The notes below the pieces were generated by a model. The model saw only the letters and a program-made list of their open reading frames with translations. It did not search any database and was not told the origin of the DNA. The position numbers and the translations under genes are program-made. Positions 1-61,454 of a stretch of DNA of 61,454 nucleotides are shown here, piece by piece (positions within the stretch are counted from its first letter, which is position 1; every line of letters starts with the position of its first letter). Origin of the DNA: a virus. The stretch covers positions 1 through 61,454 of IMG/VR virus record IMGVR_UViG_3300020595_003118; one strand, 5' to 3'.

Positions 1-134
1 GCATCACTAAGCGGAAAGTTGGCTAATTTAATTTTTTTAGTTTTACTTTCGCTGGAGTCTACAACTGGTAAAAAATCTACTGCCGAGTCTGCTGAAGTTA
101 TTTCTGTGAGGTCTGATATTTTTTTGTTTGCCAT
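1..134 (-). CDS. Tail appendage protein, N-terminal module (partial)
   Basis: Reading the minus strand from an ATG at 134-132 gives an open frame starting MANKKISDLTEITSADSA that runs off the left edge. About 44 codons are visible. It aligns almost residue for residue with the first 45 residues of the next gene upstream (147-839), ending PLSD in both. The KKISDLTEITSADSAVDFLPVVD style is typical of the virion-attachment end of phage tail appendage proteins. The ATG follows the stop of the upstream gene by 12 nt, so the two are probably co-transcribed. The C-terminal specificity domain is outside the window. Function as an appendage or adhesin is inferred from this module. Confidence 0.75.
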   Translation of the reverse strand, partial: MANKKISDLTEITSADSAVDFLPVVDSSESKTKKIKLANFPLSD

Positions 135-146
135 TGTGGGTTTACT

Positions 147-839
147 TTATATTATGTTAACGGTCACGTTTGTGTTTCCGCCAATTGTTTGGCCAGGTCC
201 AGCTGTCCAACCCAGTCCAGATGGCGCGTTTATAGTAAGAGGAGATGCCGTGCCATTGAAAACATTATCTAGGCCATTTATAATAGAAAAATCTACATTG
301 CAGTTAATTGTCGCTAAGTTAACGCAATTACGAAAAGCGTTATCCCCAATACTAGTCACACTGCTGGGAATGGTTAAGCTGTTCAGGACATTGCAGTTTT
401 GAAGTGCGCTAACCCCGATGCTGGTAACGCTGTCTGGAATATTGATACTTTGGATAGCGAAGCAGAGCCGAAATGCATTTTGATCGATACTTGTGATACC
501 GTTAGCGATGGTTACATCCGTCAGGGCATCGCAACGAATGAATGCGGATTGCCCGATGCTGGGAACATTGCTCCCAATATAGATACTAGTTAAAGTAGTG
601 TCATCGCCGTAATACTGATTGTAAGTCAACGGAGCAGTAATATTTCGTGTTTGCTCCACAGTGCCGTGAAAGTCTGTAGTATACGTATACACATGGTTTT
701 TAGCCGAATCGCTCAGTGGCAAATTACTAAATCTAATCTTTTTGGTCTCATCTGCGCTGGTATCTACAACAGGTAAGAGGTCAGTTGCTGCGTCAGCTGA
801 AGTTAGTTCCGTAAGTTCTGATATTTTTTTGTCCGCCAT
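147..839 (-). CDS. Tail appendage protein with BspA-type leucine-rich repeats
   Basis: A 230-residue protein in two parts. Residues 1-48 form the same N-terminal module as the partial downstream gene (KKISELTELTSADAATD, then SNLPLSDSAKN). Residues about 75-190 carry four to five roughly 23-residue repeats of the BspA/LRR_5 type, e.g. NGITSIDQNAFRLC, DSVTSIGVSALQNC and SSVTSIGDNAFRNC. Such repeats occur in surface adhesins of bacteria and in some phage tip proteins. The C-terminus is Gly/Thr/Asn-rich. A candidate late promoter (GTGTAATA) lies 13 nt before the ATG and no Shine-Dalgarno sequence is visible. Likely a receptor-binding or fibre-tip protein; the role is inferred, while the repeats are seen directly. 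Confidence 0.8.
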   Translation of the reverse strand: MADKKISELTELTSADAATDLLPVVDTSADETKKIRFSNLPLSDSAKNHVYTYTTDFHGTVEQTRNITAPLTYNQYYGDDTTLTSIYIGSNVPSIGQSAFIRCDALTDVTIANGITSIDQNAFRLCFAIQSINIPDSVTSIGVSALQNCNVLNSLTIPSSVTSIGDNAFRNCVNLATINCNVDFSIINGLDNVFNGTASPLTINAPSGLGWTAGPGQTIGGNTNVTVNII

Positions 840-845
840 AGTATT

Positions 846-853
846 TATTACAC
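846..853 (-). promoter_or_regulatory. Candidate late promoter element GTGTAATA
   Basis: The minus strand reads GTGTAATAAATACT directly before the ATG at 839. The element starts at the same short distance from the start codon as its copies before five other virion or appendage genes. No TTGACA-like box lies 16-18 bp upstream. If TGTAAT acts as the -10 box, transcription would begin at about the ATG. Confidence 0.55.
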
Positions 854-866
854 TATAATTTATAGG

Positions 867-1247
867 TTAATCTATAATACTAGCAAAATCATTTTCTAAG
901 TTAGTCTTTGGCTTATCTTCAACGTGCTTATTACCTACTTCTTTTTCATATTTTTCAAAATATGATTTTTTGACTGGATCATATCCAAGCCTCTCTTCTC
1001 TTTCTATGCTAAGCTCTTTAGAGTAGTCCAACATATCTCCATATGTGCCTTTCATTTTTCCAGTCTTATCAGTAAAAGCCACTTTGTCGAAGGCATCGAT
1101 TTTACTATGGGTACTGAAGTTTATTGGGGTATAAGATCTATCCCATTTTAAGCCGTCCTCATCATGAAAAACATGTTCATCGTTGACCGATTGAATTAAC
1201 TCAATATACTCTTCTCTTTCTGGATGTTTGTAAATGTATTCTGGCAT
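867..1247 (-). CDS. Hypothetical protein with an FmdB-like N-terminus lacking cysteines
   Basis: 126 residues, hydrophilic. The start MPEYIYKHPEREEYIELIQS has the shape of the FmdB zinc-ribbon family (MPxYEYxCxxCG…F…S), but the zinc-binding cysteines are absent. A similar cysteine-less beta-hairpin version exists in other phages, from general knowledge and not checked here. The rest is charged (KYEKEVGNKHVEDKPK) with no further motif. It lies between the LRR appendage gene and the 1286-2323 gene, all on the minus strand. Function unknown. Confidence 0.7.
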   Translation of the reverse strand: MPEYIYKHPEREEYIELIQSVNDEHVFHDEDGLKWDRSYTPINFSTHSKIDAFDKVAFTDKTGKMKGTYGDMLDYSKELSIEREERLGYDPVKKSYFEKYEKEVGNKHVEDKPKTNLENDFASIID

Positions 1248-1259
1248 AATACATTATGC
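1244..1259. repeat. Inverted repeat over a start codon
   Basis: GCATAAT-AC-ATTATGC is a perfect 7-bp inverted repeat. It overlaps the ATG at 1247-1245 of the 126-residue gene. It also contains TGTATTA on the minus strand, close to the late element TGTAATA. It could be an operator, an RNA hairpin masking the start, or chance in AT-rich DNA. Confidence 0.35.
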
Positions 1260-1285
1260 TATAGTTTTAACCTTATTCCAATTAT

Positions 1286-2323
1286 TTAAGATATAATATC
1301 CTTAACGCTTTCTCCAGACTCCCACATTCTGCAGGACCAGTAGCGAGCTTTATATTTTGGACCAGGATTTGTATCGCACTTATGCCTAGCTCTAAATGAC
1401 TTTCTGCGATCTGGATCATCTCTCTTTATTTCCATATTAGGATCTCCGAAATTAACCTTTACTACATTCCCCTTTTCGTTTTTAACATAAACCGAAAACT
1501 TCTTTGGACCCTTTGGTGTTCTGAATGGTTTATTCAATTTGACACCCTTTTTTAATTCAGCCGCAAAAGTAAAAGAGTCAACTTCTTTTCCATCTCTATC
1601 CAAATCATCGTCACAATCGCTAGACATTATACTCTTTGGTTTATTGTAAGAAGCATCATGAGAATCATTTTCGTTAAACCATTTTTGGAAAACGTCTTCG
1701 CTTGATCCTGGAAAATACATAGGAGTTCCGTCAGCCATTTCGTCTGTGTGAATTTCGCCCTTAAAACCAATTTGAATTGATTTTTTTCTTGCGCCTTCTG
1801 GAGTGGAAAAAATATAATCTTCCATTCCAGCTTTACACTTCGCCGCACCATTATGATCAGAGTCTTTCATTAATTTGCCATCAGGCATATAGTGATAACC
1901 TTCAGGAGCTTCTTTGGAGGCTTTTTTGGGTCTACCATCTTTTCCAGAAGGACCAGACATTGGGTGGCTCTTTGGCAATAAATCAGTGTCGTGTTTTCCA
2001 CTTTTGTATTTTAAATTTCTTAATGCATGCAAGAAGGAATTGACTCGCGCCATAGCCCATTGCTGCGAGCTTTTTACGCTTGGTCTAACACTCTGAGGGT
2101 TTGTTCGATAGGCTCCAACCCCTCTTTTGTATACCGCTTCTAGTTTAGAGAGGGTAACTCTCTTTCTTTTGTCGTCTCCGAATTTTTCATTGTGTTCTTT
2201 TACCTTCTTTTTCAAGGATTCTGCAAGAGACGCTTCACTCATCTCTATAAAGCATAGCTCATCTTCTGAGAAAGATACTTCCATTATTTGTTTTCCGTTT
2301 TTTAAAAAATTACGAATGTCCAT
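1286..2323 (-). CDS. Conserved phage protein (YKRGxGAYR…QQWAMARV and RARHxC…WSCRMW motifs)
   Basis: About 345 residues. The frame opens at a TTG at 2341, but ATG at 2323 (MDIRNFLKNGKQIMEV) is preferred because TTG 2341 lies inside the probable promoter after the terminator. Three motif blocks are visible. Near the N-terminus is VYKRGVGAYRTNP…QQWAMARVNSFL, typical of an uncharacterised phage/giant-virus domain (DUF5824-like, from memory). In the middle is EIHTDEMADGTPMYFPGSS, a motif seen in phage proteins of unknown role. The C-terminus has RRKSFRARHKC…KARYWSCRMWE, a common tail in marine phage proteins. Function unknown. It is transcribed from its own unit, since a terminator lies just upstream at 2351-2380. 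Confidence 0.75.
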   Translation of the reverse strand: MDIRNFLKNGKQIMEVSFSEDELCFIEMSEASLAESLKKKVKEHNEKFGDDKRKRVTLSKLEAVYKRGVGAYRTNPQSVRPSVKSSQQWAMARVNSFLHALRNLKYKSGKHDTDLLPKSHPMSGPSGKDGRPKKASKEAPEGYHYMPDGKLMKDSDHNGAAKCKAGMEDYIFSTPEGARKKSIQIGFKGEIHTDEMADGTPMYFPGSSEDVFQKWFNENDSHDASYNKPKSIMSSDCDDDLDRDGKEVDSFTFAAELKKGVKLNKPFRTPKGPKKFSVYVKNEKGNVVKVNFGDPNMEIKRDDPDRRKSFRARHKCDTNPGPKYKARYWSCRMWESGESVKDIIS

Positions 2324-2350
2324 AGTAGGTATTATACACAATAATATTGC

Positions 2351-2380
2351 AAAAAAGAAAGGCCTTCCCGAAGGAAGGCC
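2351..2380 (-). terminator. Intrinsic terminator with UUCG tetraloop
   Basis: The minus strand reads GGCCTTCC-TTCG-GGAAGGCC followed by TTTCTTTTTT. This is a perfect 8-bp GC-rich stem closed as C(UUCG)G with a U-run. It ends the sigma/glycosyltransferase operon just after the 68-residue gene and insulates the 1286-2323 gene. Confidence 0.92.
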
Positions 2381-2385
2381 ATCAA

Positions 2386-2592
2386 TTATACTACAGCAAG
2401 ACTCTTGATTGAGTTTCGATGGACTTTAATTTCTCCACGCTTTCCAGAGAAGCGATCAAAGATTACGAATGTTTCTCCGATAGATTTAACTTTACCCATA
2501 AAGCATTCGGAAACTTTAGAATTTTGTAGACTTACTCTCATAAATTTACCGCGGGACTTTGTTACTTTTGATTTAATAGTACTTGTATTCAT
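2386..2592 (-). CDS. Small basic hypothetical protein
   Basis: 68 residues, lysine/arginine-rich (MNTSTIKSKVTKSRGKFMRV…FDRFSGKRGEIKVHRNSIKSL). The alternating hydrophobic pattern and the GKVKSIGETFVIFDRF…GEIKVHR segment suggest a small beta-barrel (SH3/KOW-like) that could bind nucleic acid, but no family was recognised. Its ATG overlaps the stop of the upstream glycosyltransferase as TAATG, indicating translational coupling. It is the last gene before the UUCG terminator. Real gene likely; function unknown. Confidence 0.7.
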   Translation of the reverse strand: MNTSTIKSKVTKSRGKFMRVSLQNSKVSECFMGKVKSIGETFVIFDRFSGKRGEIKVHRNSIKSLAVV

Positions 2593-3704
2593 TATATTTT
2601 TATTAGTTCTAGTATTTCGTCACAGAATTTTGCATCTGTGAACTGAGATGGTAGCTTTTTGCCGCCTTCATTAATTTTCCCATCAAGGACATTTTTAACG
2701 GCAGAATCTAATGAAGTAGACATATTTTCTATATCTAAATCATAAATATTTCCGCAATTAAATGGAGACCCCTGTTGAAAGAAAAGATTATCGATTGCTG
2801 AAATTTTACCATTAGGAGCCACTTTAATAGAATTACTATCAGTTGCCCACTCTTTAATTCCAGAATTAAAATTAACTACACATTGCTTGCCGAGTCCAGC
2901 CATATGGAAAGAAGGTAGAGACCAAGATTCTCCACCGCTTCCATCAACAACAATGTCTGCAATATTATATGCTTGATTCAACTCCGTTAACTTTCTAAAG
3001 TAGGGCATAAAGATCATGTTATGGGGAACATCTCCATCACAAGCCTCGACTACTTTCATTTTGTTTATCTCCATAGATTTATTCGGGTCTTGATGGAAAA
3101 AGGGATTGAATATATGAAGATGTATCTTGAATCTCTTATCATTCCCAAATTTATTTTTTAACAAATTAATGATACTAGCAGTATGCTTTCTTTTTTCAAA
3201 TTTGCCAGCTAAAGCAATTACAATTTCATTATTTTCATACTTTTTAACTTCAGTCTCTTTAAAAGCAAGGGAGTTGTAACCCAAGTTAATTGTTTTGTGG
3301 TTATCAACTCCATATTCTTTGCAGACCTCTTCCGTGAAAGAACAAGGTGATGCAACTTTGTCATAGGAGTTCAAAATATTTTTTTCAGTCGCAGTAAGTT
3401 GATCTAGCTCATGGAAAAAATAAAGGAAGGGGTTTTTACTGATTGAATCTTGAGAGCCATTGATGTGCCAAATTCTCAAGGACGGTTCAGTTCTCTTGAA
3501 GTCTTTCAATGATTTTTGAGTACACAATTGCAACCAAGCCATGAACTGTTCAGGAATGATATCTTCATAAGAAGATAGATCTATTCCAGCTATTGGAAAA
3601 ATATTAGGCTCCAGCTTTCTAGAGAATAGCTCATATAGAAGATTGGTAGATACTTGACCTAAGCTAGTGCCATTAATGGGGACCTGCAAACTAAAATTAC
3701 TCAT
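2592..3704 (-). CDS. GT-B glycosyltransferase (family 4-like)
   Basis: 370 residues with the layout of a GT-B retaining glycosyltransferase. The N-terminal half has VPINGTSLGQVSTNLLYEL (Gly-rich acceptor loop) and IWHINGSQ. The C-terminal nucleotide-sugar domain has IVIALAGKFEKRKHTASII (the K/R after GKFE contacts phosphates in this fold), IFMPYFRKLTELNQAYNIADIVVDGSGGESWSLPSFHMAGLGKQ (the E in GGESW matches the conserved glutamate region) and a final helical segment. It overlaps the sigma-factor gene by 8 nt (ATGAGTAA) and the 68-residue gene by TAATG, so the three are one operon. Donor and acceptor cannot be told from sequence. A glycosyltransferase co-expressed with a sigma factor is an odd pairing. 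Confidence 0.85.
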   Translation of the reverse strand: MSNFSLQVPINGTSLGQVSTNLLYELFSRKLEPNIFPIAGIDLSSYEDIIPEQFMAWLQLCTQKSLKDFKRTEPSLRIWHINGSQDSISKNPFLYFFHELDQLTATEKNILNSYDKVASPCSFTEEVCKEYGVDNHKTINLGYNSLAFKETEVKKYENNEIVIALAGKFEKRKHTASIINLLKNKFGNDKRFKIHLHIFNPFFHQDPNKSMEINKMKVVEACDGDVPHNMIFMPYFRKLTELNQAYNIADIVVDGSGGESWSLPSFHMAGLGKQCVVNFNSGIKEWATDSNSIKVAPNGKISAIDNLFFQQGSPFNCGNIYDLDIENMSTSLDSAVKNVLDGKINEGGKKLPSQFTDAKFCDEILELIKI

Positions 3705-4221
3705 TATTTAAAATCTGTTTATATCTATCTAAAATTCTATTGTACTTTTGACGAATCCATTCGCCAGAATATTTGTTATTCATGTCTTTAGCTATCTCTG
3801 AAAATGTCATTCCTGACAACCTTTTTTCTAAAATTTCTCTATTTTCTTTATTTTGAATATCATTTTCAACATAACTCAATAACTCCCTTTTACCGTAATT
3901 GGGCATGTGTACTAAGTGGTTATCCTCTATTTCTACGAAATACTTCTTTGAGCTGCAAAGGCTCTGACATGTCCAAAATGCTTTATTGCCTATCCAGGTT
4001 GAGAATTTGCTCCTACTAACATCAAATTCTTTTGCAGCATCATAAAAAAAACTTAAAGGATTTTCTTTTAAATCTTCAATCTCCATTATTCCAGAGTAAG
4101 CATTGGCCTTTTTATAAAAGATTCCGCTGTGCCGCTCTTGTAACTCTTTCAAACAGTTATTTACGTCAATACCATTTTTTATATTTTCAGTAAGCTCTAA
4201 ATCAGATAAATCATCAATCAT
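3697..4221 (-). CDS. Small sigma-70-family RNA polymerase sigma factor
   Basis: About 174 residues from the ATG at 4221 (MIDDLSDLELTENI). The frame extends upstream to 4278 but that part lies over the promoter. Residues about 8-90 match sigma region 2: ELTENIKNGIDVNNCLKELQ, then FFYDAAKEFDVSRSKFSTW, the usual fDp.rG.kFsTya signature, then KAFWTCQSL. Residues about 125-165 match region 4, with a helix-turn-helix (EKRLSGMTFSEIAKDM…EWIRQKYNRIL). Regions 1.1 and 3 are missing. Such minimal sigmas (T4 gp55 type) redirect host RNA polymerase to late promoters; that role here is inferred from the -10-only motif TGTAATA before virion genes. The gene has its own host-type promoter and overlaps the downstream glycosyltransferase by 8 nt. 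AGGAGGA lies directly against the ATG. Confidence 0.85.
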   Translation of the reverse strand: MIDDLSDLELTENIKNGIDVNNCLKELQERHSGIFYKKANAYSGIMEIEDLKENPLSFFYDAAKEFDVSRSKFSTWIGNKAFWTCQSLCSSKKYFVEIEDNHLVHMPNYGKRELLSYVENDIQNKENREILEKRLSGMTFSEIAKDMNNKYSGEWIRQKYNRILDRYKQILNNE

Positions 4222-4228
4222 TCCTCCT

Positions 4229-4256
4229 AATATACTACAAATAAAACAAATGTCAA
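4229..4256 (-). promoter_or_regulatory. Sigma70-type promoter for the phage sigma-factor operon
   Basis: The minus strand reads TTGACA (4256-4251), 16 bp, TATATT (4234-4229), then AGGAGGA and the ATG at 4221. Only 7 nt separate the -10 box from the ATG, so the transcript would start at or next to the start codon and the AGGAGGA would lie outside the mRNA. It is back to back with the plus-strand promoter at 4264. Confidence 0.7.
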
Positions 4257-4263
4257 TAAAAAG

Positions 4264-4291
4264 TTGACTTTTTTGCAAGATATTTTATATG
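4264..4291 (+). promoter_or_regulatory. Sigma70-type promoter for the HTH/glycan operon
   Basis: TTGACT (4264-4269), 16 bp, TATATG (4286-4291), then 8 nt to the ATG at 4300. No Shine-Dalgarno sequence is present. Together with the minus-strand promoter 8 bp away it forms a divergent early control region. Confidence 0.6.
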
Positions 4292-4299
4292 TTTGATAA

Positions 4300-4593
4300 A
4301 TGGAAGATATAAAACAACCTAAACGTGCGTGGAAAGGGACTTGGATACCTAAAAATATCTGGGAGAACGAACAACTAACTTGGATGGAAAAATGCATCTG
4401 GGCAGAAATCTTCAATCTGGATGATGATGATCGAGGTGGATGCTGGGCATCGAATGCTTTTTTGGCGAAAAAATTTAACACCAGTCCTCAAACCATAACC
4501 AATACAATATGCAAACTAAAAAAGCTTAAATTACTTAAGCAAGTAGCCTTTGATGGGAGGCAAAGAGTGCTAAAATCTACCTATTTAGACTAA
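4300..4593 (+). CDS. Winged-helix/HTH protein (HTH_36-like)
   Basis: 97 residues. It starts MEDIKQPKRAWKGTWIPKNI, then ENEQLTWMEKCIWAEIFNLD and the HTH core GGCWASNAFLAKKFNTSPQTITNTICKLKKLKLL with a wing (QVAFDGRQRVLKSTYLD). This is the HTH_36 type found at the start of phage and plasmid replication or regulatory proteins, which usually have a longer low-complexity C-terminal tail. Here the frame stops at TAA 4591, although the DNA beyond still reads like such a tail interrupted by stops (KPYGLP, NKDLFLKK), so the gene may be truncated. It is the first gene after the divergent promoter region and may regulate it. Tandem palindromes lie directly at its 3' end. Confidence 0.8.
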   Translation: MEDIKQPKRAWKGTWIPKNIWENEQLTWMEKCIWAEIFNLDDDDRGGCWASNAFLAKKFNTSPQTITNTICKLKKLKLLKQVAFDGRQRVLKSTYLD

Positions 4594-4629
4594 ACCTATA
4601 GGTTTACTCTGACCAAACCCTATGGTTTA
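4591..4629. repeat. Two tandem palindromes, operator-like
   Basis: TAAACCTATAGGTTTA (4591-4606) is a perfect 16-bp palindrome that includes the HTH gene's stop codon. AAACC-CTAT-GGTTT (4615-4628) repeats the same arms. Their centres lie about 23 bp apart, close to two helical turns, as expected for cooperative dimers. The neighbouring HTH protein is a natural candidate ligand, but no binding is shown. Confidence 0.45.
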
Positions 4630-4654
4630 CCATAGAATAAAGGATAAAATAAAG

Positions 4655-4693
4655 ATTTATTTCTAAAGAAATAAATAAGAAAACGAGTTTTCT
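4655..4693. other. AT-rich hairpins in the 4594-4736 intergenic stretch
   Basis: ATTTATTTC-TAAA-GAAATAAAT (4655-4676) is a perfect 9-bp hairpin and AGAAAA-CGAG-TTTTCT (4678-4693) a second one. Neither has a clear U-run. They may end or process the HTH transcript, or be remnants of its lost coding tail. Confidence 0.4.
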
Positions 4694-4702
4694 AAAAAAG
4701 AA

Positions 4703-4731
4703 TTGTTTTTAAATCATAATATGACTATAAA
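4703..4731 (+). promoter_or_regulatory. Possible promoter for the glycosyltransferase operon
   Basis: TTGTTT (4703-4708), 17 bp, TATAAA (4726-4731), then 5 nt to the ATG at 4737. The -35 box is imperfect. The short distance to the ATG matches other promoters in this window. Confidence 0.4.
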
Positions 4732-4736
4732 AGTTT

Positions 4737-5579
4737 ATGGAAGATTTTACAGATAAGATAACGATTGGGATTCTTGACTTTTTTCAAGAGAAAGAGTCAA
4801 AGGAACTGCTAATGTCCTTAGCTGAAAATCTTTTGATAGATGTTAACATTCTTTTTATCGACAACGGAACTCCAAAAAGTTATAGTAAACAGTTCCTGAA
4901 TGATGGACTAATTGATGAGTTAATTATAAACGATAGTAATCTTGGCTGTGGCCCAGCTACCGTTCAAATGTATGATTATTGCAAAACTCCATATTTGATA
5001 TACGTCCAAAGCGATCAAAGGCTAAATCAAAAGATTGACGCAGATTCAATGAATGGGATGATTAGAGCTTTGGACGAATACCACTGCATTGACTTGGCTG
5101 GAAATCAAGGGAATGGAAAATTCTCAGAAAGAGCTAATATGATGAAAACGGAATTCTATAAAAGAATTCCAAAACCTACTTTAGGTGGACCAGGAATCAC
5201 AAATGATCAAAAGTATGTAGAGGAATGGGTTCAAGATTTTTTTGCAGACAATAATTGCGTTATAGCTCATGTTAGGCCAACAGTATTTTCTGACGAAGGT
5301 TATTACTCAGTAAGAGAATTGTCACAAGAAGACCCTTGCATTTTAAAACATTCTTGCTGGACCAAGGAGATGTGGATTCTTACTGACCCCCCGAAGAATA
5401 GGCATGAGGTTTATCCACCTCTTAACGAAGAGGAGTGGGATAGATTGATAAAAGGAGATTTTCCTAGGTGGAAAAACAACGAAAGGGGCTATGTACCAGA
5501 GGCTTGGAGAGACAACATTATTACCAATGAAATCGTGGAATCAAAAATTAGAGAAGACATAAAAAATGACACCGATTAA
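4737..5579 (+). CDS. GT-A glycosyltransferase (family 2-like)
   Basis: 280 residues. The N-terminal Rossmann-like GT-A half is clear: KITIGILDFFQEKESKELL, then NILFIDNGTPKS (beta strand plus nucleotide contact), ELIINDSNLGCGPATVQMYD, a typical family 2 helix after the second strand, and TPYLIYVQSDQRL in the position of the DXD metal-binding motif, here SDQ. The C-terminal half has MMKTEFYKRIPKPTLGGPGI, the acceptor-side residues after the catalytic domain, and ends in charged helices. First gene of the coupled glycan cluster, overlapping the next by 14 nt. It probably transfers a sugar to a host or virion glycan or to DNA; the target is unknown. Confidence 0.8.
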   Translation: MEDFTDKITIGILDFFQEKESKELLMSLAENLLIDVNILFIDNGTPKSYSKQFLNDGLIDELIINDSNLGCGPATVQMYDYCKTPYLIYVQSDQRLNQKIDADSMNGMIRALDEYHCIDLAGNQGNGKFSERANMMKTEFYKRIPKPTLGGPGITNDQKYVEEWVQDFFADNNCVIAHVRPTVFSDEGYYSVRELSQEDPCILKHSCWTKEMWILTDPPKNRHEVYPPLNEEEWDRLIKGDFPRWKNNERGYVPEAWRDNIITNEIVESKIREDIKNDTD

Positions 5580-6435
5580 AAATAAAATTTGGCTATGCGG
5601 ACTTACTTATGGCCCAGCTATTGAAGCCGTAAAAAATAACATTATCCCTATTGCTAAGCATTTCGATGGATTGAATATTGTTCTCCATAAGAGTGGACCA
5701 ATCCTAACTGAACAGGAAAGCCAGTTATTTAGCATACTAAATGAAAATAGGGGACAAGGTAAAATTCATATTTTCGATTGGATTAGAAGATATGATTTTT
5801 CTAGGAATAGATATTTGTTTGACCCATTAATGAATTCTGGAGACTTCTTTGTAGTTTTAGACTCGTTGGAAAATATGACAGAAAATTTCTGTACAACAGA
5901 TCTTCCGAAGATTAGAAAATCAATGGTAGACAATGACCTTGAGGGAGTCTTTCTTCATGGCAAGGGTTTTATTTTTAGAAAAAACGAATGGATGAAATAT
6001 GAAAACGGAACTCATGAATGCATCAGACCCATGAATAGAGCTGCTGAGCTTACGCAGATTGCGGGCTATGAAGACAGTTCAAAATACTTCACAAACACTA
6101 GGCCAAACAAGAGAGAAAAACTTCATTTTGTAGAACACTTTTTTAGATATTATCTAATCGATAACACTATGCAGTGCTATTTAGGCACTGAGAAAGATGA
6201 AGGACTTACTAGAATTAGGTTAGAGAATAGACATGATTTTAGAAATCATCTGTTAAGCAAAGGAGTTGAATTCAATTACGAATCAGTCCTTGAGTTCTTT
6301 GAGCAGGACATAGATCAAGATACTAAAGATCTTATCAATAAAGAAAAAATTCTTAATGACTTCTATAGAAATAAAATACTAGGTGAAGTAGACATTTTAG
6401 ATAATCACGATTACGAAAACATAAAGCCTATATGA
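5566..6435 (+). CDS. Glycosyltransferase-like protein
   Basis: 289 residues. The opening KIWLCGLTYGPAIEAVKNN…HFDGLNIVLHKS resembles a GT-A family 2 N-terminus. FSRNRYLFDPLMNSGDFFVVLDSLE sits where the (A/S)RN and DXD motifs lie, with DSLE instead of a canonical DXD. The C-terminal 100 residues are unassigned. It overlaps both neighbours (14 nt upstream, ATGA downstream), so it is translated as part of the cluster. The weak DXD leaves open whether it is catalytically active or a partner subunit. Confidence 0.7.
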   Translation: MTPIKNKIWLCGLTYGPAIEAVKNNIIPIAKHFDGLNIVLHKSGPILTEQESQLFSILNENRGQGKIHIFDWIRRYDFSRNRYLFDPLMNSGDFFVVLDSLENMTENFCTTDLPKIRKSMVDNDLEGVFLHGKGFIFRKNEWMKYENGTHECIRPMNRAAELTQIAGYEDSSKYFTNTRPNKREKLHFVEHFFRYYLIDNTMQCYLGTEKDEGLTRIRLENRHDFRNHLLSKGVEFNYESVLEFFEQDIDQDTKDLINKEKILNDFYRNKILGEVDILDNHDYENIKPI

Positions 6436-7214
6436 TATCTCTAGCAACTAGTGCATTTAACATAGAGTCTAATGACTTTGACATTCATTCTGCAATTAAA
6501 AACTGGGAATTGTACGTAGATGAGATTGTTATAAGTACTATACCCTCTAGAGACAACTCTCTGCAAATCCTAAAGGAACTCGAAAGTTCTAAACCTATAA
6601 AGATAATTGAGGAAGATTTTTCACTGGAAGATCCTGAGTTTGATGGTAAGCTTAAAAATAGCTCGCATCAAAACTCTTCTAACGAAATTGTCGTTCAGTG
6701 TGATTTAGATGAAAGAATGGGCGGAAAGCCAGAAGCCTGGAAAAGCTTTGCAGAAACTCTTTTATCAAATGAGAGTGTAAAATCCTTGTTCATTCCAGTT
6801 ATTGATCTTTATGGATCTTATTATGAATATTCCTCTATCAATAAAAAATGGTATATATGCAAGAAAGAGGGTACTAAGAGGGGAGTAGTCTCTTTTGCTA
6901 GAAAGCAAGATGGTAAAATTGATATAGAAAAATCAGATACTTGCGAACTTCTCGATGAAGATGATAATTTAGTTCCATATATTGACATATGCCATCATTA
7001 TCAAATAGATCCTCTAAGATATTGCCAGCTACATAATCCCTTCATTTGGCACTTAGGTTATATAGATATGGATAGAAGATCGAAAATTAATTCTTGGTGG
7101 AAACCCCATTGGGAAAACCGTAAAGGAGAAAGTATTGAAGAGGTTGGAATATCTAAAAAAGATTTAGAATCAAGAGAAACTTTTAAACATAATATTGAAA
7201 TAGATTTCTTATAA
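6432..7214 (+). CDS. GT-A glycosyltransferase-like protein with DxDER motif
   Basis: 260 residues. It starts MISLATSAFNIES, then AIKNWELYVDEIVISTIPSRDNSLQIL, the first two strands of a family 2 fold. SSNEIVVQCDLDERMG gives a clear DXD-type metal site (DLDER). An aromatic acceptor region follows (LYGSYYEYSSINKKWYICKK…GVVSFARK) with HNPFIWHLGYIDMDRR near the end. The ATGA overlap with the upstream gene indicates coupling. The substrate is unknown. Confidence 0.75.
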   Translation: MISLATSAFNIESNDFDIHSAIKNWELYVDEIVISTIPSRDNSLQILKELESSKPIKIIEEDFSLEDPEFDGKLKNSSHQNSSNEIVVQCDLDERMGGKPEAWKSFAETLLSNESVKSLFIPVIDLYGSYYEYSSINKKWYICKKEGTKRGVVSFARKQDGKIDIEKSDTCELLDEDDNLVPYIDICHHYQIDPLRYCQLHNPFIWHLGYIDMDRRSKINSWWKPHWENRKGESIEEVGISKKDLESRETFKHNIEIDFL

Positions 7215-7219
7215 GAATC

Positions 7220-7852
7220 ATGAATAAAAATAATAAAATAAAACAAATTCAAGAAGAGTATGATAAACTAGGGCTAAATTCTTGTTCCGTACCAGAAGAG
7301 GATGGCTGGATATTTGAATCTGCTATGAATATAACGGAATCAAATAATATTCTAGAAATTGGATTTTATAAGGGTGGTAGTGCATTTATTATGCTTTCTT
7401 TAGATGAAGGTGTGAATTTAACTTCAGTTGACCCTATAGATGGATTGGCTTCCGAAGCATATCAAGCTGCTGAACAAAAGCAGTATGATGAAAAACTCAA
7501 AGCAACAGAAAAAGTTAAAGAAAAGTTTGATGATCGATTTACTTTCATTAGAAAGTATTCTCAAGATGTCAGACCAGATTTAGAAGGGCAGTCTTTTGAT
7601 ATGATATTTATTGACGGTGATCATTGGGAAAGTGGCATAAGAAATGACTTTCAATTAATGCTAGATTTGAAAATTCCATATGCTCTAGTAGATGATTGGA
7701 TACAGCCAAATAATTGCCACAAATCAGTTCCAACAGTATGGGCAGAAAGTTTTCAAGATAAATTGAAAATGAAAACAGTTTTTTTTAGACATGCTATTTC
7801 TTGCAATGGTGGTCCGATACCAGTTGTATTGCTGGAAAACTTGACCCTTTAG
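7220..7852 (+). CDS. Class I SAM-dependent methyltransferase (Methyltransf_24-like)
   Basis: 210 residues. NNILEIGFYKGGSAFIML is motif I (SAM-binding glycine loop), VNLTSVDPID supplies the acidic end of strand 2, and FDMIFIDGDHWESGIRNDFQLML is the characteristic IDGDH block of the Methyltransf_24/CmcI-like family. PYALVDDW follows. These enzymes often O-methylate sugars, and its place among glycosyltransferases fits a sugar methyltransferase, by inference. It begins 6 nt after the preceding stop and ends 6 nt before the next ATG. Confidence 0.82.
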   Translation: MNKNNKIKQIQEEYDKLGLNSCSVPEEDGWIFESAMNITESNNILEIGFYKGGSAFIMLSLDEGVNLTSVDPIDGLASEAYQAAEQKQYDEKLKATEKVKEKFDDRFTFIRKYSQDVRPDLEGQSFDMIFIDGDHWESGIRNDFQLMLDLKIPYALVDDWIQPNNCHKSVPTVWAESFQDKLKMKTVFFRHAISCNGGPIPVVLLENLTL

Positions 7853-7857
7853 AAAGC

Positions 7858-8613
7858 ATGAAGAACTTACCCATATCATTAACGTTGTATACAACAACCA
7901 AAGGACATTTTGGCTACAAGGATTGTGCTAAAGATACAATTAATCATCTTTCTAAGATTGACGAAGGTTGTTTTTCTAACAAGTCTGCCCACATAAAGGT
8001 ATGTGATAGCCAGGAAGGTGAAGACAAGTGCGAGGATTTAAAGTCTTTCTTTAAATCAAAAGGTTTTGATGTATTCACGACAAAGGGTAATTGGAACAGA
8101 AAAAACAATAATCATGCAATAGAGTATTTCAAAGACATGGAAACTCTAATGAATGAAAATGTTGTTCACGATAATGAATTTATCCTATTCCACGAAGATG
8201 ACTGGTTAATAAACACTGAAAAGCCTTTGATATATCTTTTGCAGGAGGGCATAAAATTGATGAAAGCAAATAAGGATATTCTTTGTGTAAGAGTTAATGC
8301 AGATATAAATACAGATGTTTCAAAAGCCACAAAAATCACAAATGAAATATACTTACAAAATTTTGATTATACTGAATATGGGCCAACAATAACATTTCAG
8401 CCTACTCTAATGAGAACTAGAGATTGGTATGCAGCAGTAAGACAAATAAACCGAAATGATTTGAGATTCAAATCCCATTGCGAATTACTTAGCGGCATGT
8501 TTATGAAGGGGCTTTTTGCAACAGTGAGTACGCCATTTGCTTTCTTTGATCCTAATACGATTAATGCTACCCACATTGGCTCAGAAGAGTTTGCAAAGGA
8601 GAATACTAAATGA
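7858..8613 (+). CDS. GT-A glycosyltransferase-like protein
   Basis: About 251 residues from the ATG at 7858 (MKNLPISLTLYTTTKGHFGY). The frame stays open back to 7801, but that part overlaps the methyltransferase gene. NNEFILFHEDDWLINTEKP-type sequence (residues about 100-120) gives an acidic HEDD in the DXD position. The start SLTLYTTTKGHFGYKDCAKDTI is a typical first strand and helix. GPTITFQPTLMRTRDW resembles the acceptor loop of family 2 enzymes. Its stop overlaps the ATG of a 17-codon mini-ORF (ATGA). Substrate unknown. Confidence 0.72.
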   Translation: MKNLPISLTLYTTTKGHFGYKDCAKDTINHLSKIDEGCFSNKSAHIKVCDSQEGEDKCEDLKSFFKSKGFDVFTTKGNWNRKNNNHAIEYFKDMETLMNENVVHDNEFILFHEDDWLINTEKPLIYLLQEGIKLMKANKDILCVRVNADINTDVSKATKITNEIYLQNFDYTEYGPTITFQPTLMRTRDWYAAVRQINRNDLRFKSHCELLSGMFMKGLFATVSTPFAFFDPNTINATHIGSEEFAKENTK

Positions 8614-8663
8614 TTTACTTTGATGAAGGCAGATCAGATTATATTTTAGATTGGTGGCTATGA
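8610..8663 (+). CDS. 17-residue mini-ORF coupling two glycosyltransferase genes
   Basis: ATG at 8610 gives MIYFDEGRSDYILDWWL and a TGA at 8661-8663. Its start overlaps the upstream stop as ATGA, and its stop overlaps the next gene's ATG (8660) as ATGA. AAGGAG lies 9 nt upstream, one of the best ribosome-binding sites in this cluster, where most genes have none. It may be a translated coupling peptide that passes ribosomes to the next gene, or the stub of a deleted gene. Expression is inferred. Confidence 0.5.
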   Translation: MIYFDEGRSDYILDWWL

Positions 8664-9415
8664 AAATAGGTTTTATGCTTTGTGCTTTCAATCAAGAAGA
8701 GTTTCTTGATGGCTGCTTACAGGACCTTGTTCCTTTTTGTAAGGAGTATGGTCATATTATTAGTGCTGTTTCAGTACCTTTTCTCGAATATAAAGATAAA
8801 GGTATAAAGTACGATGGCACTACTAGTATTTTAAAAGGTAAGTTAAAAAATGGTGATATTGATTATTTGATTAGTGATCCCAAATACATAACAGATGCTG
8901 AAGCGAGAAACTTCGCCCTGAAGCCTCTTCTCGAAAATGATTGCGACTTAATATTCTTGATTGATTCTGATGAAAAATTCAGCAAATTGGATTTAGAAAA
9001 CATTATTAATTATGTAGAGAATTCTGAATTTATTGATTGGTGGGCTATAAGCTACAAAAATTACGTTGGTAATGGTTACTTGATAGAGCCTTTTACTCCA
9101 CCAAGAATATTCAAAGTAAACGCAAGGGGTTTAAAAGCCTCTCATTTTTATTTTGATAACGACTTACTTTACATCTCTAAAGATGGAAGTGAGTTGAATT
9201 ACAAATCCCTGTCCAATAAAGTTATTCCACAGTCCATCGCATGGGTTCCACATTTTACTTGGACTAATACAGAAAGAAATAAGCTCAAAATAGAATATCA
9301 AAACATTCATAATCATGGCTGCTCATACAAATGGGAAGATGGAGAGGTTAAGTTGAATGATGATTTTTATCATCGAAACAATCTTATCAAACCAAATATA
9401 ATCTATGAAGATTAG
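8660..9415 (+). CDS. GT-A glycosyltransferase (family 2-like)
   Basis: 251 residues from the ATG at 8660 (MKIGFMLCAFNQEEFLDGCL). An in-frame TTG at 8651 is less likely. It shows a classic family 2 order: MKIGFMLCAFNQEEFL (first strand and helix), DAEARNFALKPLL (the ARN segment that precedes the metal site), then CDLIFLIDSDEKFS (DXD as DSD). FTPPRIFKVNARG follows in the acceptor half. Its last nine codons and stop lie inside copy A of the 174-bp duplicated segment. Last gene of the coupled glycan series before the methyltransferase cassette. Confidence 0.8.
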   Translation: MKIGFMLCAFNQEEFLDGCLQDLVPFCKEYGHIISAVSVPFLEYKDKGIKYDGTTSILKGKLKNGDIDYLISDPKYITDAEARNFALKPLLENDCDLIFLIDSDEKFSKLDLENIINYVENSEFIDWWAISYKNYVGNGYLIEPFTPPRIFKVNARGLKASHFYFDNDLLYISKDGSELNYKSLSNKVIPQSIAWVPHFTWTNTERNKLKIEYQNIHNHGCSYKWEDGEVKLNDDFYHRNNLIKPNIIYED

Positions 9416-9443
9416 ATATTTAAAATTTAAGTTAAAATTGTAT

Positions 9444-9472
9444 TTGACAACTCCAATATTTTCATCATACAT
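9444..9472 (+). promoter_or_regulatory. Sigma70-type promoter, cassette copy A
   Basis: TTGACA (9444-9449), exactly 17 bp, ATACAT (9467-9472). Transcription should start near 9479, at the base of the hairpin at 9477-9493, about 58 nt before the ATG at 9537. It is among the best -35/spacer matches in the window. Confidence 0.75.
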
Positions 9473-9476
9473 AAGG

Positions 9477-9493
9477 GCTGCAACAATTGCAGC
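9477..9493 (+). other. 5'-terminal leader hairpin, copy A
   Basis: GCTGCAA-CAA-TTGCAGC is a perfect 7-bp stem with a 3-nt loop at the predicted transcript start. A hairpin at the extreme 5' end typically protects mRNA from degradation, as in ompA. An operator palindrome is an alternative. Confidence 0.6.
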
Positions 9494-9536
9494 AGTTGGA
9501 TAAAATATCCAAAATAAAAAACACCACCAAATAAAA

Positions 9537-10256
9537 ATGAAAGAAAAAAAAGAAATGCAAGTTAACGTTGATGGAGAAGTTATGGATGAATTAAAAAAAA
9601 ATAGAGAGAGCTTATTAAAAAGTATGCATAGTAGTTTTTTTGGTTGTTTTACGCAACAAAGGCATGAAGCTTTTGCGGCAATTAATGATCTTTTAAATTA
9701 TTATAATTTTACAAATATTATTGAAATCGGAACCCATGACTGTGGATTATCTATACCTCTTGCTCTTTATTGCTTGAATTCAAAAATTCCAGTTGAAGCA
9801 GAAAATCCCTCAGAGCCATCTACCCATAAAGCCAGAACTCATCATAAACAACCAAAACAATTTTACACTATGGATATAACTGTAAGAGATATTCATTCTA
9901 TAAAATTAATTATTGGGATGGGAGCAAAGTTTTTTAAAGAAGATTGCTTTTTAAAAGAAGCTGAAATTGGAAATTTAATCCAACAAAATGGACGAAGTCT
10001 GTTATTATGTGACGGAGGGGACAAACCAAAGGAAGTAAATACTTTTGCCAAATATCTTAAAAAGGGCGACATTATCATGGGTCACGATTATTTTCATAGT
10101 GAAGAGGAGGAAGAAAAATATCTTAATAAAATTTGGTATGGCAAGGAATTATGTTATAAAGATGTAGAAAAAACTTTGGAGAAAGAAAATATTTCTGTAA
10201 TTTACAGAGAAACTTTTGATCCAGTAGTTTGGATGTGCGCTATAAAAAACGAATAA
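9537..10256 (+). CDS. SAM-dependent methyltransferase (CmcI/Methyltransf_24-like) in a duplicated leader cassette
   Basis: 239 residues. Residues 1-13 (MKEKKEMQVNVDG) are nearly identical to the start of the next small gene because both lie in the duplicated segment. The catalytic domain begins about residue 35: FTNIIEIGTHDCGLSIPLAL (motif I), FYTMDITVRD (strand 2), RSLLLCDGGDKPKEVNTFAKYL (the aspartate block of the CmcI family), then KKGDIIMGHDYFHSEEEEEKY with the HDY typical of cephalosporin-hydroxylase-like methyltransferases. It has its own promoter and A-rich leader without Shine-Dalgarno. It likely methylates a sugar or small molecule, by family and context. Confidence 0.8.
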   Translation: MKEKKEMQVNVDGEVMDELKKNRESLLKSMHSSFFGCFTQQRHEAFAAINDLLNYYNFTNIIEIGTHDCGLSIPLALYCLNSKIPVEAENPSEPSTHKARTHHKQPKQFYTMDITVRDIHSIKLIIGMGAKFFKEDCFLKEAEIGNLIQQNGRSLLLCDGGDKPKEVNTFAKYLKKGDIIMGHDYFHSEEEEEKYLNKIWYGKELCYKDVEKTLEKENISVIYRETFDPVVWMCAIKNE

Positions 10257-10315
10257 AATAAAACCAAATATAATCTATGAAGATTAGATATTTAAAATTT
10301 AAGTTAAAATTATCT

Positions 10316-10344
10316 TTGACAACTCCAATATTTTCATCATACAT
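10316..10344 (+). promoter_or_regulatory. Sigma70-type promoter, cassette copy B
   Basis: TTGACA (10316-10321), 17 bp, ATACAT (10339-10344). It is identical to copy A across both boxes and the spacer; the two nearest differences lie just upstream of the -35 box. It would drive the 57-residue gene. Confidence 0.7.
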
Positions 10345-10348
10345 AAGG

Positions 10349-10365
10349 GCTGCAACAATTGCAGC
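10349..10365 (+). other. 5'-terminal leader hairpin, copy B
   Basis: The same GCTGCAA-CAA-TTGCAGC stem-loop as at 9477-9493, with no change. Conservation within the duplicate may reflect recent copying rather than selection. Confidence 0.55.
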
Positions 10366-10408
10366 AGTTGGATAAAATATCCAAAATAAAAAACAACACC
10401 AAATAAAA

Positions 10409-10582
10409 ATGAAAGAAAAGAAAGAAATGCAAGTAGAGGTCGATGGGAAATTTGAGACCAGGGAAGTGGACTTTATTGTCCATAGAGATGGTTCCCCTTT
10501 TAGATATCCAAAGATTAATGACTTCGAACATATTTACGAAAATGAAAAAAGAATATTTGTTTTTACTAGTACGGTAAAGTAG
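10409..10582 (+). CDS. 57-residue protein with cassette-encoded N-terminus
   Basis: The ATG at 10409 gives MKEKKEMQVEVDGKFETRE… and ends …FVFTSTVK at a TAG (10580-10582). The first 13 residues match the methyltransferase gene of copy A except for N/E at position 10 and the last few codons; the remainder (VDFIVHRDGSPFRYPKI) is unrelated. It is preceded by a complete promoter, hairpin and leader. No family was recognised. It may be the original resident gene of the leader, later displaced by the methyltransferase insertion. Confidence 0.65.
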   Translation: MKEKKEMQVEVDGKFETREVDFIVHRDGSPFRYPKINDFEHIYENEKRIFVFTSTVK

Positions 10583-10622
10583 ATTCCGTTACACAATTTA
10601 GAGCTATAATTTTATTTCTTTT

Positions 10623-10644
10623 AAACTTCTTGCAAAAGTTTTTT
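10623..10644 (+). terminator. Weak intrinsic terminator
   Basis: AAACTT-CTTGCAA-AAGTTT followed by TTT. The stem is short and AT-rich, so efficiency is doubtful. It separates the 57-residue gene from nrdB. The rest of the 110-nt gap holds only the promoter element at 10663. Confidence 0.4.
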
Positions 10645-10662
10645 GAAAGATGTAATTACCTA

Positions 10663-10674
10663 TTGCCCTAACAT
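10663..10674 (+). promoter_or_regulatory. TTGCCC-TAACAT element before nrdB
   Basis: TTGCCC directly followed by a -10-like TAACAT, 18 nt before the ATG at 10693. The 13-nt string TTGCCCTAACATA is repeated exactly at the ssb promoter (22966-22978). TTGAAA at 10643 is a possible -35, but its 20-bp spacing is too long for a normal promoter. Confidence 0.5.
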
Positions 10675-10692
10675 ACAAAACAAAAAAAACAA

Positions 10693-11661
10693 ATGATATT
10701 CGAAGAACAAATCGCAAGAAAACCAGATCACTATCCTTGGACAGAGGAATTCATGAGAGCAATGTGGGAAGGACATTGGACAGATAAAGAATTTAGCTTT
10801 ACGTCCGATGTTCAAGACTACAAAATTAACATGACTGACCAAGAAAGGGAGATTATTATTAGAGCCTTATCGGCCATCGGGCAGATAGAGATAGCTGTTA
10901 AGACGTTCTGGGCTAAGATTGGAGACAATCTTCCTCATCCATCTATTAGAGATATGGGTTACGTCATGGGCAATATCGAAGTAATTCACAACAACGCATA
11001 TGAGCGCCTGATTGAAGTGCTTGGTTTGGATGACGTATTCGAGCAAAATCTTAAACTGGATTGGATCGATGGTCGAGTTAAGTACCTAAAGAAGTATACT
11101 CATAGATATTATAAAGACTCTAAAAAACAGTTCGTTTATGCTTTGATACTATTTACTCTTTTTGTAGAAAATGTGAGCCTATTCTCTCAATTTTATATCA
11201 TAAACTGGTTTGGCAAAAAGAACTTGTTGAAGGATACTAATCAGCAAACAGCATATACTGCTAGAGAAGAAGATATCCACGCAAAGATAGGTATCAAGCT
11301 AGTCAACGTTATTCGTAAAGAGCATCCAGAACTTTTTGATAAAGATCTAGAAGACAAAATCCTACATGAAGCAGAAGAGGCTTTTAAGGCAGAGTCTCAA
11401 ATTATTGAATGGATGATCAATGGGATTAAAGAAGAGGGGCTGTCTTCAGATCTGCTCAAAGAGTTCGTAAAAAGTAGGTTAAATGATTCTCTTGAACAAA
11501 TTGGCTACAAAAAGATTTTTGAAGTTGACAGTGAACAATTGGAGAGTACGCTTTGGTTTGATGAAGAGGTATTAGGTAATTCAGCTACGGATTTCTTTAA
11601 CTCTCGTCCAGTGGAATACAGCAAAGGAAACAAGTCTTTTGATGAAGACGATTTATTTTAA
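10693..11661 (+). CDS. nrdB: Ribonucleotide reductase class I, beta (radical) subunit
   Basis: 322 residues. It provides the radical for reduction of ribonucleotides to deoxyribonucleotides. The di-iron ligands are visible in order: E66 (IGQIEIAV, in place of E. coli D84), E96 and H99 (NIEVIHNNAY), E159 (LFVENVSL), E193 and H196 (REEDIHAK). Y103 lies seven residues after E96, the position of the radical tyrosine Y122 of E. coli. The C-terminus SFDEDDLF is the usual tail that docks into the alpha subunit. It is followed after 5 nt by nrdA. Compact phage-type NrdB; no intron or insertion seen. Confidence 0.97.
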   Translation: MIFEEQIARKPDHYPWTEEFMRAMWEGHWTDKEFSFTSDVQDYKINMTDQEREIIIRALSAIGQIEIAVKTFWAKIGDNLPHPSIRDMGYVMGNIEVIHNNAYERLIEVLGLDDVFEQNLKLDWIDGRVKYLKKYTHRYYKDSKKQFVYALILFTLFVENVSLFSQFYIINWFGKKNLLKDTNQQTAYTAREEDIHAKIGIKLVNVIRKEHPELFDKDLEDKILHEAEEAFKAESQIIEWMINGIKEEGLSSDLLKEFVKSRLNDSLEQIGYKKIFEVDSEQLESTLWFDEEVLGNSATDFFNSRPVEYSKGNKSFDEDDLF

Positions 11662-11666
11662 AATTA

Positions 11667-13313
11667 ATGGAAAAATATTATTGGTTAAACGAAGACTCTA
11701 GAACATTTCTTTCTAGAGGTTATTTAAAAAAGGGTCAAAGCCCAGAAGGTAGAATTTCTGAGATTGCCGAAAATGCTGAGAAGATTCTTGGTGTAGATGG
11801 GTTTGCAGAAAAATTCTTAGACTATATGTCTAAAGGTTTTTACTCTCTATCTACCCCTGTATGGGTCAACTTTGGTAACAAGAGAGGTCTTCCAGTGTCA
11901 TGCTTTAATTCTCACGTATCGGATACTATGGAGTCGATCTTAGATAAAGCTTCCGAGGTGGGCATTATGTCTAAAATGGGAGGTGGTACTTCTGGATTTT
12001 TCGGAGAGCTTAGGGCTAGAGGTAAAAATATTTCTGTTGGTGGCGAGTCGTCGGGACCAATCCATTTCATGGAAATTTTTGACAAAATCGCTGAAGTCGT
12101 TAGTCAAGGTTCTGCAAGGCGAGGATCTTTTGCTGCTTACCTTCCCGTTGAGCATCCTGACATTGAAGAGTTTTTGCAGATTAGAGAGGATGGGCATCCT
12201 ATTCAAAAAATGAGTATTGGGGTTACGATCACCGATGACTGGATGGAGTCAATGACCGCAGGGGATAAAGATAAAAGAAAGGTTTGGGGTAAGATTATAA
12301 AGAAGCGTTTTGAGAGCGGTTACCCTTATATCTTTTTCTCTGACACGGTCAACAACAACTCGCCTAAGATATATCAAGATCTTGACAGAAAGATAAACAG
12401 TTCTAACCTTTGTTCTGAAATTTGCCTTAGCTCTAATGAAAACGAGTCTTTTGTCTGTGTATTATCTTCTTTAAATTTACTACACTGGGACAAAATTAAA
12501 GAAACTGATGCAGTAGAAACTCTAACATATTTTCTTGATGCAGTTAATCAGGAGTTTGTTGATAAGACTGAGAATATCAAGCACATGGAATCTTCGCACA
12601 AGTTCGCTAAATCTCAAAGAGCTTTGGGTATGGGAGCTTTGGGCTGGCATTCTCTACTTCAATCTAAAGGCATTTCCTTTGAAGGTCTAGAGGCAAATAT
12701 ACTTAACAGTTCAATTTGGAGTGAAATAGAAAGTAGATCACTAAAAGCATCAAAAGAGATGGCTGATAAGTTTGGTGAACCAGAAATGCTAAAGGGTAAA
12801 GGAATAAGAAATGTTACTAGACTAGCAATAGCCCCAACAACATCATCCTCTTTCATTCTGGGTCAAGTATCTCCGTCTATTGAGCCGTTGAATAGTAATT
12901 ACTTTGTAAAAAAACTGGCTAAAGGAAATTTTACTTATAAAAACCCTTTCTTGAAGTCACTTTTAGAATCTAAAGGTGAGAATAGTCCAGAATCTTGGAG
13001 ATCAATCTTACTGCATGGTGGATCAGTGCAACACCTAGACTTCTTAAGTCAAGAGGAGAAGAATGTATTTAAAACATTTGGGGAGATATCTCAAAAAGAC
13101 ATTGTTATTCAAGCATCTTCTAGGCAAAAGTTTATAGACCAATCCCAGTCCCTCAATTTAATGATTGGACCAGAGGTAAAACCCAAAGATGTTAGCGACT
13201 TGTTGATTTTTGGCTGGAAGTCTGGAATTAAAACGTTCTATTATCAAAGAAGTGCTAATCCCTCTCAAGAATTAAGTCGGAAGATTAATAACTGTACTTC
13301 CTGTGAAGGATGA
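11667..13313 (+). CDS. nrdA: Ribonucleotide reductase class I, alpha (catalytic) subunit
   Basis: 548 residues, shorter than cellular NrdA (about 750) because the N-terminal ATP-cone (allosteric activity site) is absent, so dATP shut-off is probably lost. The active site is intact: C79 (LPVSCFNS), the NxCxE motif N247-C249-E251 (SSNLCSEICL), the radical-path tyrosine pair Y525/Y526 (KTFYYQRS) and the redox pair C543/C546 near the end (NNCTSCEG). GGGTSGFFGELRARG and SARRGSFAAYLPVEHPDI are typical substrate-loop blocks. It is co-transcribed with nrdB and overlaps the following small gene. It supplies dNTPs for phage replication. Confidence 0.97.
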   Translation: MEKYYWLNEDSRTFLSRGYLKKGQSPEGRISEIAENAEKILGVDGFAEKFLDYMSKGFYSLSTPVWVNFGNKRGLPVSCFNSHVSDTMESILDKASEVGIMSKMGGGTSGFFGELRARGKNISVGGESSGPIHFMEIFDKIAEVVSQGSARRGSFAAYLPVEHPDIEEFLQIREDGHPIQKMSIGVTITDDWMESMTAGDKDKRKVWGKIIKKRFESGYPYIFFSDTVNNNSPKIYQDLDRKINSSNLCSEICLSSNENESFVCVLSSLNLLHWDKIKETDAVETLTYFLDAVNQEFVDKTENIKHMESSHKFAKSQRALGMGALGWHSLLQSKGISFEGLEANILNSSIWSEIESRSLKASKEMADKFGEPEMLKGKGIRNVTRLAIAPTTSSSFILGQVSPSIEPLNSNYFVKKLAKGNFTYKNPFLKSLLESKGENSPESWRSILLHGGSVQHLDFLSQEEKNVFKTFGEISQKDIVIQASSRQKFIDQSQSLNLMIGPEVKPKDVSDLLIFGWKSGIKTFYYQRSANPSQELSRKINNCTSCEG

Positions 13314-13632
13314 TATACTAAATAAGGAGGAGATGGATCTACTCAAGGAAGATTCCCTACCTTCCATAAATCGGTGTCTCGATGTTATAATTAAATCGCG
13401 AGACATCGTTATGGATACGCATAAGTGGAGCGTAGATCGCAGAACGGACGATAGAGTTCTGGATTTATACTCCGCTCTATGTATTTCCTACAAAGGTATG
13501 GTTAAATATAAGAATAAGTTTGCTAGAAGTCAAAAACTTGAATCCATGATAAACAATAAGGAGGATTTTACATCCTCTTACTTAGTATGCACAAGAATTA
13601 TAGAAAGAATGCTAAAAGAATACAAAGAATAG
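13303..13632 (+). CDS. Hypothetical helical protein after nrdA
   Basis: 109 residues if the GTG at 13303 (11-nt overlap with nrdA) is the start. An ATG at 13333 with AAGGAGG two bases upstream is the alternative (99 residues). The protein is charged and predicted mostly helical (INRCLDVIIKSRDIVMDTHKW, LDLYSALCISYKGMVKYKNKF). No family recognised. Its place behind nrdAB may mean a role in nucleotide metabolism, but nothing in the sequence shows it. Confidence 0.65.
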   Translation: MKDDILNKEEMDLLKEDSLPSINRCLDVIIKSRDIVMDTHKWSVDRRTDDRVLDLYSALCISYKGMVKYKNKFARSQKLESMINNKEDFTSSYLVCTRIIERMLKEYKE

Positions 13633-13668
13633 TTGCTCAATTGCTCTAATCTCAATATCATCTTCCGT

Positions 13669-14697
13669 ATGAAGAAAGTAATTATTACTGGTGTTACGGG
13701 GCAAGTTGGATCTTATATGGTAGATTTTCTGTTGAAAAATACAGACTACAAGATTTTTGGAGCAATCAGAAGATTGAGCGTACCAAATCATCGGAATATT
13801 AGCCATATCGACAACCCGCGCTTTGAATTGATCGAAATGGATCTGACGGATGAACCAAGCATCTCATCATGTATCCATGAAATTAACCCAGATTATTTTA
13901 TTAATTTTGCTGCGAACTCTTTCGTAGGAAATAGCTGGAAAATGCCAATAAATCATTTTGATGTTAATGCCGTAGGTGTTATGCGTCAACTTGAGGCGAT
14001 AAGAAAGTTTTGCCCTAACTGTAGATATTATAATGCTGGATCTTCGGAAGAATTTGGCGATGTTGCGTATAGCCCACAAGACCTCAAGCATCCATCCAGA
14101 CCAAGAAGTCCGTATGGTGCGGCTAAAGTTGCAGCTAGACAAATAGTAAAGGTATGGAGAGACTCATACGACCTGTATGCGGTTCAGGGCTATTTGTTTA
14201 ATCATGAGTCGGAGCGCCGTGGCGAAGAGTTCGTAACAAGAAAGATTACTAAGGCTGTAGCTAGAATCAAGAAGTCTATTGAAAGTGAAGAAGATTTTAA
14301 GCCGCTAGAGCTTGGGAACATGAACGCCAAGAGAGACTGGAGTCATGCAGAGGATTTCGTTGAAGCAGTTTGGCTAATGATGAATCAGGAAAATCCCAAA
14401 GACTATCTTCTTGCTTCTGGCGAAACTCACACAGTAAGAGAGTTTGTTGATTTGGCATTTAAAAATGCTGATATTAATAACAGCTATTTTGAATGGGTTG
14501 GCTCAGAAGAGAGCGAAATTTTATATTGTAATGGTAAAGCTGTTGTTAGGGTTAATCCTGAGTTTTATCGGCCAGCAGAGGTTGACTTATTGCTAGGTGA
14601 TCCATCAGAAGCTGTAAATGAATTGGGTTGGATCAAGAGAGTAGATTTTGAGACTTTAGTCAAAAGAATGGTTAATAATGATTTAATCATTGACTAA
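13669..14697 (+). CDS. gmd: GDP-mannose 4,6-dehydratase
   Basis: 342 residues from the ATG at 13669 (MKKVIITGVTGQVGS); the frame opens further upstream without a good start. It is an extended SDR enzyme converting GDP-D-mannose to GDP-4-keto-6-deoxymannose, precursor of fucose, rhamnose and perosamine. Visible: TGVTGQVGS (residues 7-15, NADP-binding Gly motif), AGSSEEFG (123-130, catalytic S/E), SPYGAAK with Y149 and K153, then GYLFNHESERRGEEFVTRKI and LGNMNAKRDWSHAEDFVEA, both diagnostic of Gmd. It supports the glycosyltransferases of this phage. No reductase or epimerase partner is seen in the window. Confidence 0.93.
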   Translation: MKKVIITGVTGQVGSYMVDFLLKNTDYKIFGAIRRLSVPNHRNISHIDNPRFELIEMDLTDEPSISSCIHEINPDYFINFAANSFVGNSWKMPINHFDVNAVGVMRQLEAIRKFCPNCRYYNAGSSEEFGDVAYSPQDLKHPSRPRSPYGAAKVAARQIVKVWRDSYDLYAVQGYLFNHESERRGEEFVTRKITKAVARIKKSIESEEDFKPLELGNMNAKRDWSHAEDFVEAVWLMMNQENPKDYLLASGETHTVREFVDLAFKNADINNSYFEWVGSEESEILYCNGKAVVRVNPEFYRPAEVDLLLGDPSEAVNELGWIKRVDFETLVKRMVNNDLIID

Positions 14698-14725
14698 TAC
14701 TCTACTATTAGCATAGTCATAATTT

Positions 14726-15331
14726 ATGATTAAAAGAATTAGGGGAATATACAAAGGAAACATATGCAAAAAGGGAGAATATGGAATAGCGCCAAAAATG
14801 CTTTTTATAGATCTTTATGCAGACGACCAGTTCCTATGTAGCTCTTACGACTTTTCTTTATTAAAATCTTTTAAAAATTTAAACATTAAGCCAAGCAATC
14901 TTATTGAGTTTGATGCTACTGTAGAAACGGAAGACGGATTAAAGATAAAGAGACCCAAAAATGTAAAAAAGATTGACCTGTCCTTCTTGAAAGATTCTTT
15001 TGAATACTGTTCAAGTAAATTTATCAAGAAAAAGAAGGCCTTGTCTCGTGAAGAAATGAAGTCAGAGAAAATTGCATTCATAAGGATGTATAATAACTAT
15101 GGAGATGATTTTAACTTTTGGAAATTTCTAACACTTGGCTTCGAGTTGAATTCACTGCACTGGTTTTTAACTGACAAGGGGGAGAAATTTGTTAGAGAAA
15201 ACCTAAAAAAGTATTATTATAATAATGTTGACATTCCAGAAATAAAGCCTAACTATATTCTTGAAGATGAGTTCGTCGCAGAAAAGATTGAACTAAAAAA
15301 ACCTAAAACAATTATGAATTTTTTAAAATAA
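14726..15331 (+). CDS. Hypothetical protein, possible OB-fold
   Basis: 201 residues. The N-terminal half (RGIYKGNICKKGEYGIAPKML…DFSLLKSFKNLNIKPSNLIEFDATVE…IKRPKNVKKI) follows a beta-strand pattern I associate with a phage OB-fold-like family in which a GD.I.FDARV segment is followed by RP.kvk. The C-terminal half is basic (FIKKKKALSREEMKSEK) with an aromatic helix (WKFLTLGFELNSLHWFL). It lies directly before recA, one nucleotide overlapping, which suggests a DNA-metabolism role. Function is inferred weakly. Confidence 0.6.
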   Translation: MIKRIRGIYKGNICKKGEYGIAPKMLFIDLYADDQFLCSSYDFSLLKSFKNLNIKPSNLIEFDATVETEDGLKIKRPKNVKKIDLSFLKDSFEYCSSKFIKKKKALSREEMKSEKIAFIRMYNNYGDDFNFWKFLTLGFELNSLHWFLTDKGEKFVRENLKKYYYNNVDIPEIKPNYILEDEFVAEKIELKKPKTIMNFLK

Positions 15332-16434
15332 TGGCCAAGCAAAAAATAAAAGAGGGTATGGACCCCACATCTCAGTTAACTTCGTTCTTAAAGCAGAACA
15401 AGGATGATCACTTTAATTTCGAAGAGTCTGTTGACTTTAGCGTTACCCAAGGAAGTCTACTACTTGACTTACATGTTGGGAAGATTACCCCAGGAATCAT
15501 TCGTCATACTGGAGTTAGTAGGGGTGGAAAAACTTCTCAAATGCTGGAAGATGTTAAGAACTTTCTACAGGGAGTAGAAAACGCAAGATGTATTTGGGTG
15601 TTGGCTGAAGGTAGGCTAGGCAAAGAAACTAAGAAGCGTTCTGGTTTAAAGTTTACTCATGATCCAGAGACATGGGAAGATGGGAGTGTTTTTGTTTTCG
15701 AGTGCCAAGTATACGAAGCTGTATTTGATCTAGTGAGAAGCTTAATTCGTAACAACCCAGAAAATAAGAGATACTTTTTTGTCATTGATTCTACCAATGG
15801 CCTTAAGCGTAGGGAAGATCTAGAGAAGGCCTCTGGAGCCGTTGAGAAGGTCGCAGGAGCCGCCCTGATAACTTCTGACTTCCTTAGTCGTGTATCACTC
15901 GCTATGTCCAAATTCGGCCATGTATGTGGCCTTATAGGTCAAGTTCGTTCAACTATTAGAATTAACCCGTATGAAAAGGGTTCTCCGCAACTTTCCAGCG
16001 CATCTGGTGGTGCAGCGCAAGATCACTATCCAACAATCTTCCTTGAGTTTCAGCCAAAGTATAAATCAGACTTGATTGGAGATCCAAACGATCCTTCTGG
16101 TCACTGGTGTAAAGTGAACGTTATTAAAACTGATAAAGAGAGGACCTTATCCGTTAAATATCCTATTAAATACAATTCTACTGGGACATCTGGAAGTGTT
16201 TGGCTTGAGTATGAAATTGCCAGCCTTATGATGGAATGGGGATTTGTTAAGAAGGCTGGGGCTTGGCTATCTTTTAGCAGTGAATTCCTTGAAGAGGCAA
16301 AATTAAATTCTCTAATCCCAGAAAACTCTGAAGATTTCAAGCTTCAAGGCGAACAGAAGCTTAGAGACTGGCTAGAAGAGAATGAGATTGCTAAAAAGTA
16401 TTTATTTGAAAAATTTCAATCCCTGCTCTCTTGA
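15331..16434 (+). CDS. recA: RecA/UvsX-type recombinase
   Basis: 367 residues. Walker A is G61-VSRGGKT-68 and Walker B is FFVIDS (150-154), followed by STNGL. LIGQVRSTI resembles the L1/L2 DNA-binding area, and FLEFQPKYKSD…KVNVIKTDKERTLSVKYPI matches the C-terminal beta strands of phage RecA/UvsX proteins. It polymerises on single-stranded DNA to drive strand exchange, which serves repair and recombination-dependent replication. It sits in a tight DNA-metabolism run, with an endonuclease gene overlapping its stop by a TTGA. Confidence 0.9.
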   Translation: MAKQKIKEGMDPTSQLTSFLKQNKDDHFNFEESVDFSVTQGSLLLDLHVGKITPGIIRHTGVSRGGKTSQMLEDVKNFLQGVENARCIWVLAEGRLGKETKKRSGLKFTHDPETWEDGSVFVFECQVYEAVFDLVRSLIRNNPENKRYFFVIDSTNGLKRREDLEKASGAVEKVAGAALITSDFLSRVSLAMSKFGHVCGLIGQVRSTIRINPYEKGSPQLSSASGGAAQDHYPTIFLEFQPKYKSDLIGDPNDPSGHWCKVNVIKTDKERTLSVKYPIKYNSTGTSGSVWLEYEIASLMMEWGFVKKAGAWLSFSSEFLEEAKLNSLIPENSEDFKLQGEQKLRDWLEENEIAKKYLFEKFQSLLS

Positions 16435-16847
16435 AGATAAAGAATATATTCGGCAAAGATGTAAACAAGTCTTTTGCAAAGAGTAAAATTGATTGGGATA
16501 GGTCCGTATCAAAATCTCAAAAACGAATAAAGGATATCGTTAAACCTCTTTGGTGCTTCCAAGATGTTCACGAAGAACTTTATATACCAAGTAGTAAGCT
16601 TAGGGTCGATCTAATTAACTTTACAACTTCAACAGTAATTGAAGTTTCCCCAAAACAGCATGATACATACAATGAGTTTTTCCACAAAGATAGGCAAAAA
16701 TTTTTACGATCCCTAGAAAGGGACTTTAAAAAGATTGAATGGTGCGAAATGAATGGTTTTCAATATATCGAAATCGATGAGAAAACACTAAAACTAACAA
16801 ATGAACAGATCTTTAATTTTATTAAGGATTCAATAGAAAGTGTATAA
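16431..16847 (+). CDS. PD-(D/E)XK-type endonuclease (Vsr/DUF559-like)
   Basis: 138 residues. The start is TTG overlapping the recA stop (TTGA); no in-frame ATG lies near. The core reads KLRVDLINFTTSTVIEVSPKQHDTYNEFF: a D followed about nine residues later by E-x-x-x-K, the shape of a compact PD-(D/E)XK site. FLRSLERDFKKIEWCEMNGFQYIEID completes the Vsr/homing-nuclease-like fold. The N-terminal stretch (SQKRIKDIVKPLWCF) may bind DNA. Its position between recA and an SbcD-like gene suggests recombination or repair. Family level is moderately sure; substrate unknown. Confidence 0.72.
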   Translation: MKIKNIFGKDVNKSFAKSKIDWDRSVSKSQKRIKDIVKPLWCFQDVHEELYIPSSKLRVDLINFTTSTVIEVSPKQHDTYNEFFHKDRQKFLRSLERDFKKIEWCEMNGFQYIEIDEKTLKLTNEQIFNFIKDSIESV

Positions 16848-16848
16848 T

Positions 16849-18129
16849 ATGAGTATGGAAGACAAAAAGTTGACAAAGGATTGCATCGATCTTTACAAGG
16901 ATGGTTGCAGTAGAATGGAAGTGGCTAGACATATCATGTCTGAAACAGGATTAAAAGAAACTGCTTCAAAGGTTAGAGCTAAAAATATATGGGATGAAAA
17001 TTTTGACGCGGATTACTCTCCGCAACAAAGTAAAAACGAAGAGTCTATTAATCCTGAAAAGGCTACTTTTGACGAAAAGAAAGATTCGGCCACGGCAGAG
17101 TCTAAATCTTCCAACATTAGAACTCTTGAGGATCTTATCGAAGTGTGCAAGATTGACCTAGATATTTGGGAGATTGAGAGATACATAGTAAATAAATGGG
17201 AGGTCGCAGCTAAAGGCAATGACGGAGAGATGAGACACTCTCCGCTCTATCAAGTAAAGGCATGGCTAAAGAAGAAGGAAACAGTAAATGCCAAAGAAGT
17301 AATCAAACTCTTCAAGGAGGAGCTTAATAACATCTCCAGACCAGTACAAAAAAGAAACTCTGCTGGTCAACATATCTATGAAATATCTATTCCAGATCTG
17401 CATTTAAGCAAATTATGTTGGGGCAAAGAAACTGGCTATGAAGATTATGACATTAAGATTGCCAGCAACCTCTTCAGAGAAGCCATGCATTATCTGGTTT
17501 CTAAGGTCGATCTAAAATCTGTTGATAGAATTGTGCTTCCCATTGGAAATGACTTCTTTAATTCAGAGGGTCTATCTGGGATGACTACAAAGGGTACTAG
17601 GCAGGATGATGACTCAAGATGGCCGAAGTCTTTTCAAGTTGGTTGTAATTTGATTGCAGAAGTGGTTGATGAACTATCGAAAAAGGTAAATGTAGATATA
17701 GTTATTGTTCCAGGAAATCATGATTTCGAGAGATGTTTTTATCTTGGAGAATTCTTAAGCGCTTGGTATCGAAACAATGATGCTGTCAAAATTGACAACT
17801 CCCCTACTTCTAGAAAGTATGTTACCTTTGGCAAAAATCTAATTCTATTTACTCATGGCAACGAAGAAAAGGCAGCTAACCTACCTCTTCTCATGGCTAC
17901 AGAGAACGCAAACTTCTCTAAGTGTAAGTTTAGAACTGCTCACCTTGGTCACTTTCATGGCACAGAAATGAAAGAATATAATGGAGTTAAAGTCAGGATA
18001 CTTCCATCTCTATGCGCCCCAGATGCTTGGCACTCCAATAAAGGGTATGTGGGGAATGTTCGCTCAGCTACAGCTTTTCTCTATGAAGAGTCGCTTGGAG
18101 AAGTAGCTAACTTTTACTATAACGTCTAG
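16849..18129 (+). CDS. SbcD/Mre11-like metallophosphoesterase
   Basis: About 426 residues from the ATG at 16849, one base after the upstream stop; GTG 16840 and ATG 16855 are alternatives. The calcineurin-type phosphoesterase core starts near residue 175 and shows all five motifs: IPDLHLS (D183, H185), IGNDFFNSEG (GND 233-235), VPGNHDFER (GNHD 289-292), LFTHGNE (H336) and HLGHFHG (H368, H370). The first 50 residues look like an HTH (CSRMEVARHIMSETG) and residues 50-90 are a polar linker. Such phage proteins act as DNA repair exonucleases or endonucleases. Last gene of its unit, with a terminator 20 nt later. Confidence 0.88.
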   Translation: MSMEDKKLTKDCIDLYKDGCSRMEVARHIMSETGLKETASKVRAKNIWDENFDADYSPQQSKNEESINPEKATFDEKKDSATAESKSSNIRTLEDLIEVCKIDLDIWEIERYIVNKWEVAAKGNDGEMRHSPLYQVKAWLKKKETVNAKEVIKLFKEELNNISRPVQKRNSAGQHIYEISIPDLHLSKLCWGKETGYEDYDIKIASNLFREAMHYLVSKVDLKSVDRIVLPIGNDFFNSEGLSGMTTKGTRQDDDSRWPKSFQVGCNLIAEVVDELSKKVNVDIVIVPGNHDFERCFYLGEFLSAWYRNNDAVKIDNSPTSRKYVTFGKNLILFTHGNEEKAANLPLLMATENANFSKCKFRTAHLGHFHGTEMKEYNGVKVRILPSLCAPDAWHSNKGYVGNVRSATAFLYEESLGEVANFYYNV

Positions 18130-18148
18130 AACATATTGATCAACTTTG

Positions 18149-18188
18149 CTCCCGATTACTGACTTTCAGTTTTCGGGAGTTTTTGTTT
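18149..18188 (+). terminator. Intrinsic terminator after the phosphoesterase gene
   Basis: CTCCCGA (18149-18155) pairs with TCGGGAG (18173-18179), and an inner ACTG…CAGT lengthens the stem. TTTTTGTTT follows. The T-run directly abuts the TTGACA of the helicase promoter. Confidence 0.9.
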
Positions 18189-18215
18189 GACATGCTAAAG
18201 AAATTGCCCATATTC
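18187..18215 (+). promoter_or_regulatory. Promoter for the helicase/primase operon
   Basis: TTGACA (18187-18192), 17 bp, ATATTC (18210-18215), with TTGCCC directly before the -10 box as in the nrdB and ssb promoters. Seven nucleotides then lead to the ATG at 18223, so the mRNA is probably leaderless. There is no Shine-Dalgarno sequence. Confidence 0.65.
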
Positions 18216-18222
18216 AACTCCA

Positions 18223-19710
18223 ATGACAAACGTAGAACTTCCCAAGAACAAAGCACTAGAACGCAAGTTTATATCTGGATTGATATATAACTCAGATAAA
18301 GTATGGGATGAGTTTTCTGAATTTATTAGTGAGGAAGACTTTAAAGACACTGACTCAAGGTCGCTATTCCGTATTTGCAAAAGTCTATTAGAAGAAGGTC
18401 TCTCTCTTGATGCAGCCATAATTTCTGCTAGATGCAAAAGTAGTGGCATAAGTTTAATGTCGGGTAACGTAGAGGACTTTATCGACAATATGTTGCTAAC
18501 TCCCCTGTCTGAAAAGGCGACTGTGGATGCTGCAAAAGAGCTAGTAATTTTACGGATAAAGAGAAATGTAATTGTAAACTCTAATGAGATTGCAGAGATT
18601 GCTTCTCAATATAGTGGCAGCAATCTATCTGACTTCATGGCATCTATTGAGAGCAAGTTCTCTGAAAATGGCGAAAATATCATAAGTAGGAATGAACCAA
18701 TAAATATTGCTTCAGTTGCATACGACCTTGTTGAGGCAACACTTCATGACGATAAGGCTAACTATATAATTAAAACTCCTTGGCCAACCTTCAATGAGGC
18801 TTTTAGTGGGTTTCGCCCAAAGGACAGCTATTGCTTTGCTGGTAGGCCTTCTCATGGCAAATCTGGCGCTTTACTTAGTTTAGCGCAACAATGTGCAAAT
18901 CAAATTAAAGAGAATTTTATTGACGGTAAAAAGCTTCCAGTTTTATATCTTGATACAGAAATGGAGCATAAAGAGCAAGCATTGCGGTGGGCCGCTTTGG
19001 TTGCAGATGTAGACCCCTATCTCATTGAAAGTGGTCAATGGGCTAAGAATAAAGATTCCGTTAATAAAATTAGAACGGTTCTTAAAAGTAGCTCCTCTAC
19101 TGACAACTTCCACCACGTTTATATTCCAGGAATGAATGCGATTGAAATTCGATCTATCTTTCGAAGATGGATACGTAAGCATGTTGGCAAAGAGAATCCA
19201 GCCATCGTTGTCTTTGATTATCTTAAGATTACTGGAGATGGTTTAGCTAACCCTAAGCATGCTCGATTTGATATAGCTAGAACTCTAGATATTTTAAAAG
19301 ATGAGATTAAGCAAAACTCCAATGCAACATTTCTTTTCGGCGCTCAACGAAACAGACATGGAGAAGATGACGATTCATCTTTAGCAGAAAGTGACTACAT
19401 TCAGCAACTCTCGACCTTCGTTGGACTAATCAAGAAAAAGACTATGGATGAAAAAGCTGAGCAACCAGTAGAGCGATTTGGAACCCATGCTTTGATACCA
19501 GTTAAATTCAGAAAGCTAGGAAAAGATGGATGGAAGTTTGAAAATCCAGTTAAGATCAATAATAAGTATTGCTCTAATTGGATAAATTTAAATTTCCACA
19601 ACTTTAGATTCGAAGATGGCGGAGATGGTAGAGCTGTTCAAGAGTACCTCGAACTACTTGCTGATGGTAATCCAAGAGACAACAATTCAACTAGAGAGGC
19701 AATACTTTGA
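18223..19710 (+). CDS. dnaB: DnaB-type replicative DNA helicase
   Basis: 495 residues. The N-terminal DnaB-like helical domain (1-110) contains ALERKFISGLIYNSDKVWDEF and DTDSRSLFRICKSLLEEG. The C-terminal RecA-like motor has Walker A at 207-214 (GRPSHGKS), YLDTEMEHKEQALRWAAL (H1a), Walker B VVFDYL (329-334) and GAQRNR, the H3 sensor region. It is a hexameric helicase that unwinds the replication fork and recruits primase, whose gene follows with a TTGA overlap. It is the first gene after a terminator-promoter pair. Confidence 0.93.
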   Translation: MTNVELPKNKALERKFISGLIYNSDKVWDEFSEFISEEDFKDTDSRSLFRICKSLLEEGLSLDAAIISARCKSSGISLMSGNVEDFIDNMLLTPLSEKATVDAAKELVILRIKRNVIVNSNEIAEIASQYSGSNLSDFMASIESKFSENGENIISRNEPINIASVAYDLVEATLHDDKANYIIKTPWPTFNEAFSGFRPKDSYCFAGRPSHGKSGALLSLAQQCANQIKENFIDGKKLPVLYLDTEMEHKEQALRWAALVADVDPYLIESGQWAKNKDSVNKIRTVLKSSSSTDNFHHVYIPGMNAIEIRSIFRRWIRKHVGKENPAIVVFDYLKITGDGLANPKHARFDIARTLDILKDEIKQNSNATFLFGAQRNRHGEDDDSSLAESDYIQQLSTFVGLIKKKTMDEKAEQPVERFGTHALIPVKFRKLGKDGWKFENPVKINNKYCSNWINLNFHNFRFEDGGDGRAVQEYLELLADGNPRDNNSTREAIL

Positions 19711-20714
19711 ACTCAGTAAAAGACATTTTAGACGAAATAGGTGTAAAAGTCATCAGCGTTAATGACTCTGGCTTTGCTCAATTCTGCCCAACTTATAGAA
19801 ATAGTGATAACCCTTCTGGGGCTTCTATAAATCTAAAGAATGGTTGGACTACAGATTGGTCAATAAACGAGAATTTCCCTATTGAGATTTTGATTGAAAA
19901 GATGACTGGCAAAAAGCCAGACAAGGCGGTTATAAATAAAATTGCTTCCTTAGATCTAGACATCATCAATGACGAAAATGAAGTAAAGTTTTGGTCAAAG
20001 GATTCCTTACTCCACCTCTTGCCAGAACACTCTTACTGGATGAATAGAGGAGTATCCAAAGAAACGCTGGACTTCTTTCAAGGTGGTGTTTCTCATAGCG
20101 GAAAGCTTTACCAGCGATACGTATGGCCAGTCTTCGACAGACATCAAAGAATTGTAGGTTTTACAGGAAGAGATCTTACTGAAAAACACAGTGTAAAGTA
20201 TAAGCACGAAGGCAAGTCTACAAATTTCTTATTTGGGCTTTACAATAAAAAGAATGACGAGTTTCCTATTTTAAAATCTATTTTAAAGAATTCTCATTTG
20301 ATTCTTGTAGAAGGTCCAAGTGATAGCGTTGCTTGCTATGATGAGGGCATCACCAACGTACTTCCAACTATGGGTTTAAATATTAGCAAGCCTATGATGT
20401 CCTTTATATTGGGAGTCAATCCTAGCCTAATAACTATCTGCTATAATAAGGATAGTAAGTTTAATGGTCAAAATGCAGCAGTAAAAAATTATACAAAGTT
20501 ATTTGAGTATTTCGAACCTCATAACTTAGAGATAAAAACTCCTTCATGCAATGATCTTTCAGATGATAAAAGTAATGTAAAAAACTTTTTCAAATCAGAT
20601 CCAGATGATATAATAACTTTATTCAGAGAAAAATATATTAGAGCAAAATCAGATACTAAACAAAAGATGAGTCAAAAAGAGATAAACGTAGGAAGGGTTT
20701 TATCTAATGGATAA
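19707..20714 (+). CDS. DNA primase, TOPRIM type, with degenerate zinc finger
   Basis: 335 residues. It starts at TTG overlapping the helicase stop (TTGA); no nearby ATG is in frame. The N-terminal 60 residues keep the layout of a DnaG zinc-binding domain (FCPTYRNSDNPSGASINL…WTTDWS) but only one cysteine (C27) remains of the usual four ligands. The catalytic core has YVWPVFDRHQRIVGFTGRDL and the TOPRIM motif LILVEGPSDSVACYDEG (E202, D206), while the later DxD is NKDSKFNG. It synthesises RNA primers with the adjacent DnaB. Loss of zinc ligands and a changed DxD are unusual. Confidence 0.85.
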   Translation: MNSVKDILDEIGVKVISVNDSGFAQFCPTYRNSDNPSGASINLKNGWTTDWSINENFPIEILIEKMTGKKPDKAVINKIASLDLDIINDENEVKFWSKDSLLHLLPEHSYWMNRGVSKETLDFFQGGVSHSGKLYQRYVWPVFDRHQRIVGFTGRDLTEKHSVKYKHEGKSTNFLFGLYNKKNDEFPILKSILKNSHLILVEGPSDSVACYDEGITNVLPTMGLNISKPMMSFILGVNPSLITICYNKDSKFNGQNAAVKNYTKLFEYFEPHNLEIKTPSCNDLSDDKSNVKNFFKSDPDDIITLFREKYIRAKSDTKQKMSQKEINVGRVLSNG

Positions 20715-21762
20715 GCCAACAAAACATGTACTAAGTGCCTCCAAGATTGAAACATATCAGAAGTGCAGTTTAGTTTATTATGCAAAGTATTTGAACAAGA
20801 CTCCAGATAAAGAAAATTATGGAGCTTTAAGAGGCACGATATGTCATGACATTTTCGAAATGCTTATCGAAGAAAAACATAAGGACAGAGTTGACCAAAT
20901 TCTAGAAGAGGGGTCTATCCTAAAAGATAAGAAGCTTATTGATTTAATCAATTCTATGATGTCTGGCTTCAACATGGAGGAGCTAGATGATAAGGGTCAG
21001 AATAATTTTGAGATGATTTGCGAAATGATTTTCGTAGGTTTGAATTATGACTTTTACTGCAAAGGCTATAAGGTTGACTATGAAAACCTAGAAACCATGT
21101 TTTACTTAAAGGGTACTGAAGATCAGCCTTATGAGTTGAGAGGCAAGATTGATAAGCCTTCTAGCCGTGGCAAAAAATATAGAATTGTTGATTATAAATC
21201 TTCTGCTCAGAAAAAACAAGATGTAGAGTTGGAGTTCAGTGTTCAGGCTCTGTCCTATATTCTCTGGGCTAAGAAAGCTAAGGATATGACTGCCTTTGTT
21301 GAGTTTGTTTTTCTTAGATTTCCAGATAAGCCAGACCAAAGAGTAGAAGTCACCGATGAAGTTTTAGAAGGGTTTGAATCTTGGCTCTCTGATCTTTACG
21401 TATACCTAAGAAACTTTGACGAGCTAAACATGTATGACAATATGGCAGCAGACAAAGGCTATCCAAAGGATGGTACATTCTCTGGTTCTATTGTATGCGG
21501 TTATGGAAAATATCCTGGACACTCCTATTCAGACACTCATAAGAATGTAGAAAAGAGAGGCAAGCCATATTACGTATGTTCTGAAAAATGGCCATACGAT
21601 TACTGGATACTTAAAGATGAAGATGGCAATATTATAAAAAGTACAAGGGATGAAGAAGATTTTAAAGATAAGGATCAAAGCCTTGTAGAAAAGAAATCAT
21701 GGCAAGGATGTCCAAAATTCACAAATTCCGTTGATTTCTTGGAATGGAAAGGCTCTAAATGA
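20707..21762 (+). CDS. PD-(D/E)XK nuclease, RecB/Cas4-like
   Basis: 351 residues, overlapping the primase gene by 8 nt. It shows the RecB-family order: LSASKIETYQKC at the N-terminus (C20), GALRGTICHDIFE with H47, GKIDKPS with D149, YRIVDYKSS with D162 and K164, and QALSYILWAKKA (Q180, Y184). This matches an active exonuclease of the Cas4/AddB class. Further cysteines at 264, 291 and 335 could complete a 4Fe-4S cluster with C20, though their spacing differs from the canonical Cas4 arrangement. No Cas genes or repeats accompany it. A role in recombination or host DNA degradation is inferred. Confidence 0.87.
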   Translation: MDKPTKHVLSASKIETYQKCSLVYYAKYLNKTPDKENYGALRGTICHDIFEMLIEEKHKDRVDQILEEGSILKDKKLIDLINSMMSGFNMEELDDKGQNNFEMICEMIFVGLNYDFYCKGYKVDYENLETMFYLKGTEDQPYELRGKIDKPSSRGKKYRIVDYKSSAQKKQDVELEFSVQALSYILWAKKAKDMTAFVEFVFLRFPDKPDQRVEVTDEVLEGFESWLSDLYVYLRNFDELNMYDNMAADKGYPKDGTFSGSIVCGYGKYPGHSYSDTHKNVEKRGKPYYVCSEKWPYDYWILKDEDGNIIKSTRDEEDFKDKDQSLVEKKSWQGCPKFTNSVDFLEWKGSK

Positions 21763-22556
21763 TTTTAGTTATTGGAGAATTTATAAAGGACGAGTTCATT
21801 TACTGTTCTTCCGACAGGCTTTCTCCAGAAGCTTGCTGCCCAGTAATAAAAGAAATTTTCAGAGAAAAGAATGATGGAGGAGCTGCTAACGTAGTAAGCA
21901 ACTTAAAGTCATTGGGATGTGATAAAATTTTATTCGTCCATCAAGACAACGAAATCATTAAAACCAGATACGTGCATAAAAGTTCTGGGCAACATATTGC
22001 AAGATTAGACAAAGAAAGTCCCTGTAAACCCCTTAGTCTTGAGAGCTTGATTCAATCAACATCTTCGAGCAAATGCAGTGACCCTATAGATATGATTGTA
22101 ATTTCAGACTACTGCAAGGGATTTATTACTGAAAGTCTTATACATGATATTCGTAAAAAATTCTCATGCAAAATTATTATAGATACAAAAAAGAAAGCTG
22201 GAAACTGGATCAAGTATGTAGATTTTATAAAAATTAATAAAAAAGAATTTGATGAAAACTTTCTTCCTTATGACCCTGGGAAACAAGTTAGCACCCTGCT
22301 CAAGAAAACTAACTTATTTGTCACGTTGGGCGAGAAGGGGGTTTATCACTTCAATACTGACTCTACCATTAAAACAAAAGAAGTCGAAGCTAACTGCGTG
22401 TCTGGAGCTGGTGACAGCTATTTAGCTGGCTTTGTAGCAGAATACTTGCGCTCTGCCAATATTAATAAAAGCCTTTCATTCGCAAATCAAGTCGCATCAA
22501 TAGCTGTATCAAAGAGAGGAGTTGTTTCTGTTTCAGAAACAGAGCTTAATGACTAA
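21759..22556 (+). CDS. PfkB-family sugar kinase, HldE N-domain-like (heptose-7-phosphate kinase)
   Basis: 265 residues, ATGA-coupled to the nuclease gene. It has the ribokinase-fold signatures: NDGGAANVVSNL (sugar lid, 38-49), IKTRYVHKSSGQHIARLDKE, which resembles the KTR..…..LRLD.E segment of HldE/RfaE kinases, VISDYCKG, IIDTKKK, FIKINKKEF, VTLGEKGV, and the catalytic ANCVSGAGDSYLAGF (D219 base). HldE kinase makes heptose 1,7-bisphosphate for ADP-heptose. The next gene encodes the matching nucleotidyltransferase half, so a split HldE-like pair is likely. Sugar specificity is inferred from the RfaE-like segment. Confidence 0.85.
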   Translation: MILVIGEFIKDEFIYCSSDRLSPEACCPVIKEIFREKNDGGAANVVSNLKSLGCDKILFVHQDNEIIKTRYVHKSSGQHIARLDKESPCKPLSLESLIQSTSSSKCSDPIDMIVISDYCKGFITESLIHDIRKKFSCKIIIDTKKKAGNWIKYVDFIKINKKEFDENFLPYDPGKQVSTLLKKTNLFVTLGEKGVYHFNTDSTIKTKEVEANCVSGAGDSYLAGFVAEYLRSANINKSLSFANQVASIAVSKRGVVSVSETELND

Positions 22557-22953
22557 TAACCCCATCGAAGGTTTTATAGCTGGATGCTTTGATGGATTCC
22601 ATGAAGGTCATCAATATATTTTAAAGACAGCTATGGAGCAATGCGATATTCTCCATGTTGCTCTTAACTCAGATAGGTATATTATAAAAAACAAAAGACT
22701 TTTGCTCTCTTGCATTGATGAAAGAAAAAAGAAGATTAGAAATTTTGGAGTAAATGAAATTCATTCGTTCATAGAAGACAGCCCCATAGACCTGATTAAT
22801 AAAATTAAACCCAAAATAATATTTGTTGGCGATGACTATCCACTAGAAAAAATAGTTGGTCACAAAGAGTGTAAATACTGGGGAGGAGAGGTAAGAATCA
22901 TAAAACGAATTCCAGGATTTTCTAGCACAAATATAAGACAAAAAAATACTTGA
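22549..22953 (+). CDS. Cytidylyltransferase-fold nucleotidyltransferase, HldE C-domain-like
   Basis: 134 residues from the ATG at 22549, overlapping the kinase stop by 8 nt; a TTG at 22522 is the alternative. GCFDGFHEGHQYIL carries the HxGH nucleotide-binding motif (H18, H21), NSDRYI and CIDERKKKIRNFG follow the usual order, and GFSSTNIRQ matches the (I/S)ST.iR motif at the end of this fold. In HldE this domain joins heptose-1-phosphate to AMP. FVGDDYPLEKIVGHKE fits the HldE/glycerol-3-phosphate cytidylyltransferase family. The adjacent kinase makes the heptose assignment more likely than glycerol. Confidence 0.85.
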   Translation: MTNNPIEGFIAGCFDGFHEGHQYILKTAMEQCDILHVALNSDRYIIKNKRLLLSCIDERKKKIRNFGVNEIHSFIEDSPIDLINKIKPKIIFVGDDYPLEKIVGHKECKYWGGEVRIIKRIPGFSSTNIRQKNT

Positions 22954-22977
22954 CATTATATAACTTTGCCCTAACAT
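22950..22977 (+). promoter_or_regulatory. Promoter for ssb
   Basis: TTGACA (22950-22955, overlapping the upstream TGA stop), 16 bp, TAACAT (22972-22977). TTGCCC lies directly before the -10 box. The transcript has a leader of about 45 nt, A-rich and without Shine-Dalgarno, before the ATG at 23031. Confidence 0.7.
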
Positions 22978-22983
22978 AGGGCA
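22967..22983. promoter_or_regulatory. Palindrome over the ssb -10 box (operator candidate)
   Basis: TGCCCTA-ACA-TAGGGCA is a perfect 7-bp inverted repeat centred inside the -10 box. A protein bound there would block the promoter. The left arm and centre recur before nrdB, where the right arm is missing. Confidence 0.55.
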
Positions 22984-23030
22984 TCTAAACAACAAACAAT
23001 AAATAATAATACAAAAAATAATACAAAATT

Positions 23031-23675
23031 ATGGCACTAAACAAACAAACTAAATCATCTACCTACTTGACAGTAGTCGGTGGGAAGATTTCACAACGTG
23101 TCCCAGAAGGCACAGAGGGGGCAGTATCTCGCACCCTTAAAAATGGACCTAACGAAGGCTCTGAAGTATATGAGCTTCAGTACGGTAGCGTTACTGGTAA
23201 GATCTCTGGAGGCTCTGTCGAAAGCGGAGACTATGGTGATCAAATCTCTATTAATCTTGAAGATGGGAAAGAATCGTATATCGTCAAGCTTCCTTGGAAT
23301 TCCAAACTCCGAGATGCTTTCGTAAAACGAATTCCAAATATTGAAGTCTCTCAGGAAATAGAATTAGTATGCTTTCCAGATAAGCAAGATAAGAGTCCTG
23401 TAATGCTAATCAAACAAAATGGAGGTTTTGTGAAGTTTGCATATACGAAAGATAATCCAAATGGCCTTCCCGCTCCGAAAAAAAAGGTTGTTCGTGGCAA
23501 GGAAGAGTGGGATTGGTCCGAACCAGAGACTTTCCTGTGGGACGTAGCCTCTTCATTCTTTGAGCAGTTCGAAGGGAATAGTAAACCAGCTTTTCAAGAG
23601 GAAGAGAAGGAAGCTCCAGATCAATTCGTTGAATCAAGCAATCCGCTTAGTTCCGACGACGATCTGCCGTTTTAA
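23031..23675 (+). CDS. ssb: Single-stranded DNA-binding protein (candidate)
   Basis: 214 residues. The central part (about 45-150) is beta-rich with alternating pattern (VYELQYGSVTGKISGG, SYIVKLPWNSKLRDAF, EIELVCFPDKQDKSPVMLIK), compatible with an OB fold. The C-terminal 50 residues are acidic and end SSDDDLPF, the acidic DDxxPF-type tip by which SSB proteins recruit replication partners. It has its own regulated promoter and terminator, as expected for a highly expressed DNA-binding protein, and follows the replication genes. The OB-fold is inferred; the tip is direct evidence. Confidence 0.8.
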   Translation: MALNKQTKSSTYLTVVGGKISQRVPEGTEGAVSRTLKNGPNEGSEVYELQYGSVTGKISGGSVESGDYGDQISINLEDGKESYIVKLPWNSKLRDAFVKRIPNIEVSQEIELVCFPDKQDKSPVMLIKQNGGFVKFAYTKDNPNGLPAPKKKVVRGKEEWDWSEPETFLWDVASSFFEQFEGNSKPAFQEEEKEAPDQFVESSNPLSSDDDLPF

Positions 23676-23704
23676 TAAGGTCAAGGTGGGTTAATATAAA
23701 AACT

Positions 23705-23739
23705 AGCCAGCTATCGAAAGATGGCTGGCTTTTTTATTG
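23705..23739 (+). terminator. Intrinsic terminator with GAAA tetraloop
   Basis: AGCCAGCTATC-GAAA-GATGGCTGGCT with one G-U pair, then TTTTTTATT. It ends the ssb transcript. Confidence 0.93.
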
Positions 23740-23770
23740 TTAAATTAAAGTTTAAATCTATAATTTGAAA

Positions 23771-25690
23771 ATGAAGAAAAAGAAAATCATATTCCTCACC
23801 AACGCTCTTTTTATTAAAACTGGTTTGTCTCGAAACTTGAAAGCTATTCTAAAGGAGATTTATCCTTTAGACAAGTACGAGATAGTACATTACTGCTCTG
23901 GAGTTAGCGAGAATGATCATAACTTAGATAAGTATCCCTGGAAAACTCTTGGTTCTATTCCCAGTAATCCAGCAGATATTCAAAAAATACAGTCTGACCC
24001 ACATCTTTCTCGCATGGCTACATATGGAGGATATAGAGTCGAGCAGATAGTTAAGGATGAAAAGCCTGATATTTTATGGTGTTCTGATGATATTTGGGCT
24101 TTTCCCCCAGATAAGTTTTGCGATACTAAGTGGGCAAAACATCTTAATCTAATTAGTCACGTTACTATAGATTCGGTTCCAATCTTGCCCGAAGCTATAC
24201 AGCAAGCAAAGAACTCTAACTTTTATTCTTGGGCAAGCTTTGGTGAAAAAGAAATTAAAAAGGTTTTTGATAAAGAGAATTTTTCCTCTAGATATAATCT
24301 AGGTACTGTTAATGGAGCTGTAGATGGAGAGTGCTACAAGCCAATTTCTAAGTTACAAAAGTCAGAGTTAAGAAAGAAATTTGGGATCGAAAAAGACTGT
24401 ACTTTATTCTTTTACCTTGGACGTAATCAACTTAGAAAAAAATATGACTCTATCCTAAGGGCTTTTAAAAGTCATAAGCTACAGAATCCAAAAAGCAAAT
24501 CCAAGCTACTATTCCATTGTAGCTGGACAGAAGGCTGGCCGCTAACTCGTATCATCGAGTCTCTGGAAATTGATCCAGAAGACATTTTAACCACTTATGT
24601 TTGCAATAAATGTAAGGAGTTTAAAATTAATAGGTACGTTGGAGAGCAGAAAGACTGCGAATTTTGCGGGAATAAGAAATGCGTAGACTCTTCTTCTGTT
24701 GGGAATGGGGTCACGGATGAGGACATGTGTAAGATTTATGGAGTGGCAGATGCGTGTATTTCAGTTTTTACTAGCGGTGGGTTTGAATTTTGTAACGCAG
24801 AGTCTATGATGTGTGGGCTTCCGCTTGCTACTGTTTCTTATTCTTGCGGGTCAGAGTATACTGCCTGTGATTCAGTTTTCGAAATAAGACATATTGAAAG
24901 TGGAGAGTGTCAAACTGGCTTCGTAAAAGCAGAGCCAAACATTAATGATATTATTAAATTTATTAAAAAGATCGAAACAATCTCAGAAAAGGATAAGGAT
25001 GAAATAAAAATCAAATCCATCAAATGGGCTAAGGAAAGATATGATAGCAAAGTTATTGCCGCTAAATGGATGGAAATCTTCGACTCTTTACCTGAAGTAG
25101 ATTATACTGACTTTTCTTTTGACGACGAAGATAGGTCAAATCCAAGCTTTGAACCAAATTTTAATTTAACTGGAGAGAACTTCATACGCAGTCTCTACTT
25201 AGGGTATCTTGGAGCAGAGTATCCAGATGAGGCTGGAATGAGGCATTGGATGCAAAGGGTTGAGCAGGGAGAGGACTATAGTAGTATCGCTTCCCTATTT
25301 CGTAATATTTCTCAGCAAAATGTTGAAAAACAAGAAGATTCCAAGAATCGTGACATAGAAGATATCTTGCCTAAAAATGGCAAAAAGAACGTGCTGTTCG
25401 TAATCAAGGAGAGCTTGGGTGATACCATTATCTCACTTAGCCTTTTAGAGGGTGTTAGAAAACAATATCCAGAGCATAACATTATTGTTTGCACTGACCC
25501 AAAATACTTTGAAGTGTTTGTTGGCTGCGACTTTGTCGATAAAATGATACCATTTTATCCACAATTAGAGCAAGAGCTTTTTGTAATTGGAGCAGGTAGC
25601 GAAAAGAATATAGCTGATGTATTCATCATGCCAACAGTATCAACTCAAAAGCACTTAAACTACCTTTCAAACAACAACCCAGAACTATAA
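23771..25690 (+). CDS. Fusion: GT4 glycosyltransferase + DUF4214-like domain + GT9 N-terminal half
   Basis: 639 residues from the ATG at 23771 (a TTG at 23765 is also in frame). Residues 1-440 form a GT-B glycosyltransferase: TLFFYLGRNQLRKKYDSIL with the phosphate-contacting R/K, and CISVFTSGGFEFCNAESMMCGLP with the conserved E. Inserted at 280-306 is a zinc-ribbon-like loop (CNKC…CEFCGNKKC). Residues about 470-515 (NFIRSLYLGYLGAEYPDEAGMRHWM…) match the DUF4214 repeat. From 540, KNVLFVIKESLGDTIISLSLLEG is the start of a heptosyltransferase (GT9) N-domain, which breaks off at 639. The next gene, overlapping as TAATG, carries the GT9 C-domain. It likely builds a heptose-containing glycan. Confidence 0.85.
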   Translation: MKKKKIIFLTNALFIKTGLSRNLKAILKEIYPLDKYEIVHYCSGVSENDHNLDKYPWKTLGSIPSNPADIQKIQSDPHLSRMATYGGYRVEQIVKDEKPDILWCSDDIWAFPPDKFCDTKWAKHLNLISHVTIDSVPILPEAIQQAKNSNFYSWASFGEKEIKKVFDKENFSSRYNLGTVNGAVDGECYKPISKLQKSELRKKFGIEKDCTLFFYLGRNQLRKKYDSILRAFKSHKLQNPKSKSKLLFHCSWTEGWPLTRIIESLEIDPEDILTTYVCNKCKEFKINRYVGEQKDCEFCGNKKCVDSSSVGNGVTDEDMCKIYGVADACISVFTSGGFEFCNAESMMCGLPLATVSYSCGSEYTACDSVFEIRHIESGECQTGFVKAEPNINDIIKFIKKIETISEKDKDEIKIKSIKWAKERYDSKVIAAKWMEIFDSLPEVDYTDFSFDDEDRSNPSFEPNFNLTGENFIRSLYLGYLGAEYPDEAGMRHWMQRVEQGEDYSSIASLFRNISQQNVEKQEDSKNRDIEDILPKNGKKNVLFVIKESLGDTIISLSLLEGVRKQYPEHNIIVCTDPKYFEVFVGCDFVDKMIPFYPQLEQELFVIGAGSEKNIADVFIMPTVSTQKHLNYLSNNNPEL

Positions 25691-26856
25691 TGCCCTCATT
25701 GTTAAAAACCTACTCTTTAAATTCTGGCTTTAAAATCAGAAAATGCAAGCCGCTAGAATTCTTCTATCCAACACCTAAAAAGTATATTACTATACAGACC
25801 TCATCTGGGATGAGTAGTAAGAATTATGATTACTGGATTGATGTATTAAAATACATTAAAAAGGATCTGCATGATGCTGGATATGAAATATTGCACATAG
25901 GAACAGAGGGGTTAAATATCCCTTTCGTGAAATCTCTTATTGGCAAAACTAGCTTGCATCAAACCAATTACATACTAAGAAACAGCAGCCTTCATTTGGG
26001 CAATGATTCCTTTGCTGTACATTTGTCTGGACTTCACGAAACTCCCGTAGTCTCCGTATATGGCCCAACTACTCCAGAGAATCATGGACCTTATTTTAAA
26101 TCTGAAAATACGCATTTAATCTCTTCACATAGAAATGGGAACAACCCCTCGTTCGCTTCTAATGAGCCTGATAAGACGATTAACATGATAAAGGTAGAGG
26201 ACATTGTAAATAAAGTCTACGAAGCTCTTAGAATTAAAAAGAGTAGTGACGAAGAAACTATCTTTACTGGTAAATTTTATCCGCAACAAATAATAGAAAT
26301 TGTCCCAAATTTAGACGTAGACGCAAACATTCTTAATAATGTTGAGCCAACAATTAGATGCGACTATGAATGTAATGATAACGTTTTATTTAGTTTATTA
26401 AAAAAGGTCAAATGCTCTGTCATTACTTCCAAAGAAAGCGAAATAAGGCTGTACAAAATTTGTAGAGACAATATCTCAAATATTAATTTCAAAGTATCGC
26501 TTGATGCTAATAAAGATTACGTCAAAAGTCTTTTGAATATCGGTATAGATTGTAAGTTATGGTCAGATGATGCAGAAAATATAGACAAAATAAGATTCAT
26601 GTTTTTAGACATAGGCCAGGTCCACCTAAAGAAGATTGATTCAGTTAATATAGATGGTCTTAATTCTGACTGCTTTTACATTTCGAATAAATTCATTTTA
26701 AGTAACGGCAAGGTCTTTACATCTAAACAAGCGATGATTGCCGATGAAAGCATTAAATCTCTAGAAGATAATTGTATTAAATTCAAAGAGATGGATGAAG
26801 ATTTCATGGAAGAGGTCCAATTTTTTAGAATCATCAAAAAAAACTTGACAAAATAA
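25690..26856 (+). CDS. GT9 heptosyltransferase C-terminal half plus unknown domain
   Basis: 388 residues. Residues 1-190 contain the GT9 C-domain: KKYITIQTSSGMSSKNYDYW (nucleotide-binding loop), GTEGLNIPFV, and LHQTNYILRNSSLHLGNDSFAVHLSGLHETPVVSVYGPTTPENHGPY, the GND.g..HlA..lg.p.v.lfGpt signature with small changes. The missing N-domain lies at the end of the preceding protein, and the TAATG overlap couples translation, so the two halves probably assemble. Residues 190-388 (QIIEIVPNLDVDANIL…SVITSKESEIRLY…) are an additional domain of unknown function. Promoter 26845-26872 overlaps its last codons. Confidence 0.82.
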   Translation: MPSLLKTYSLNSGFKIRKCKPLEFFYPTPKKYITIQTSSGMSSKNYDYWIDVLKYIKKDLHDAGYEILHIGTEGLNIPFVKSLIGKTSLHQTNYILRNSSLHLGNDSFAVHLSGLHETPVVSVYGPTTPENHGPYFKSENTHLISSHRNGNNPSFASNEPDKTINMIKVEDIVNKVYEALRIKKSSDEETIFTGKFYPQQIIEIVPNLDVDANILNNVEPTIRCDYECNDNVLFSLLKKVKCSVITSKESEIRLYKICRDNISNINFKVSLDANKDYVKSLLNIGIDCKLWSDDAENIDKIRFMFLDIGQVHLKKIDSVNIDGLNSDCFYISNKFILSNGKVFTSKQAMIADESIKSLEDNCIKFKEMDEDFMEEVQFFRIIKKNLTK

Positions 26857-26872
26857 CAATCCCAAATAATAT
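26845..26872 (+). promoter_or_regulatory. Promoter for the 26879 gene, leaderless
   Basis: TTGACA (26845-26850), 16 bp, TAATAT (26867-26872), 6 nt, ATG at 26879. The -35 box is inside the last codons of the GT9 gene. Confidence 0.65.
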
Positions 26873-26878
26873 ATAGAT

Positions 26879-27226
26879 ATGATTAAAAATAGCACAGTAG
26901 TTAAAAATAAAGAGGAGTTCGAAGATATGAAGCTTATGATGGCAGAAGATTGCCAAATAAATAACAAAGAAGTATTCTTCTCTGAGGATGTCCCAGAAGA
27001 TTTTCCATGTTTAGTTAAAATTGTTGAAATGGAGGATGTTGGCCTTGAATTTAATTTCGATGAAAACGAGGATGAGCCAGAAGATATTTTTAATTCAACT
27101 GTTCCTTTCTCATCAAATTTCGATTCTTCTATTGAAGAAGATGATATCACCCAAGAGGCTTTTGGCATTTTTTATGACTTTTGGTTCCTTAGCAAAAAAG
27201 AAGTGCAGAAACTATTAGAAAGTTAA
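26879..27226 (+). CDS. Small acidic hypothetical protein
   Basis: 115 residues, strongly acidic (FDENEDEPEDIFNST, SSIEEDDITQEAF). The pattern suggests a beta-strand N-terminal half (EVFFSEDVPEDFPCLVKIVEMEDVGLEF) and a helical C-terminal end. No family recognised. It starts at a likely leaderless mRNA and is followed after one base by the 27228 gene. Acidic early phage proteins often mimic DNA to inhibit host enzymes, but this one has no diagnostic motif, so function is unknown. Confidence 0.65.
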   Translation: MIKNSTVVKNKEEFEDMKLMMAEDCQINNKEVFFSEDVPEDFPCLVKIVEMEDVGLEFNFDENEDEPEDIFNSTVPFSSNFDSSIEEDDITQEAFGIFYDFWFLSKKEVQKLLES

Positions 27227-27227
27227 T

Positions 27228-27929
27228 ATGATTGATTGGAAAAAACACTTAGAAGATAATCCAGAGTTTTTGGTTCTGAATAAACAGATGGCCAAGAGTT
27301 ATGGTAAAATAGACAGCGAAAAAATTTCCAAGAAAAAGGAAAAGGAAGTTTTAGAGTCTGTTGACGAAAAGTTTAAAATTATTCTGCTACAATTCTTCAA
27401 AGACATTTTGCACGAAGAAGGTTTCGAGTCAATTGACTATGAACCCATTGGTCAATCTCATGAATCCTACACTGGACTATGCTGTAAGATTAAGTGGGCA
27501 AATGGAAAAGTTACTAGCGGAATTGGTGATGCTCACTATTGCAATACAAATTCTTTTGCAAAATATTACTTAGGTCCTATTGCAGAAAATCGTTCTTTTG
27601 TCAGAGCCGTAAAAGCATATTTTAATATCTCGATGCTTGGAGCTGATGAAATTGGGGAAATTCCAAAAGAGAATGATACATCGACTCTTTCTATTGGCGC
27701 TCCTACTGGCCCGATCTTCACCCTGAGAAAGGCCTCCAAGGACAAGCTGTCCATTACATCCTTCGATGAATTCAAGCAGTTTCTTAGGGATAGAGTTAAG
27801 TCTCATCCAAAAGAAGCCTGGATTAAGCCAAGCGAATATGACGAATGGGCTGAGTATGGAGATTGGGAAAGTGTAAAGAAAGTGAAAGCAACTGAGCTTA
27901 TTTCTAAAATTAAAAGACTAAATCAATAA
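27228..27929 (+). CDS. Hypothetical protein, possible Rad52-like annealing protein
   Basis: 233 residues. The segment GFESIDYEPIGQSHESYTGLCCKIKWANGKVTSGIGDAHYCN followed by YLGPIAENRSFVRAVKAYFNISMLGADEIGE resembles phage proteins with an A..RA.vRA.r…i..~dEi pattern near Rad52/Sak-type annealing proteins. The middle has STLSIGAPTGPIF and the C-terminus is basic and helical (KKVKATELISKIKRLNQ). It lies 1 nt after the acidic 115-residue gene. The match is from memory and weak; it needs profile comparison. Expression as part of the plus-strand module is likely. Confidence 0.55.
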   Translation: MIDWKKHLEDNPEFLVLNKQMAKSYGKIDSEKISKKKEKEVLESVDEKFKIILLQFFKDILHEEGFESIDYEPIGQSHESYTGLCCKIKWANGKVTSGIGDAHYCNTNSFAKYYLGPIAENRSFVRAVKAYFNISMLGADEIGEIPKENDTSTLSIGAPTGPIFTLRKASKDKLSITSFDEFKQFLRDRVKSHPKEAWIKPSEYDEWAEYGDWESVKKVKATELISKIKRLNQ

Positions 27930-27932
27930 AAT

Positions 27933-28274
27933 ATGAATACTATTTGTAATTTCCCCCTAATTGTCTACTTGTCCGTATCAGGATGCCTAGTTCTTACTGT
28001 TTGGTTTTTAAGCGACTTTAAAATCCATTTTATTAATACTTTATTTAAAACAGATCTGGATAGCTCAAACATCAATGAGTTTATAGCAATGAAGTTTGAT
28101 TTTAAGATCCTTAAGACGGATTTCAGTGTTGCCTCATTACTAATGTGTCCCATCTGCATAGGCTTCTGGATATCAGTAGTACTCACCCTTATAGGAGGAA
28201 GTGTAATGTACTTGCCCTATATCTACTTCTTGCAAATATTGTTATTTGCAACACTTAAAAAGTTGATGCAATAA
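27933..28274 (+). CDS. Small membrane protein with CPIC motif
   Basis: 113 residues, three hydrophobic segments: about 8-27 (FPLIVYLSVSGCLVLTVWFL), 64-89 (ASLLMCPICIGFWISVVLTL) and 90-108 (VMYLPYIYFLQILLFATL). The CPICIGFW motif resembles the CPFCtGfW of small membrane proteins of the DUF1360 type. The loop between segments 1 and 2 is polar. It is the last plus-strand gene before the bidirectional terminator. It could be a membrane-remodelling or superinfection protein; a holin is possible but no lysin gene is adjacent. Confidence 0.65.
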   Translation: MNTICNFPLIVYLSVSGCLVLTVWFLSDFKIHFINTLFKTDLDSSNINEFIAMKFDFKILKTDFSVASLLMCPICIGFWISVVLTLIGGSVMYLPYIYFLQILLFATLKKLMQ

Positions 28275-28298
28275 TTTTAAAAAAATATAAAAATAACC

Positions 28299-28336
28299 AA
28301 AAGATAGCAAGCTAAATACTTGCTATCTTTTTTTTG
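28299..28336. terminator. Bidirectional terminator between convergent modules
   Basis: AAAAGATAGCAAG (28299-28311), a 7-nt loop, CTTGCTATCTTTT (28319-28331), then more T. A-run and T-run flank a perfect stem, so it works for both the plus-strand module and the minus-strand virion operon. It overlaps the last codons of the minus-strand 28312-28674 gene. Confidence 0.92.
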
Positions 28337-28674
28337 TATTGGCTTATCAATCCGTTAAGCTTGCACTGTGAGCAGCCTTTACCCAAATTATTTTTATCGT
28401 TAAGATATGATATTTTTAAATCTTTGTACTTATTAGGAAGTTTTCCTTTTTTTATTCCAAAGAATATATCTTCTAAATTCGCTGGAGCTTTCTCAACTTC
28501 AATCTTCCGCACGGGTTTTATCGACCAGTTCACTAGCCTTCCTATGGCACTTTTATCCTCAAATGCATTTATTGGACACCTCATACCCACACAAACCTTA
28601 GCCCACTTAATGCAAACTTTATTAGCTTTTAACGGGCAGGTATTACAAATAGCTTCTTTTTCTTCGCAAATCAT
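28312..28674 (-). CDS. Cysteine-rich putative zinc-binding protein
   Basis: 120 residues from the ATG at 28674, which overlaps the stop of the 775-residue gene (ATGA). The frame extends upstream to 28722 inside that gene. CNTCPLKANKVCIKWAKVC and GMRCPINAF resemble small phage proteins with a CxxCP…C…C…CP zinc-knuckle layout; two more cysteines occur near the end (GKGCSQCKLNGL). The core is basic (KPVRKIEVEK). It is the last gene of the tail operon and may assist tail-fibre folding or be a minor virion protein; this is inference. Confidence 0.75.
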   Translation of the reverse strand: MICEEKEAICNTCPLKANKVCIKWAKVCVGMRCPINAFEDKSAIGRLVNWSIKPVRKIEVEKAPANLEDIFFGIKKGKLPNKYKDLKISYLNDKNNLGKGCSQCKLNGLISQYKKKIASI

Positions 28675-30998
28675 TGTATTACTATTACTGAATTTGGTAT
28701 TGGGGGCTGTGCTTCTGGGCAATCATCCACACATTTTCCATCTACACATATCTGTCCATCTGGACACGGTCCGTCACAGTTACGAGGATCGTCAGGATCG
28801 TCAGGATCGTCAGGAGGTTCGACTGGCGGTGGCTTGTCTGGACCATCTGGACCATCTGGACCATCTGGACCATCTGGACCATCTGGATCACTTGTATTGC
28901 ATTTTCCATCTACGCACTGGCTTCCTGCAGGGCAGAGCGAAGGATCATCACCACAGTCTATGTCAAGAGATCCCCTACATTTTCCGTCGTTATCGCAACT
29001 CTGACCTTCTGGGCATTCGGAATTGTTACTACATGGTTGCGTTAAAGTTGCAACGCACTTATTATTTCTACAGTCCTGACCTGAATTGCAGTCTTCGTAA
29101 GTCTCACAGTAACCTTCTACATCAGGTGGGTTCTGGTCAAATATAGCATCAGGCGTCTCGAATGTTGCTATGATGCCAGGACCACTTATGTATACGTCGG
29201 TTGCATCATCATACAAACTAGTTGTATACACATTAGTCACGACTATCTTCTGTTGAATTTGAATAGGGTATTTAGTTCCATTAGGACTCACTCCGTTTAC
29301 ATCTACAATTCTAGTATCATAGGGTACGCTAGACCAAGGTATAGTTGTGTCAGAGGGCGTAGTACTAATAAAATTTTCATTTGAAGTTCTTCCATCTACA
29401 TAAGTATCTTTTTCAGATACAGTGATTTGATCAGTCTGAGTGGTTCGACTAATTTCAATATCTTCACCCCTTTCCTCTGTGGTTACAAAACTCGGTGAAC
29501 TAGCAGTACTAGTTTCTATAACCTTTACAAAATAGTATTGAATCTTCTCTATAAAACCATTTGTCCCATAGCTAGAGCCTGCGTCAGAATTTACATTTTG
29601 CCCTCTTTTAACGTCAGTCGAGCGACTCCCATCTTCATTAAAAGTTATTGTCTTTAAAACCCCATTTTTTGGAAAACCTTTATAGTTGTCAAATGAAGAC
29701 TGAAGAATTGCGGTTTTCATAATAGTCCTTAAACGGGCGCTCCTATAAGGAGTATCGAAAATACCCTGGTCGTATATTAAGTCATCTGGAGGATTATAAT
29801 TAGTACCCTCAAGCTGTACATATGCCCTCGTAAATGATCCATCTCCATTTCTTGGTTCTCCATCGTCGGAGTTATTATCAATTGTACAGGGTCCTTTATT
29901 GCCTATCTGTTTTCCGTACTCACTATACTCATATCCGTTAAAATTTGTACAACCCTCATCAACGTCAACGGTTCTGTATCGCCTAAACACAATAGTCTGA
30001 TCTGTAAAATTCTTATAAAAAACTTCACTTGCAACCTGTCCTATTTGATCCCAACCATATTTAACCTTGTTAAGCTCTACCCTTACCTTTTGAACCATCA
30101 TGTATACCTGTCCAATACTAGGAGGATCAGGATCATCTGTTTCCACGCACTCCCCATTTATGCATTCAAAACCAGTGGGACATGGTCTGTCATCACCACA
30201 ATCACGACCATCAGGATCATCTGGATCATCTGGATCATCCTCACACTTTTTATCTACACATCTTTGCCCTTCTGGGCATGGGCATTCGGTAGCTATTTGG
30301 CATTCCCCATCTACGCACCTAAAATCATTTTCGTCATCCGTACAGCAATCGTCATTAGTTTCACAGCCTTGGGTACACTCCCCTTCTCCATTTGTATAAG
30401 CGTCATTTTGCCATATAGGGGCAGATGAATCACAAAAACTATTGCAATCGCATTCTACATCGTTGTCGCATTGAGCAGGTAGTGGACATTCGCAATAAAC
30501 GGTGCAACCTCTATAATCTATATGCGGAAGAAGAGCGCAATCACAACACTGATCATAAGTATAAAAATCATACCCAGCGTTAAGAATTTCTACAGTTCCT
30601 TTAAATTGGATTGTTACCTCTACTGGTAGAAAATTTGAACTACCTTCAGTATCTCTGACCAACAAAATTTTATTTTCATAATAACCTAGAGGCTCATCAA
30701 ATTCATTTTGTACAGTAGGCTCCTTTGGAAGTTTAAAGCTGGTTATTACTTCATCTTCTTCTATGTCGTAAAATTCAATTCCACTTCTAGCAAATAATTG
30801 AAAAGTTCCCTGAAGTCCATTGTTGGCAACACTATCAAGCGTATTGAAAGTGAAAGACATGGTGTCTCCAACAGAAACGCTCACTTTAACCGTTCTAGAT
30901 TTTTCCTCTCTGCCATCTCTGTCACCACCTGAGTTAGTGGACTGCCCAAGGATTATTGGGTTTCCATAAATTTTAAAGTATACGTCTTCGTCGCCCAT
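28671..30998 (-). CDS. Cysteine-rich virion protein with EGF/EB-like repeats and Asp-Pro linkers
   Basis: 775 residues. N-terminal 1-140 looks like a beta-sandwich (DVYFKIYGNPIILG, TMSFTFNTLDSVANNG). Residues 150-300 and 650-770 are cysteine-rich modules of the form CPEGQRCVDKKCEDD, CPTGFECINGECVETD, CPAGSQCVDGKCNT and CPDGQICVDGKCVDD, reminiscent of animal EB/EGF-like or dickkopf-type repeats. They are linked by DPDDPDDPD and by (GPD)n. Residues 300-640 are an unassigned beta-rich body (VYMMVQKVRVELNKVKYGWDQI…). Such disulfide-forming modules suggest an exposed, stable fibre tip acting outside the cell. It is the last large gene of the tail operon. Receptor binding is inferred. Confidence 0.8.
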   Translation of the reverse strand: MGDEDVYFKIYGNPIILGQSTNSGGDRDGREEKSRTVKVSVSVGDTMSFTFNTLDSVANNGLQGTFQLFARSGIEFYDIEEDEVITSFKLPKEPTVQNEFDEPLGYYENKILLVRDTEGSSNFLPVEVTIQFKGTVEILNAGYDFYTYDQCCDCALLPHIDYRGCTVYCECPLPAQCDNDVECDCNSFCDSSAPIWQNDAYTNGEGECTQGCETNDDCCTDDENDFRCVDGECQIATECPCPEGQRCVDKKCEDDPDDPDDPDGRDCGDDRPCPTGFECINGECVETDDPDPPSIGQVYMMVQKVRVELNKVKYGWDQIGQVASEVFYKNFTDQTIVFRRYRTVDVDEGCTNFNGYEYSEYGKQIGNKGPCTIDNNSDDGEPRNGDGSFTRAYVQLEGTNYNPPDDLIYDQGIFDTPYRSARLRTIMKTAILQSSFDNYKGFPKNGVLKTITFNEDGSRSTDVKRGQNVNSDAGSSYGTNGFIEKIQYYFVKVIETSTASSPSFVTTEERGEDIEISRTTQTDQITVSEKDTYVDGRTSNENFISTTPSDTTIPWSSVPYDTRIVDVNGVSPNGTKYPIQIQQKIVVTNVYTTSLYDDATDVYISGPGIIATFETPDAIFDQNPPDVEGYCETYEDCNSGQDCRNNKCVATLTQPCSNNSECPEGQSCDNDGKCRGSLDIDCGDDPSLCPAGSQCVDGKCNTSDPDGPDGPDGPDGPDGPDKPPPVEPPDDPDDPDDPRNCDGPCPDGQICVDGKCVDDCPEAQPPIPNSVIVIQ
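28837..28888 (-). repeat. 9-bp tandem repeat encoding Gly-Pro-Asp
   Basis: The plus strand repeats GGACCATCT about five to six times in tandem. It codes for (GPD)n in the 775-residue protein. A second simple run (GGATCGTCA, 28787-28815) encodes DPD repeats. Both could change length by slippage. Confidence 0.9.
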
Positions 30999-31006
30999 AT
31001 TGTATA

Positions 31007-31354
31007 CTAGGGGTCTACTCTAAAAGCTTGGCTGCAAAGGACCACTATGTTAGCCTCTAACCCATTATTGCATACTTTCAATGTTCTAAATTTCATCTCT
31101 ATATCCTTATCCGCCGCATCTGCAATAGCTTTTAAATCTTCTAGATTCATGTCTATATTAAACATCTTTGATCCATTGTCCGAACCTGCTTGAATTCTAA
31201 ACGTATTGAACTTCTTCTCGTCCTCCATATTAAGACTTGGTTTGTCGCTAGATGTTAATGGGGAAATCGAGTAGCTTAAATGTCCATCTTGGTTTTCTCC
31301 ATCTACGTCGTATTCTATAAACGATGCTGCTAAACTTGTATTATTTATTGCCAT
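31007..31354 (-). CDS. Small tail-region protein
   Basis: 115 residues, beginning MAINNTSLAASFIEYDVDG. It is acidic and beta-rich in pattern (DGHLSYSISPLTSSDKPSL, KKFNTFRIQAGSDNGSKMFNIDM, IEMKFRTLKVCNNGLEANIVVLCSQAF). It sits between the giant TG-rich fibre and the cysteine-rich protein, with 8 nt before the next ATG, so it is part of the tail operon and probably a fibre accessory or structural subunit. No family recognised. Confidence 0.65.
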   Translation of the reverse strand: MAINNTSLAASFIEYDVDGENQDGHLSYSISPLTSSDKPSLNMEDEKKFNTFRIQAGSDNGSKMFNIDMNLEDLKAIADAADKDIEMKFRTLKVCNNGLEANIVVLCSQAFRVDP

Positions 31355-31356
31355 AA

Positions 31357-34300
31357 TTATCCTATAAAAGTTAAAGATCCTGTGTTATCGTATGATGCGT
31401 CTAAAGTACCGATGCCACTATATTTAATTATATTTAAATCTACAGAATCAGCAAAGTATTTTTTCTTTACCATTTGGATATTTAAGTCATCATCTCCAGT
31501 AAGAACAACATAACCCGAATAGCCAGTTAGATTAATAGAAGGTATATTAAAGAAGCCAGTGCATTTAGCAAATCCAGTATTGTTAATACCAGTAAGAATC
31601 TCATACTCTCCAGTAAAGGTCTTTATATAGTTTGGAATAGGGAAGCTATAACTCAAAGATTCTAAGTCAGCAGGATTAACAAAATCAGTATAAAATCCAG
31701 TTCCAATAAAAGAGCTATTTAAGTTTCCAGTGAATGGAGTTATAGGAACATTTCCAGAAGATAGTAAAAATACCTCCTGTCCTGTTGGTACTACTGAATT
31801 TATAAACTGCGGCAGTCCAGTTTGAATTCCAGAGAAATTAAACTCTCCGCTTCCTGGGTATACTATTCCAGTAATGTTTCCAGATATTACTCCAATTCCA
31901 ATCTTGACTCCCGTTTTTTGTAAGTTTCTTTGAGTGAAGTTTAATATTCCAGTGTAATCAAACGATCCAGTTAATATCCCAGTTGCAAAGTTGAATCCCT
32001 TTCTAACTCCCGAATATATAAAATTATCTGCATAAGAATCCTCAAACCCTCCTACTGGTTGGTCAAAGGTTATTGTCTGCAAATTCACTCCACTAAATGG
32101 AAGCATATTGAGAATGGCTTGGTCGAATTCGCCAGACTGCTGTCCAGCAAGGATCGTAATAGGGTCTATTCCAGTTCCACTTGCTATGGTTGGCACATAG
32201 CCAGTGACTGTAGCATCTAGGTCTAGAATATTGCCACTGAAGTCTAAATTATCTATATACCATTTGGCAGGCCCAGTTTGGATTCCCGTATAACCTATAG
32301 CATATAAAGAACCAGTACTGTCATCCCCAGTAGCAAATGATATTCCAGTAGGAACGCCCGAAAATATATAGTTATCCGCATAAAGGTCATTATCCCCACC
32401 CAATGGGGGGCTATTGGATAATGCCCTTACTCCAGTTCCAGAAAAAGGAAACATATTTAAAAGGGTCTGGGCTAATTCGCCAGACTTCTCTCCAGCAAGT
32501 ACCGTAATTTGGTCTATTCCAGTTCCAAGTCCAGTAGAGGGTATTATTCCGCTAGAAGCAAAGGGATCTATATAAATATCTCCTTCATTTAATGAACTTA
32601 TAAAGTATTTGGAAGTAGTATTTTCAATACCAGTAAAAGTTATAGAATAAATATTTCCACTAACTCCAGAATTGAAAGGAACGTATCCAGTAGCAAAGGT
32701 AGTTGGAATTGCAGTAGTTATTTTTCCAGACATTATACCTGAATATGGAAGATTTGATCCTTGGGTAGCAACCTCTATACCAGTTTCGATTAAAGTATAA
32801 AGTCCTCCACTTTGCCTGGTTGCATATTTTGCATCTTTACTCCAAGGACCATAAGCAGTACTTGTGGTAGTGCCAAGACCAAAACCTAATGCACCTCCGA
32901 TTGGGTAAGTTAATCCAGGATCAGAAGTAAATCCAATTCTGCCACTTCCAAAATATACATTATACCCAATTTTATCACAATATGCTTTCATGATACCGCT
33001 AATCTCTTCCATACTACTTTGATAATTAGATATTCCTAATCGCTCTATTAGTTCATAATTACCCAATGAATAACCGTCGATTTTTTCGTTGGTGGAGTCT
33101 ACTCTTTTTCTTAAAAAGCCAACCACATTATTCATAAAAATTCCAGTAGGAATCTCAAAATTATTTATACTTTTCTCGCCATTAAAATTTCCAGTCATTT
33201 GAGTGAATATTTCGTTGGGTATGTTACTATTAGGAAAAAGACTTTCATCTTGAAGGGCATATAAAAATCCAGCATTTTCACCAGTTACTTCAATAGTACC
33301 GCCAACTCCAGACATTCCAGTACCCTCAAAGCTGACATTTTCAGCATATCCAGTCATATTAAACCCAGTTTGAAATACATTCAAGCCACTTGTAACGCTA
33401 ATGGTGTTTGGTAAAGCTATGGCGATCCTATTAGTTGTAGACCCAGTTGGATATTTGGTATCGGCAGATAGTAGATATCCACTAGCATCAGTCGGTGAAG
33501 AGTAATTTGTTAAAAATCTGCGAAATCCCTGCCCAGAGCTATCTAAGAACGTATTAAACTGGCGAGGGCCGAACTCAGGTGGATTCTTGCTGTTGTCGGT
33601 GTCCTGAAAATAGAAGTAATTAAACCCACTAGGTTCCAAATCTTCGGTGTCTGAAGTTATTAGAAAGTAGACATTAAACACACCATATTGGTCTGCGTTT
33701 ATATTTCTATCGTTAAATCTCTCATTGAAATCAGTAGTTGAATTAACGCTTATGGTTTCTCTCTCTTTATAGATCATATCTGCAAGGTTATTCCCAGTAT
33801 AAACAGTAATTCTGTAGCTTCTACTTTTTCGGCTTTTGTAAACTCCAGTTCCAGATAAAAAGTACTTAGGACTTACGCCAACTGTCATGTCTGACGGATC
33901 GAGATCGAAAAAACCACTCAGCAATCTTCTATTGAGCCATACTGGGTTATGAATATATGAACCCCTGTCTGCATCGTTAGTAGAAAATGATAATATAGGG
34001 GCCTTTTCGTTGGTGTGATCAGAATATAGAAGTATTCCACTGTTGCCACTAAAAATAAAGGGATTAAATCTTGTATAAACGCTGGAAACGGGGATTCCGT
34101 AGGAATTTCCATTCAAAGAAATGCTATCGTCAATAAGCGCTCCAGTGTTTGTTAGATACCGACCAGTTACCCCACTTTCCCCATTGAAAATTATATCTTT
34201 TACTGGTTCAGAAATTGAGCCTATGAGGCCAAGTCCAGTATATCCTATACCAGTAATTTCTTGAGGATGCACATATGCGCCAGTTCCTGAATAATGAAAC

Positions 34301-36594
34301 TGACCAGTAAAATCAACATATCCAGAAGAAATGTCTTGTGCTTGAACAGTAAAATTCTTGCTGAAAGTGTTGCCCAATCGAATAGATCTGAACAAATAAT
34401 CATAATTTCCTAGCATTGACAAATCAGTAGCAACATATCTGTCGTCCGTAACTTCATGAACAGTTTCATTAGTCATTCCACTCAAAAGTTTACCTTTTGC
34501 AATGTAATTATAAGTAAAATCTATTCCAGTAAATCCACTTGCTAATGCAGAAGCTTGCCCAGTAATTATTCCGCTACCCGTCAAAACTCCAGTAGTAAAT
34601 TTAGATTCGATTCCAGTTATTCCAGTTCCACTAAATATAAATCCAGTTAAATTTGGATCTTCTGGCAATAACCCAGTTGCTAGTCCAGTAAGCTCTGTAC
34701 TAACATACAAACTGTAATCGGGTATTGGAAACTTCATATCAATTCTATTGATTCCAGTAACATTAAAAGCCCCAGTTCCAGTCCCTATGAATGCCCCTGG
34801 AGTTCCAGAAACCTTAAATCCGCTAATAATATTCGTTCCAATTAAACCAATTTGGTCGGCAGGAATTCTCATTTCTCCATCAAAAATTCCACTAGAAAAC
34901 CCGCTAAATATATTAGAATAATAAACATTAGAAGTTTGATTAGATCCAGCGCCAGTTACTCCAGTACCAAATGAGAGCAATCCAGTAAGATTTGGATCTT
35001 CTGGCAATAAGCCAGTTGCTAGTCCAGTTAAAATTCTGTCAGATAGATCTATCGTCCAGCCATTATTAACAAAACCTCCTTGGGAATCTCTAGTGTCCAT
35101 CGGAAAGGTTCCAATGAGGTCAAAAACCCCAGTTCCAGTCCCTATGAATGCCCCTGGAGTTCCAGAAACCTTAGATCCACTAATGGTAGTGGTTATATCT
35201 AAGCCAGCCTGATCTCCTGGGTAATACGCAATCCCATCAAATGCGCCAGTTGCAAATCCGCTAAATCTACTGGCATATTCCTTATTTCTTGTTTGATTTG
35301 ATGTAGCGGTAAACGACTGAACGTCGAAGGAAAAGCAAAGAGAGTCATTTTTCGATGTTACTATCGGTTCTCCGTCAGTATTATTTCCACTAAGTATTAT
35401 TCCAGTCGTAAAGCTTGGAAATAGAGACTGTTGACCAGTAAATCTAATAGCGCCAGTTTCAGTGAAGTTATATCCTCCACTAACATTCCTTATGAATCCA
35501 ACATCTAATCCAGTTACAATCCCACTAGAGGACGTTAAAAATGGATACGACATTTCTCCAGTAGCAAATACTGTTTCTCCAGTATAAATCTGAGATGGTA
35601 TATTTCCAGTATAATTAATTTCAAGACCAGTGCTATAGCCAGAGAGTGTTAAATACCCGCCGCCCAAGCTGGACTCAATCATTCCAGTTAAATTGCCAGT
35701 GCCTATTATATTTCTAGAAATATCAAATCCTGGAATTGACCCAGTTATTTTACCAGTTTTAATATCATAGTCAGCGTAACCACCATAGCCACTAATATTA
35801 CCAAATGTAAAATGAAGTCCGAATGGATCATCTGTAAGATTTGGACCGTATCTTTCAGAAAATAAAACATTATAATTAAATATTCCAGTAGAATCCAAAA
35901 AGTCTGACCCCAATAAACTCAACAGGTACTCGTATTCCCTCGTAAAACTAATTAAGCCGCTTTTTGTAAAAGTTCCAAAGTCTGAAACAAAAGATATTGG
36001 TATCAGTACTCCAGTTCCAGTAGTGACATTTGAAATTTGATTAATTAAAAAGTCTCTACTAGATTGACCCTCTATTATTCCAGTATTTTGTCCAGTATTG
36101 AAATTGAAAAAGTTAGATAATTCTTCAAATTTTCCAGAAAATATATTAAATGATATTCCCTCACTAGAATTATTGCTAACCTTTAAACTTCCAGTTAAAT
36201 TACTATTTTCGAATATTCCACTAATACTAATTACTGGCTCTACTCCCATTAAACTAAGTTCCGAAACTACTCCATTTTCAGTAAAGTTATTTATGTAGCC
36301 AGTGCCATTTTCATGGTAAGAATTTATAAGTACATTATTAACGAAATAATTATTATAATTCCCAATTTTATTCCCAGAAACGGAGAAAGTATCTTGATTC
36401 TTGTAAGAGTAGAAAAAGTTATTATCAGAATCATAAAGCTTTCCGCTTTCGCCACTAAAAACAATCCTATCTTCAATAGAGCCATCTCCAGTATTTATAA
36501 ATGAAAACCCAAATGAAATATGATCGTCCCTTTGAGGCCGTATAAAGGCTTGATAAGAAAAGTTTCCTGACTGGGTTCCAATTGAGAATGACAT
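31357..36594 (-). CDS. Giant TG-repeat tail fibre protein
   Basis: 1,745 residues with hundreds of TG/SG dipeptides in short beta-like units (GTGTGAF, FSGIQTG, TGLATGLL). This composition suggests a long repetitive beta-structured fibre. Two segmental duplications are visible. One is about 115 residues, repeated with GLATGLLPEDPNLTG and KVSGTPGAFIGTGTG in both copies. Another is about 115 residues, repeated with ITVLAGEKSGELAQ/ITILAGQQSGEFDQ and YADNYIFSG/YADNFIYSG. The N-terminus (MSFSIGTQSGNFSYQAF) may be the attachment region. It lies in the tail operon downstream of the hub-like 728-residue protein. It is likely a side or central fibre; function is inferred. Confidence 0.75.
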   Translation of the reverse strand: MSFSIGTQSGNFSYQAFIRPQRDDHISFGFSFINTGDGSIEDRIVFSGESGKLYDSDNNFFYSYKNQDTFSVSGNKIGNYNNYFVNNVLINSYHENGTGYINNFTENGVVSELSLMGVEPVISISGIFENSNLTGSLKVSNNSSEGISFNIFSGKFEELSNFFNFNTGQNTGIIEGQSSRDFLINQISNVTTGTGVLIPISFVSDFGTFTKSGLISFTREYEYLLSLLGSDFLDSTGIFNYNVLFSERYGPNLTDDPFGLHFTFGNISGYGGYADYDIKTGKITGSIPGFDISRNIIGTGNLTGMIESSLGGGYLTLSGYSTGLEINYTGNIPSQIYTGETVFATGEMSYPFLTSSSGIVTGLDVGFIRNVSGGYNFTETGAIRFTGQQSLFPSFTTGIILSGNNTDGEPIVTSKNDSLCFSFDVQSFTATSNQTRNKEYASRFSGFATGAFDGIAYYPGDQAGLDITTTISGSKVSGTPGAFIGTGTGVFDLIGTFPMDTRDSQGGFVNNGWTIDLSDRILTGLATGLLPEDPNLTGLLSFGTGVTGAGSNQTSNVYYSNIFSGFSSGIFDGEMRIPADQIGLIGTNIISGFKVSGTPGAFIGTGTGAFNVTGINRIDMKFPIPDYSLYVSTELTGLATGLLPEDPNLTGFIFSGTGITGIESKFTTGVLTGSGIITGQASALASGFTGIDFTYNYIAKGKLLSGMTNETVHEVTDDRYVATDLSMLGNYDYLFRSIRLGNTFSKNFTVQAQDISSGYVDFTGQFHYSGTGAYVHPQEITGIGYTGLGLIGSISEPVKDIIFNGESGVTGRYLTNTGALIDDSISLNGNSYGIPVSSVYTRFNPFIFSGNSGILLYSDHTNEKAPILSFSTNDADRGSYIHNPVWLNRRLLSGFFDLDPSDMTVGVSPKYFLSGTGVYKSRKSRSYRITVYTGNNLADMIYKERETISVNSTTDFNERFNDRNINADQYGVFNVYFLITSDTEDLEPSGFNYFYFQDTDNSKNPPEFGPRQFNTFLDSSGQGFRRFLTNYSSPTDASGYLLSADTKYPTGSTTNRIAIALPNTISVTSGLNVFQTGFNMTGYAENVSFEGTGMSGVGGTIEVTGENAGFLYALQDESLFPNSNIPNEIFTQMTGNFNGEKSINNFEIPTGIFMNNVVGFLRKRVDSTNEKIDGYSLGNYELIERLGISNYQSSMEEISGIMKAYCDKIGYNVYFGSGRIGFTSDPGLTYPIGGALGFGLGTTTSTAYGPWSKDAKYATRQSGGLYTLIETGIEVATQGSNLPYSGIMSGKITTAIPTTFATGYVPFNSGVSGNIYSITFTGIENTTSKYFISSLNEGDIYIDPFASSGIIPSTGLGTGIDQITVLAGEKSGELAQTLLNMFPFSGTGVRALSNSPPLGGDNDLYADNYIFSGVPTGISFATGDDSTGSLYAIGYTGIQTGPAKWYIDNLDFSGNILDLDATVTGYVPTIASGTGIDPITILAGQQSGEFDQAILNMLPFSGVNLQTITFDQPVGGFEDSYADNFIYSGVRKGFNFATGILTGSFDYTGILNFTQRNLQKTGVKIGIGVISGNITGIVYPGSGEFNFSGIQTGLPQFINSVVPTGQEVFLLSSGNVPITPFTGNLNSSFIGTGFYTDFVNPADLESLSYSFPIPNYIKTFTGEYEILTGINNTGFAKCTGFFNIPSINLTGYSGYVVLTGDDDLNIQMVKKKYFADSVDLNIIKYSGIGTLDASYDNTGSLTFIG
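32021..32540 (-). repeat. Segmental duplication within the giant fibre gene (pair 2)
   Basis: Two units of about 350 bp, with shared blocks such as GCCAGACT…CTCCAGCAAG and GGTCTATTCCAGTTCC at both 32130-32180 and 32480-32525 (plus-strand reading). Limits are approximate. Confidence 0.75.
34640..35310 (-). repeat. Segmental duplication within the giant fibre gene (pair 1)
   Basis: Two units of about 340-360 bp. TTTGGATCTTCTGGCAATAA occurs at 34652 and 34990. A block of roughly 45 bp around CCTGGAGTTCCAGAAACCTT is almost identical near 34771 and 35129. It shows recent internal tandem duplication. Confidence 0.85.
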
Positions 36595-36600
36595 GTCTTT

Positions 36601-38787
36601 TTATTTTTTGATGAATTTTAAAAGCTTTTCCCGATTCGAAGGTAGCACCTCTATATTTCGGGTATTTAAAGAACTTTTTACTGAATACACATTCTTCTTT
36701 GGAGGTAATGAATTTGGATTGCCGACAATAACTGCACCCCTTGGCTGAGTTATTAATTCTTTACTAGGTAAAGTAAAGTTTCTATTGCCAATCGTATAAG
36801 TAGTTTTTACGCCATTACTACTAATACTTATATCTACGTTTTGCAGCCCCTTTTCTATAGAAGCGGTATAATTTGGTATATCTATATTATTAATTGTAAA
36901 AGTTTTTTGGACTTTTTTCTGCGTTATAGTATATCCCAAGTTTGGGTAATTAGTTAATGATCCTCCTATTCTAGGACTATTACCAAGCCTTACATTATTA
37001 CCGTCTACTTGAATTATATCCGATAAGGCCGCTACTTGATTTGGTGATGTATCCAAATCGACGTCAGTCCTAATTGTATTAGAATTATAACTTGGCTGAG
37101 TAAAAGCTATTGACTCTAAAGCAGCTGTAAAATTCTCTTCTCCTCCTTGATCTCCTCCTCCTCCTCCATCATCAATGCTGCCCCTTATATCGATTCTTTG
37201 ACCCTCCACTCTCAGAGTCTGCTTTAACTCGTATTTAAAGTTTATTCTTTCAAATATATTAGTGAAGTTTATATTCTTAAGAACTGCTGCAAACTTCAAA
37301 TTTGGATTATATCCGTCACTTCTAGCCTTGTATCTAGCGGAACTACTTACTTCTAAAAATATTACAGACTTATTTAAATTTAATGATTTAACACTATCAT
37401 AAACGTCGAAAGACAAATCCCACGGAATGGTTGCATATATTCTATGATTACTTTCAGCTGCACTCTTCCTATCTGGATTGACATATTCAGTTATATCCTC
37501 TCTGTCATACTTTAAATCCGCACCAATAGCCCAATTGTATCTAAAATATTGGGCTTCAGCTAGATTATTCTCGTAGGTCAAGAATTGCGCAAATTTTTGC
37601 TTTACAGTTTCCACTGTGACTGTATCGGAAATATCTGACTCAATATATGAGATTATGTTATAATCCTCATATAAATCATCCTTTGGATCAAAAGCCTTTT
37701 TTTGCTTAGGGTTCAAAGTATAGACCTGTTCATATCCAAATACACTTGAATATGAATTTGGATCTTTCTTGCACAAGTACAAAGCAGCGTAAGCAAAAAA
37801 AGACTCTCCTACCGCAGCAGCTTTGCCTAGATTTATAGCAAATCCTGGATTAGCCCAATACTGATCTGGCCTGTCAGTAGGCCTATAAAGATATATCTGT
37901 GTATCTGATTTCTCTTCAAATTCTCCATACTTAGTTTCTCCGCCTCCACCAGTGCTTGTTGTATTTCCGCCTCCTCCACCAGCATCTATATTTTTACCAG
38001 GCTTTCCGTAATAAACGGAGTGACCTTTTGATATAGTATCTCTCAATGAGAATGAGTTTTTTTCAGATATGAAGTTAACTTCGTTAGGGAAAACTGGAGA
38101 AATACTTTCAGTAAGATCTATAAACTGTATCTTACCAGACTCATTAAAAAAAAAGGTAAATCCATATATTGAACCCCAAGAACTTAATACGTTTCTTAAA
38201 GTACCAGTAGTTTCCTTCAATAGGCTATTATCGTGTCTGGCTAAAGCAACATCTATATTTTCAATTTTCCCTCGAATTTTTCCCAACAGCTCCTCAAGGT
38301 TATATAAATAATCTGGGAGCTGCCTGACATCCTGAGAGGAGGTTGATCTAGTTAGTGGAATCGAATCTCCACCTAATTCCGACGATTCTTCTAATGTAAA
38401 GTATCCTCTGCCAACTAGTATTAAAGACTCGTCCGTTGCTGTTGCGTTAAAATTTCTCCCCAATAAAGCAACAAACTTTTTGTCTAAAAGAAGAATCGAC
38501 TTGTCGTTATAAGTGACGGTCAAAATTCTTCCACTAACACTATCGTCTATGGAGTACTCTATCGCAACCATATTTAGTTCTCTTGATCCTAGATTTATCT
38601 TATCACTATCAAAAACATTCAAACTATCTTCGCTTATAGTGTAAGCTCCATTCTCGCTCGAAATAGTTAATGTTAACTGCGTGACTTGCGTCCCAAAGCC
38701 AATAGAATAAGATGCACTAATTATTAGTCCACCGTACGCTGAAGTACTCCCATTCAAAGTAACCTTATCTGTTTTTCTTATCGCCAT
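36601..38787 (-). CDS. Tail hub/baseplate-region protein
   Basis: 728 residues, beginning MAIRKTDKVTLNGSTSAYGG. The first 130 residues are beta-rich (SGRILTVTYNDKSILLLDKKFVALLG). Residues 150-260 are mixed alpha/beta (LYNLEELLGKIRGKIENIDVALARHDNSLL…WGSIYGFTFFFNESGKIQFIDL), a pattern that recalls tail hub proteins in which a domain measures an interface. Gly-rich linkers (GGGGNTTSTGGGG and DDGGGGGDQGG) separate domains. Its place between the LamG-like fibre and the giant fibre favours a distal hub or baseplate component. No family could be named with confidence. A GTGTAATA element precedes it. Confidence 0.65.
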   Translation of the reverse strand: MAIRKTDKVTLNGSTSAYGGLIISASYSIGFGTQVTQLTLTISSENGAYTISEDSLNVFDSDKINLGSRELNMVAIEYSIDDSVSGRILTVTYNDKSILLLDKKFVALLGRNFNATATDESLILVGRGYFTLEESSELGGDSIPLTRSTSSQDVRQLPDYLYNLEELLGKIRGKIENIDVALARHDNSLLKETTGTLRNVLSSWGSIYGFTFFFNESGKIQFIDLTESISPVFPNEVNFISEKNSFSLRDTISKGHSVYYGKPGKNIDAGGGGGNTTSTGGGGETKYGEFEEKSDTQIYLYRPTDRPDQYWANPGFAINLGKAAAVGESFFAYAALYLCKKDPNSYSSVFGYEQVYTLNPKQKKAFDPKDDLYEDYNIISYIESDISDTVTVETVKQKFAQFLTYENNLAEAQYFRYNWAIGADLKYDREDITEYVNPDRKSAAESNHRIYATIPWDLSFDVYDSVKSLNLNKSVIFLEVSSSARYKARSDGYNPNLKFAAVLKNINFTNIFERINFKYELKQTLRVEGQRIDIRGSIDDGGGGGDQGGEENFTAALESIAFTQPSYNSNTIRTDVDLDTSPNQVAALSDIIQVDGNNVRLGNSPRIGGSLTNYPNLGYTITQKKVQKTFTINNIDIPNYTASIEKGLQNVDISISSNGVKTTYTIGNRNFTLPSKELITQPRGAVIVGNPNSLPPKKNVYSVKSSLNTRNIEVLPSNREKLLKFIKK
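36631..36653 (-). repeat. 23-bp repeat, copy 1 (end of the 728-residue gene)
   Basis: Identical to 52141-52163 in the tail-tube gene, same orientation but another reading frame, so protein conservation cannot explain it. It contains TTCGAA and the inverted repeat AGGT-AGC-ACCT. Here it codes for …IEVLPSNRE…, 9 codons from the stop. Confidence 0.95.
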
Positions 38788-38797
38788 TCCTTTATTT

Positions 38798-38805
38798 TAT
38801 TACAC
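38798..38805 (-). promoter_or_regulatory. Candidate late promoter element GTGTAATA
   Basis: Minus strand GTGTAATAAAATAAAGGA, then the ATG at 38787; the T of TGTAATA lies 17 nt before the ATG. The 49-nt gap has no terminator and no -35 box. Confidence 0.55.
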
Positions 38806-38836
38806 TTAATTATAGTCCATTTTAAACTTAATCAAA

Positions 38837-40933
38837 CTAAAGATCGAAAAAGCCACTGGCTCCAGTTAGATAAGATCTATATACTGATCCAGTTGATAGC
38901 TCGCTCTGATAATTTCTATTAACAAATAGAGATTTTACTCCGCTTGGAATAAGCTGCTTTTTATTAGATATTAGATCTGAAGATTCACTAGTCTCTAAAT
39001 ATAGATCACGGCGCAGCCTCAGCCTTCCAAAATAATTGGTAGAGGAGCCTCTAAAGAATTTCCCCGAAGATGGTATGATATTAGACTGGTGTTGACCACT
39101 CTGAACTCTAAAGCCAATAGCTAAAATTTCTTTAGTTGAGTCAGATGTTTTTATTGCGGTGAACGAGTTGTTAATTGCGTCTCCAGTATAATCCAATCCA
39201 GACGCTAACTTATACCCTTTTTTGAAAAACAAGTTATCGTGTACGCTTATATTGTTGTTGCCACTAAAGACACTTTTTACTGCAAAGTCATTAGCATCGT
39301 AAAATACTTTTGAGTCAGTATTATTACCGCTTAATATTACCTTACCTGGTTCTATTGAACCAGATTTATAAAAATTTTCTAGACCAGCTGATGTTATGGT
39401 AGAGTTTGAAAATCTCAAAAGACCATTAGAAAAGACTCTAAATTCGGACCCATCATACTCTTGATTAATTGAAAATCCAGTCCCATCTAAGCTTGCAAGA
39501 GATGTCTTGTTTAAGAAATTGAAATTTCTAAATTCATTAGAATAATCGTCTTCTTTTTCATATAAAGCTAAAGAGTTAAAGCTATTTATTCCAGTCTCTT
39601 CTTGACCAAACGATTGATCAAAATACTCGCCAAGATAAATAGTTTCACTCATTCCATACTCAGAAAGCTGTCTTCTGTCGCCACTCATAATATTCTTAAG
39701 TCCAGAAATGTCATTGTTGCCAGTATTGAAAATAGTAGTAGCTCTTAACCCACTAGACAAGAACCCAGTGATGTTAACGTTTTGATATATATCCGTTCCA
39801 TTGATAACTTCATCGGTTCCAGAGAATTGACGAATCAACCCAATTACGCCAGTTGAATCTAATGTAACAACCTTTCTATATATTGGAACTTCTTCGTTTC
39901 CTATGCAATACTGCGGTAAGTTTTGTAAGAACTCTATCTTTTCCTCTCCAGGTGCTATAACTCCCGTTTCAACAACATATTGATAAATGTCAGAGTAACC
40001 AGTAGTATATCCAGTGCCAGTCAAAATGCTGTTTGTAGAAAGTATGCCAGTTACTCCAGTTAAATTATATTCATAGCCACTAACTCCTCCAGTAATTCCA
40101 GACTCTATCAAGAAAGGAATCCCACTCTTGGTGTCCGACCAAAAGCCCGAAGCCAGTATGTTTGCATCTACAGTTGAAATGTTTTGATTTAAGTATACAA
40201 AATCGTCCATAAAGCCAGAATAGCTTTTTTGATTTTGCCCACTACCAATTAAAAATTTATTACAAGGAAGAATTTGGTCGGATATAACGCTTTTTATTTC
40301 ACTCTCAAAAGATTTCGTACTATTATTATAAGCTAAAAAGTAAATTGAGTCATCGAATTTTCTTAATCCTATTAAGTTTTTATCTGATAGCTGCAACAAG
40401 CTAGTTTGTATATCGTATCTTTGGTTTTGATTATCAAAATATTCAAAATACATTTTATTTGCAGAATTTATCCCAAAAGAATATCCACTTTTTATAACGT
40501 TGTCGTCAAAACAAGAAAATAAAACTCCATCTCCAGTATAACGCTTATCTTGAGATAAGAGTACGGTAAAATCTCTAGAGAATAAATCTTTTTGATTATT
40601 TATTTCTAAATATCCGTAATTAAAATTTCCAGAATTTCCATTTCCAGTAAAGCTATCAACGTTTCCTATTATAGAAGCAGAGTTTGAGCTTAAAATATTT
40701 ATATCTTGCCCAATAAAAAAAGAAGCAAAGTTTACAGAATTGTATCCTGAAACATCGACGTCCTCTAATATTATAAAAGAAGAGTCTTGCGTAATTAAGG
40801 GGCTTCCTGACTGTGTGACTAGCTGAGTATAAAATTCATCACTAAAATTATTAAAGTCATAGTATACTGGCATGTTGCCTGTATCTAGTTTTAATATTCC
40901 AGAATAAATGTAGTTTATGCCCCTTAAGCCCAT
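38837..40933 (-). CDS. Tail fibre with LamG/concanavalin-like domain
   Basis: 698 residues. Residues about 95-265 read NQKDLFSRDFTVLLSQDKRYTGDGVLFSCFDDN…GYSFGINSANKMYFEYFDN…NLIGLRKFDDSIYFLAYNNSTKSF…GFMDDFVYLNQNIS, the strand order of a LamG/concanavalin-A-like jelly-roll that binds glycans. A TG-rich part follows (GITGGVSGYEYNLTGVTGIL), similar in style to the giant fibre. The C-terminal third carries hydrophobic beta strands. Preceded by GTGTAATA; it probably functions as a carbohydrate-binding fibre. Domain call by pattern. Confidence 0.75.
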   Translation of the reverse strand: MGLRGINYIYSGILKLDTGNMPVYYDFNNFSDEFYTQLVTQSGSPLITQDSSFIILEDVDVSGYNSVNFASFFIGQDINILSSNSASIIGNVDSFTGNGNSGNFNYGYLEINNQKDLFSRDFTVLLSQDKRYTGDGVLFSCFDDNVIKSGYSFGINSANKMYFEYFDNQNQRYDIQTSLLQLSDKNLIGLRKFDDSIYFLAYNNSTKSFESEIKSVISDQILPCNKFLIGSGQNQKSYSGFMDDFVYLNQNISTVDANILASGFWSDTKSGIPFLIESGITGGVSGYEYNLTGVTGILSTNSILTGTGYTTGYSDIYQYVVETGVIAPGEEKIEFLQNLPQYCIGNEEVPIYRKVVTLDSTGVIGLIRQFSGTDEVINGTDIYQNVNITGFLSSGLRATTIFNTGNNDISGLKNIMSGDRRQLSEYGMSETIYLGEYFDQSFGQEETGINSFNSLALYEKEDDYSNEFRNFNFLNKTSLASLDGTGFSINQEYDGSEFRVFSNGLLRFSNSTITSAGLENFYKSGSIEPGKVILSGNNTDSKVFYDANDFAVKSVFSGNNNISVHDNLFFKKGYKLASGLDYTGDAINNSFTAIKTSDSTKEILAIGFRVQSGQHQSNIIPSSGKFFRGSSTNYFGRLRLRRDLYLETSESSDLISNKKQLIPSGVKSLFVNRNYQSELSTGSVYRSYLTGASGFFDL

Positions 40934-40940
40934 ATATTTA

Positions 40941-40948
40941 TATTACAC
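40941..40948 (-). promoter_or_regulatory. Candidate late promoter element GTGTAATA
   Basis: Minus strand AGGTGTAATATAAATAT directly before the ATG at 40933; the T of TGTAATA is 14 nt from the ATG. Confidence 0.6.
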
Positions 40949-40951
40949 CTT

Positions 40952-41854
40952 TTATTCTGCATCCTGCGAAAATTGCCTAGACCTGTCTTTAATCTTTATA
41001 CCCATCTTATCGGCTTCTTCATGCGTCATGCCAACCACATCTACATCTTTTCCGCCAGACACTTCTTCTAGCTTGGACCTGGAATTTGCTAATCTAATAA
41101 TTTCGTCAGGATCTTCGCTTTTTATATTTGGATACCTCTCAAAGATTGTTGTAAAAGTTTTTGCGTAATTAGCTAAATTAGTTTGATGGAAAGAGAGTTT
41201 GCAAATAGGTTTTCCAAAATACTCAAAAGCATTATTACATATTCTCCAACTAGAAGTAAAAAACTCTTTAGTAGATACCGTTTTTATACTTTGCATAGAA
41301 ATATTTTTAAGACATTCCGAATGTATTCTAAAGTATTTTTGCACATCTAAAGATGGGTCCTGCTTATCGTCTTCGCTAAGCAAAGGTTCTTCAAATTTTT
41401 TATCTTTAAAAAGACTATTTAATAAATAATATTCATTCAGCCTCCTATCGGCGATACTCTCACAAGAATGGGCTAGAAAAGAATTTTTTTTATTAATTAA
41501 AATAAACAGCTTTTGCTCAAGCTCATCAATATAATCTAATTGAACCTTCTTCTGAGAATGGAGAAGAAGTTTCTGAGAGCTTTGCCTAGTATGATCTATT
41601 AGTCGTTCTAAATCTTCAATTTCATAATCTTCCTGCTTAGACCATAGATCCTTGGACTTGGCTTGATCTAACAGCTCTTCATTATTCAATACCTTCTTTT
41701 TCCTGAGATTTTCGTAGAAAGCATCATATTCACATTCAAAATCTACATAGTCGTCTAGAGTCAAATGCTTAATATAAAAATTTTCATCTTTATAATAAGA
41801 GAAGCCTTTTAATATGTCAGAAAGAGCTGAACGAAGCTTCGACTCTTCTTTCAA
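40952..41854 (-). CDS. Conserved tail-region protein, helical
   Basis: 300 residues. The start is TTG at 41854 directly after the upstream TAA, with a good AAGGAGG Shine-Dalgarno at 5-nt spacing, which fixes this start. The protein is largely alpha-helical, with charged, probably coiled-coil stretches (DLERLIDHTRQSSQKLLLHSQ, DYIDELEQKLFILINKKNSF). C-terminal GMTHEEADKMGIKIKDRSRQF is polar. It lies in a three-gene run with the 250- and 74-residue genes. A role in tail assembly is inferred from position. No family recognised. Confidence 0.65.
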   Translation of the reverse strand: MKEESKLRSALSDILKGFSYYKDENFYIKHLTLDDYVDFECEYDAFYENLRKKKVLNNEELLDQAKSKDLWSKQEDYEIEDLERLIDHTRQSSQKLLLHSQKKVQLDYIDELEQKLFILINKKNSFLAHSCESIADRRLNEYYLLNSLFKDKKFEEPLLSEDDKQDPSLDVQKYFRIHSECLKNISMQSIKTVSTKEFFTSSWRICNNAFEYFGKPICKLSFHQTNLANYAKTFTTIFERYPNIKSEDPDEIIRLANSRSKLEEVSGGKDVDVVGMTHEEADKMGIKIKDRSRQFSQDAE

Positions 41855-42607
41855 TTAGCCCTCCTTTTTTTTCGAAACTTCTTCTAAAGGTTCCTCTTCA
41901 GCTTCTTCTGCAGGTTCTTCTACAGTTTCCTCCTCAGCTTCTTCCGAAGGCTCTTGCTCTTCTTCAAAGTAGGAGTCATAATAGGATTGAAACTCCGCCT
42001 CCGTCTGAGCGAGATCTAGATACCATATTGTAAACAAGAATACAAACCTATCGATAACTGAACTCCAGAATTCCGATTCATCTCCACCCCTTAGATCGTC
42101 AACTTTCTCATATTGTAATATAGCTCTTTTTTGGAAATCTTCTTCATCGACATCAAAAATTGGATCTCCATCCAAACAAGAGTAATTTAACATACAGAAG
42201 TCAACAGTCTTATCTCTGGCTTTAATCTCTGCCGTATTATCATATATTGCAGAATAATAAGATGTGAATTTACGCATATCCTCTTGTATTTGTACAATTT
42301 TAGCGTAAAGCTCAAACTTCTTTTCGGAGTTTGATTTTTCTCTGATCAACTTTTCTTGATTTTGCGCTAATTCCTTTTGCAGATTAAAATAATAAGCCTG
42401 ATCTTTCTTTGGTAGGGCGGTATCGCTATTATCAGCATAATACTTGTCTACGGAAGCTTTTGTCTGAACTCCCATGTTCATTAACTTTGAGAGCATGGCT
42501 GCGTAGTAAATCTCTATTTCCTCTCTCTCGGTTCTATTAGGTTGCTTGAGCGTGAACTCGTAATCCTTGTCCTTATTTTTTTCCTTAAAACTAAATAATT
42601 TTTTCAT
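41855..42607 (-). CDS. Conserved tail-assembly-region protein with Glu-rich tail
   Basis: 250 residues. The segment YEFTLKQPNRTEREEIEIYYAAMLSKLMNMGVQTKASVDKYYADN resembles a widely conserved phage protein found near tail genes (…RPTRREKEEAEVFYSVELNKAI..GI.T.AML.KKY…), of unknown function. The middle is helical (KELAQNQEKLIREKSNSEKKF). Residues 215-245 form an acidic repeat (EEAEEETVEEPAEEAEEEPLEE). AGGAG at 5-nt spacing precedes the ATG, directly after the stop of the 74-residue gene. Probably a tail-assembly chaperone-like protein, by position and resemblance. Confidence 0.65.
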   Translation of the reverse strand: MKKLFSFKEKNKDKDYEFTLKQPNRTEREEIEIYYAAMLSKLMNMGVQTKASVDKYYADNSDTALPKKDQAYYFNLQKELAQNQEKLIREKSNSEKKFELYAKIVQIQEDMRKFTSYYSAIYDNTAEIKARDKTVDFCMLNYSCLDGDPIFDVDEEDFQKRAILQYEKVDDLRGGDESEFWSSVIDRFVFLFTIWYLDLAQTEAEFQSYYDSYFEEEQEPSEEAEEETVEEPAEEAEEEPLEEVSKKKEG

Positions 42608-42832
42608 TTATTCTCCTGAGTTTAATTTTGTATAATTCTCTCCCTGATCCCTAAAGAAACGAATAGTATCATTACCCTTATCTAAAACTCGATTTCTTAT
42701 TTTTTCGAAATCGTCGTCCTCTATAGAGTATTTTTCCTGTATATCCTCTAATTGATAAAGGAAGTCCTTGAACAAATGCTTGATACACCTTTCGCCCAAA
42801 AACTCAAAATAATAAAAATCCTTTTCTTCCAT
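42608..42832 (-). CDS. Small acidic protein of the tail-assembly run
   Basis: 74 residues, MEEKDFYYFEFLGERCIKHLF…, helical, with alternating charges (EDIQEKYSIEDDDFEKIRNRVLDKG). ATAGGA precedes the ATG, with TGTATA 17 nt upstream, a possible variant of the late element. Its stop abuts the next ATG (TAAATG). No family recognised. Operon membership makes it a likely real gene of tail morphogenesis. Confidence 0.65.
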   Translation of the reverse strand: MEEKDFYYFEFLGERCIKHLFKDFLYQLEDIQEKYSIEDDDFEKIRNRVLDKGNDTIRFFRDQGENYTKLNSGE

Positions 42833-42853
42833 TCCTATATCTATATACAGACA

Positions 42854-42879
42854 TTTAACTAGTATGTGAAATAGTTAAA
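42854..42879 (-). other. AT-rich inverted repeat between tail genes
   Basis: TTTAACTA (42854-42861) and TAGTTAAA (42872-42879) pair perfectly over a 10-nt loop and overlap the stop of the 549-residue gene. It has no U-run, so it is at most a weak terminator or processing site. Confidence 0.35.
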
Positions 42880-44524
42880 CCCTAAAATCATTTACAACTG
42901 AATAGTTGGGAGCCGTAAAAAGATTCTTATTACTTTCAAAAGAGTATTTTGAATTTAGAGTTATCGATAGTGGGTCCCCAGTACCAATCGATACTCCTTC
43001 TAAATTTAAAGATTGAAGCTTCCCGTATTCGCTAAGCATATCATTCGACTTCACTTTCAATGAGGATACCAATTGATCCATAGACAGAGAACTTCCAGTT
43101 TCAAGTATAGCATTTAAGGATATGTCTAAATATGCTCTGTTTTTAATTTCCAAATCAATTGTATCATATTTTCCACCCTTGCCTGGAAGTGCGCTTGACG
43201 CTATAGAAATCTTAGACGGAGTAAATGATAGAGACGTCTTTACTTCCTTAAAAAAGTCTTCCTCTGGAGCGTCTTTATTATCAAATGACTGATCGAAATT
43301 TATAGCGAATGTATCAGAGTCCCTTGAAAATGAGTCAGCAGTAACTCTATTGCTTAAAGACTTTGGTGCATTTCCTCCGAAAAAAGCATTAAACTCTCCA
43401 TTAGCTATATCGAATATATTTATATCCTCAAAAGCGCTTTGTATAAGTCCAGACCTTATAGACTTATCGGCAGATGATGTTATAGACCCTCCTACAGAAA
43501 CGGAGACTAAAGAGGTTCCACTATTGATCGAAATGTTTGTATCAACTCTAACCTGATCCCGTATAGATTCATCATCACCAAATGAGTATGAGAAGTTTAT
43601 ATAGTTATTAAATAGGTCTTCAGTAATATCCTTCTGCAGTGGCTCTTGTCCAATAGATGTTGAACCAAATTGATTTGTCAGAAATTCACTAGCCGTAGAG
43701 AACCAATCATAAGTTAAAAATCTATTCCTAATTATAGATATTGGATCACCTATGCTTCCCTCTAATCTACCTTTTATTGAGATAGAATTTGGAGCGTCAA
43801 TAGATGAGTCTATATCTGCCGAATATCTTAATATACCAGAGTTTCCATACAAATCAGAAGAGTAACTTTCAGTTACACTATAAGTTCCTTGAACTCTATC
43901 TATACTTTCTTGCAAAGAATTTAAATTTAAAGAGTAGTCCGAATCCTTGCATATAAAGTGAGGAGAAATGAAAGTTTGAGTAGATCCAGTCCTTTGCCTA
44001 ACGTAGTCTATTGCATTCTGTAATGAAGATGATTTGTCATATGAATCGGCTTGAGGAGTTTCTATGCCCTTTGCGCTTATAAGGTGAGAAATTGAAACTA
44101 TTCCATCATTACCTTCTTCAAACGACCAACTCTCCTGTGGATCTATAACTCCATAATTATCACCAAAATAATCTACTGGGTAAGCAGTAAAGCTAATATT
44201 ATAATCAATAATTTTATTATATTTGCTTTGCCCAAAGTCGATAGAATCAATCTTTACTCCGCTCCTTACCATTACCTCTGCTTCATAAGGCTTAAAATCC
44301 TTAACTATAAAAATTCCAAAGTCTTTTGAAAACCCGCTAATCAGCTTCAATTGCTCTGACCTAAGATCATTGAAGTCCCTTCCAGTAAGCTGACCATTTA
44401 GAGAGTACGATTCCTCACTCCCAAAGTTTTCCCCATACTTTAAAAAATTCTCCTGACTACTCAAGAATGGTGTTGGTTGATCACCAAAGTCAAAGCTATC
44501 GTAAATTATTTTAGTTGGAGTCAT
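42875..44524 (-). CDS. Tail protein B (beta-rich, paralogue-like)
   Basis: 549 residues. It begins MTPTKIIYDSFDFGDQPTPF and contains YSLNGQLTGRDFNDLRSEQLKLISGF, YNKIIDYNISFTAYPVDYF and a C-terminal KSNDMLSEYGKLQSLNLEGVSIGTGDPLSITLNSKYSF. Its arrangement (beta N-domain, long Ser/Asn-rich beta middle, C-terminal helical step before a final strand) parallels the neighbouring 536-residue gene. They may be paralogues in the tail tip. ATGA overlap with that gene shows coupling. Function as a distal tail or baseplate component is inferred from position after the tape measure. Confidence 0.65.
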   Translation of the reverse strand: MTPTKIIYDSFDFGDQPTPFLSSQENFLKYGENFGSEESYSLNGQLTGRDFNDLRSEQLKLISGFSKDFGIFIVKDFKPYEAEVMVRSGVKIDSIDFGQSKYNKIIDYNISFTAYPVDYFGDNYGVIDPQESWSFEEGNDGIVSISHLISAKGIETPQADSYDKSSSLQNAIDYVRQRTGSTQTFISPHFICKDSDYSLNLNSLQESIDRVQGTYSVTESYSSDLYGNSGILRYSADIDSSIDAPNSISIKGRLEGSIGDPISIIRNRFLTYDWFSTASEFLTNQFGSTSIGQEPLQKDITEDLFNNYINFSYSFGDDESIRDQVRVDTNISINSGTSLVSVSVGGSITSSADKSIRSGLIQSAFEDINIFDIANGEFNAFFGGNAPKSLSNRVTADSFSRDSDTFAINFDQSFDNKDAPEEDFFKEVKTSLSFTPSKISIASSALPGKGGKYDTIDLEIKNRAYLDISLNAILETGSSLSMDQLVSSLKVKSNDMLSEYGKLQSLNLEGVSIGTGDPLSITLNSKYSFESNKNLFTAPNYSVVNDFRV

Positions 44525-46131
44525 AATGTAGCTCTATTCCTAACCAGTTTGTTGAATTTATATTTTACAGATACTTCTAATGCATTTTCCTCTAAATTGT
44601 ATTGGTAAGTTGCGCCATCAATATAAGTATCATTATAGTTCTTTACATGCTCATTAGCTACACCCTTTGCCTGGTCAAGAAGATCATAAAGCGTATCTTC
44701 CTCTTGTCCATTTATAGATATTTTTAAGTCTCTAGATCCCTGATTTGTAGTATCGATTTTTTGTACAAATTGTTTCTCACCTAAGGCGGAGAAATTGGCA
44801 AATGTATTAATTGAATCGTCATCGTTAACCGAAATAGAAACTCTTCTTCCGCTTATTAGAGAAGAGTCATCGGAAAAGTTATATTTATAGTCTATAGAAC
44901 TTCCATTCGTTTTTTTATTATAAGAACAATCCTCTAGGCTCAAATCTTTAATACCGCCCCGCTCCTGATAAAAACTATAACATCTTCCATAGATATTTTC
45001 TTTTTCTATATTGTAGCCATTCACAGAGTTTTGCATTTTTTCTGCCTCAGATTCACCTCTTCCCAATATACTTGCTTCCTCAGAAATCTCCATAATGTCT
45101 CCTAGTCTTTGCATGGAGAGTGTTGAATTTAAAATATAATTTTCTCCATAATTAGAATCAGCATCGTTAAAGGATATTGTGTAGTTAGCCTCGCCAGCAA
45201 AATTATCAATAGTTTGAGAATTAGAAATGGCTCCAGAAGGTAGAGCTGAGGAATTACCATATGCTAGATAAGTTTCACTACATCTACCATAAGATCCGCT
45301 TATTTCACTTTTTATAGCTTCGGATAGATCGACTTCTATAGAAAAGGATTTTGCCTTTATTGAGCCATTTTCAGAAACAGAGATTATTCCGTCTGCTTGT
45401 TTTGTGAAGTTATGAGAGCGCTTTACTGAATATTTTTCAAATTCAGAAGTATATGTAGAAAATTTTCTAGAAATACTAACCGAGTTGTTTACTAAATCGT
45501 AGGATTCATTAAATTTCTCGTCTACTGCCCCAGTAAAAAAATTCTGTCCAGGAAAGCTATCTAAAAGTTCAAAGGGCGGTTCTACTGTTTGAAAAATTTC
45601 CGTAGCTAAACCTTTTGCTCTTTGAATAGGGGTGATTATCACTCCATCGCCACTAGCATATTTAATATTTATACTATGCGTATAAGAAAATTGATCACCA
45701 TCCCTGTTAATATTAAAATCTTCAGAAAAATCCTCAAGCAGGTATGGAGATTCTAAAATGGTGTTTCCAGTTACTAAGGGAGCTAATCCGCTATAATATT
45801 TACCAGAAAGATTGCTTAAATTTCCAGATTGGAAGCCTTCGATTGATAGATTGTAAGTAGAGTACTGTAAAGAGTTTGCATCGTTATTACTAAAACTTAA
45901 TACCCTACCTTTTCCGAAGTCATTTCCATTTAGTATTATCGGCTGATAATCTTGAAGACCAGTTCTAAAAAACTCAGAAGCGCTAACTAATCCGCTTACA
46001 CCAATATCATTTTGAAGATCTATGAAATATCCCTCTATCTCATACTCAACTCTTGAACCGAATCTAAAATTGGAATTTAAGAATTGATTTGTTTTTTTAA
46101 AACCTAATAAACTAGCATTATTAAAATTCAC
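44521..46131 (-). CDS. Tail protein A (beta-rich, downstream of tape measure)
   Basis: 536 residues; start GTG at 46131 (MNFNNASLLGFKKTNQF). Contains FGSRVEYEIEGYFIDLQNDIG, SQYSTYNLSIEGFQSGNLS-like strands and YTHSINIKYASGDGVI, all with alternating polar/hydrophobic residues, and ends ENALEVSVKYKFNKLV. The shape resembles a tail-tip protein with repeated beta strands, similar to the next gene. It directly follows the tape-measure gene (8-nt gap), the usual position of a distal-tail protein (Dit-like). No Dit signature could be confirmed. Confidence 0.65.
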   Translation of the reverse strand: MNFNNASLLGFKKTNQFLNSNFRFGSRVEYEIEGYFIDLQNDIGVSGLVSASEFFRTGLQDYQPIILNGNDFGKGRVLSFSNNDANSLQYSTYNLSIEGFQSGNLSNLSGKYYSGLAPLVTGNTILESPYLLEDFSEDFNINRDGDQFSYTHSINIKYASGDGVIITPIQRAKGLATEIFQTVEPPFELLDSFPGQNFFTGAVDEKFNESYDLVNNSVSISRKFSTYTSEFEKYSVKRSHNFTKQADGIISVSENGSIKAKSFSIEVDLSEAIKSEISGSYGRCSETYLAYGNSSALPSGAISNSQTIDNFAGEANYTISFNDADSNYGENYILNSTLSMQRLGDIMEISEEASILGRGESEAEKMQNSVNGYNIEKENIYGRCYSFYQERGGIKDLSLEDCSYNKKTNGSSIDYKYNFSDDSSLISGRRVSISVNDDDSINTFANFSALGEKQFVQKIDTTNQGSRDLKISINGQEEDTLYDLLDQAKGVANEHVKNYNDTYIDGATYQYNLEENALEVSVKYKFNKLVRNRATL

Positions 46132-46139
46132 TTTTATAA

Positions 46140-49100
46140 TTATTCACTGATCGTGTCTACAATTGATTCTAAATTTCTCCTAAACTCTTCAACCGCTTCT
46201 TCTACTGAACCCAACCTAGCTATGCTGCCTTCTGGAAGCTTTATATCTATATTAGTAACAACATCAGTGGTTTTGATTACTCCCTCTGCAATCTTTTGAC
46301 TTAGATTATTAGATGCTTCAATAAATTGCTGTTGAGTAAGAGTATTTGCATTTAATTTTTCTACTAGAGTGGCTATAGCATCTCTATTTATCACCGCTTC
46401 GGCCTCCTGTATCTTGAGTGCAGCTAATACATTTGCTGCAGAGTCTGCTGCGGTGGCAGATTCGTTGCCTCCTTCTACAACTGGTGGCGCTCCAGGAAGC
46501 CTACCTTCGGTTGGAGTAACCTTACTTAATAGTGAGCCTAATGTTGGGCTGACCTCCCTAAGGGATTCGACAATATCACCTAAACCTTGGTTAATTACTT
46601 CAAAGCCACCAATCTCTTCACCTGTATTAGTTTCAATCTTAACTAGTTCGTCTAAGTCCAGTCTAACACCCTGATCAGACAAACGGTCAAATACACGTTC
46701 TAATCTTCCAGGTAAATCCGCAAGCCCTTCAGGAGTTCTATCCCCTTTACTCAACTCTCGTTCAAAAATGCTCCTAGCTCTTTTACTCTGTTCATCGGTT
46801 AGTTGACCCCCTTCAGCTTTTGATCTAGTAACAAGATTAAACTGCTCTCTAATTACATCAGCCGCCCCCTTTAATGCTTGAGCCTCTGGAGAATTCTTAT
46901 CAGCCAGCACTTCTCTAACTGGATTTGCTCCATTATCTCCACCATATTGACCCAATCCTAAGAAAGTTTTTCTCATTCCCGTTCTAATTTCTTCAGTGAG
47001 GCTATTAGCTGCCCTATCTTCACCAAATAATTGTGAAAGGTTCTGACCTCCCGTCTTTGACCCTAAATCGTTTAATGCTGCTTGAGCAACTCTCTGATTT
47101 TCAGCCTGTTGATTGAGAGCTACTGTATCTGCAAGTGACTGATTTGTATTTGCGACAAGAGCATCTCTATTTCCTGCTAGTTCAATTGCCAATTTTGCAA
47201 GCTCTTGTTTCAAATCCTTATCATCTGTCTTTCCTATTAGAGAGTTTATATCGCTAATTGAGGCTCCTTCATTCGCAACCCTTTCCAAGATTGGGGAAAC
47301 CTCAGCTCTTTGTTCTGGTGTGAATGTGGACAATCTATCTTTAAAAGCAGATTGGACACCCCCTGAAGCACCCAAGTTAAGATCCTTTAACCCATCTGTA
47401 AGAGCTGTTTTCAGATTACTTATCTGAAGGTCCTGCTTTTTACGTGTCTGGTCAAATCCCTGCCTAGAAAGAAACTCCAATTTATTTTGCGCGAGGTTGG
47501 ACGCTCTACTAACTTCACCCCTTTGCGTTATTCTATCAGCAGCAGACTGTCCAGCCTGAGCTTGGAACAAATTAGATGAAGCAGCGTCAGAGTCTCTGTT
47601 AGCTCCTGCGACTTTAAAGTTCGCATCTGTTATCGCAGCGGCAGCTTGCTGTTCAATTATATTGGTCTTAATGGAGCCATCTCCAATCACTTTCTTGAAT
47701 AGGTTTGATAGAAGCTTATTTGTGTCGAACTGAAGAGCAAAAGCTTTTGCAGTTTCCTTTTCAAGGCCCAGCGCAATTAGCCTCTGGAGATTACTTCCAG
47801 ACTTCTCTAAAGTGGAAAAGTCAACATTGTCAAGATCTATATCCGCTAGAAGACCTCCAATAAAAAGAGATACCTCATCTTCTGTAATCTTACTAAGATC
47901 AAGTTGATCTTGGTTTGTTACTCTTGTTATTGGCGCTCCAAAGGCAAATTGACCAACACCCCTAATAGTTTCTGTCTCCTTCTCTATAGTAGCTCGCCTA
48001 TCTTTAGATTTTGTAGCGAAATCGTCGAAAGCCTTCTGTGTTGACGCTGTCCTTATTTTTGACTGCCCTTCCCTTTGGAGTTCATCCAATATCCCTCTTC
48101 TTTCCTCTGGAGTTGCAGTAACAAAGTCTTGCTTAAGCTTCCTCCCTCTTTCTGATTTCCCAAGATTTGGATCGTTCTGAAAATCATTAAAAGTTCTTTG
48201 TATATCAGAGAACAGGGCCGCTATCTGTTTTCCTGATGCAGTTCCACTTTCAAATGCATCATTTAGTCTAAACTGCGCATTTACATATGCCTGTGCAGAA
48301 GCTATATTCTTTTTATAAAAATCTTGCTGCTCGCCCAGAGACTTGGAATACTTGCTGGCATCATCAGTGGCTGTAGAAAGCGCAGCACTAACTCCACCCA
48401 GTAGACCCCCAACTCCAGCACCTATTGCAATACCAAGCGGATTCCCAGAAAATGCACCCACACTTGCTCCAGTCGCAGCTCCACCTAAAGCACCAGATGC
48501 AATTGACCCAGCTCTTTCATTTCCACTTACCTTTGCAATCCCCTGACCAATTACTGGCGCTGCCAAAGCACCAGCAAAGCTAAGTCCAAATCCAGCCCCC
48601 TGTAGTCTTTGTCCTCTAGCTATTTTTCTAGATTGAACCGATTCGTTAAATTTAGCTCTAGACTCTGGTGTAAGTTTTTTACCAGTTGACGAGTTTAATA
48701 TTCCTTTTGCCTTTTTTTCTAGGCCGCTGTCGAAACCAAACCTACCCGTTCCAGACTTCTCTAGTTGTGTTTGTGCATCAGCCAAAAGAGACTGTTGAAC
48801 TGCATTTCTTGTTCCCTTTTCAATTTGTTTGAAGTTTACCAGTCCAGCATTTTTAATTTTATTTGCTAACTCCCTACCCTCCTTGGATCTATTGAGTTCC
48901 TCGAAGCTCAATGATTTCCCTTGTGATTTAGACTCCTTTTTTAATTCGGCCTCTATAAGCTCAAGTCTTAACCTTCTCTTAAATTCTGCAAATGGAGCTG
49001 CATCTCCCCTAAACCCACTAGGCACAGCGCCAGCCGCAAATTGTTTTTTAAAATCCTTATAGTTGTACTCTTTTAACTCTTTGCTAAAGTTTTTTGGCGC

Positions 49101-51908
49101 ATTTCTTGCCTGCTCGGCTAAACTTGGCTGTATTATTGCTGGTGGACCAGCGACTTCAGGGACAAGCCTTGTTTTTCCCTTTAAGTCCGTTTGTCCAGTA
49201 AAAGTAAATCTGCTATTTCTAAGGTCCCCAGTAAATCCAGTTGATCCAGGATTATAAATTGGATCACCTACTGGTCTAAATTTCCCTTTATCATTTTTAA
49301 CAAAAGGTTTTTGTGTCGGAGATACTCTAGTCCTTTCATCAGCACCGCTTGGTGGTGTTTTTGGTGTATCTCTACCAAAACCTCTAGTAGCCTGTTGTGC
49401 AGCCATAGAAGTTTGTTCAGCAGCAGCCTGTCTCAATAGTGTTGGAATTTTAAAGCCTTGACCAGAGGCTAAACCAGCTTCAATTCTTGAAATTTGTCTT
49501 GGAGTTAAAGGCTGTCCTGCTCTCAGCCTTCTTTCCATTTGTTTAATTTCTGTATCGCCTAAGTTGACCCTGCCTGAGGATTGACCAAAAGGAAAAGGAT
49601 CGGTTACATCAAGATTGACCCTGCCTTCTGCAAAATTAGGTATATAGGTAGCTCCCCCAGCTCTAACCCTTCTTATATCAGAGAGTTTTATATTTTTAGT
49701 TACTTGTTCGCCACCCTGCATACCTCTAAGAGTAACCATCTGATTCTCCCTTTGGTATTGCTTCCAGCTAGAATACCCCTTAGGAGGCGGCTTTCCAGCC
49801 TTAGATGACTGAGCAACCATAGATGAATGCTGAACCCCTGAAAGCTGTCTAACTGAGTCATATTTCTTACTGTAGTAGCTTACAGACTGAAACTTGGTGT
49901 TACCCATCAGAAGCTTGCTAATGCCATCCCTAGAGGCCTTGTAGGTCAATCCCTTAACCATAGGGATCTTACCTCTGGCAAAGTTTCCACCCATAGAGCT
50001 AATAGCAGAAGATCCTGCCATATCTCTATTCAATACAATGTCGCCATTTTTATTAGGTATTAAAATCTCATCACTATTCAATACGGCTGGCCCAATCTTG
50101 CCCTTTCCATAATTGAATGAATTTACTACTTTTACTTGCGCGTTTGAACTAGCTCCACCAACGCCATTACTGATCGCCCTTTTTTCATTTTCTATTGCTC
50201 CCCCCAAAGTTCCTCCAGCAAAACCTTTTGCTCTTCCTCCTTTCCTACTTACGTCTCCAGTAAAAACAGATCCACCAAGAGATACACCCTGTCTCGACAA
50301 GCTTTGCGCAGTTCTAATCGAACTAGCTTCTAAGGCTTTTTGCGCAGCAAGTTGTTTAGTCAGCAAGCCTAATATAATTTGTTCTTTTTGTGCCTGCGAA
50401 GTTGCTAATTCTAGTTGTTTTAACTCGGAAGAGGTAGCTTGAGCTAACAAGCTTTGAATAACTCTCTGATTTGCTATTCGTTTTTCTGAAACTTTGTTTA
50501 TACCACTGAGTTGAAGCAAACTTGCGCCACCCTGAGTGAATACATTTTTTAAAGTATTGGCAATAATTGCCAAGCCAGTTACAAATGCAGGACCAGTCAA
50601 GACTTTCACAAACCCTTCAGCAAGTGGCGCTAAAAGCTTAAGATCATTAGCTAGTAAAATTACGTCCTTGGTAATATTCGCCAAAAAGGACCCACCTCCA
50701 ATATCATTGCCTTGAAGAGCTTCTAGCAATACATTTATATCCGTTACAATAGACTTGAAGAAGTCTTGAAGCCCAGCCTTTCCAAGGCCTGCAAAAATTT
50801 GACCTATATTGTTAGATATTTGATTACTAATACCCTCAATAGTTTGATTGTAAGCTAAGTTGGCTATAATAGCTTCATTAGTTGCCTTAGTCGCAGCGTC
50901 TGTCGCTCCTCCAGCAATACTTTGTTGGGATGCTAAATCTCTAAATAGGGCCGACAATTTTGAAACCTGGAACTGGCCAGCAACAACTGTAGATATTTGA
51001 GTGGCAAGACTTCTTTCCCCGTCCTTTTGAGCTTGACTAATGGCTACAGATGCTGCTACTAAGTTATCAAAGGTCGAGGCACTTTCATCAACAGCGACCC
51101 CAAGTTCTTTCAACTGTGCAATTCTAGTAGGTAAATTAAGTCTAGTTAAAGCAGTCTTCAGACCTTGACCAATAGTAGCGCCACCCAAACCAGTTCTTTG
51201 TTTTATCGCAGTAATGAAACCCAGCAATTCTTCAAACGATATGCCAGCATCCTGAGCAACGGATGCCGATCTAGAAACCGCATCAATTAGATCTGTAGAA
51301 GAAACCGCAAAAGCAGTTTCAACTGCTCTTAACTTATTTATGACTTCAGTAGTCGTTATAGCAGAGGATGCAAAACCATTAACAACCGCAGTTAAACCAG
51401 AAATTGCTTTTTCTGTGTTTAAAGTTGTTAGTCGAGTTAATATCAGAGCGTCACTTGTTCTCTTTAGAGTTTGCTCTACGCTCAAGCCCTGTCTGGCAAA
51501 TTCCTGTGCAGTTTCAGCTACTCTTTGAAATCCCTGACCAGTATTCTTAGCAACCTTAAACAGCTCGTCACCAAACTTCGATATCGTATCGCTACTTCTT
51601 CCGAAGATGGAGTTAATAGCATTCAAGCTACTTTCCACCTGTACTACGGTGGTAGCCAATTCTAGGAAGGCTCTTCTTACCCCTTCAATGACGGCCACAG
51701 AAGCACCGAAAGCGATGACACGGGCATTAGAAGCTTCAAGTGATTTAGTAAACTCATTTGCCTTGCCTGTAATTCTGCCTAAAGCCTGCTCACTTCGCTT
51801 TGTGTCAATTATAACTTTACGTTTTTCAAGACCACGCAACTGAGCATTAAACTCTCTTGTGTTTGAGAGTTTTACTTCCGCTAATATTTCTAAATCAGAT
51901 CTAGCCAT
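46140..51908 (-). CDS. Tape measure protein
   Basis: 1,922 residues. The largest gene, at the usual place after the tail tube. The first 400 residues show the TP901-type core: KANEFTKSLEASNARVIAFGASVAVIEGVRR, FGDELFKVAKNTGQGFQRVAETAQEFARQGLS and GISFEELLGFITAIKQRTGLGGATIGQGLK. Hydrophobic or glycine-zipper stretches follow (about 430-450, and about 1,120-1,185 with GGALGGAATGASVGAF), likely membrane-interacting on DNA ejection. The rest is helical and coiled-coil rich. Its length would suggest a tail of roughly 290 nm at 1.5 Å per residue, a rule of thumb. Preceded by a terminator and GTGTAATA. Confidence 0.95.
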   Translation of the reverse strand: MARSDLEILAEVKLSNTREFNAQLRGLEKRKVIIDTKRSEQALGRITGKANEFTKSLEASNARVIAFGASVAVIEGVRRAFLELATTVVQVESSLNAINSIFGRSSDTISKFGDELFKVAKNTGQGFQRVAETAQEFARQGLSVEQTLKRTSDALILTRLTTLNTEKAISGLTAVVNGFASSAITTTEVINKLRAVETAFAVSSTDLIDAVSRSASVAQDAGISFEELLGFITAIKQRTGLGGATIGQGLKTALTRLNLPTRIAQLKELGVAVDESASTFDNLVAASVAISQAQKDGERSLATQISTVVAGQFQVSKLSALFRDLASQQSIAGGATDAATKATNEAIIANLAYNQTIEGISNQISNNIGQIFAGLGKAGLQDFFKSIVTDINVLLEALQGNDIGGGSFLANITKDVILLANDLKLLAPLAEGFVKVLTGPAFVTGLAIIANTLKNVFTQGGASLLQLSGINKVSEKRIANQRVIQSLLAQATSSELKQLELATSQAQKEQIILGLLTKQLAAQKALEASSIRTAQSLSRQGVSLGGSVFTGDVSRKGGRAKGFAGGTLGGAIENEKRAISNGVGGASSNAQVKVVNSFNYGKGKIGPAVLNSDEILIPNKNGDIVLNRDMAGSSAISSMGGNFARGKIPMVKGLTYKASRDGISKLLMGNTKFQSVSYYSKKYDSVRQLSGVQHSSMVAQSSKAGKPPPKGYSSWKQYQRENQMVTLRGMQGGEQVTKNIKLSDIRRVRAGGATYIPNFAEGRVNLDVTDPFPFGQSSGRVNLGDTEIKQMERRLRAGQPLTPRQISRIEAGLASGQGFKIPTLLRQAAAEQTSMAAQQATRGFGRDTPKTPPSGADERTRVSPTQKPFVKNDKGKFRPVGDPIYNPGSTGFTGDLRNSRFTFTGQTDLKGKTRLVPEVAGPPAIIQPSLAEQARNAPKNFSKELKEYNYKDFKKQFAAGAVPSGFRGDAAPFAEFKRRLRLELIEAELKKESKSQGKSLSFEELNRSKEGRELANKIKNAGLVNFKQIEKGTRNAVQQSLLADAQTQLEKSGTGRFGFDSGLEKKAKGILNSSTGKKLTPESRAKFNESVQSRKIARGQRLQGAGFGLSFAGALAAPVIGQGIAKVSGNERAGSIASGALGGAATGASVGAFSGNPLGIAIGAGVGGLLGGVSAALSTATDDASKYSKSLGEQQDFYKKNIASAQAYVNAQFRLNDAFESGTASGKQIAALFSDIQRTFNDFQNDPNLGKSERGRKLKQDFVTATPEERRGILDELQREGQSKIRTASTQKAFDDFATKSKDRRATIEKETETIRGVGQFAFGAPITRVTNQDQLDLSKITEDEVSLFIGGLLADIDLDNVDFSTLEKSGSNLQRLIALGLEKETAKAFALQFDTNKLLSNLFKKVIGDGSIKTNIIEQQAAAAITDANFKVAGANRDSDAASSNLFQAQAGQSAADRITQRGEVSRASNLAQNKLEFLSRQGFDQTRKKQDLQISNLKTALTDGLKDLNLGASGGVQSAFKDRLSTFTPEQRAEVSPILERVANEGASISDINSLIGKTDDKDLKQELAKLAIELAGNRDALVANTNQSLADTVALNQQAENQRVAQAALNDLGSKTGGQNLSQLFGEDRAANSLTEEIRTGMRKTFLGLGQYGGDNGANPVREVLADKNSPEAQALKGAADVIREQFNLVTRSKAEGGQLTDEQSKRARSIFERELSKGDRTPEGLADLPGRLERVFDRLSDQGVRLDLDELVKIETNTGEEIGGFEVINQGLGDIVESLREVSPTLGSLLSKVTPTEGRLPGAPPVVEGGNESATAADSAANVLAALKIQEAEAVINRDAIATLVEKLNANTLTQQQFIEASNNLSQKIAEGVIKTTDVVTNIDIKLPEGSIARLGSVEEAVEEFRRNLESIVDTISE

Positions 51909-51918
51909 GCCTATATAC

Positions 51919-51926
51919 TATTACAC
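51919..51926 (-). promoter_or_regulatory. Candidate late promoter element GTGTAATA
   Basis: Minus strand TAGTGTAATAGTATATAGGC before the ATG at 51908, directly after the terminator's T-run. A terminator followed at once by a new promoter separates tail tube and tape measure expression. Confidence 0.65.
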
Positions 51927-51927
51927 T

Positions 51928-51968
51928 AAAAAAAAGCCCACTGATAAAAAAATCAATGGGCTTTGTTT
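51928..51968 (-). terminator. Intrinsic terminator after the tail-tube gene
   Basis: Minus strand GCCCATTGAT, a T-rich loop, ATCAGTGGGC, then TTTTTTTT. One G-U pair in a 10-bp stem. It would cut the highly expressed tube transcript from the tape measure. Confidence 0.92.
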
Positions 51969-51988
51969 TTTAAATGAATATTTAAAAT

Positions 51989-53218
51989 TTATGAACGACC
52001 TGCGTATCTCGCAGCAAGTTCTGCTGTTGTGACGGCTCCACTGAAGAATATGCCTTTTCCAGTTTCATCAACAGTACCAAGTGGGACTTGGAATGTTACA
52101 GAACCGTTTCTTGCAGATCCGATATCAAGAGATGTATTTTCCGATTCGAAGGTAGCACCTCTAACAAAAATAGCGAATTGATCTGTATCTACCGAATTAC
52201 CAGTACTTCCAGCAGTTACAATACTAAAGTCAAACTCAGTGTTCGATGTGCCGTTGAATAGATCAACAAGAGAACCTGTTGACATATCAGTGACATTAAA
52301 ATCGAAGCTTACTGTTCCATCGATTGGTGTTTGCAATGGGCGAGCAAAAACGAATTGACTTCCTAGTCTTTCAAGGTTGTCACGAGCAACTGGAATGCTA
52401 ACGGAAAACGAATTGATATTCGATTCTGTAATGTTAACACCCATGTTACCCGAAAGAGCATTGATGTTAAGTTTAATTCCACCTTGTTTGATGACCGCTG
52501 GCATTGTAGAACCTGCACCAGCAAAAGCTCCAGTGGAGTCTTGTGAGATTGCAGGAATATCATATTGCCACCCAGTAACCTTGTCTCCATTTTCTGGGAA
52601 AATTGCTGGAGAAATGTTGCCAGTACTATTAGAATTAACTACGTAATTAGAACCTTCAACAGAAACTGTAGATTCCATGAACCCACCAACACTTGCGCTA
52701 ACTTCATAATTAGTTATGAAGCCATTCGACAAGCAAACTACAAAGTCCTCTGAATCGGCAGAGGTATCTCCATAAACGGACTTACCTTCTGGGACGAATT
52801 GTGCGAAATAGTTCTTGGAATCATTTGTAGAATCAAAGAATCCAGACAAGCAATTTCTCAAGCCACTTACATTTCCAGCAATAGTGGAAGTTTCAAGGGA
52901 CACTGGAAATCCAAGAATAGCTTCGTTCAATCCATTATTAGTGAAATAAGTGAAATCGAAGGTTGGGGTAGGTGCAGAAGTAGCTAATTTGGCAAGAGTG
53001 GTAGCTTGTCCAAATTGATTAATGTTCTGAAGAGGGTTGTCGAAAGAGTCGGAGAACGACTGTACTCTGAATAGTGGTCTGATTTGGTTATCACCGCTTG
53101 ATCCACTTAATAGATTGGTGTAACCGTAAAGACCATCTGCAAAGTGTCTGCCAGTTGCTGGCGAAGGGCCTACAAATAGGCCAGCACTTTCATATCTTGT
53201 TTGAATTCTTTTTGCCAT
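51989..53218 (-). CDS. Major tail (tube) protein
   Basis: 409 residues, MAKRIQTRYESAGLFVGPSPATGRHF. It is beta-rich with Gly/Ser turns (TFDFTYFTNNGLNEAILGFPV, YEVSASVGGFMESTVSVEGSNYVV, GTVSFDFNVTDMSTGSLVDLF, GSVTFQVPLGTVDETGKGIFFSGAV), the pattern of a tail-tube subunit with an extra domain. It lies directly before the tape measure and has its own terminator, as expected for a protein made in many copies. An upstream leader of about 50 nt has TGTATTA but no exact late element. It contains copy 2 of the 23-bp repeat. Confidence 0.8.
   Translation of the reverse strand: MAKRIQTRYESAGLFVGPSPATGRHFADGLYGYTNLLSGSSGDNQIRPLFRVQSFSDSFDNPLQNINQFGQATTLAKLATSAPTPTFDFTYFTNNGLNEAILGFPVSLETSTIAGNVSGLRNCLSGFFDSTNDSKNYFAQFVPEGKSVYGDTSADSEDFVVCLSNGFITNYEVSASVGGFMESTVSVEGSNYVVNSNSTGNISPAIFPENGDKVTGWQYDIPAISQDSTGAFAGAGSTMPAVIKQGGIKLNINALSGNMGVNITESNINSFSVSIPVARDNLERLGSQFVFARPLQTPIDGTVSFDFNVTDMSTGSLVDLFNGTSNTEFDFSIVTAGSTGNSVDTDQFAIFVRGATFESENTSLDIGSARNGSVTFQVPLGTVDETGKGIFFSGAVTTAELAARYAGRS
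52141..52163 (-). repeat. 23-bp repeat, copy 2 (in the tail-tube gene)
   Basis: Exact copy of 36631-36653. Here it encodes RGATFES, in a different frame. Immediate flanks show similar T-rich sequence with an indel, but no wider homology. Confidence 0.95.
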
Positions 53219-53274
53219 AGTTTTAAAAAAGTTGGGTTATAATAGTTAATACATTTTATTTGCGAAATTGTGAA

Positions 53275-54111
53275 TCATTTTCTTGGGAACCTATAAGCTA
53301 TAATCGAAAATTCTGCATAGCCTATATTAAACTCTGAAAATTCATTATCTACACTATTTGTAGAGTTTATAGTCACCTTATCAATATAAGCTTTTTCATA
53401 CCCACCGCTAAATGCTGCGTTGATATCATTGTAGCTATATTCTGGATCTTTTAAGTCACCCTTAAAGTCCCAAGGTATTTTTTCAAAGTCTCCTACCGAA
53501 AAGTAATTTTCCCTCAAATCTCTAAATATAGATAAAGCTCCATCCAAATCATAGTAATTATCAGTTAAAACTAAAGTCTGTAAGTTATAAGTTACTTCAT
53601 CTAGGCCACCAAATGCGAGAGGCTCGCTAGAGCTATTTTTAGAACTGACTATAATGCATGGGGCATTTATTCTCAAATTATTAGATCCAGTTAAAAAGTT
53701 CAACGGGTCCTTGGACCTAAAAGCTTCTCTCAATAAAACCTGAGTTTCATTTTCTGGTTTAAAGTATACGTTAAAGTCCTTGTATGCGAATGCTCCCGAC
53801 ACTGGAGAGTCTCCAAAGTCTTCATGATAAGCGCCACCATTTAAAAAGTCTATAGACAATCCACTAGTACCTCTATTCACCTCTTCGCCATTTACATAAA
53901 CTCCACTTGGGATTATAGCACCAGTAATTGAGTGATCATAAACCCACTGACCATAAGGACTATTTGAAAAGGTTAGTCCATTAATATTATTTTGATCGTT
54001 TGGGTAAAAAATTCCAGTAGTATTAGTAAAAGCCTGCCCCTTCTCTAAGAGCCTGTTTTCTAGATATAGAGTAAAATAAGACCCTAGCTTATGATCGTAT
54101 TGCGGTATCAT
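53275..54111 (-). CDS. Connector or tail-completion protein
   Basis: 278 residues, MIPQYDHKLGSYFTLYLENRLL. Beta-rich: QWVYDHSITGAIIPSGVYVNG, FAYKDFNVYFKPENETQVLLR, ITFSEFNIGYAEFSIIAYRFP-like strands near the end. It lies between the connector genes and the tail tube and overlaps the 188-residue gene by 4 nt. This is the position of the tail terminator/completion protein in siphophages, but its length exceeds the usual 130-200 residues. Function inferred from position only. Confidence 0.6.
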   Translation of the reverse strand: MIPQYDHKLGSYFTLYLENRLLEKGQAFTNTTGIFYPNDQNNINGLTFSNSPYGQWVYDHSITGAIIPSGVYVNGEEVNRGTSGLSIDFLNGGAYHEDFGDSPVSGAFAYKDFNVYFKPENETQVLLREAFRSKDPLNFLTGSNNLRINAPCIIVSSKNSSSEPLAFGGLDEVTYNLQTLVLTDNYYDLDGALSIFRDLRENYFSVGDFEKIPWDFKGDLKDPEYSYNDINAAFSGGYEKAYIDKVTINSTNSVDNEFSEFNIGYAEFSIIAYRFPRK

Positions 54112-54674
54112 CTATTCCCCCCTCTAAGTTTTGTTTCAAAAATATCTCTTAATCTGTCTAGATACGAACTATCTCTTGGCTCACTCTCCCTGTTTATTGA
54201 GTTTTTAATCTGATAACCAAGCTCAGACCTACCAGCACCTGGCTTAAATAAGAATTTTTCAATACTTCCTAGCCCCTCCTGCAACGCTTGCACCCAAGTC
54301 TTTGCAGTCCACGGTAGACTCAATCGATCATCATTATAAATTTCTGGCCTTGATGGATATTGTATTTGAAACTTGTAAAATGCTCTATTTTTATCTCTAG
54401 TAGTGCTAGGCCTAGTATTCAGTTGAATTTTTTCTTCGAAAGATTCTTTTATATCTTGCACTGGATTTTGTGATGGCTCTAAGCCGAAGTAACCTCTTGT
54501 TTTATCATCAGACTGAACCATTTGTGACGACCTATCAGAGCCAACCTCCGACAAAAACTGCCTCTTAGATCTTTTGAAATCGGCAGACATTTTTTTTATT
54601 GCGCTAGACCTAGCCTTTCTTCCAGTTAAGGCTTTCGTAATTTTCTTATTTATCTGTGCCTTGAAGATTGCCAT
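54108..54674 (-). CDS. Basic neck-region protein
   Basis: 188 residues, N-terminally basic (MAIFKAQINKKITKALTGRKARSSAIKKMSADFKRSKRQFL). The second half is mixed (KFQIQYPSRPEIYNDDRLSLPWTAKTWVQALQEGL). Resembles in size and position an HK97 gp10-type neck protein, with one TAATG and one 4-nt overlap binding it to its neighbours. No sequence motif confirms it. Confidence 0.6.
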   Translation of the reverse strand: MAIFKAQINKKITKALTGRKARSSAIKKMSADFKRSKRQFLSEVGSDRSSQMVQSDDKTRGYFGLEPSQNPVQDIKESFEEKIQLNTRPSTTRDKNRAFYKFQIQYPSRPEIYNDDRLSLPWTAKTWVQALQEGLGSIEKFLFKPGAGRSELGYQIKNSINRESEPRDSSYLDRLRDIFETKLRGGNR

Positions 54675-55117
54675 TAGTTAATTTTCTCTAGGAAGTAAGT
54701 GTAGAAGTTATTTTGCAGTAAGCCGTGTCTTCTTGGTTCTGAAATTAAATCATAAAACTCTTCATCCCAATAAACGTCCTTTGAGTCTTCTAAAAAATCT
54801 CTTCCCGTTATATCAGTTACTAGCTTAATTCTAGGGCTTGCTGCAACACTACCCTGATTTCCGTCTATTGGCTTAAATTCAGTACCTCTGTCTAGATAAT
54901 ATGCCCTAGCCAAAAACATTCCACTGGTTTGAGTTTCAACAGTTTTACTATTCTCAATGCTATTTTGATAATAAGAGTTATGAGCGCTACTCTCACTAAT
55001 AACAGTAGTAGTACCTTTTTTGATAGCAAATAATTTGTTTTTACTAGCAAAAAAATTATGCAAACTCATCATTCCATCATTAACACTATCTTGCTGACTG
55101 TCGGTCAATACTATCAT
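54674..55117 (-). CDS. Head-closure-like protein
   Basis: 147 residues. Starts MIVLTDSQQDSVNDGMMSLHNFF. Contains FAIKKGTTTVISESSAHNSYYQNS and a C-terminal SEPRRHGLLQNNFYTYFLEKIN. Second connector gene after the adaptor, with a TAATG overlap; the order (adaptor, closure, neck, completion, tube) is the standard siphophage arrangement. Assignment is by position, not motif. Confidence 0.6.
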   Translation of the reverse strand: MIVLTDSQQDSVNDGMMSLHNFFASKNKLFAIKKGTTTVISESSAHNSYYQNSIENSKTVETQTSGMFLARAYYLDRGTEFKPIDGNQGSVAASPRIKLVTDITGRDFLEDSKDVYWDEEFYDLISEPRRHGLLQNNFYTYFLEKIN

Positions 55118-55572
55118 TAATACTTGAAGCCAGTTAAATTCTCTTGAGGGTCTCTTGGTCCAGACCTATTATGTTTATATAGATTTACTAAATCCGTAGA
55201 CCTGCTATCCATATCTCTAGCAATTTTATATATCTCCACAGAGGAATCCTTACTCTTTTCAAAAGTAACTGAACTTTCGTCATCCTTTATAGAGACAATG
55301 TTTCCGCCACTAGAGCTTTTTATTAAGATATCCCTAGATAGATTTGTATAATACTCAACATAGTATAGAGACTTTAAGATGTCTTTTTCGTCTTGATGTA
55401 ATAGAGGTGCATATTCTCCAGAATTTAAACTGTAGTTAGTAGAAATCTTATTGTTTAATTTCCCGACGTTGTATTCTAGCCAAAGGTTTATTCTATTTTG
55501 ACTTGGTTCGCTAGGGAAATTTAACTCTTGATGAAGCTCATAAGCAACTCCTGTTAATTGGTACGTAGACAT
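55117..55572 (-). CDS. Head-tail adaptor-like protein
   Basis: 151 residues, MSTYQLTGVAYELHQELNFPSEPS… with the helix-rich N-terminal half (NRINLWLEYNVGKLNNKIS, DEKDILKSLYYVEYYTNLSRDI) expected for a gp6/gp15-type adaptor that docks on the portal. A TGTAATA element lies just before its ATG, so the connector-tail tube genes (55572 down to 51989) form one transcription unit. Assignment by position and helix pattern. Confidence 0.65.
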   Translation of the reverse strand: MSTYQLTGVAYELHQELNFPSEPSQNRINLWLEYNVGKLNNKISTNYSLNSGEYAPLLHQDEKDILKSLYYVEYYTNLSRDILIKSSSGGNIVSIKDDESSVTFEKSKDSSVEIYKIARDMDSRSTDLVNLYKHNRSGPRDPQENLTGFKY

Positions 55573-55578
55573 AACTAT

Positions 55579-55585
55579 TATTACA
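55579..55585 (-). promoter_or_regulatory. Candidate late promoter element TGTAATA
   Basis: Minus strand AACTGTAATAATAGTT, then the ATG at 55572; 13 nt from the T to the ATG. TTTTTTAAC upstream has no -35 box. Confidence 0.55.
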
Positions 55586-55607
55586 GTTAAAAAACCCTAC
55601 AAAGAAA

Positions 55608-55931
55608 TTAAATCCCCTTCTTCAGAACTTCATCTAGCTTCTTTTGTTTGGTCTTAGTCAGCTTTTTTGATAAATCTTGATTCATCAATTGGCCAGTAGA
55701 TTTTCTGAATGCAGCCAAGCATTTTTTTTCAAAAGTTTCTCTACCTTTCAAGGATCTGTTTGGCTTAATACCAAATTCTTCTAAACCATGCCTATATAGT
55801 TTTTCCATAGGCATCTTACTAATAAGAATTTTATAATCCAAAAACTGAGAAACACCTGCTACTGACTTTTTATTACCCAAAGCGCTTACCAAAGTATCAC
55901 TGCCATTAATTTTTCCATTAATTTTTTCCAT
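55608..55931 (-). CDS. Small lysine-rich protein between capsid and connector genes
   Basis: 107 residues from the ATG at 55931 (MEKINGKINGSDTLVSALG); the frame is open far upstream but only as a shadow of the capsid gene. Very basic (SKKLTKTKQKKLDEVLKKGI, SLKGRETFEKKCLAAFRKS), helical. TGTATATAATAATATGG lies directly before it, and a terminator 50 nt upstream ends the capsid transcript. Could be a capsid cement, DNA-binding or neck factor. No family recognised. Confidence 0.7.
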   Translation of the reverse strand: MEKINGKINGSDTLVSALGNKKSVAGVSQFLDYKILISKMPMEKLYRHGLEEFGIKPNRSLKGRETFEKKCLAAFRKSTGQLMNQDLSKKLTKTKQKKLDEVLKKGI

Positions 55932-55983
55932 ATTATTATATACAGGTGTAGCGTCCTTTTGGGAAAATTCTAAACTTAGGCAC

Positions 55984-56012
55984 AAAAAAATCCCGCCATT
56001 TCTGACGGGATT
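55984..56012 (-). terminator. Intrinsic terminator after the major capsid gene
   Basis: Minus strand AATCCCG, loop TCAGAAATGG, CGGGATT, then TTTTTG. It lies about 20 nt after the capsid stop codon. Confidence 0.92.
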
Positions 56013-56031
56013 AGTTTTGATTTTATTAGTT

Positions 56032-57171
56032 CTAGATCGCGATAGCGAAGAGGTTTCTTGGCTCAACGCTAAGATAACCTGCTTCAGTTGTTCCGTAGAA
56101 TCCAACCTTACCTTCTCTGGCAACAAACTGGTTGTCAGGAAGAGCATTGAATGTCGAACCACTTTCACTGTCGTTGATTTCAACCTTAACAAGACCGTTA
56201 ACATCAACAGATCTGTTGATACCAAGAACGATTTGCTCAGTAGCACCATTGAATTGTGCTGTACCAGTTCCTGCATTATCAGGATAAGCATTAGAACCTG
56301 CAAACGCATCGAAGATGGTATTGAAGTCTTGACCGACACCCATTTCAACCATTTGGATGATGTTGCAACCATACAGGGTTGGGATACCAGCAGCACCATA
56401 CACTTCGTTACGAAGCGAATCAGGAGCAGCAATGCCGTCCTCTGTGTTAGCAGGAGCGCCACCATCAGCAGCAACAGTATTCATTGGGTTATAAGCGATA
56501 GCGCGAATGTCTTCAACGATTTCAGGAGAAACTAGCAGATCAGTAATGCCACGAGCGCCCGAAGCGTTAGGAGTTCCGCCAAGAGCAGAAGTAACGATAC
56601 GAGAAGCAAGAGTTTCAAGTCGGTTCAAGTCGGCAAGAACGAATCTGCCAGCTTGGTGCGAACGAGTAACGTGATACTGATCGTTAGTTTGAACATTAGC
56701 AACCGAATCAAGGATTGGCTGGATGCCTTGGCGCTTCATCTTGAAGCGAACTTCGTTGATCATCTTGCGAATACCATTTTCAGCGTGTTGAATACGTCCA
56801 GCCTTAAGATACTTACGATACATTGCGATAGCAGCTGTAACTACGAAAGTAGTGAAGGGGATGTCATCAGCACCAGTCAATTGGCTGTATGCAAGATCGC
56901 CTGGTTGGCTAGAGAATGTTACACGAACATAGTCTGGCTTATCGACGTTATAAAAATCATCGAGAGGAATAGTGCGAGGCTCAAACTCTCCAACGGAAAT
57001 AGTATCATACAAAGAATCGATGATATTAGTTTCGTCAAGAACCTTTCTTGCAAGAGGGCCAACTAGGTTTGCGAAAACCTTCATTGCTTTTGCAGAAGTT
57101 TCCTCGTCACTCGAACCCATTGCCTTAATAAGGGCGATTTGTTCTGGTTTTTCTTTTAGTTTAATTTTCAT
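56032..57171 (-). CDS. Major capsid protein
   Basis: 379 residues. Features consistent with an HK97-fold capsid protein: a charged N-arm (MKIKLKEKPEQIALIKAMG), an alpha-helical spine (FTTFVVTAAIAMYRKYLKAGRIQHAENGIRKMINEVRFKMKRQ), RFVLADLNRLETLASRIV, and a P-domain/A-domain end with GITDLLVSPEIVEDIRAIAY, GAAGIPTLYGCNIIQM and a C-terminal EPRNLFAIAI. It is followed by a terminator, as expected of the most abundant transcript. Its place between the decoration and connector genes agrees. Identification rests on position, length and pattern. Confidence 0.87.
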   Translation of the reverse strand: MKIKLKEKPEQIALIKAMGSSDEETSAKAMKVFANLVGPLARKVLDETNIIDSLYDTISVGEFEPRTIPLDDFYNVDKPDYVRVTFSSQPGDLAYSQLTGADDIPFTTFVVTAAIAMYRKYLKAGRIQHAENGIRKMINEVRFKMKRQGIQPILDSVANVQTNDQYHVTRSHQAGRFVLADLNRLETLASRIVTSALGGTPNASGARGITDLLVSPEIVEDIRAIAYNPMNTVAADGGAPANTEDGIAAPDSLRNEVYGAAGIPTLYGCNIIQMVEMGVGQDFNTIFDAFAGSNAYPDNAGTGTAQFNGATEQIVLGINRSVDVNGLVKVEINDSESGSTFNALPDNQFVAREGKVGFYGTTEAGYLSVEPRNLFAIAI

Positions 57172-57190
57172 TTTAGTAATAACTTATATT

Positions 57191-57778
57191 TTAGAGTGAC
57201 AGTTGGATGAGAACATCAGACTGACGAGTGCCAGTGCTTGAGATAACTTTTCCGATTTGAAGAGCAGCGGCAGGAACAGCGCCTGTAACAACAACAGATG
57301 TATCAACAAGAGCAAATGTGCCAGCAGCTCCAGCCTTAAGACCAGAACCAGGAGCAGGAGTACCACCATTGACTTGATTTGCATCAATCCAAAATAGACC
57401 TTCTGTAGCAATTTGAACTGGCTTGCCAGAAGCAACGTAACCATTTTCGTCAGCCCAACGTTTGTTGAAGCCATCGACTTTATTCCCGTTAGCGTCTACA
57501 GTAGCAGTGCCTTCGAGGGTGATGCCAAGAACCTGAGCAGAAGTATCTCCTGCTGCGGCTTTAGCGACTGAATATGGAGCTACTTGCTGATTGCTGTAGA
57601 TACCATCATAGGAACCTCCTACTGGGGATGAGCTGTAATAAGTGTCACTGTCAGGATCGTACGAAGAAACCTTAACGAGATGACCAGCCTGACCAGTGAA
57701 GTCCGTGCGGAACTCAGAAACGATCTTATGAGGAGGAACGTTGCGAGTTGGTTTTAGGATTAGGTCTTTATATGCCAT
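57191..57778 (-). CDS. Capsid decoration or minor head protein
   Basis: 195 residues: MAYKDLILKPTRNVPPHKIV, then a Gly/Ala/Val-rich beta body (QVAPYSVAKAAAGDTSAQVLGITLEGTATV, AGAAGTFALVDTSVVVTGAVPAAALQIGKVIS). This composition matches capsid-decoration proteins (gpD-like) that occur between protease/scaffold and major capsid genes. It starts after an A-rich 23-nt leader without Shine-Dalgarno. Function inferred. Confidence 0.72.
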   Translation of the reverse strand: MAYKDLILKPTRNVPPHKIVSEFRTDFTGQAGHLVKVSSYDPDSDTYYSSSPVGGSYDGIYSNQQVAPYSVAKAAAGDTSAQVLGITLEGTATVDANGNKVDGFNKRWADENGYVASGKPVQIATEGLFWIDANQVNGGTPAPGSGLKAGAAGTFALVDTSVVVTGAVPAAALQIGKVISSTGTRQSDVLIQLSL

Positions 57779-57801
57779 AATTTATTTTTTTTATGTTTTT
57801 T

Positions 57802-59310
57802 TTATTTACCCGCAAGTTCGAATTCGAAGTTTTCAAATTCATCTTTAAGGGATTTGTATTCATGTTGAGAGTTAGTAACTTCTTCTGTTGCTGAATTGGA
57901 AGCTTCGGTGATTACCGCCTCTGCTTCTTCTTCCGCCGCAGCTTCTGCTACACACTCTTCGGTTTCTTCTGAATCGGACTCTTCTTGAGAGACTTCTTCA
58001 CTAGCTTCTGCCTTTAAGTGACTTCCAGCTAAAATTTTAAATCTACTAAGCCAAGCGCCATACTGCTCTTCATCTATATTCTTGATTTCTTCAGCAACAA
58101 CCTTCGCTACTTCGCCTTCAAGATTAAATTCAGAACTTAGAGCAGTCATTCTTTCGTCGAATACTCTTTGTTTTTCTTGCGCTTCAACTTTGTCTTTAAT
58201 TTCAGAAAGTTCGGAGTCTTGAGCGGCCTTAGCTGCTTCAAGTTCTGCTATTTTCGTCTCCAACGTCGCACGAGCTTCTTCGGCCTGTACGATAAGTGCA
58301 TCTTTTTCGGAGATGGAAGCTGCAAACTCTTCACTCTTCGCACGAATTTCGTCGGCGATAGCGGAAGCTTGAGCTTTATCAACTACGGAATCGAAATTCG
58401 CTTCCAAAGATGCAAGGGTAGTTACATTAACTTCATCACCAGAGGTAATAGAAGCTAGCGCATTTTTATAATCTGTAATATTTGAGATCTTCATTGCTTT
58501 ATTTGGTTTTACATTTATTTTCACTGTTTGTGAATTTTTTTTATTATTATTTTTAATAATTTTAGACTCGGAAGTAATTATACCTTTAACATCAGCCGCA
58601 GGGTTCTTTACTATGCCAGCACCTAAAAATAATTTTTCTCCTTTTATCAGCCTATAGATAGGAGAACCATCATAGTCTCCATTTCCTCCATAGCACCTTA
58701 AGAAGGGTTTCATTTTTTCAATTTCTCTCTTATCAGAAACTATGTCACCCTCGGCAACATACTTTGATCCCTTTAAGATTTCAAAGTCATTGAAATATAC
58801 TTCCCAAGACATAGAAGCCATTCCATATTCTTCGCTATCCTCTTCGGAAGCTTGAACTAAAAATTCAGCTAGGTCTGGGTTAACACTTTTCCAGATATAT
58901 CCAGTGCCTCCAACTACGACTGGACCGTCGTAGTCTTTTAGGCTACTTTCCTCTATCATCTCCCTATCTTCAGAATACTTTCTGTAGAAAGGGCTAATCA
59001 GAGATCCTACGATCATATCTTCCTCGTGTTCTAAATTTAAATATTTATTAGGTACTTGCTTAGCAAGCTCAAGCGCTCCTTCTCTATCGACCAGATCTCC
59101 ATTTTTATTTGCATTGTCTGAAACATACAAGTCCGCAGAAAGAAATAATAGGTCTGGATTTTTCTCAAAGTCACCTTCTGATACATTCAAAGTATCCTTT
59201 AAATTTTGTAAAGAAGCCTTCGATAGATTAGAAGTGGTTAGAGATACGACGTTTGCCTTAGAAAGGAAGGTACTTTTATATTTGAATTTGTCACTTAACG
59301 AAGAGCGCAT
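57802..59310 (-). CDS. Prohead protease fused to scaffold
   Basis: 502 residues. Residues 50-250 are an S78/U9-type prohead protease: ANKNGDLVDREGALELAKQV, LNLEHEEDMIVGSL (H95), YGMASMSWEVYF (S166 or S168) and KLFLGAGIVKNPAADVKGI. The linker 250-272 is lysine/asparagine-rich (KNNNKKNSQTVKINVKPNKA). Residues 273-502 form a coiled-coil scaffold (KDALIVQAEEARATLETKIAELE, EAQEKQRVFDERM) with a highly acidic end (AEAAAEEEAEAVITEASNSATEE). An in-frame ATG at residue 273 (58494) follows an A-rich leader-like stretch and could start a separate scaffold protein, as with lambda C and Nu3. It processes and shapes the prohead. Confidence 0.88.
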   Translation of the reverse strand: MRSSLSDKFKYKSTFLSKANVVSLTTSNLSKASLQNLKDTLNVSEGDFEKNPDLLFLSADLYVSDNANKNGDLVDREGALELAKQVPNKYLNLEHEEDMIVGSLISPFYRKYSEDREMIEESSLKDYDGPVVVGGTGYIWKSVNPDLAEFLVQASEEDSEEYGMASMSWEVYFNDFEILKGSKYVAEGDIVSDKREIEKMKPFLRCYGGNGDYDGSPIYRLIKGEKLFLGAGIVKNPAADVKGIITSESKIIKNNNKKNSQTVKINVKPNKAMKISNITDYKNALASITSGDEVNVTTLASLEANFDSVVDKAQASAIADEIRAKSEEFAASISEKDALIVQAEEARATLETKIAELEAAKAAQDSELSEIKDKVEAQEKQRVFDERMTALSSEFNLEGEVAKVVAEEIKNIDEEQYGAWLSRFKILAGSHLKAEASEEVSQEESDSEETEECVAEAAAEEEAEAVITEASNSATEEVTNSQHEYKSLKDEFENFEFELAGK

Positions 59311-59345
59311 ATAGTTATATACATGGTAACACCAAACTTGAGAAG

Positions 59346-61355
59346 TTATTTGGAGTGATAAATCAACATACCCATAAAGTCGTCACTAAGCTCAAAATCA
59401 TTACAAATGCTCTCAATCTGATTTTCGATATCTGTATTGCTCAATACAATTTTCTTTTCTATTACCTCTTCAATCGCTTTTTTCCAGTCCTTTATTTCAT
59501 AATTCTTGGATATGTTGTAAGCTATAGACTTTGTAATTTCTTTCTGCTTTTCACTAACTTCTTCTATCCCGTATTTCTTAGCAAAGGAGCTATTGGTATC
59601 TTCCTTAAGACTATCATACTCTGACAATACATCTTTAAGGCTCTTGATTGAAAGCTGTTCAATGCTGCCGACTCTTCTTTGTCTTACTTCATTGAATCCA
59701 GAATCCTTACTTGGAGGCCTTCCGACTTGATTGGCAGAAGGCTCCTTATCATTATTTCCTGTGTCAGCATCCAAAGGATTATATTGACTATTGTTGAAAA
59801 TTTGAGGGAAATATATATCTTCCTCTTTTTGCTTTTTAAACTTTCTTTGAGAAAGAATACTCTCATGAGAGTTCGGAAGCATTCCATTTTTAGTTGCTTC
59901 AAAAAGTTCCTCTGGAGTTAGGAATCCAAGCTCTGCCATTCTAGTATAAACTCTAAACATCTGGGCATCATCTTCTAGACTTACGGAAGAAAGCTTTACA
60001 GTTGGCTTGGCATTAAATCCCATCTTCTTGCAGACATCGCTAAGCTCATCTTCAAGCCATCTTTTAAATATGTTTTGACCTTTCTGAAGTCTTTCGCAAA
60101 ATATTTTTACCTTAGTAACCGAATTAGAGAATGTTTCGTTTCCTCCAAATACAGTTTGCAAGCCTTCTCTAATATCTTCGTTGACTTGCTCATACTTAGC
60201 CTTCCCGATGATCTTATCAATATCTGGGATTACATATTCTGCTTTTGTAGTGTAATCGGCCACTAGTACTCGTTGAGCTTTCTTGTTCTCAAATAGAGTT
60301 TTCATATAAGCCATATGCTCAGGATTTGGAGGAAGTTCAGTTCCGTCTCTACCCTTAGCCCCTCCCATAGTAAGAAGAAGAAGCATACTGTCCAAAGAGC
60401 TAATAATCTGCCTATCAGCATTTTTCATTTCCATTTTTAGTTCGATATCATCCAGTACCCCGTAGAATAGAGGAACAGCAAAGTATTCGTAATCCTGCTT
60501 CTGGTAGAAGATAGAATCAACATTCTCTAAAGCTACCCGTAAAGTTTCTTGAGAGCTGCCATAGTTTTCACTATAATTTTGTATTTGAACTTGTATTTCT
60601 TTGTCTAAGTTGTTGAAAATAGCCTTCTCAGTTGGAGTCTTTGGATTTTTAAGTCTCTGTATTTCGTAAGGGCTAAGTATCTTGTATACTGCAGAGTCAT
60701 ATGTTACTCCACCTTCAAGGGCTACTTGAGCTGGGTTAAGAACTGTATACTTTACTGGTATATTGACACTGCCGCTTTTAACATCTCTTAAGCTGGTAAT
60801 ATCTTTCTTATCTACCTTCCCACCTATTTTATAAATAAAAAGGTTACAAGATCTGTAAAGCTCTCTATAGAATTGTTCAGAGAATCCCTGCATATTGACG
60901 GCTTCTAGCCATCCTTTGCAAAATGCTTTTGCAGAGCTATTTTTATCGCTGATTTGAATCTCTGAAACGGAGAACTCTACCATAGTTTCTATAGTATTTC
61001 TAAACAGCTGAAATTCTTCCCAAGCCTTTTGGCACAAGTATACAACCTCTTGAATGCCAATATACCCATCTGAGTGTCTACGATAAATAGTCCCTCTACC
61101 TATTAGATTTGGAAATCTTGCCGCCAACTCGCTGTCAACGCCCAAAGCACTATCAAAAGTTCTTCCTAGAAAGCCGCTCCTGCTGTTGCCTCCTCCTACC
61201 ATCCCAATACTCTTTTCGATATTCTCTCTGCTAGAGAAGACATCGTTATAAGTTAATTCTGGCTGTTGAGTAGAAGCTTCCGCTTCTTTCTGAGCATAGT
61301 ATGCTTTTCTATCTTTATGATATAGAGAATTTGAGTTGTACTTCTTTTTTGCCAT
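59346..61355 (-). CDS. Portal protein
   Basis: 669 residues. Located directly after the terminase end and before the protease, the canonical slot. It has a polar N-arm (MAKKKYNSNSLYHKDRKAYY), FLGRTFDSALGVDSELAARFPNLIG, then the core: WEEFQLFRNTIETMVEFSVSEI, KAFCKGWLEAVNMQGFSEQFYRELYRSCNLFIYKIGG (clip/stem region), KYTVLNPAQVALEGG, FAVPLFYGVLDDIELKMEMKNADRQII and a long C-terminal helical barrel (IEQLSIKSLKDVLSEYDSLKED). It forms the dodecameric DNA gate at one capsid vertex. Preceded by a TGTAATA element 15 nt from the ATG. Confidence 0.87.
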   Translation of the reverse strand: MAKKKYNSNSLYHKDRKAYYAQKEAEASTQQPELTYNDVFSSRENIEKSIGMVGGGNSRSGFLGRTFDSALGVDSELAARFPNLIGRGTIYRRHSDGYIGIQEVVYLCQKAWEEFQLFRNTIETMVEFSVSEIQISDKNSSAKAFCKGWLEAVNMQGFSEQFYRELYRSCNLFIYKIGGKVDKKDITSLRDVKSGSVNIPVKYTVLNPAQVALEGGVTYDSAVYKILSPYEIQRLKNPKTPTEKAIFNNLDKEIQVQIQNYSENYGSSQETLRVALENVDSIFYQKQDYEYFAVPLFYGVLDDIELKMEMKNADRQIISSLDSMLLLLTMGGAKGRDGTELPPNPEHMAYMKTLFENKKAQRVLVADYTTKAEYVIPDIDKIIGKAKYEQVNEDIREGLQTVFGGNETFSNSVTKVKIFCERLQKGQNIFKRWLEDELSDVCKKMGFNAKPTVKLSSVSLEDDAQMFRVYTRMAELGFLTPEELFEATKNGMLPNSHESILSQRKFKKQKEEDIYFPQIFNNSQYNPLDADTGNNDKEPSANQVGRPPSKDSGFNEVRQRRVGSIEQLSIKSLKDVLSEYDSLKEDTNSSFAKKYGIEEVSEKQKEITKSIAYNISKNYEIKDWKKAIEEVIEKKIVLSNTDIENQIESICNDFELSDDFMGMLIYHSK

Positions 61356-61363
61356 TTGGTAGA

Positions 61364-61370
61364 TATTACA
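61364..61370 (-). promoter_or_regulatory. Candidate late promoter element TGTAATA
   Basis: Minus strand AAATGTAATATCTACCAA before the ATG at 61355. Upstream sequence has no TTGACA-like box. It would start the head transcript (portal, protease, decoration, capsid). Confidence 0.55.
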
Positions 61371-61394
61371 TTTAATGTGACTTTATGTGAAAGA

Positions 61395-61454
61395 TTAGAA
61401 CATCATAGGAGGAACCCAAGTAGATACCTCTTCTTCGTCCGTTTCGTTAAGTAA
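61395..61454 (-). CDS. C-terminal end of the gene upstream of portal (probably large terminase)
   Basis: Minus strand reads …LLNETDEEEVSTWVPPMMF and a TAA at 61397-61395, running off the right edge. Only 19 residues are visible, so identity rests on position: the gene just upstream of portal is normally the large terminase. AGAACTTC follows with no hairpin. Confidence 0.6.
   Translation of the reverse strand, partial: LLNETDEEEVSTWVPPMMF

Follow-up and report, generated by a model that had tools for sequence, protein, structure and literature searches.

A putative -10-only late promoter core and a minimal sigma factor in a large group of uncultured phages

Results

Two kinds of promoter-like sequence divide the heads of transcription units in a large group of uncultured phages. 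Early and replication genes are preceded by a host-type TTGACA-17-TAtaaT promoter, with an edge at 35 nt, whereas mostly late units are headed by a conserved motif at a nearly fixed position, the core of which, judged by sequence comparison, is (G)TGTAWW. This split, as read from gene starts, recurs across the group and is supported by the counts given below. We think it probable that the motif is a phage late-type promoter core, lying at about -14 to -8 and lacking a -35 box, and that its reader is most likely a phage sigma factor on the host RNA polymerase core. Both promoter classes also look leaderless, or nearly so, from their spacing to the start codon; an earlier note on this DNA had overlooked this geometry as well as the spread of the system.

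The window is the whole stretch of viral DNA analysed, 61,454 nt in length, and is contained in a 105.8-kb contig (G002). TGTAATA had been reported 13-17 nt before the ATG of six minus-strand genes, and all six sites were found at those distances (Table 1). All four window copies of GTGTAATA fall at such sites (1.7 expected by chance; four are reached in 9 of 100 shuffles). TGTATA variants are present before genes 2323, 42832 and 55931, as the earlier note had it, and before gene 59310 as well; no -35 box stands beside the motif in the window, again in agreement with that note. The frequency comparison it had proposed gave a divided answer. Within the window the bare word shows no enrichment (14 copies, 12.2 expected; as many as 14 arise in 32 of 100 shuffles), and eight of the 14 copies lie outside the six promoter sites, but placement before late-side minus-strand starts is non-random: on G002, TGTAATA is found at 6 of 29 such starts and at none of 112 other starts (Fisher 4.8e-5), and it is the top 7-mer in this contrast. 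The core TGTAWW occurs at 10 of the 29 window minus-strand starts, with 0.36 expected, an expectation calculated for 8 positions while the scan admitted 12, and with gene 55931 entered in the gene list by hand.

Two statements about the reach of the motif needed revision. Its absence before plus-strand genes is borne out for TGTAATA (0 of 30 on G002) but not for the core (1 of 29): the plus-strand gene 16855-18129 reads GTGTATAATATGAGT-ATG, and its homologue in G022 likewise carries the motif. Nor is the class confined to virion genes, since exonuclease, ribonucleotide reductase, epimerase and endonuclease VII-like genes are motif-headed in some records.

The portal-gene core is kept in all 11 relatives of 76-98% identity among those compared and is absent in both 25%-identity relatives compared (G017, G019). 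Loss of the gene 839 site in G006 was considered and rejected: the core before the homologue is kept as GTGTAATAAATA, 95 nt from the gene, and an insertion separates the two.

Table 1. Putative promoter elements, terminators and selected genes in the window
Feature	Position	Strand	Remarks
Putative late promoter core TGTAATA (GTGTAATA, 846-853)	846..852	-	13 nt before ATG, gene 147-839
Putative late promoter core (GTGTAATA)	38798..38804	-	before gene 36601-38787; kept in G006
Putative late promoter core (GTGTAATA)	40941..40947	-	before gene 38837-40933; kept in G006
Putative late promoter core (GTGTAATA)	51919..51925	-	before tape-measure gene 46140-51908; kept in G006
Putative late promoter core (CTGTAATA)	55579..55585	-	before gene 55117-55572; kept in G006, L008, L011
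Putative late promoter core (ATGTAATA)	61364..61370	-	before portal gene 59346-61355
Putative variant core in GTGTATAATA	2333..2338	-	before gene 1286-2323; G006 reads GTGTAAAATA
Putative variant core TGTATA	42844..42849	-	before gene 42608-42832; kept in G006
Putative variant core TGTATA	55939..55944	-	before gene 55608-55931; downstream of terminator 55989-56012
Putative variant core TGTATA	59318..59323	-	before gene 57802-59310; TGTAAA in L012-L014
Putative variant core in GTGTATAATA	16841..16846	+	before exonuclease gene 16855-18129
Predicted intrinsic terminator	51933..51964	-	directly upstream of 51908 promoter
Predicted intrinsic terminator	55989..56012	-	upstream of 55931 promoter
Hairpin and T-run	2361..2380	-	upstream of 2323 promoter; position counted by eye
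TTGACA (-35), sigma gene's own putative promoter	4251..4256	-	35 nt before ATG
TATATT (-10), sigma gene's own putative promoter	4229..4234	-	13 nt before ATG
Sigma-70 family factor, regions 2 and 4, 174 aa	3697..4221	-	profile and structure model
Tape-measure protein	46140..51908	-	Pfam PhageMin_Tail, 1.5e-18
Portal protein, phage-group marker	59346..61355	-	aligned relative L017 matches portal PHROG, 6.1e-11

The motif in related records

Twelve related records (2,047 starts), which are not a random sample, carry GTGTA 12-20 nt before 170 starts against 7.7 expected, placing it first of the 1,024 5-mers. Of the 29 further words with this composition, AGTGT, which overlaps GTGTA, has the highest count (81; 9.8 expected), and the rest range from 7 to 36. 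Each of the 12 records shows the excess (4-33 per record against 0.1-1.1 expected), and each likewise shows an excess of TTGAC at 33-40 nt (3-39 against 0.3-2.9). When portal loci were dereplicated to 18 (<60% identity), the motif preceded 67 of 386 starts (1.7 expected), and 17 of the 18 loci contributed. Control stretches have GTGTA at this position before 0 of 56 starts in T4, 1 of 54 in SPO1 and 1 of 46 in phage K. Chance, or the AT-rich composition of the regions before genes, would be in keeping with the unenriched bare word in the window, but the position-specific excess in every record, the far lower counts of same-composition words and the near-empty controls leave that explanation with a negligible probability.

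In the logo of 68 sites no column upstream of the core exceeds 0.27 bits, i.e. there is no -35 element. Sequence after GTGTA is A/T-rich with no fixed TAnnnT, and thus does not form a host extended -10 (TGn followed by TATAAT). The 11 portal loci without TGTAA[AT], when pooled, have C, T or other letters after GTGTA, and the core was widened on that account. Searches of open-licence PMC papers showed no description of TGTAATA or, among the matches listed, of GTGTAAT as such a motif.

Partition of unit heads

The early-class logo (62 sites) reads TTGACA-17-TA...T. In the 12 records only three starts carry both GTGTA and TTGAC, among 170 and 220, respectively. GTGTA precedes 253 of 1,255 starts in portal loci and 142 of 1,763 in sigma loci; the corresponding numbers for TTGAC are 16 and 133. 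In one slice of G048, the ten longest motif-headed proteins gave three informative matches (head protein, tail-fibre-like, endonuclease VII/HNH) and the ten longest TTGAC-headed proteins six (primase, DNA polymerase, SbcD-like, phosphoesterase, glycosyltransferase, sigma). Seventy motif-headed genes from G022, G034 and G028 were compared with G002: 11 have a homologue in its virion block, 10 have one elsewhere in it and 49 have none.

The motif marks unit heads: a gap of at least 15 nt precedes 150 of 170 motif starts, versus 633 of 1,660 starts with neither motif. Such placement speaks against the motif acting in RNA, as a translation enhancer or a processing site near the start codon, which the tight motif-ATG spacing would otherwise suit. 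The scarcity of starts shared with the host-type promoter and a motif-ATG offset about equal to that of the early -10 box point the same way, as do the terminator-like hairpins that precede the motif at 3 of 11 window sites (51908, 55931, 2323). A count over five records gave no surplus of terminators ahead of late sites (4 of 87; early starts, 3 of 95; other gapped starts, 15 of 205), so the terminator argument extends only to the three window sites. Taken together, an RNA element seems to us very improbable.

Distance to the start codon

Over the 2,047 starts, GTGTA sites at 12, 13 and 14 nt number 1, 0 and 79, a hard edge at 14 nt, and TTGACA sites at 33, 34 and 35 nt number 3, 9 and 63, an edge at 35 nt. 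Both edges place the predicted transcription start at or just before the ATG, so that the mRNAs of unit heads of either class look leaderless or nearly so. Leaderless mRNAs are expected to favour AUG. Non-ATG starts are commoner among motif-headed genes (17 of 170, against 103 of 1,660 with neither motif and 3 of 220 with TTGAC; some are possibly wrong start calls), and this weighs against the leaderless reading. Lack of a Shine-Dalgarno sequence at motif-headed starts was set aside as evidence because the position of the motif nearly forces it.

The sigma factor

The window does encode the minimal sigma-70 protein that the earlier note had described; the protein has regions 2 and 4 and no region 3. 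Pfam alone did not identify it. The matches of its profile (A3) are to SigA/RpoD, the best, to SigA, having a whole-sequence E of 1.5e-10 and its best stretch over region 2; a second stretch, weak alone, aligns the region 4 helix-turn-helix to the C-terminal part of SigA. An AlphaFold model built from the alignment (pLDDT 83.6; a single-sequence prediction at 36.9 was discarded) places region 2 on that of sigma-E with -10 DNA at rmsd 2.9 and Foldseek TMt 0.73-0.76, whereas the whole model gave weak Foldseek E-values (best 0.061). Region 3 was not found: between regions 2 and 4 the model lacks a helical segment large enough for it, and chains are short throughout the alignment. The layout is ECF-like.

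The host-type promoter claimed for the sigma gene itself (TTGACA-16-TATATT) is present in the window but is not a general feature: in a rough scan, 15 of 83 sigma genes had a -35-like box upstream, and many of the rest seemed, by eye only, to follow coding sequence. In G006 the -10 of this promoter is weaker (TACCTT). GTGTA precedes none of the 83. The sigma gene occurs in 3 of 3 portal records >100 kb and in 1 of 20 smaller portal records; of 15 sigma records >100 kb, six yielded no portal.

Co-occurrence and homology suggest that this sigma may read the motif, although another factor could do so. Retention of region 4, when the late promoters show no -35 target for it, counts against the pairing. 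Records with divergent sigmas (G046, G048, G056, G070) retain GTGTA, so the pairing is not backed by covariation. The same constancy would fit if the late core were real but read by host sigma-70 with a phage co-activator, or by a different phage protein, with the encoded sigma serving another class. Many genes here lack a known function, and in T4 several phage proteins can be required for late transcription (PMC2988020). Yet the promoter departs from the host consensus, with G where TATAAT has its second-position A, there is no fixed TAnnnT at extended -10 spacing, and the simplest reader would be a sigma family that these records themselves contain; we regard a different reader as unlikely.

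Distribution and host

Portal matches comprise at least 569 stretches in IMG/VR and none among 50,697 GenBank phage records. A scan of genome contigs gave three weak portal matches (22-25% identity), in Flavobacteriales and Chitinophagia bins. TAnnTTTG, the Bacteroidetes-type promoter box, is rare before starts (10 of 1,763 in sigma loci and 5 of 1,255 in portal loci), and the early promoters are of the sigma-70 type.

Discussion

If the phage sigma is the reader, host sigma-70 would first transcribe early and replication genes from the TTGACA-17-TAtaaT promoters. The phage sigma would be made alongside the early set, in the window from its own host-type promoter, and the new holoenzyme would then open the late promoters that head virion and some other units. 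In both classes the transcript would start at, or a few nucleotides before, the A of the ATG. We lean towards a more specific form of this scheme, in which a sigma peculiar to the group, its region 2.4 altered, reads a private, near-invariant, -10-only (G)TGTAWW, and in which host-read early and sigma-read late transcripts alike start at the A of AUG, making unit heads leaderless in both phases.

A close likeness is to T4 late transcription (gp55, gp33, gp45), which also combines a single -10-region element, no -35 and a phage sigma-type factor (PMC2988020); in T4 numbering, -13 lies within the box, and TGTAAT here would have that offset were transcription to begin at the ATG. The T4 late box TATAAATA itself is not matched, the core here being (G)TGTAWW, and in T4 the same pipeline finds ATAAATA, lying 21-42 nt (mostly 28-35) upstream of the ATG. 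Unlike gp55, the sigma described here carries region 4 within the one polypeptide. Its comparison with a single T4 gp55 gave an hhalign probability of 0.3%, and A3 matches nothing in the T4 record, but a test against one sequence is weak. A clamp-loader-like gene is present in G002.

SPO1 and phage K (Herelleviridae), in which late transcription is sigma-dependent, also have phage sigma-70 family factors, and our sigma profile weakly matches both (SPO1, 8.5e-3, inside a gene annotated as putative sigma factor; phage K, 1.5e-4). In phage K, early and middle promoters are reported to resemble those of the host and late promoters to lack a -35 (PMC11598898). Unlike in our records, GTGTA is not enriched in either control stretch, where the top words are Shine-Dalgarno.

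The spacing recalls other systems. Thermus phage P23-45 has -10-type promoters and leaderless later (middle/late) transcripts; we know of no sigma of such kind in it. In Deinococcus-Thermus a -10 box lies a few bp before ORFs and transcription is leaderless (PMC12340547); the box there is the host TANNNT, whereas here a phage-specific motif is joined by host-type early promoters at a similar offset. AR9 and phiKZ share phage-specific late promoter words near the start site (PMC5312081), but a phage multisubunit RNA polymerase reads them, and AR9 leaders measure 26-491 nt.

The partition provides a readable early/late code for a large uncultured phage group, from which timing and start sites would become predictable from sequence, together with a candidate sigma-promoter pair. 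It also points to leaderless initiation as a possible general plan for early and late phases alike, a matter relevant to how phages compete for ribosomes.

A positioned motif before late-side genes

An earlier note on this DNA had proposed TGTAATA as a -10-only late promoter, and the six sites that it listed do exist, 13-17 nt upstream of minus-strand ATGs. Its frequency check held for position but not for total number: across the whole window the word occurs at chance level (14 versus 12.2 expected), but it lies 10-40 nt upstream of 6/29 late-side minus-strand starts and of 0/112 left-arm and plus-strand starts (p = 4.8e-5), with the late-side class bounded at position 43,830 of G002, a limit set when these sites were already known. 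The window, a virus record of 61,454 bases, is nested at 99.98% identity in G002, a record of 105,788 bases; genes of both were predicted with a simple codon-bias caller. The left arm of G002 holds many small minus-strand genes together with genes for DNA polymerase, clamp loader and rIIB. The wider motif tests, on relatives, loci and twelve records, are independent of that boundary.

Conservation was compared with five records near-identical to the window excluded. TGTAATA before the portal gene is kept in 11/11 relatives of 76-98% identity despite changed flanks, and is absent there in two relatives of 25% identity (G017 and G019). Before 59310 the word varies among relatives, staying within TGTAWW. 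The related record G006 retains GTGTAATAAATA upstream of its 839 homologue, 95 nt from the gene, a distance due to inserted sequence; at the far end of the insertion the motif region recurs in inverted form (TATTTATTACACT) beside the ATG, a hint at an insertion or an invertible segment.

Features of the window and of related records
Feature	Record	Coordinates	Strand	Remark
Portal (virion block)	window	59346-61355	-	
Tape measure (virion block, with neighbours)	window	46140-51908	-	
Sigma-70 family factor	window	3697-4221	-	
Ribonucleotide reductase, UvsX-like recombinase, DnaB, primase, exonuclease genes	window	4300 to ~28 kb	+	
BspA-type leucine-rich-repeat protein	window	147-839		late-type promoter, in a phage
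Larger neighbour of 147-839	G002	41995-43827		both match the same two PHROGs
Near-identical 70-base stretches	window	9467-9536; 10339-10408		upstream of + genes 9537 and 10409
107-aa ORF	window	55608-55931		between terminator and next late promoter; own TGTATA site; overlooked by the gene caller, flagged by the earlier note
TTGACA/TTGACT boxes ~34-38 nt before ATGs (examples; also in G002 left arm)	window	4264-4299; 14690-14725; 18187-18222	+	
~80 extra bases between late motif and leucine-rich-repeat gene	G006	81684-81780		homologous to window 839-866

The motif across the phage group

The portal had zero matches among 50,697 GenBank phage records; an alignment-based scan of IMG/VR matched at least 569 stretches, from which 80 portal loci were retained. 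In unprompted word counts 10-22 nt before starts, the top 7-mer is GTGTAAT or TGTAATA in each of three large related records (G034, G022 and G028); in the 46.8-kb record G032 the signal does not reach that level, yet four GTGTA sites occur versus 0.1 expected. GTGTAAT ranks first in 78 portal loci, with 106 copies against 1.3 expected, and again in 77 sigma loci, with 69 against 0.8; both sets contain close relatives. Among 18 portal loci with less than 60% mutual identity, GTGTA precedes 67/386 starts (1.7 expected) and is present in 17/18 loci; in eleven portal loci lacking TGTAA[AT], pooled, it is still present, followed by other letters. Expected counts are whole-contig frequencies and ignore the A/T-richness of gaps, an objection answered by counting, at 2,047 starts and at identical distances, all words made of the same letters: GTGTA occurs 170 times, AGTGT, which overlaps it, 81 times, and the other 28 words 7-36 times.

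Sigma matches were present in 5/18 records, the fifth of which (E = 0.09, a bacterial bin) was left out of a twelve-record set comprising G002, four virus records with a sigma match and 7/12 records having both sigma and portal (G046, G048, G056 and G070 picked for divergent sigma; G041, G047 and G053 for size). In this set, neither random nor dereplicated, 12/12 records exceed expectation for both signals, GTGTA 12-20 nt and TTGAC 33-40 nt before starts. As controls, one ~50 kb stretch each of T4, SPO1 and phage K was run through the same pipeline, which recovered the known ATAAATA box in T4 and Shine-Dalgarno words in SPO1 and phage K; GTGTA at 12-20 nt was found at 0/56, 1/54 and 1/46 starts, respectively.

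Proposed early and late classes and the genes they head

In sigma loci TTGACA is most frequent 35-38 nt upstream of starts, with 77 hits; portal loci have few copies (9 at 34-37 nt). When 62 early sites are lined up by their TTGACA, a 17-base spacer, conserved -10 positions (T 0.84, A 0.90, T 0.87) and an A-rich stretch upstream emerge; 68 late sites lined up by the core have no upstream signal above 0.27 bits. Both marks share a start in only 3 cases (170 late, 220 early); one left-arm start of G002 bears both. A recurring UP element-like A/T tract (AAAGTTTTTTTAAAAAA-like) lies upstream of early -35 boxes in G002.

In G048, the ten longest of 16 motif-headed proteins within one slice include three with informative matches, to a head protein (5.3e-94), to a tail-fibre-like protein and to an endonuclease VII/HNH protein; two match unknown families only and five nothing. 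Among the ten longest of its 25 TTGAC-headed proteins six have informative matches: primase, DNA polymerase, an SbcD-like protein, phosphoesterase, glycosyltransferase and a sigma, whose 194 aa equal the length of G048's own sigma. The motif also precedes a tail-fibre-assembly-like gene and its neighbour in the G002 left arm, which supports the late reading. A class confined to virion genes, as first suggested, did not survive: the 70 genes headed by the motif in G022, G034 and G028 divide into 11 with a homologue in the G002 virion block, 10 with one elsewhere in G002 and 49 with none, and those elsewhere include ribonucleotide reductase (all three records), exonuclease (G022) and epimerase (G034).

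A candidate reader of the motif

The window's sigma protein is barely recognisable on its own; an alignment of 34 members (23-49% identity to it) matches SigA/RpoD, and 32/34 give a match to phrog_351, a PHROG family of sigma factors. The alignment-based model reaches a pLDDT of 83.6. PDB matches listed for the whole chain are sigma factors or transcription-complex chains, none below E 0.061; taken separately, region 2 superposes on that of sigma-E in complex with -10 DNA, at rmsd 2.9. In the SigA alignment FSTYATWWIRQA stands opposite FSTYLGNETRYL: the SigA tryptophan pair, which reads the -12 region, faces N and E in the family, with the N invariant throughout; the window's own sigma has K in place of the E. 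This change fits altered promoter recognition, short of proving it. GTGTA lies upstream of 0/83 sigma genes and a -35-like box upstream of 15/83.

Sigma was found in 3/3 portal records above 100 kb and 1/20 smaller ones (23 searched, picked mainly by size from the 80 loci), and portal in 9/15 sigma records above 100 kb and 3/21 smaller ones (36, likewise picked); record fragmentation would explain the misses. The phage sigma is most likely the reader of the motif. The system resembles T4 late transcription in how it works, but its box differs and no relationship of the sigma to gp55 was found in comparison with a single T4 gp55, so we do not place it in the T4 late family.

Spacing and a probable leaderless layout

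GTGTA lies 12, 13, 14, 15 and 16 nt from starts at 1, 0, 79, 38 and 23 sites, and TTGACA 33, 34, 35 and 36 nt away at 3, 9, 63 and 29. With a -35 box in its standard position, a distance of 35 nt places +1 at the A of ATG, and a sharp inner edge is expected if transcription starting within the codon destroys translation. From these edges both classes look leaderless or nearly so, and early mRNAs are predicted to be leaderless from the TTGACA/TTGACT spacing, which recurs in 12/12 records. Against this, non-ATG starts are commoner among motif-headed genes (17/170) than among those with neither motif (103/1,660); part of these may be wrong start calls. The paper on phage AR9 describes long-leadered RNAs and remarks that leaderless phage transcripts are frequent (PMC5312081), so that leaderless phage RNA by itself is not new; no description of a two-class, group-wide leaderless layout was found in the literature searched. 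Strong support exists for a promoter class, for where it sits and for its separation from promoters of the host type.
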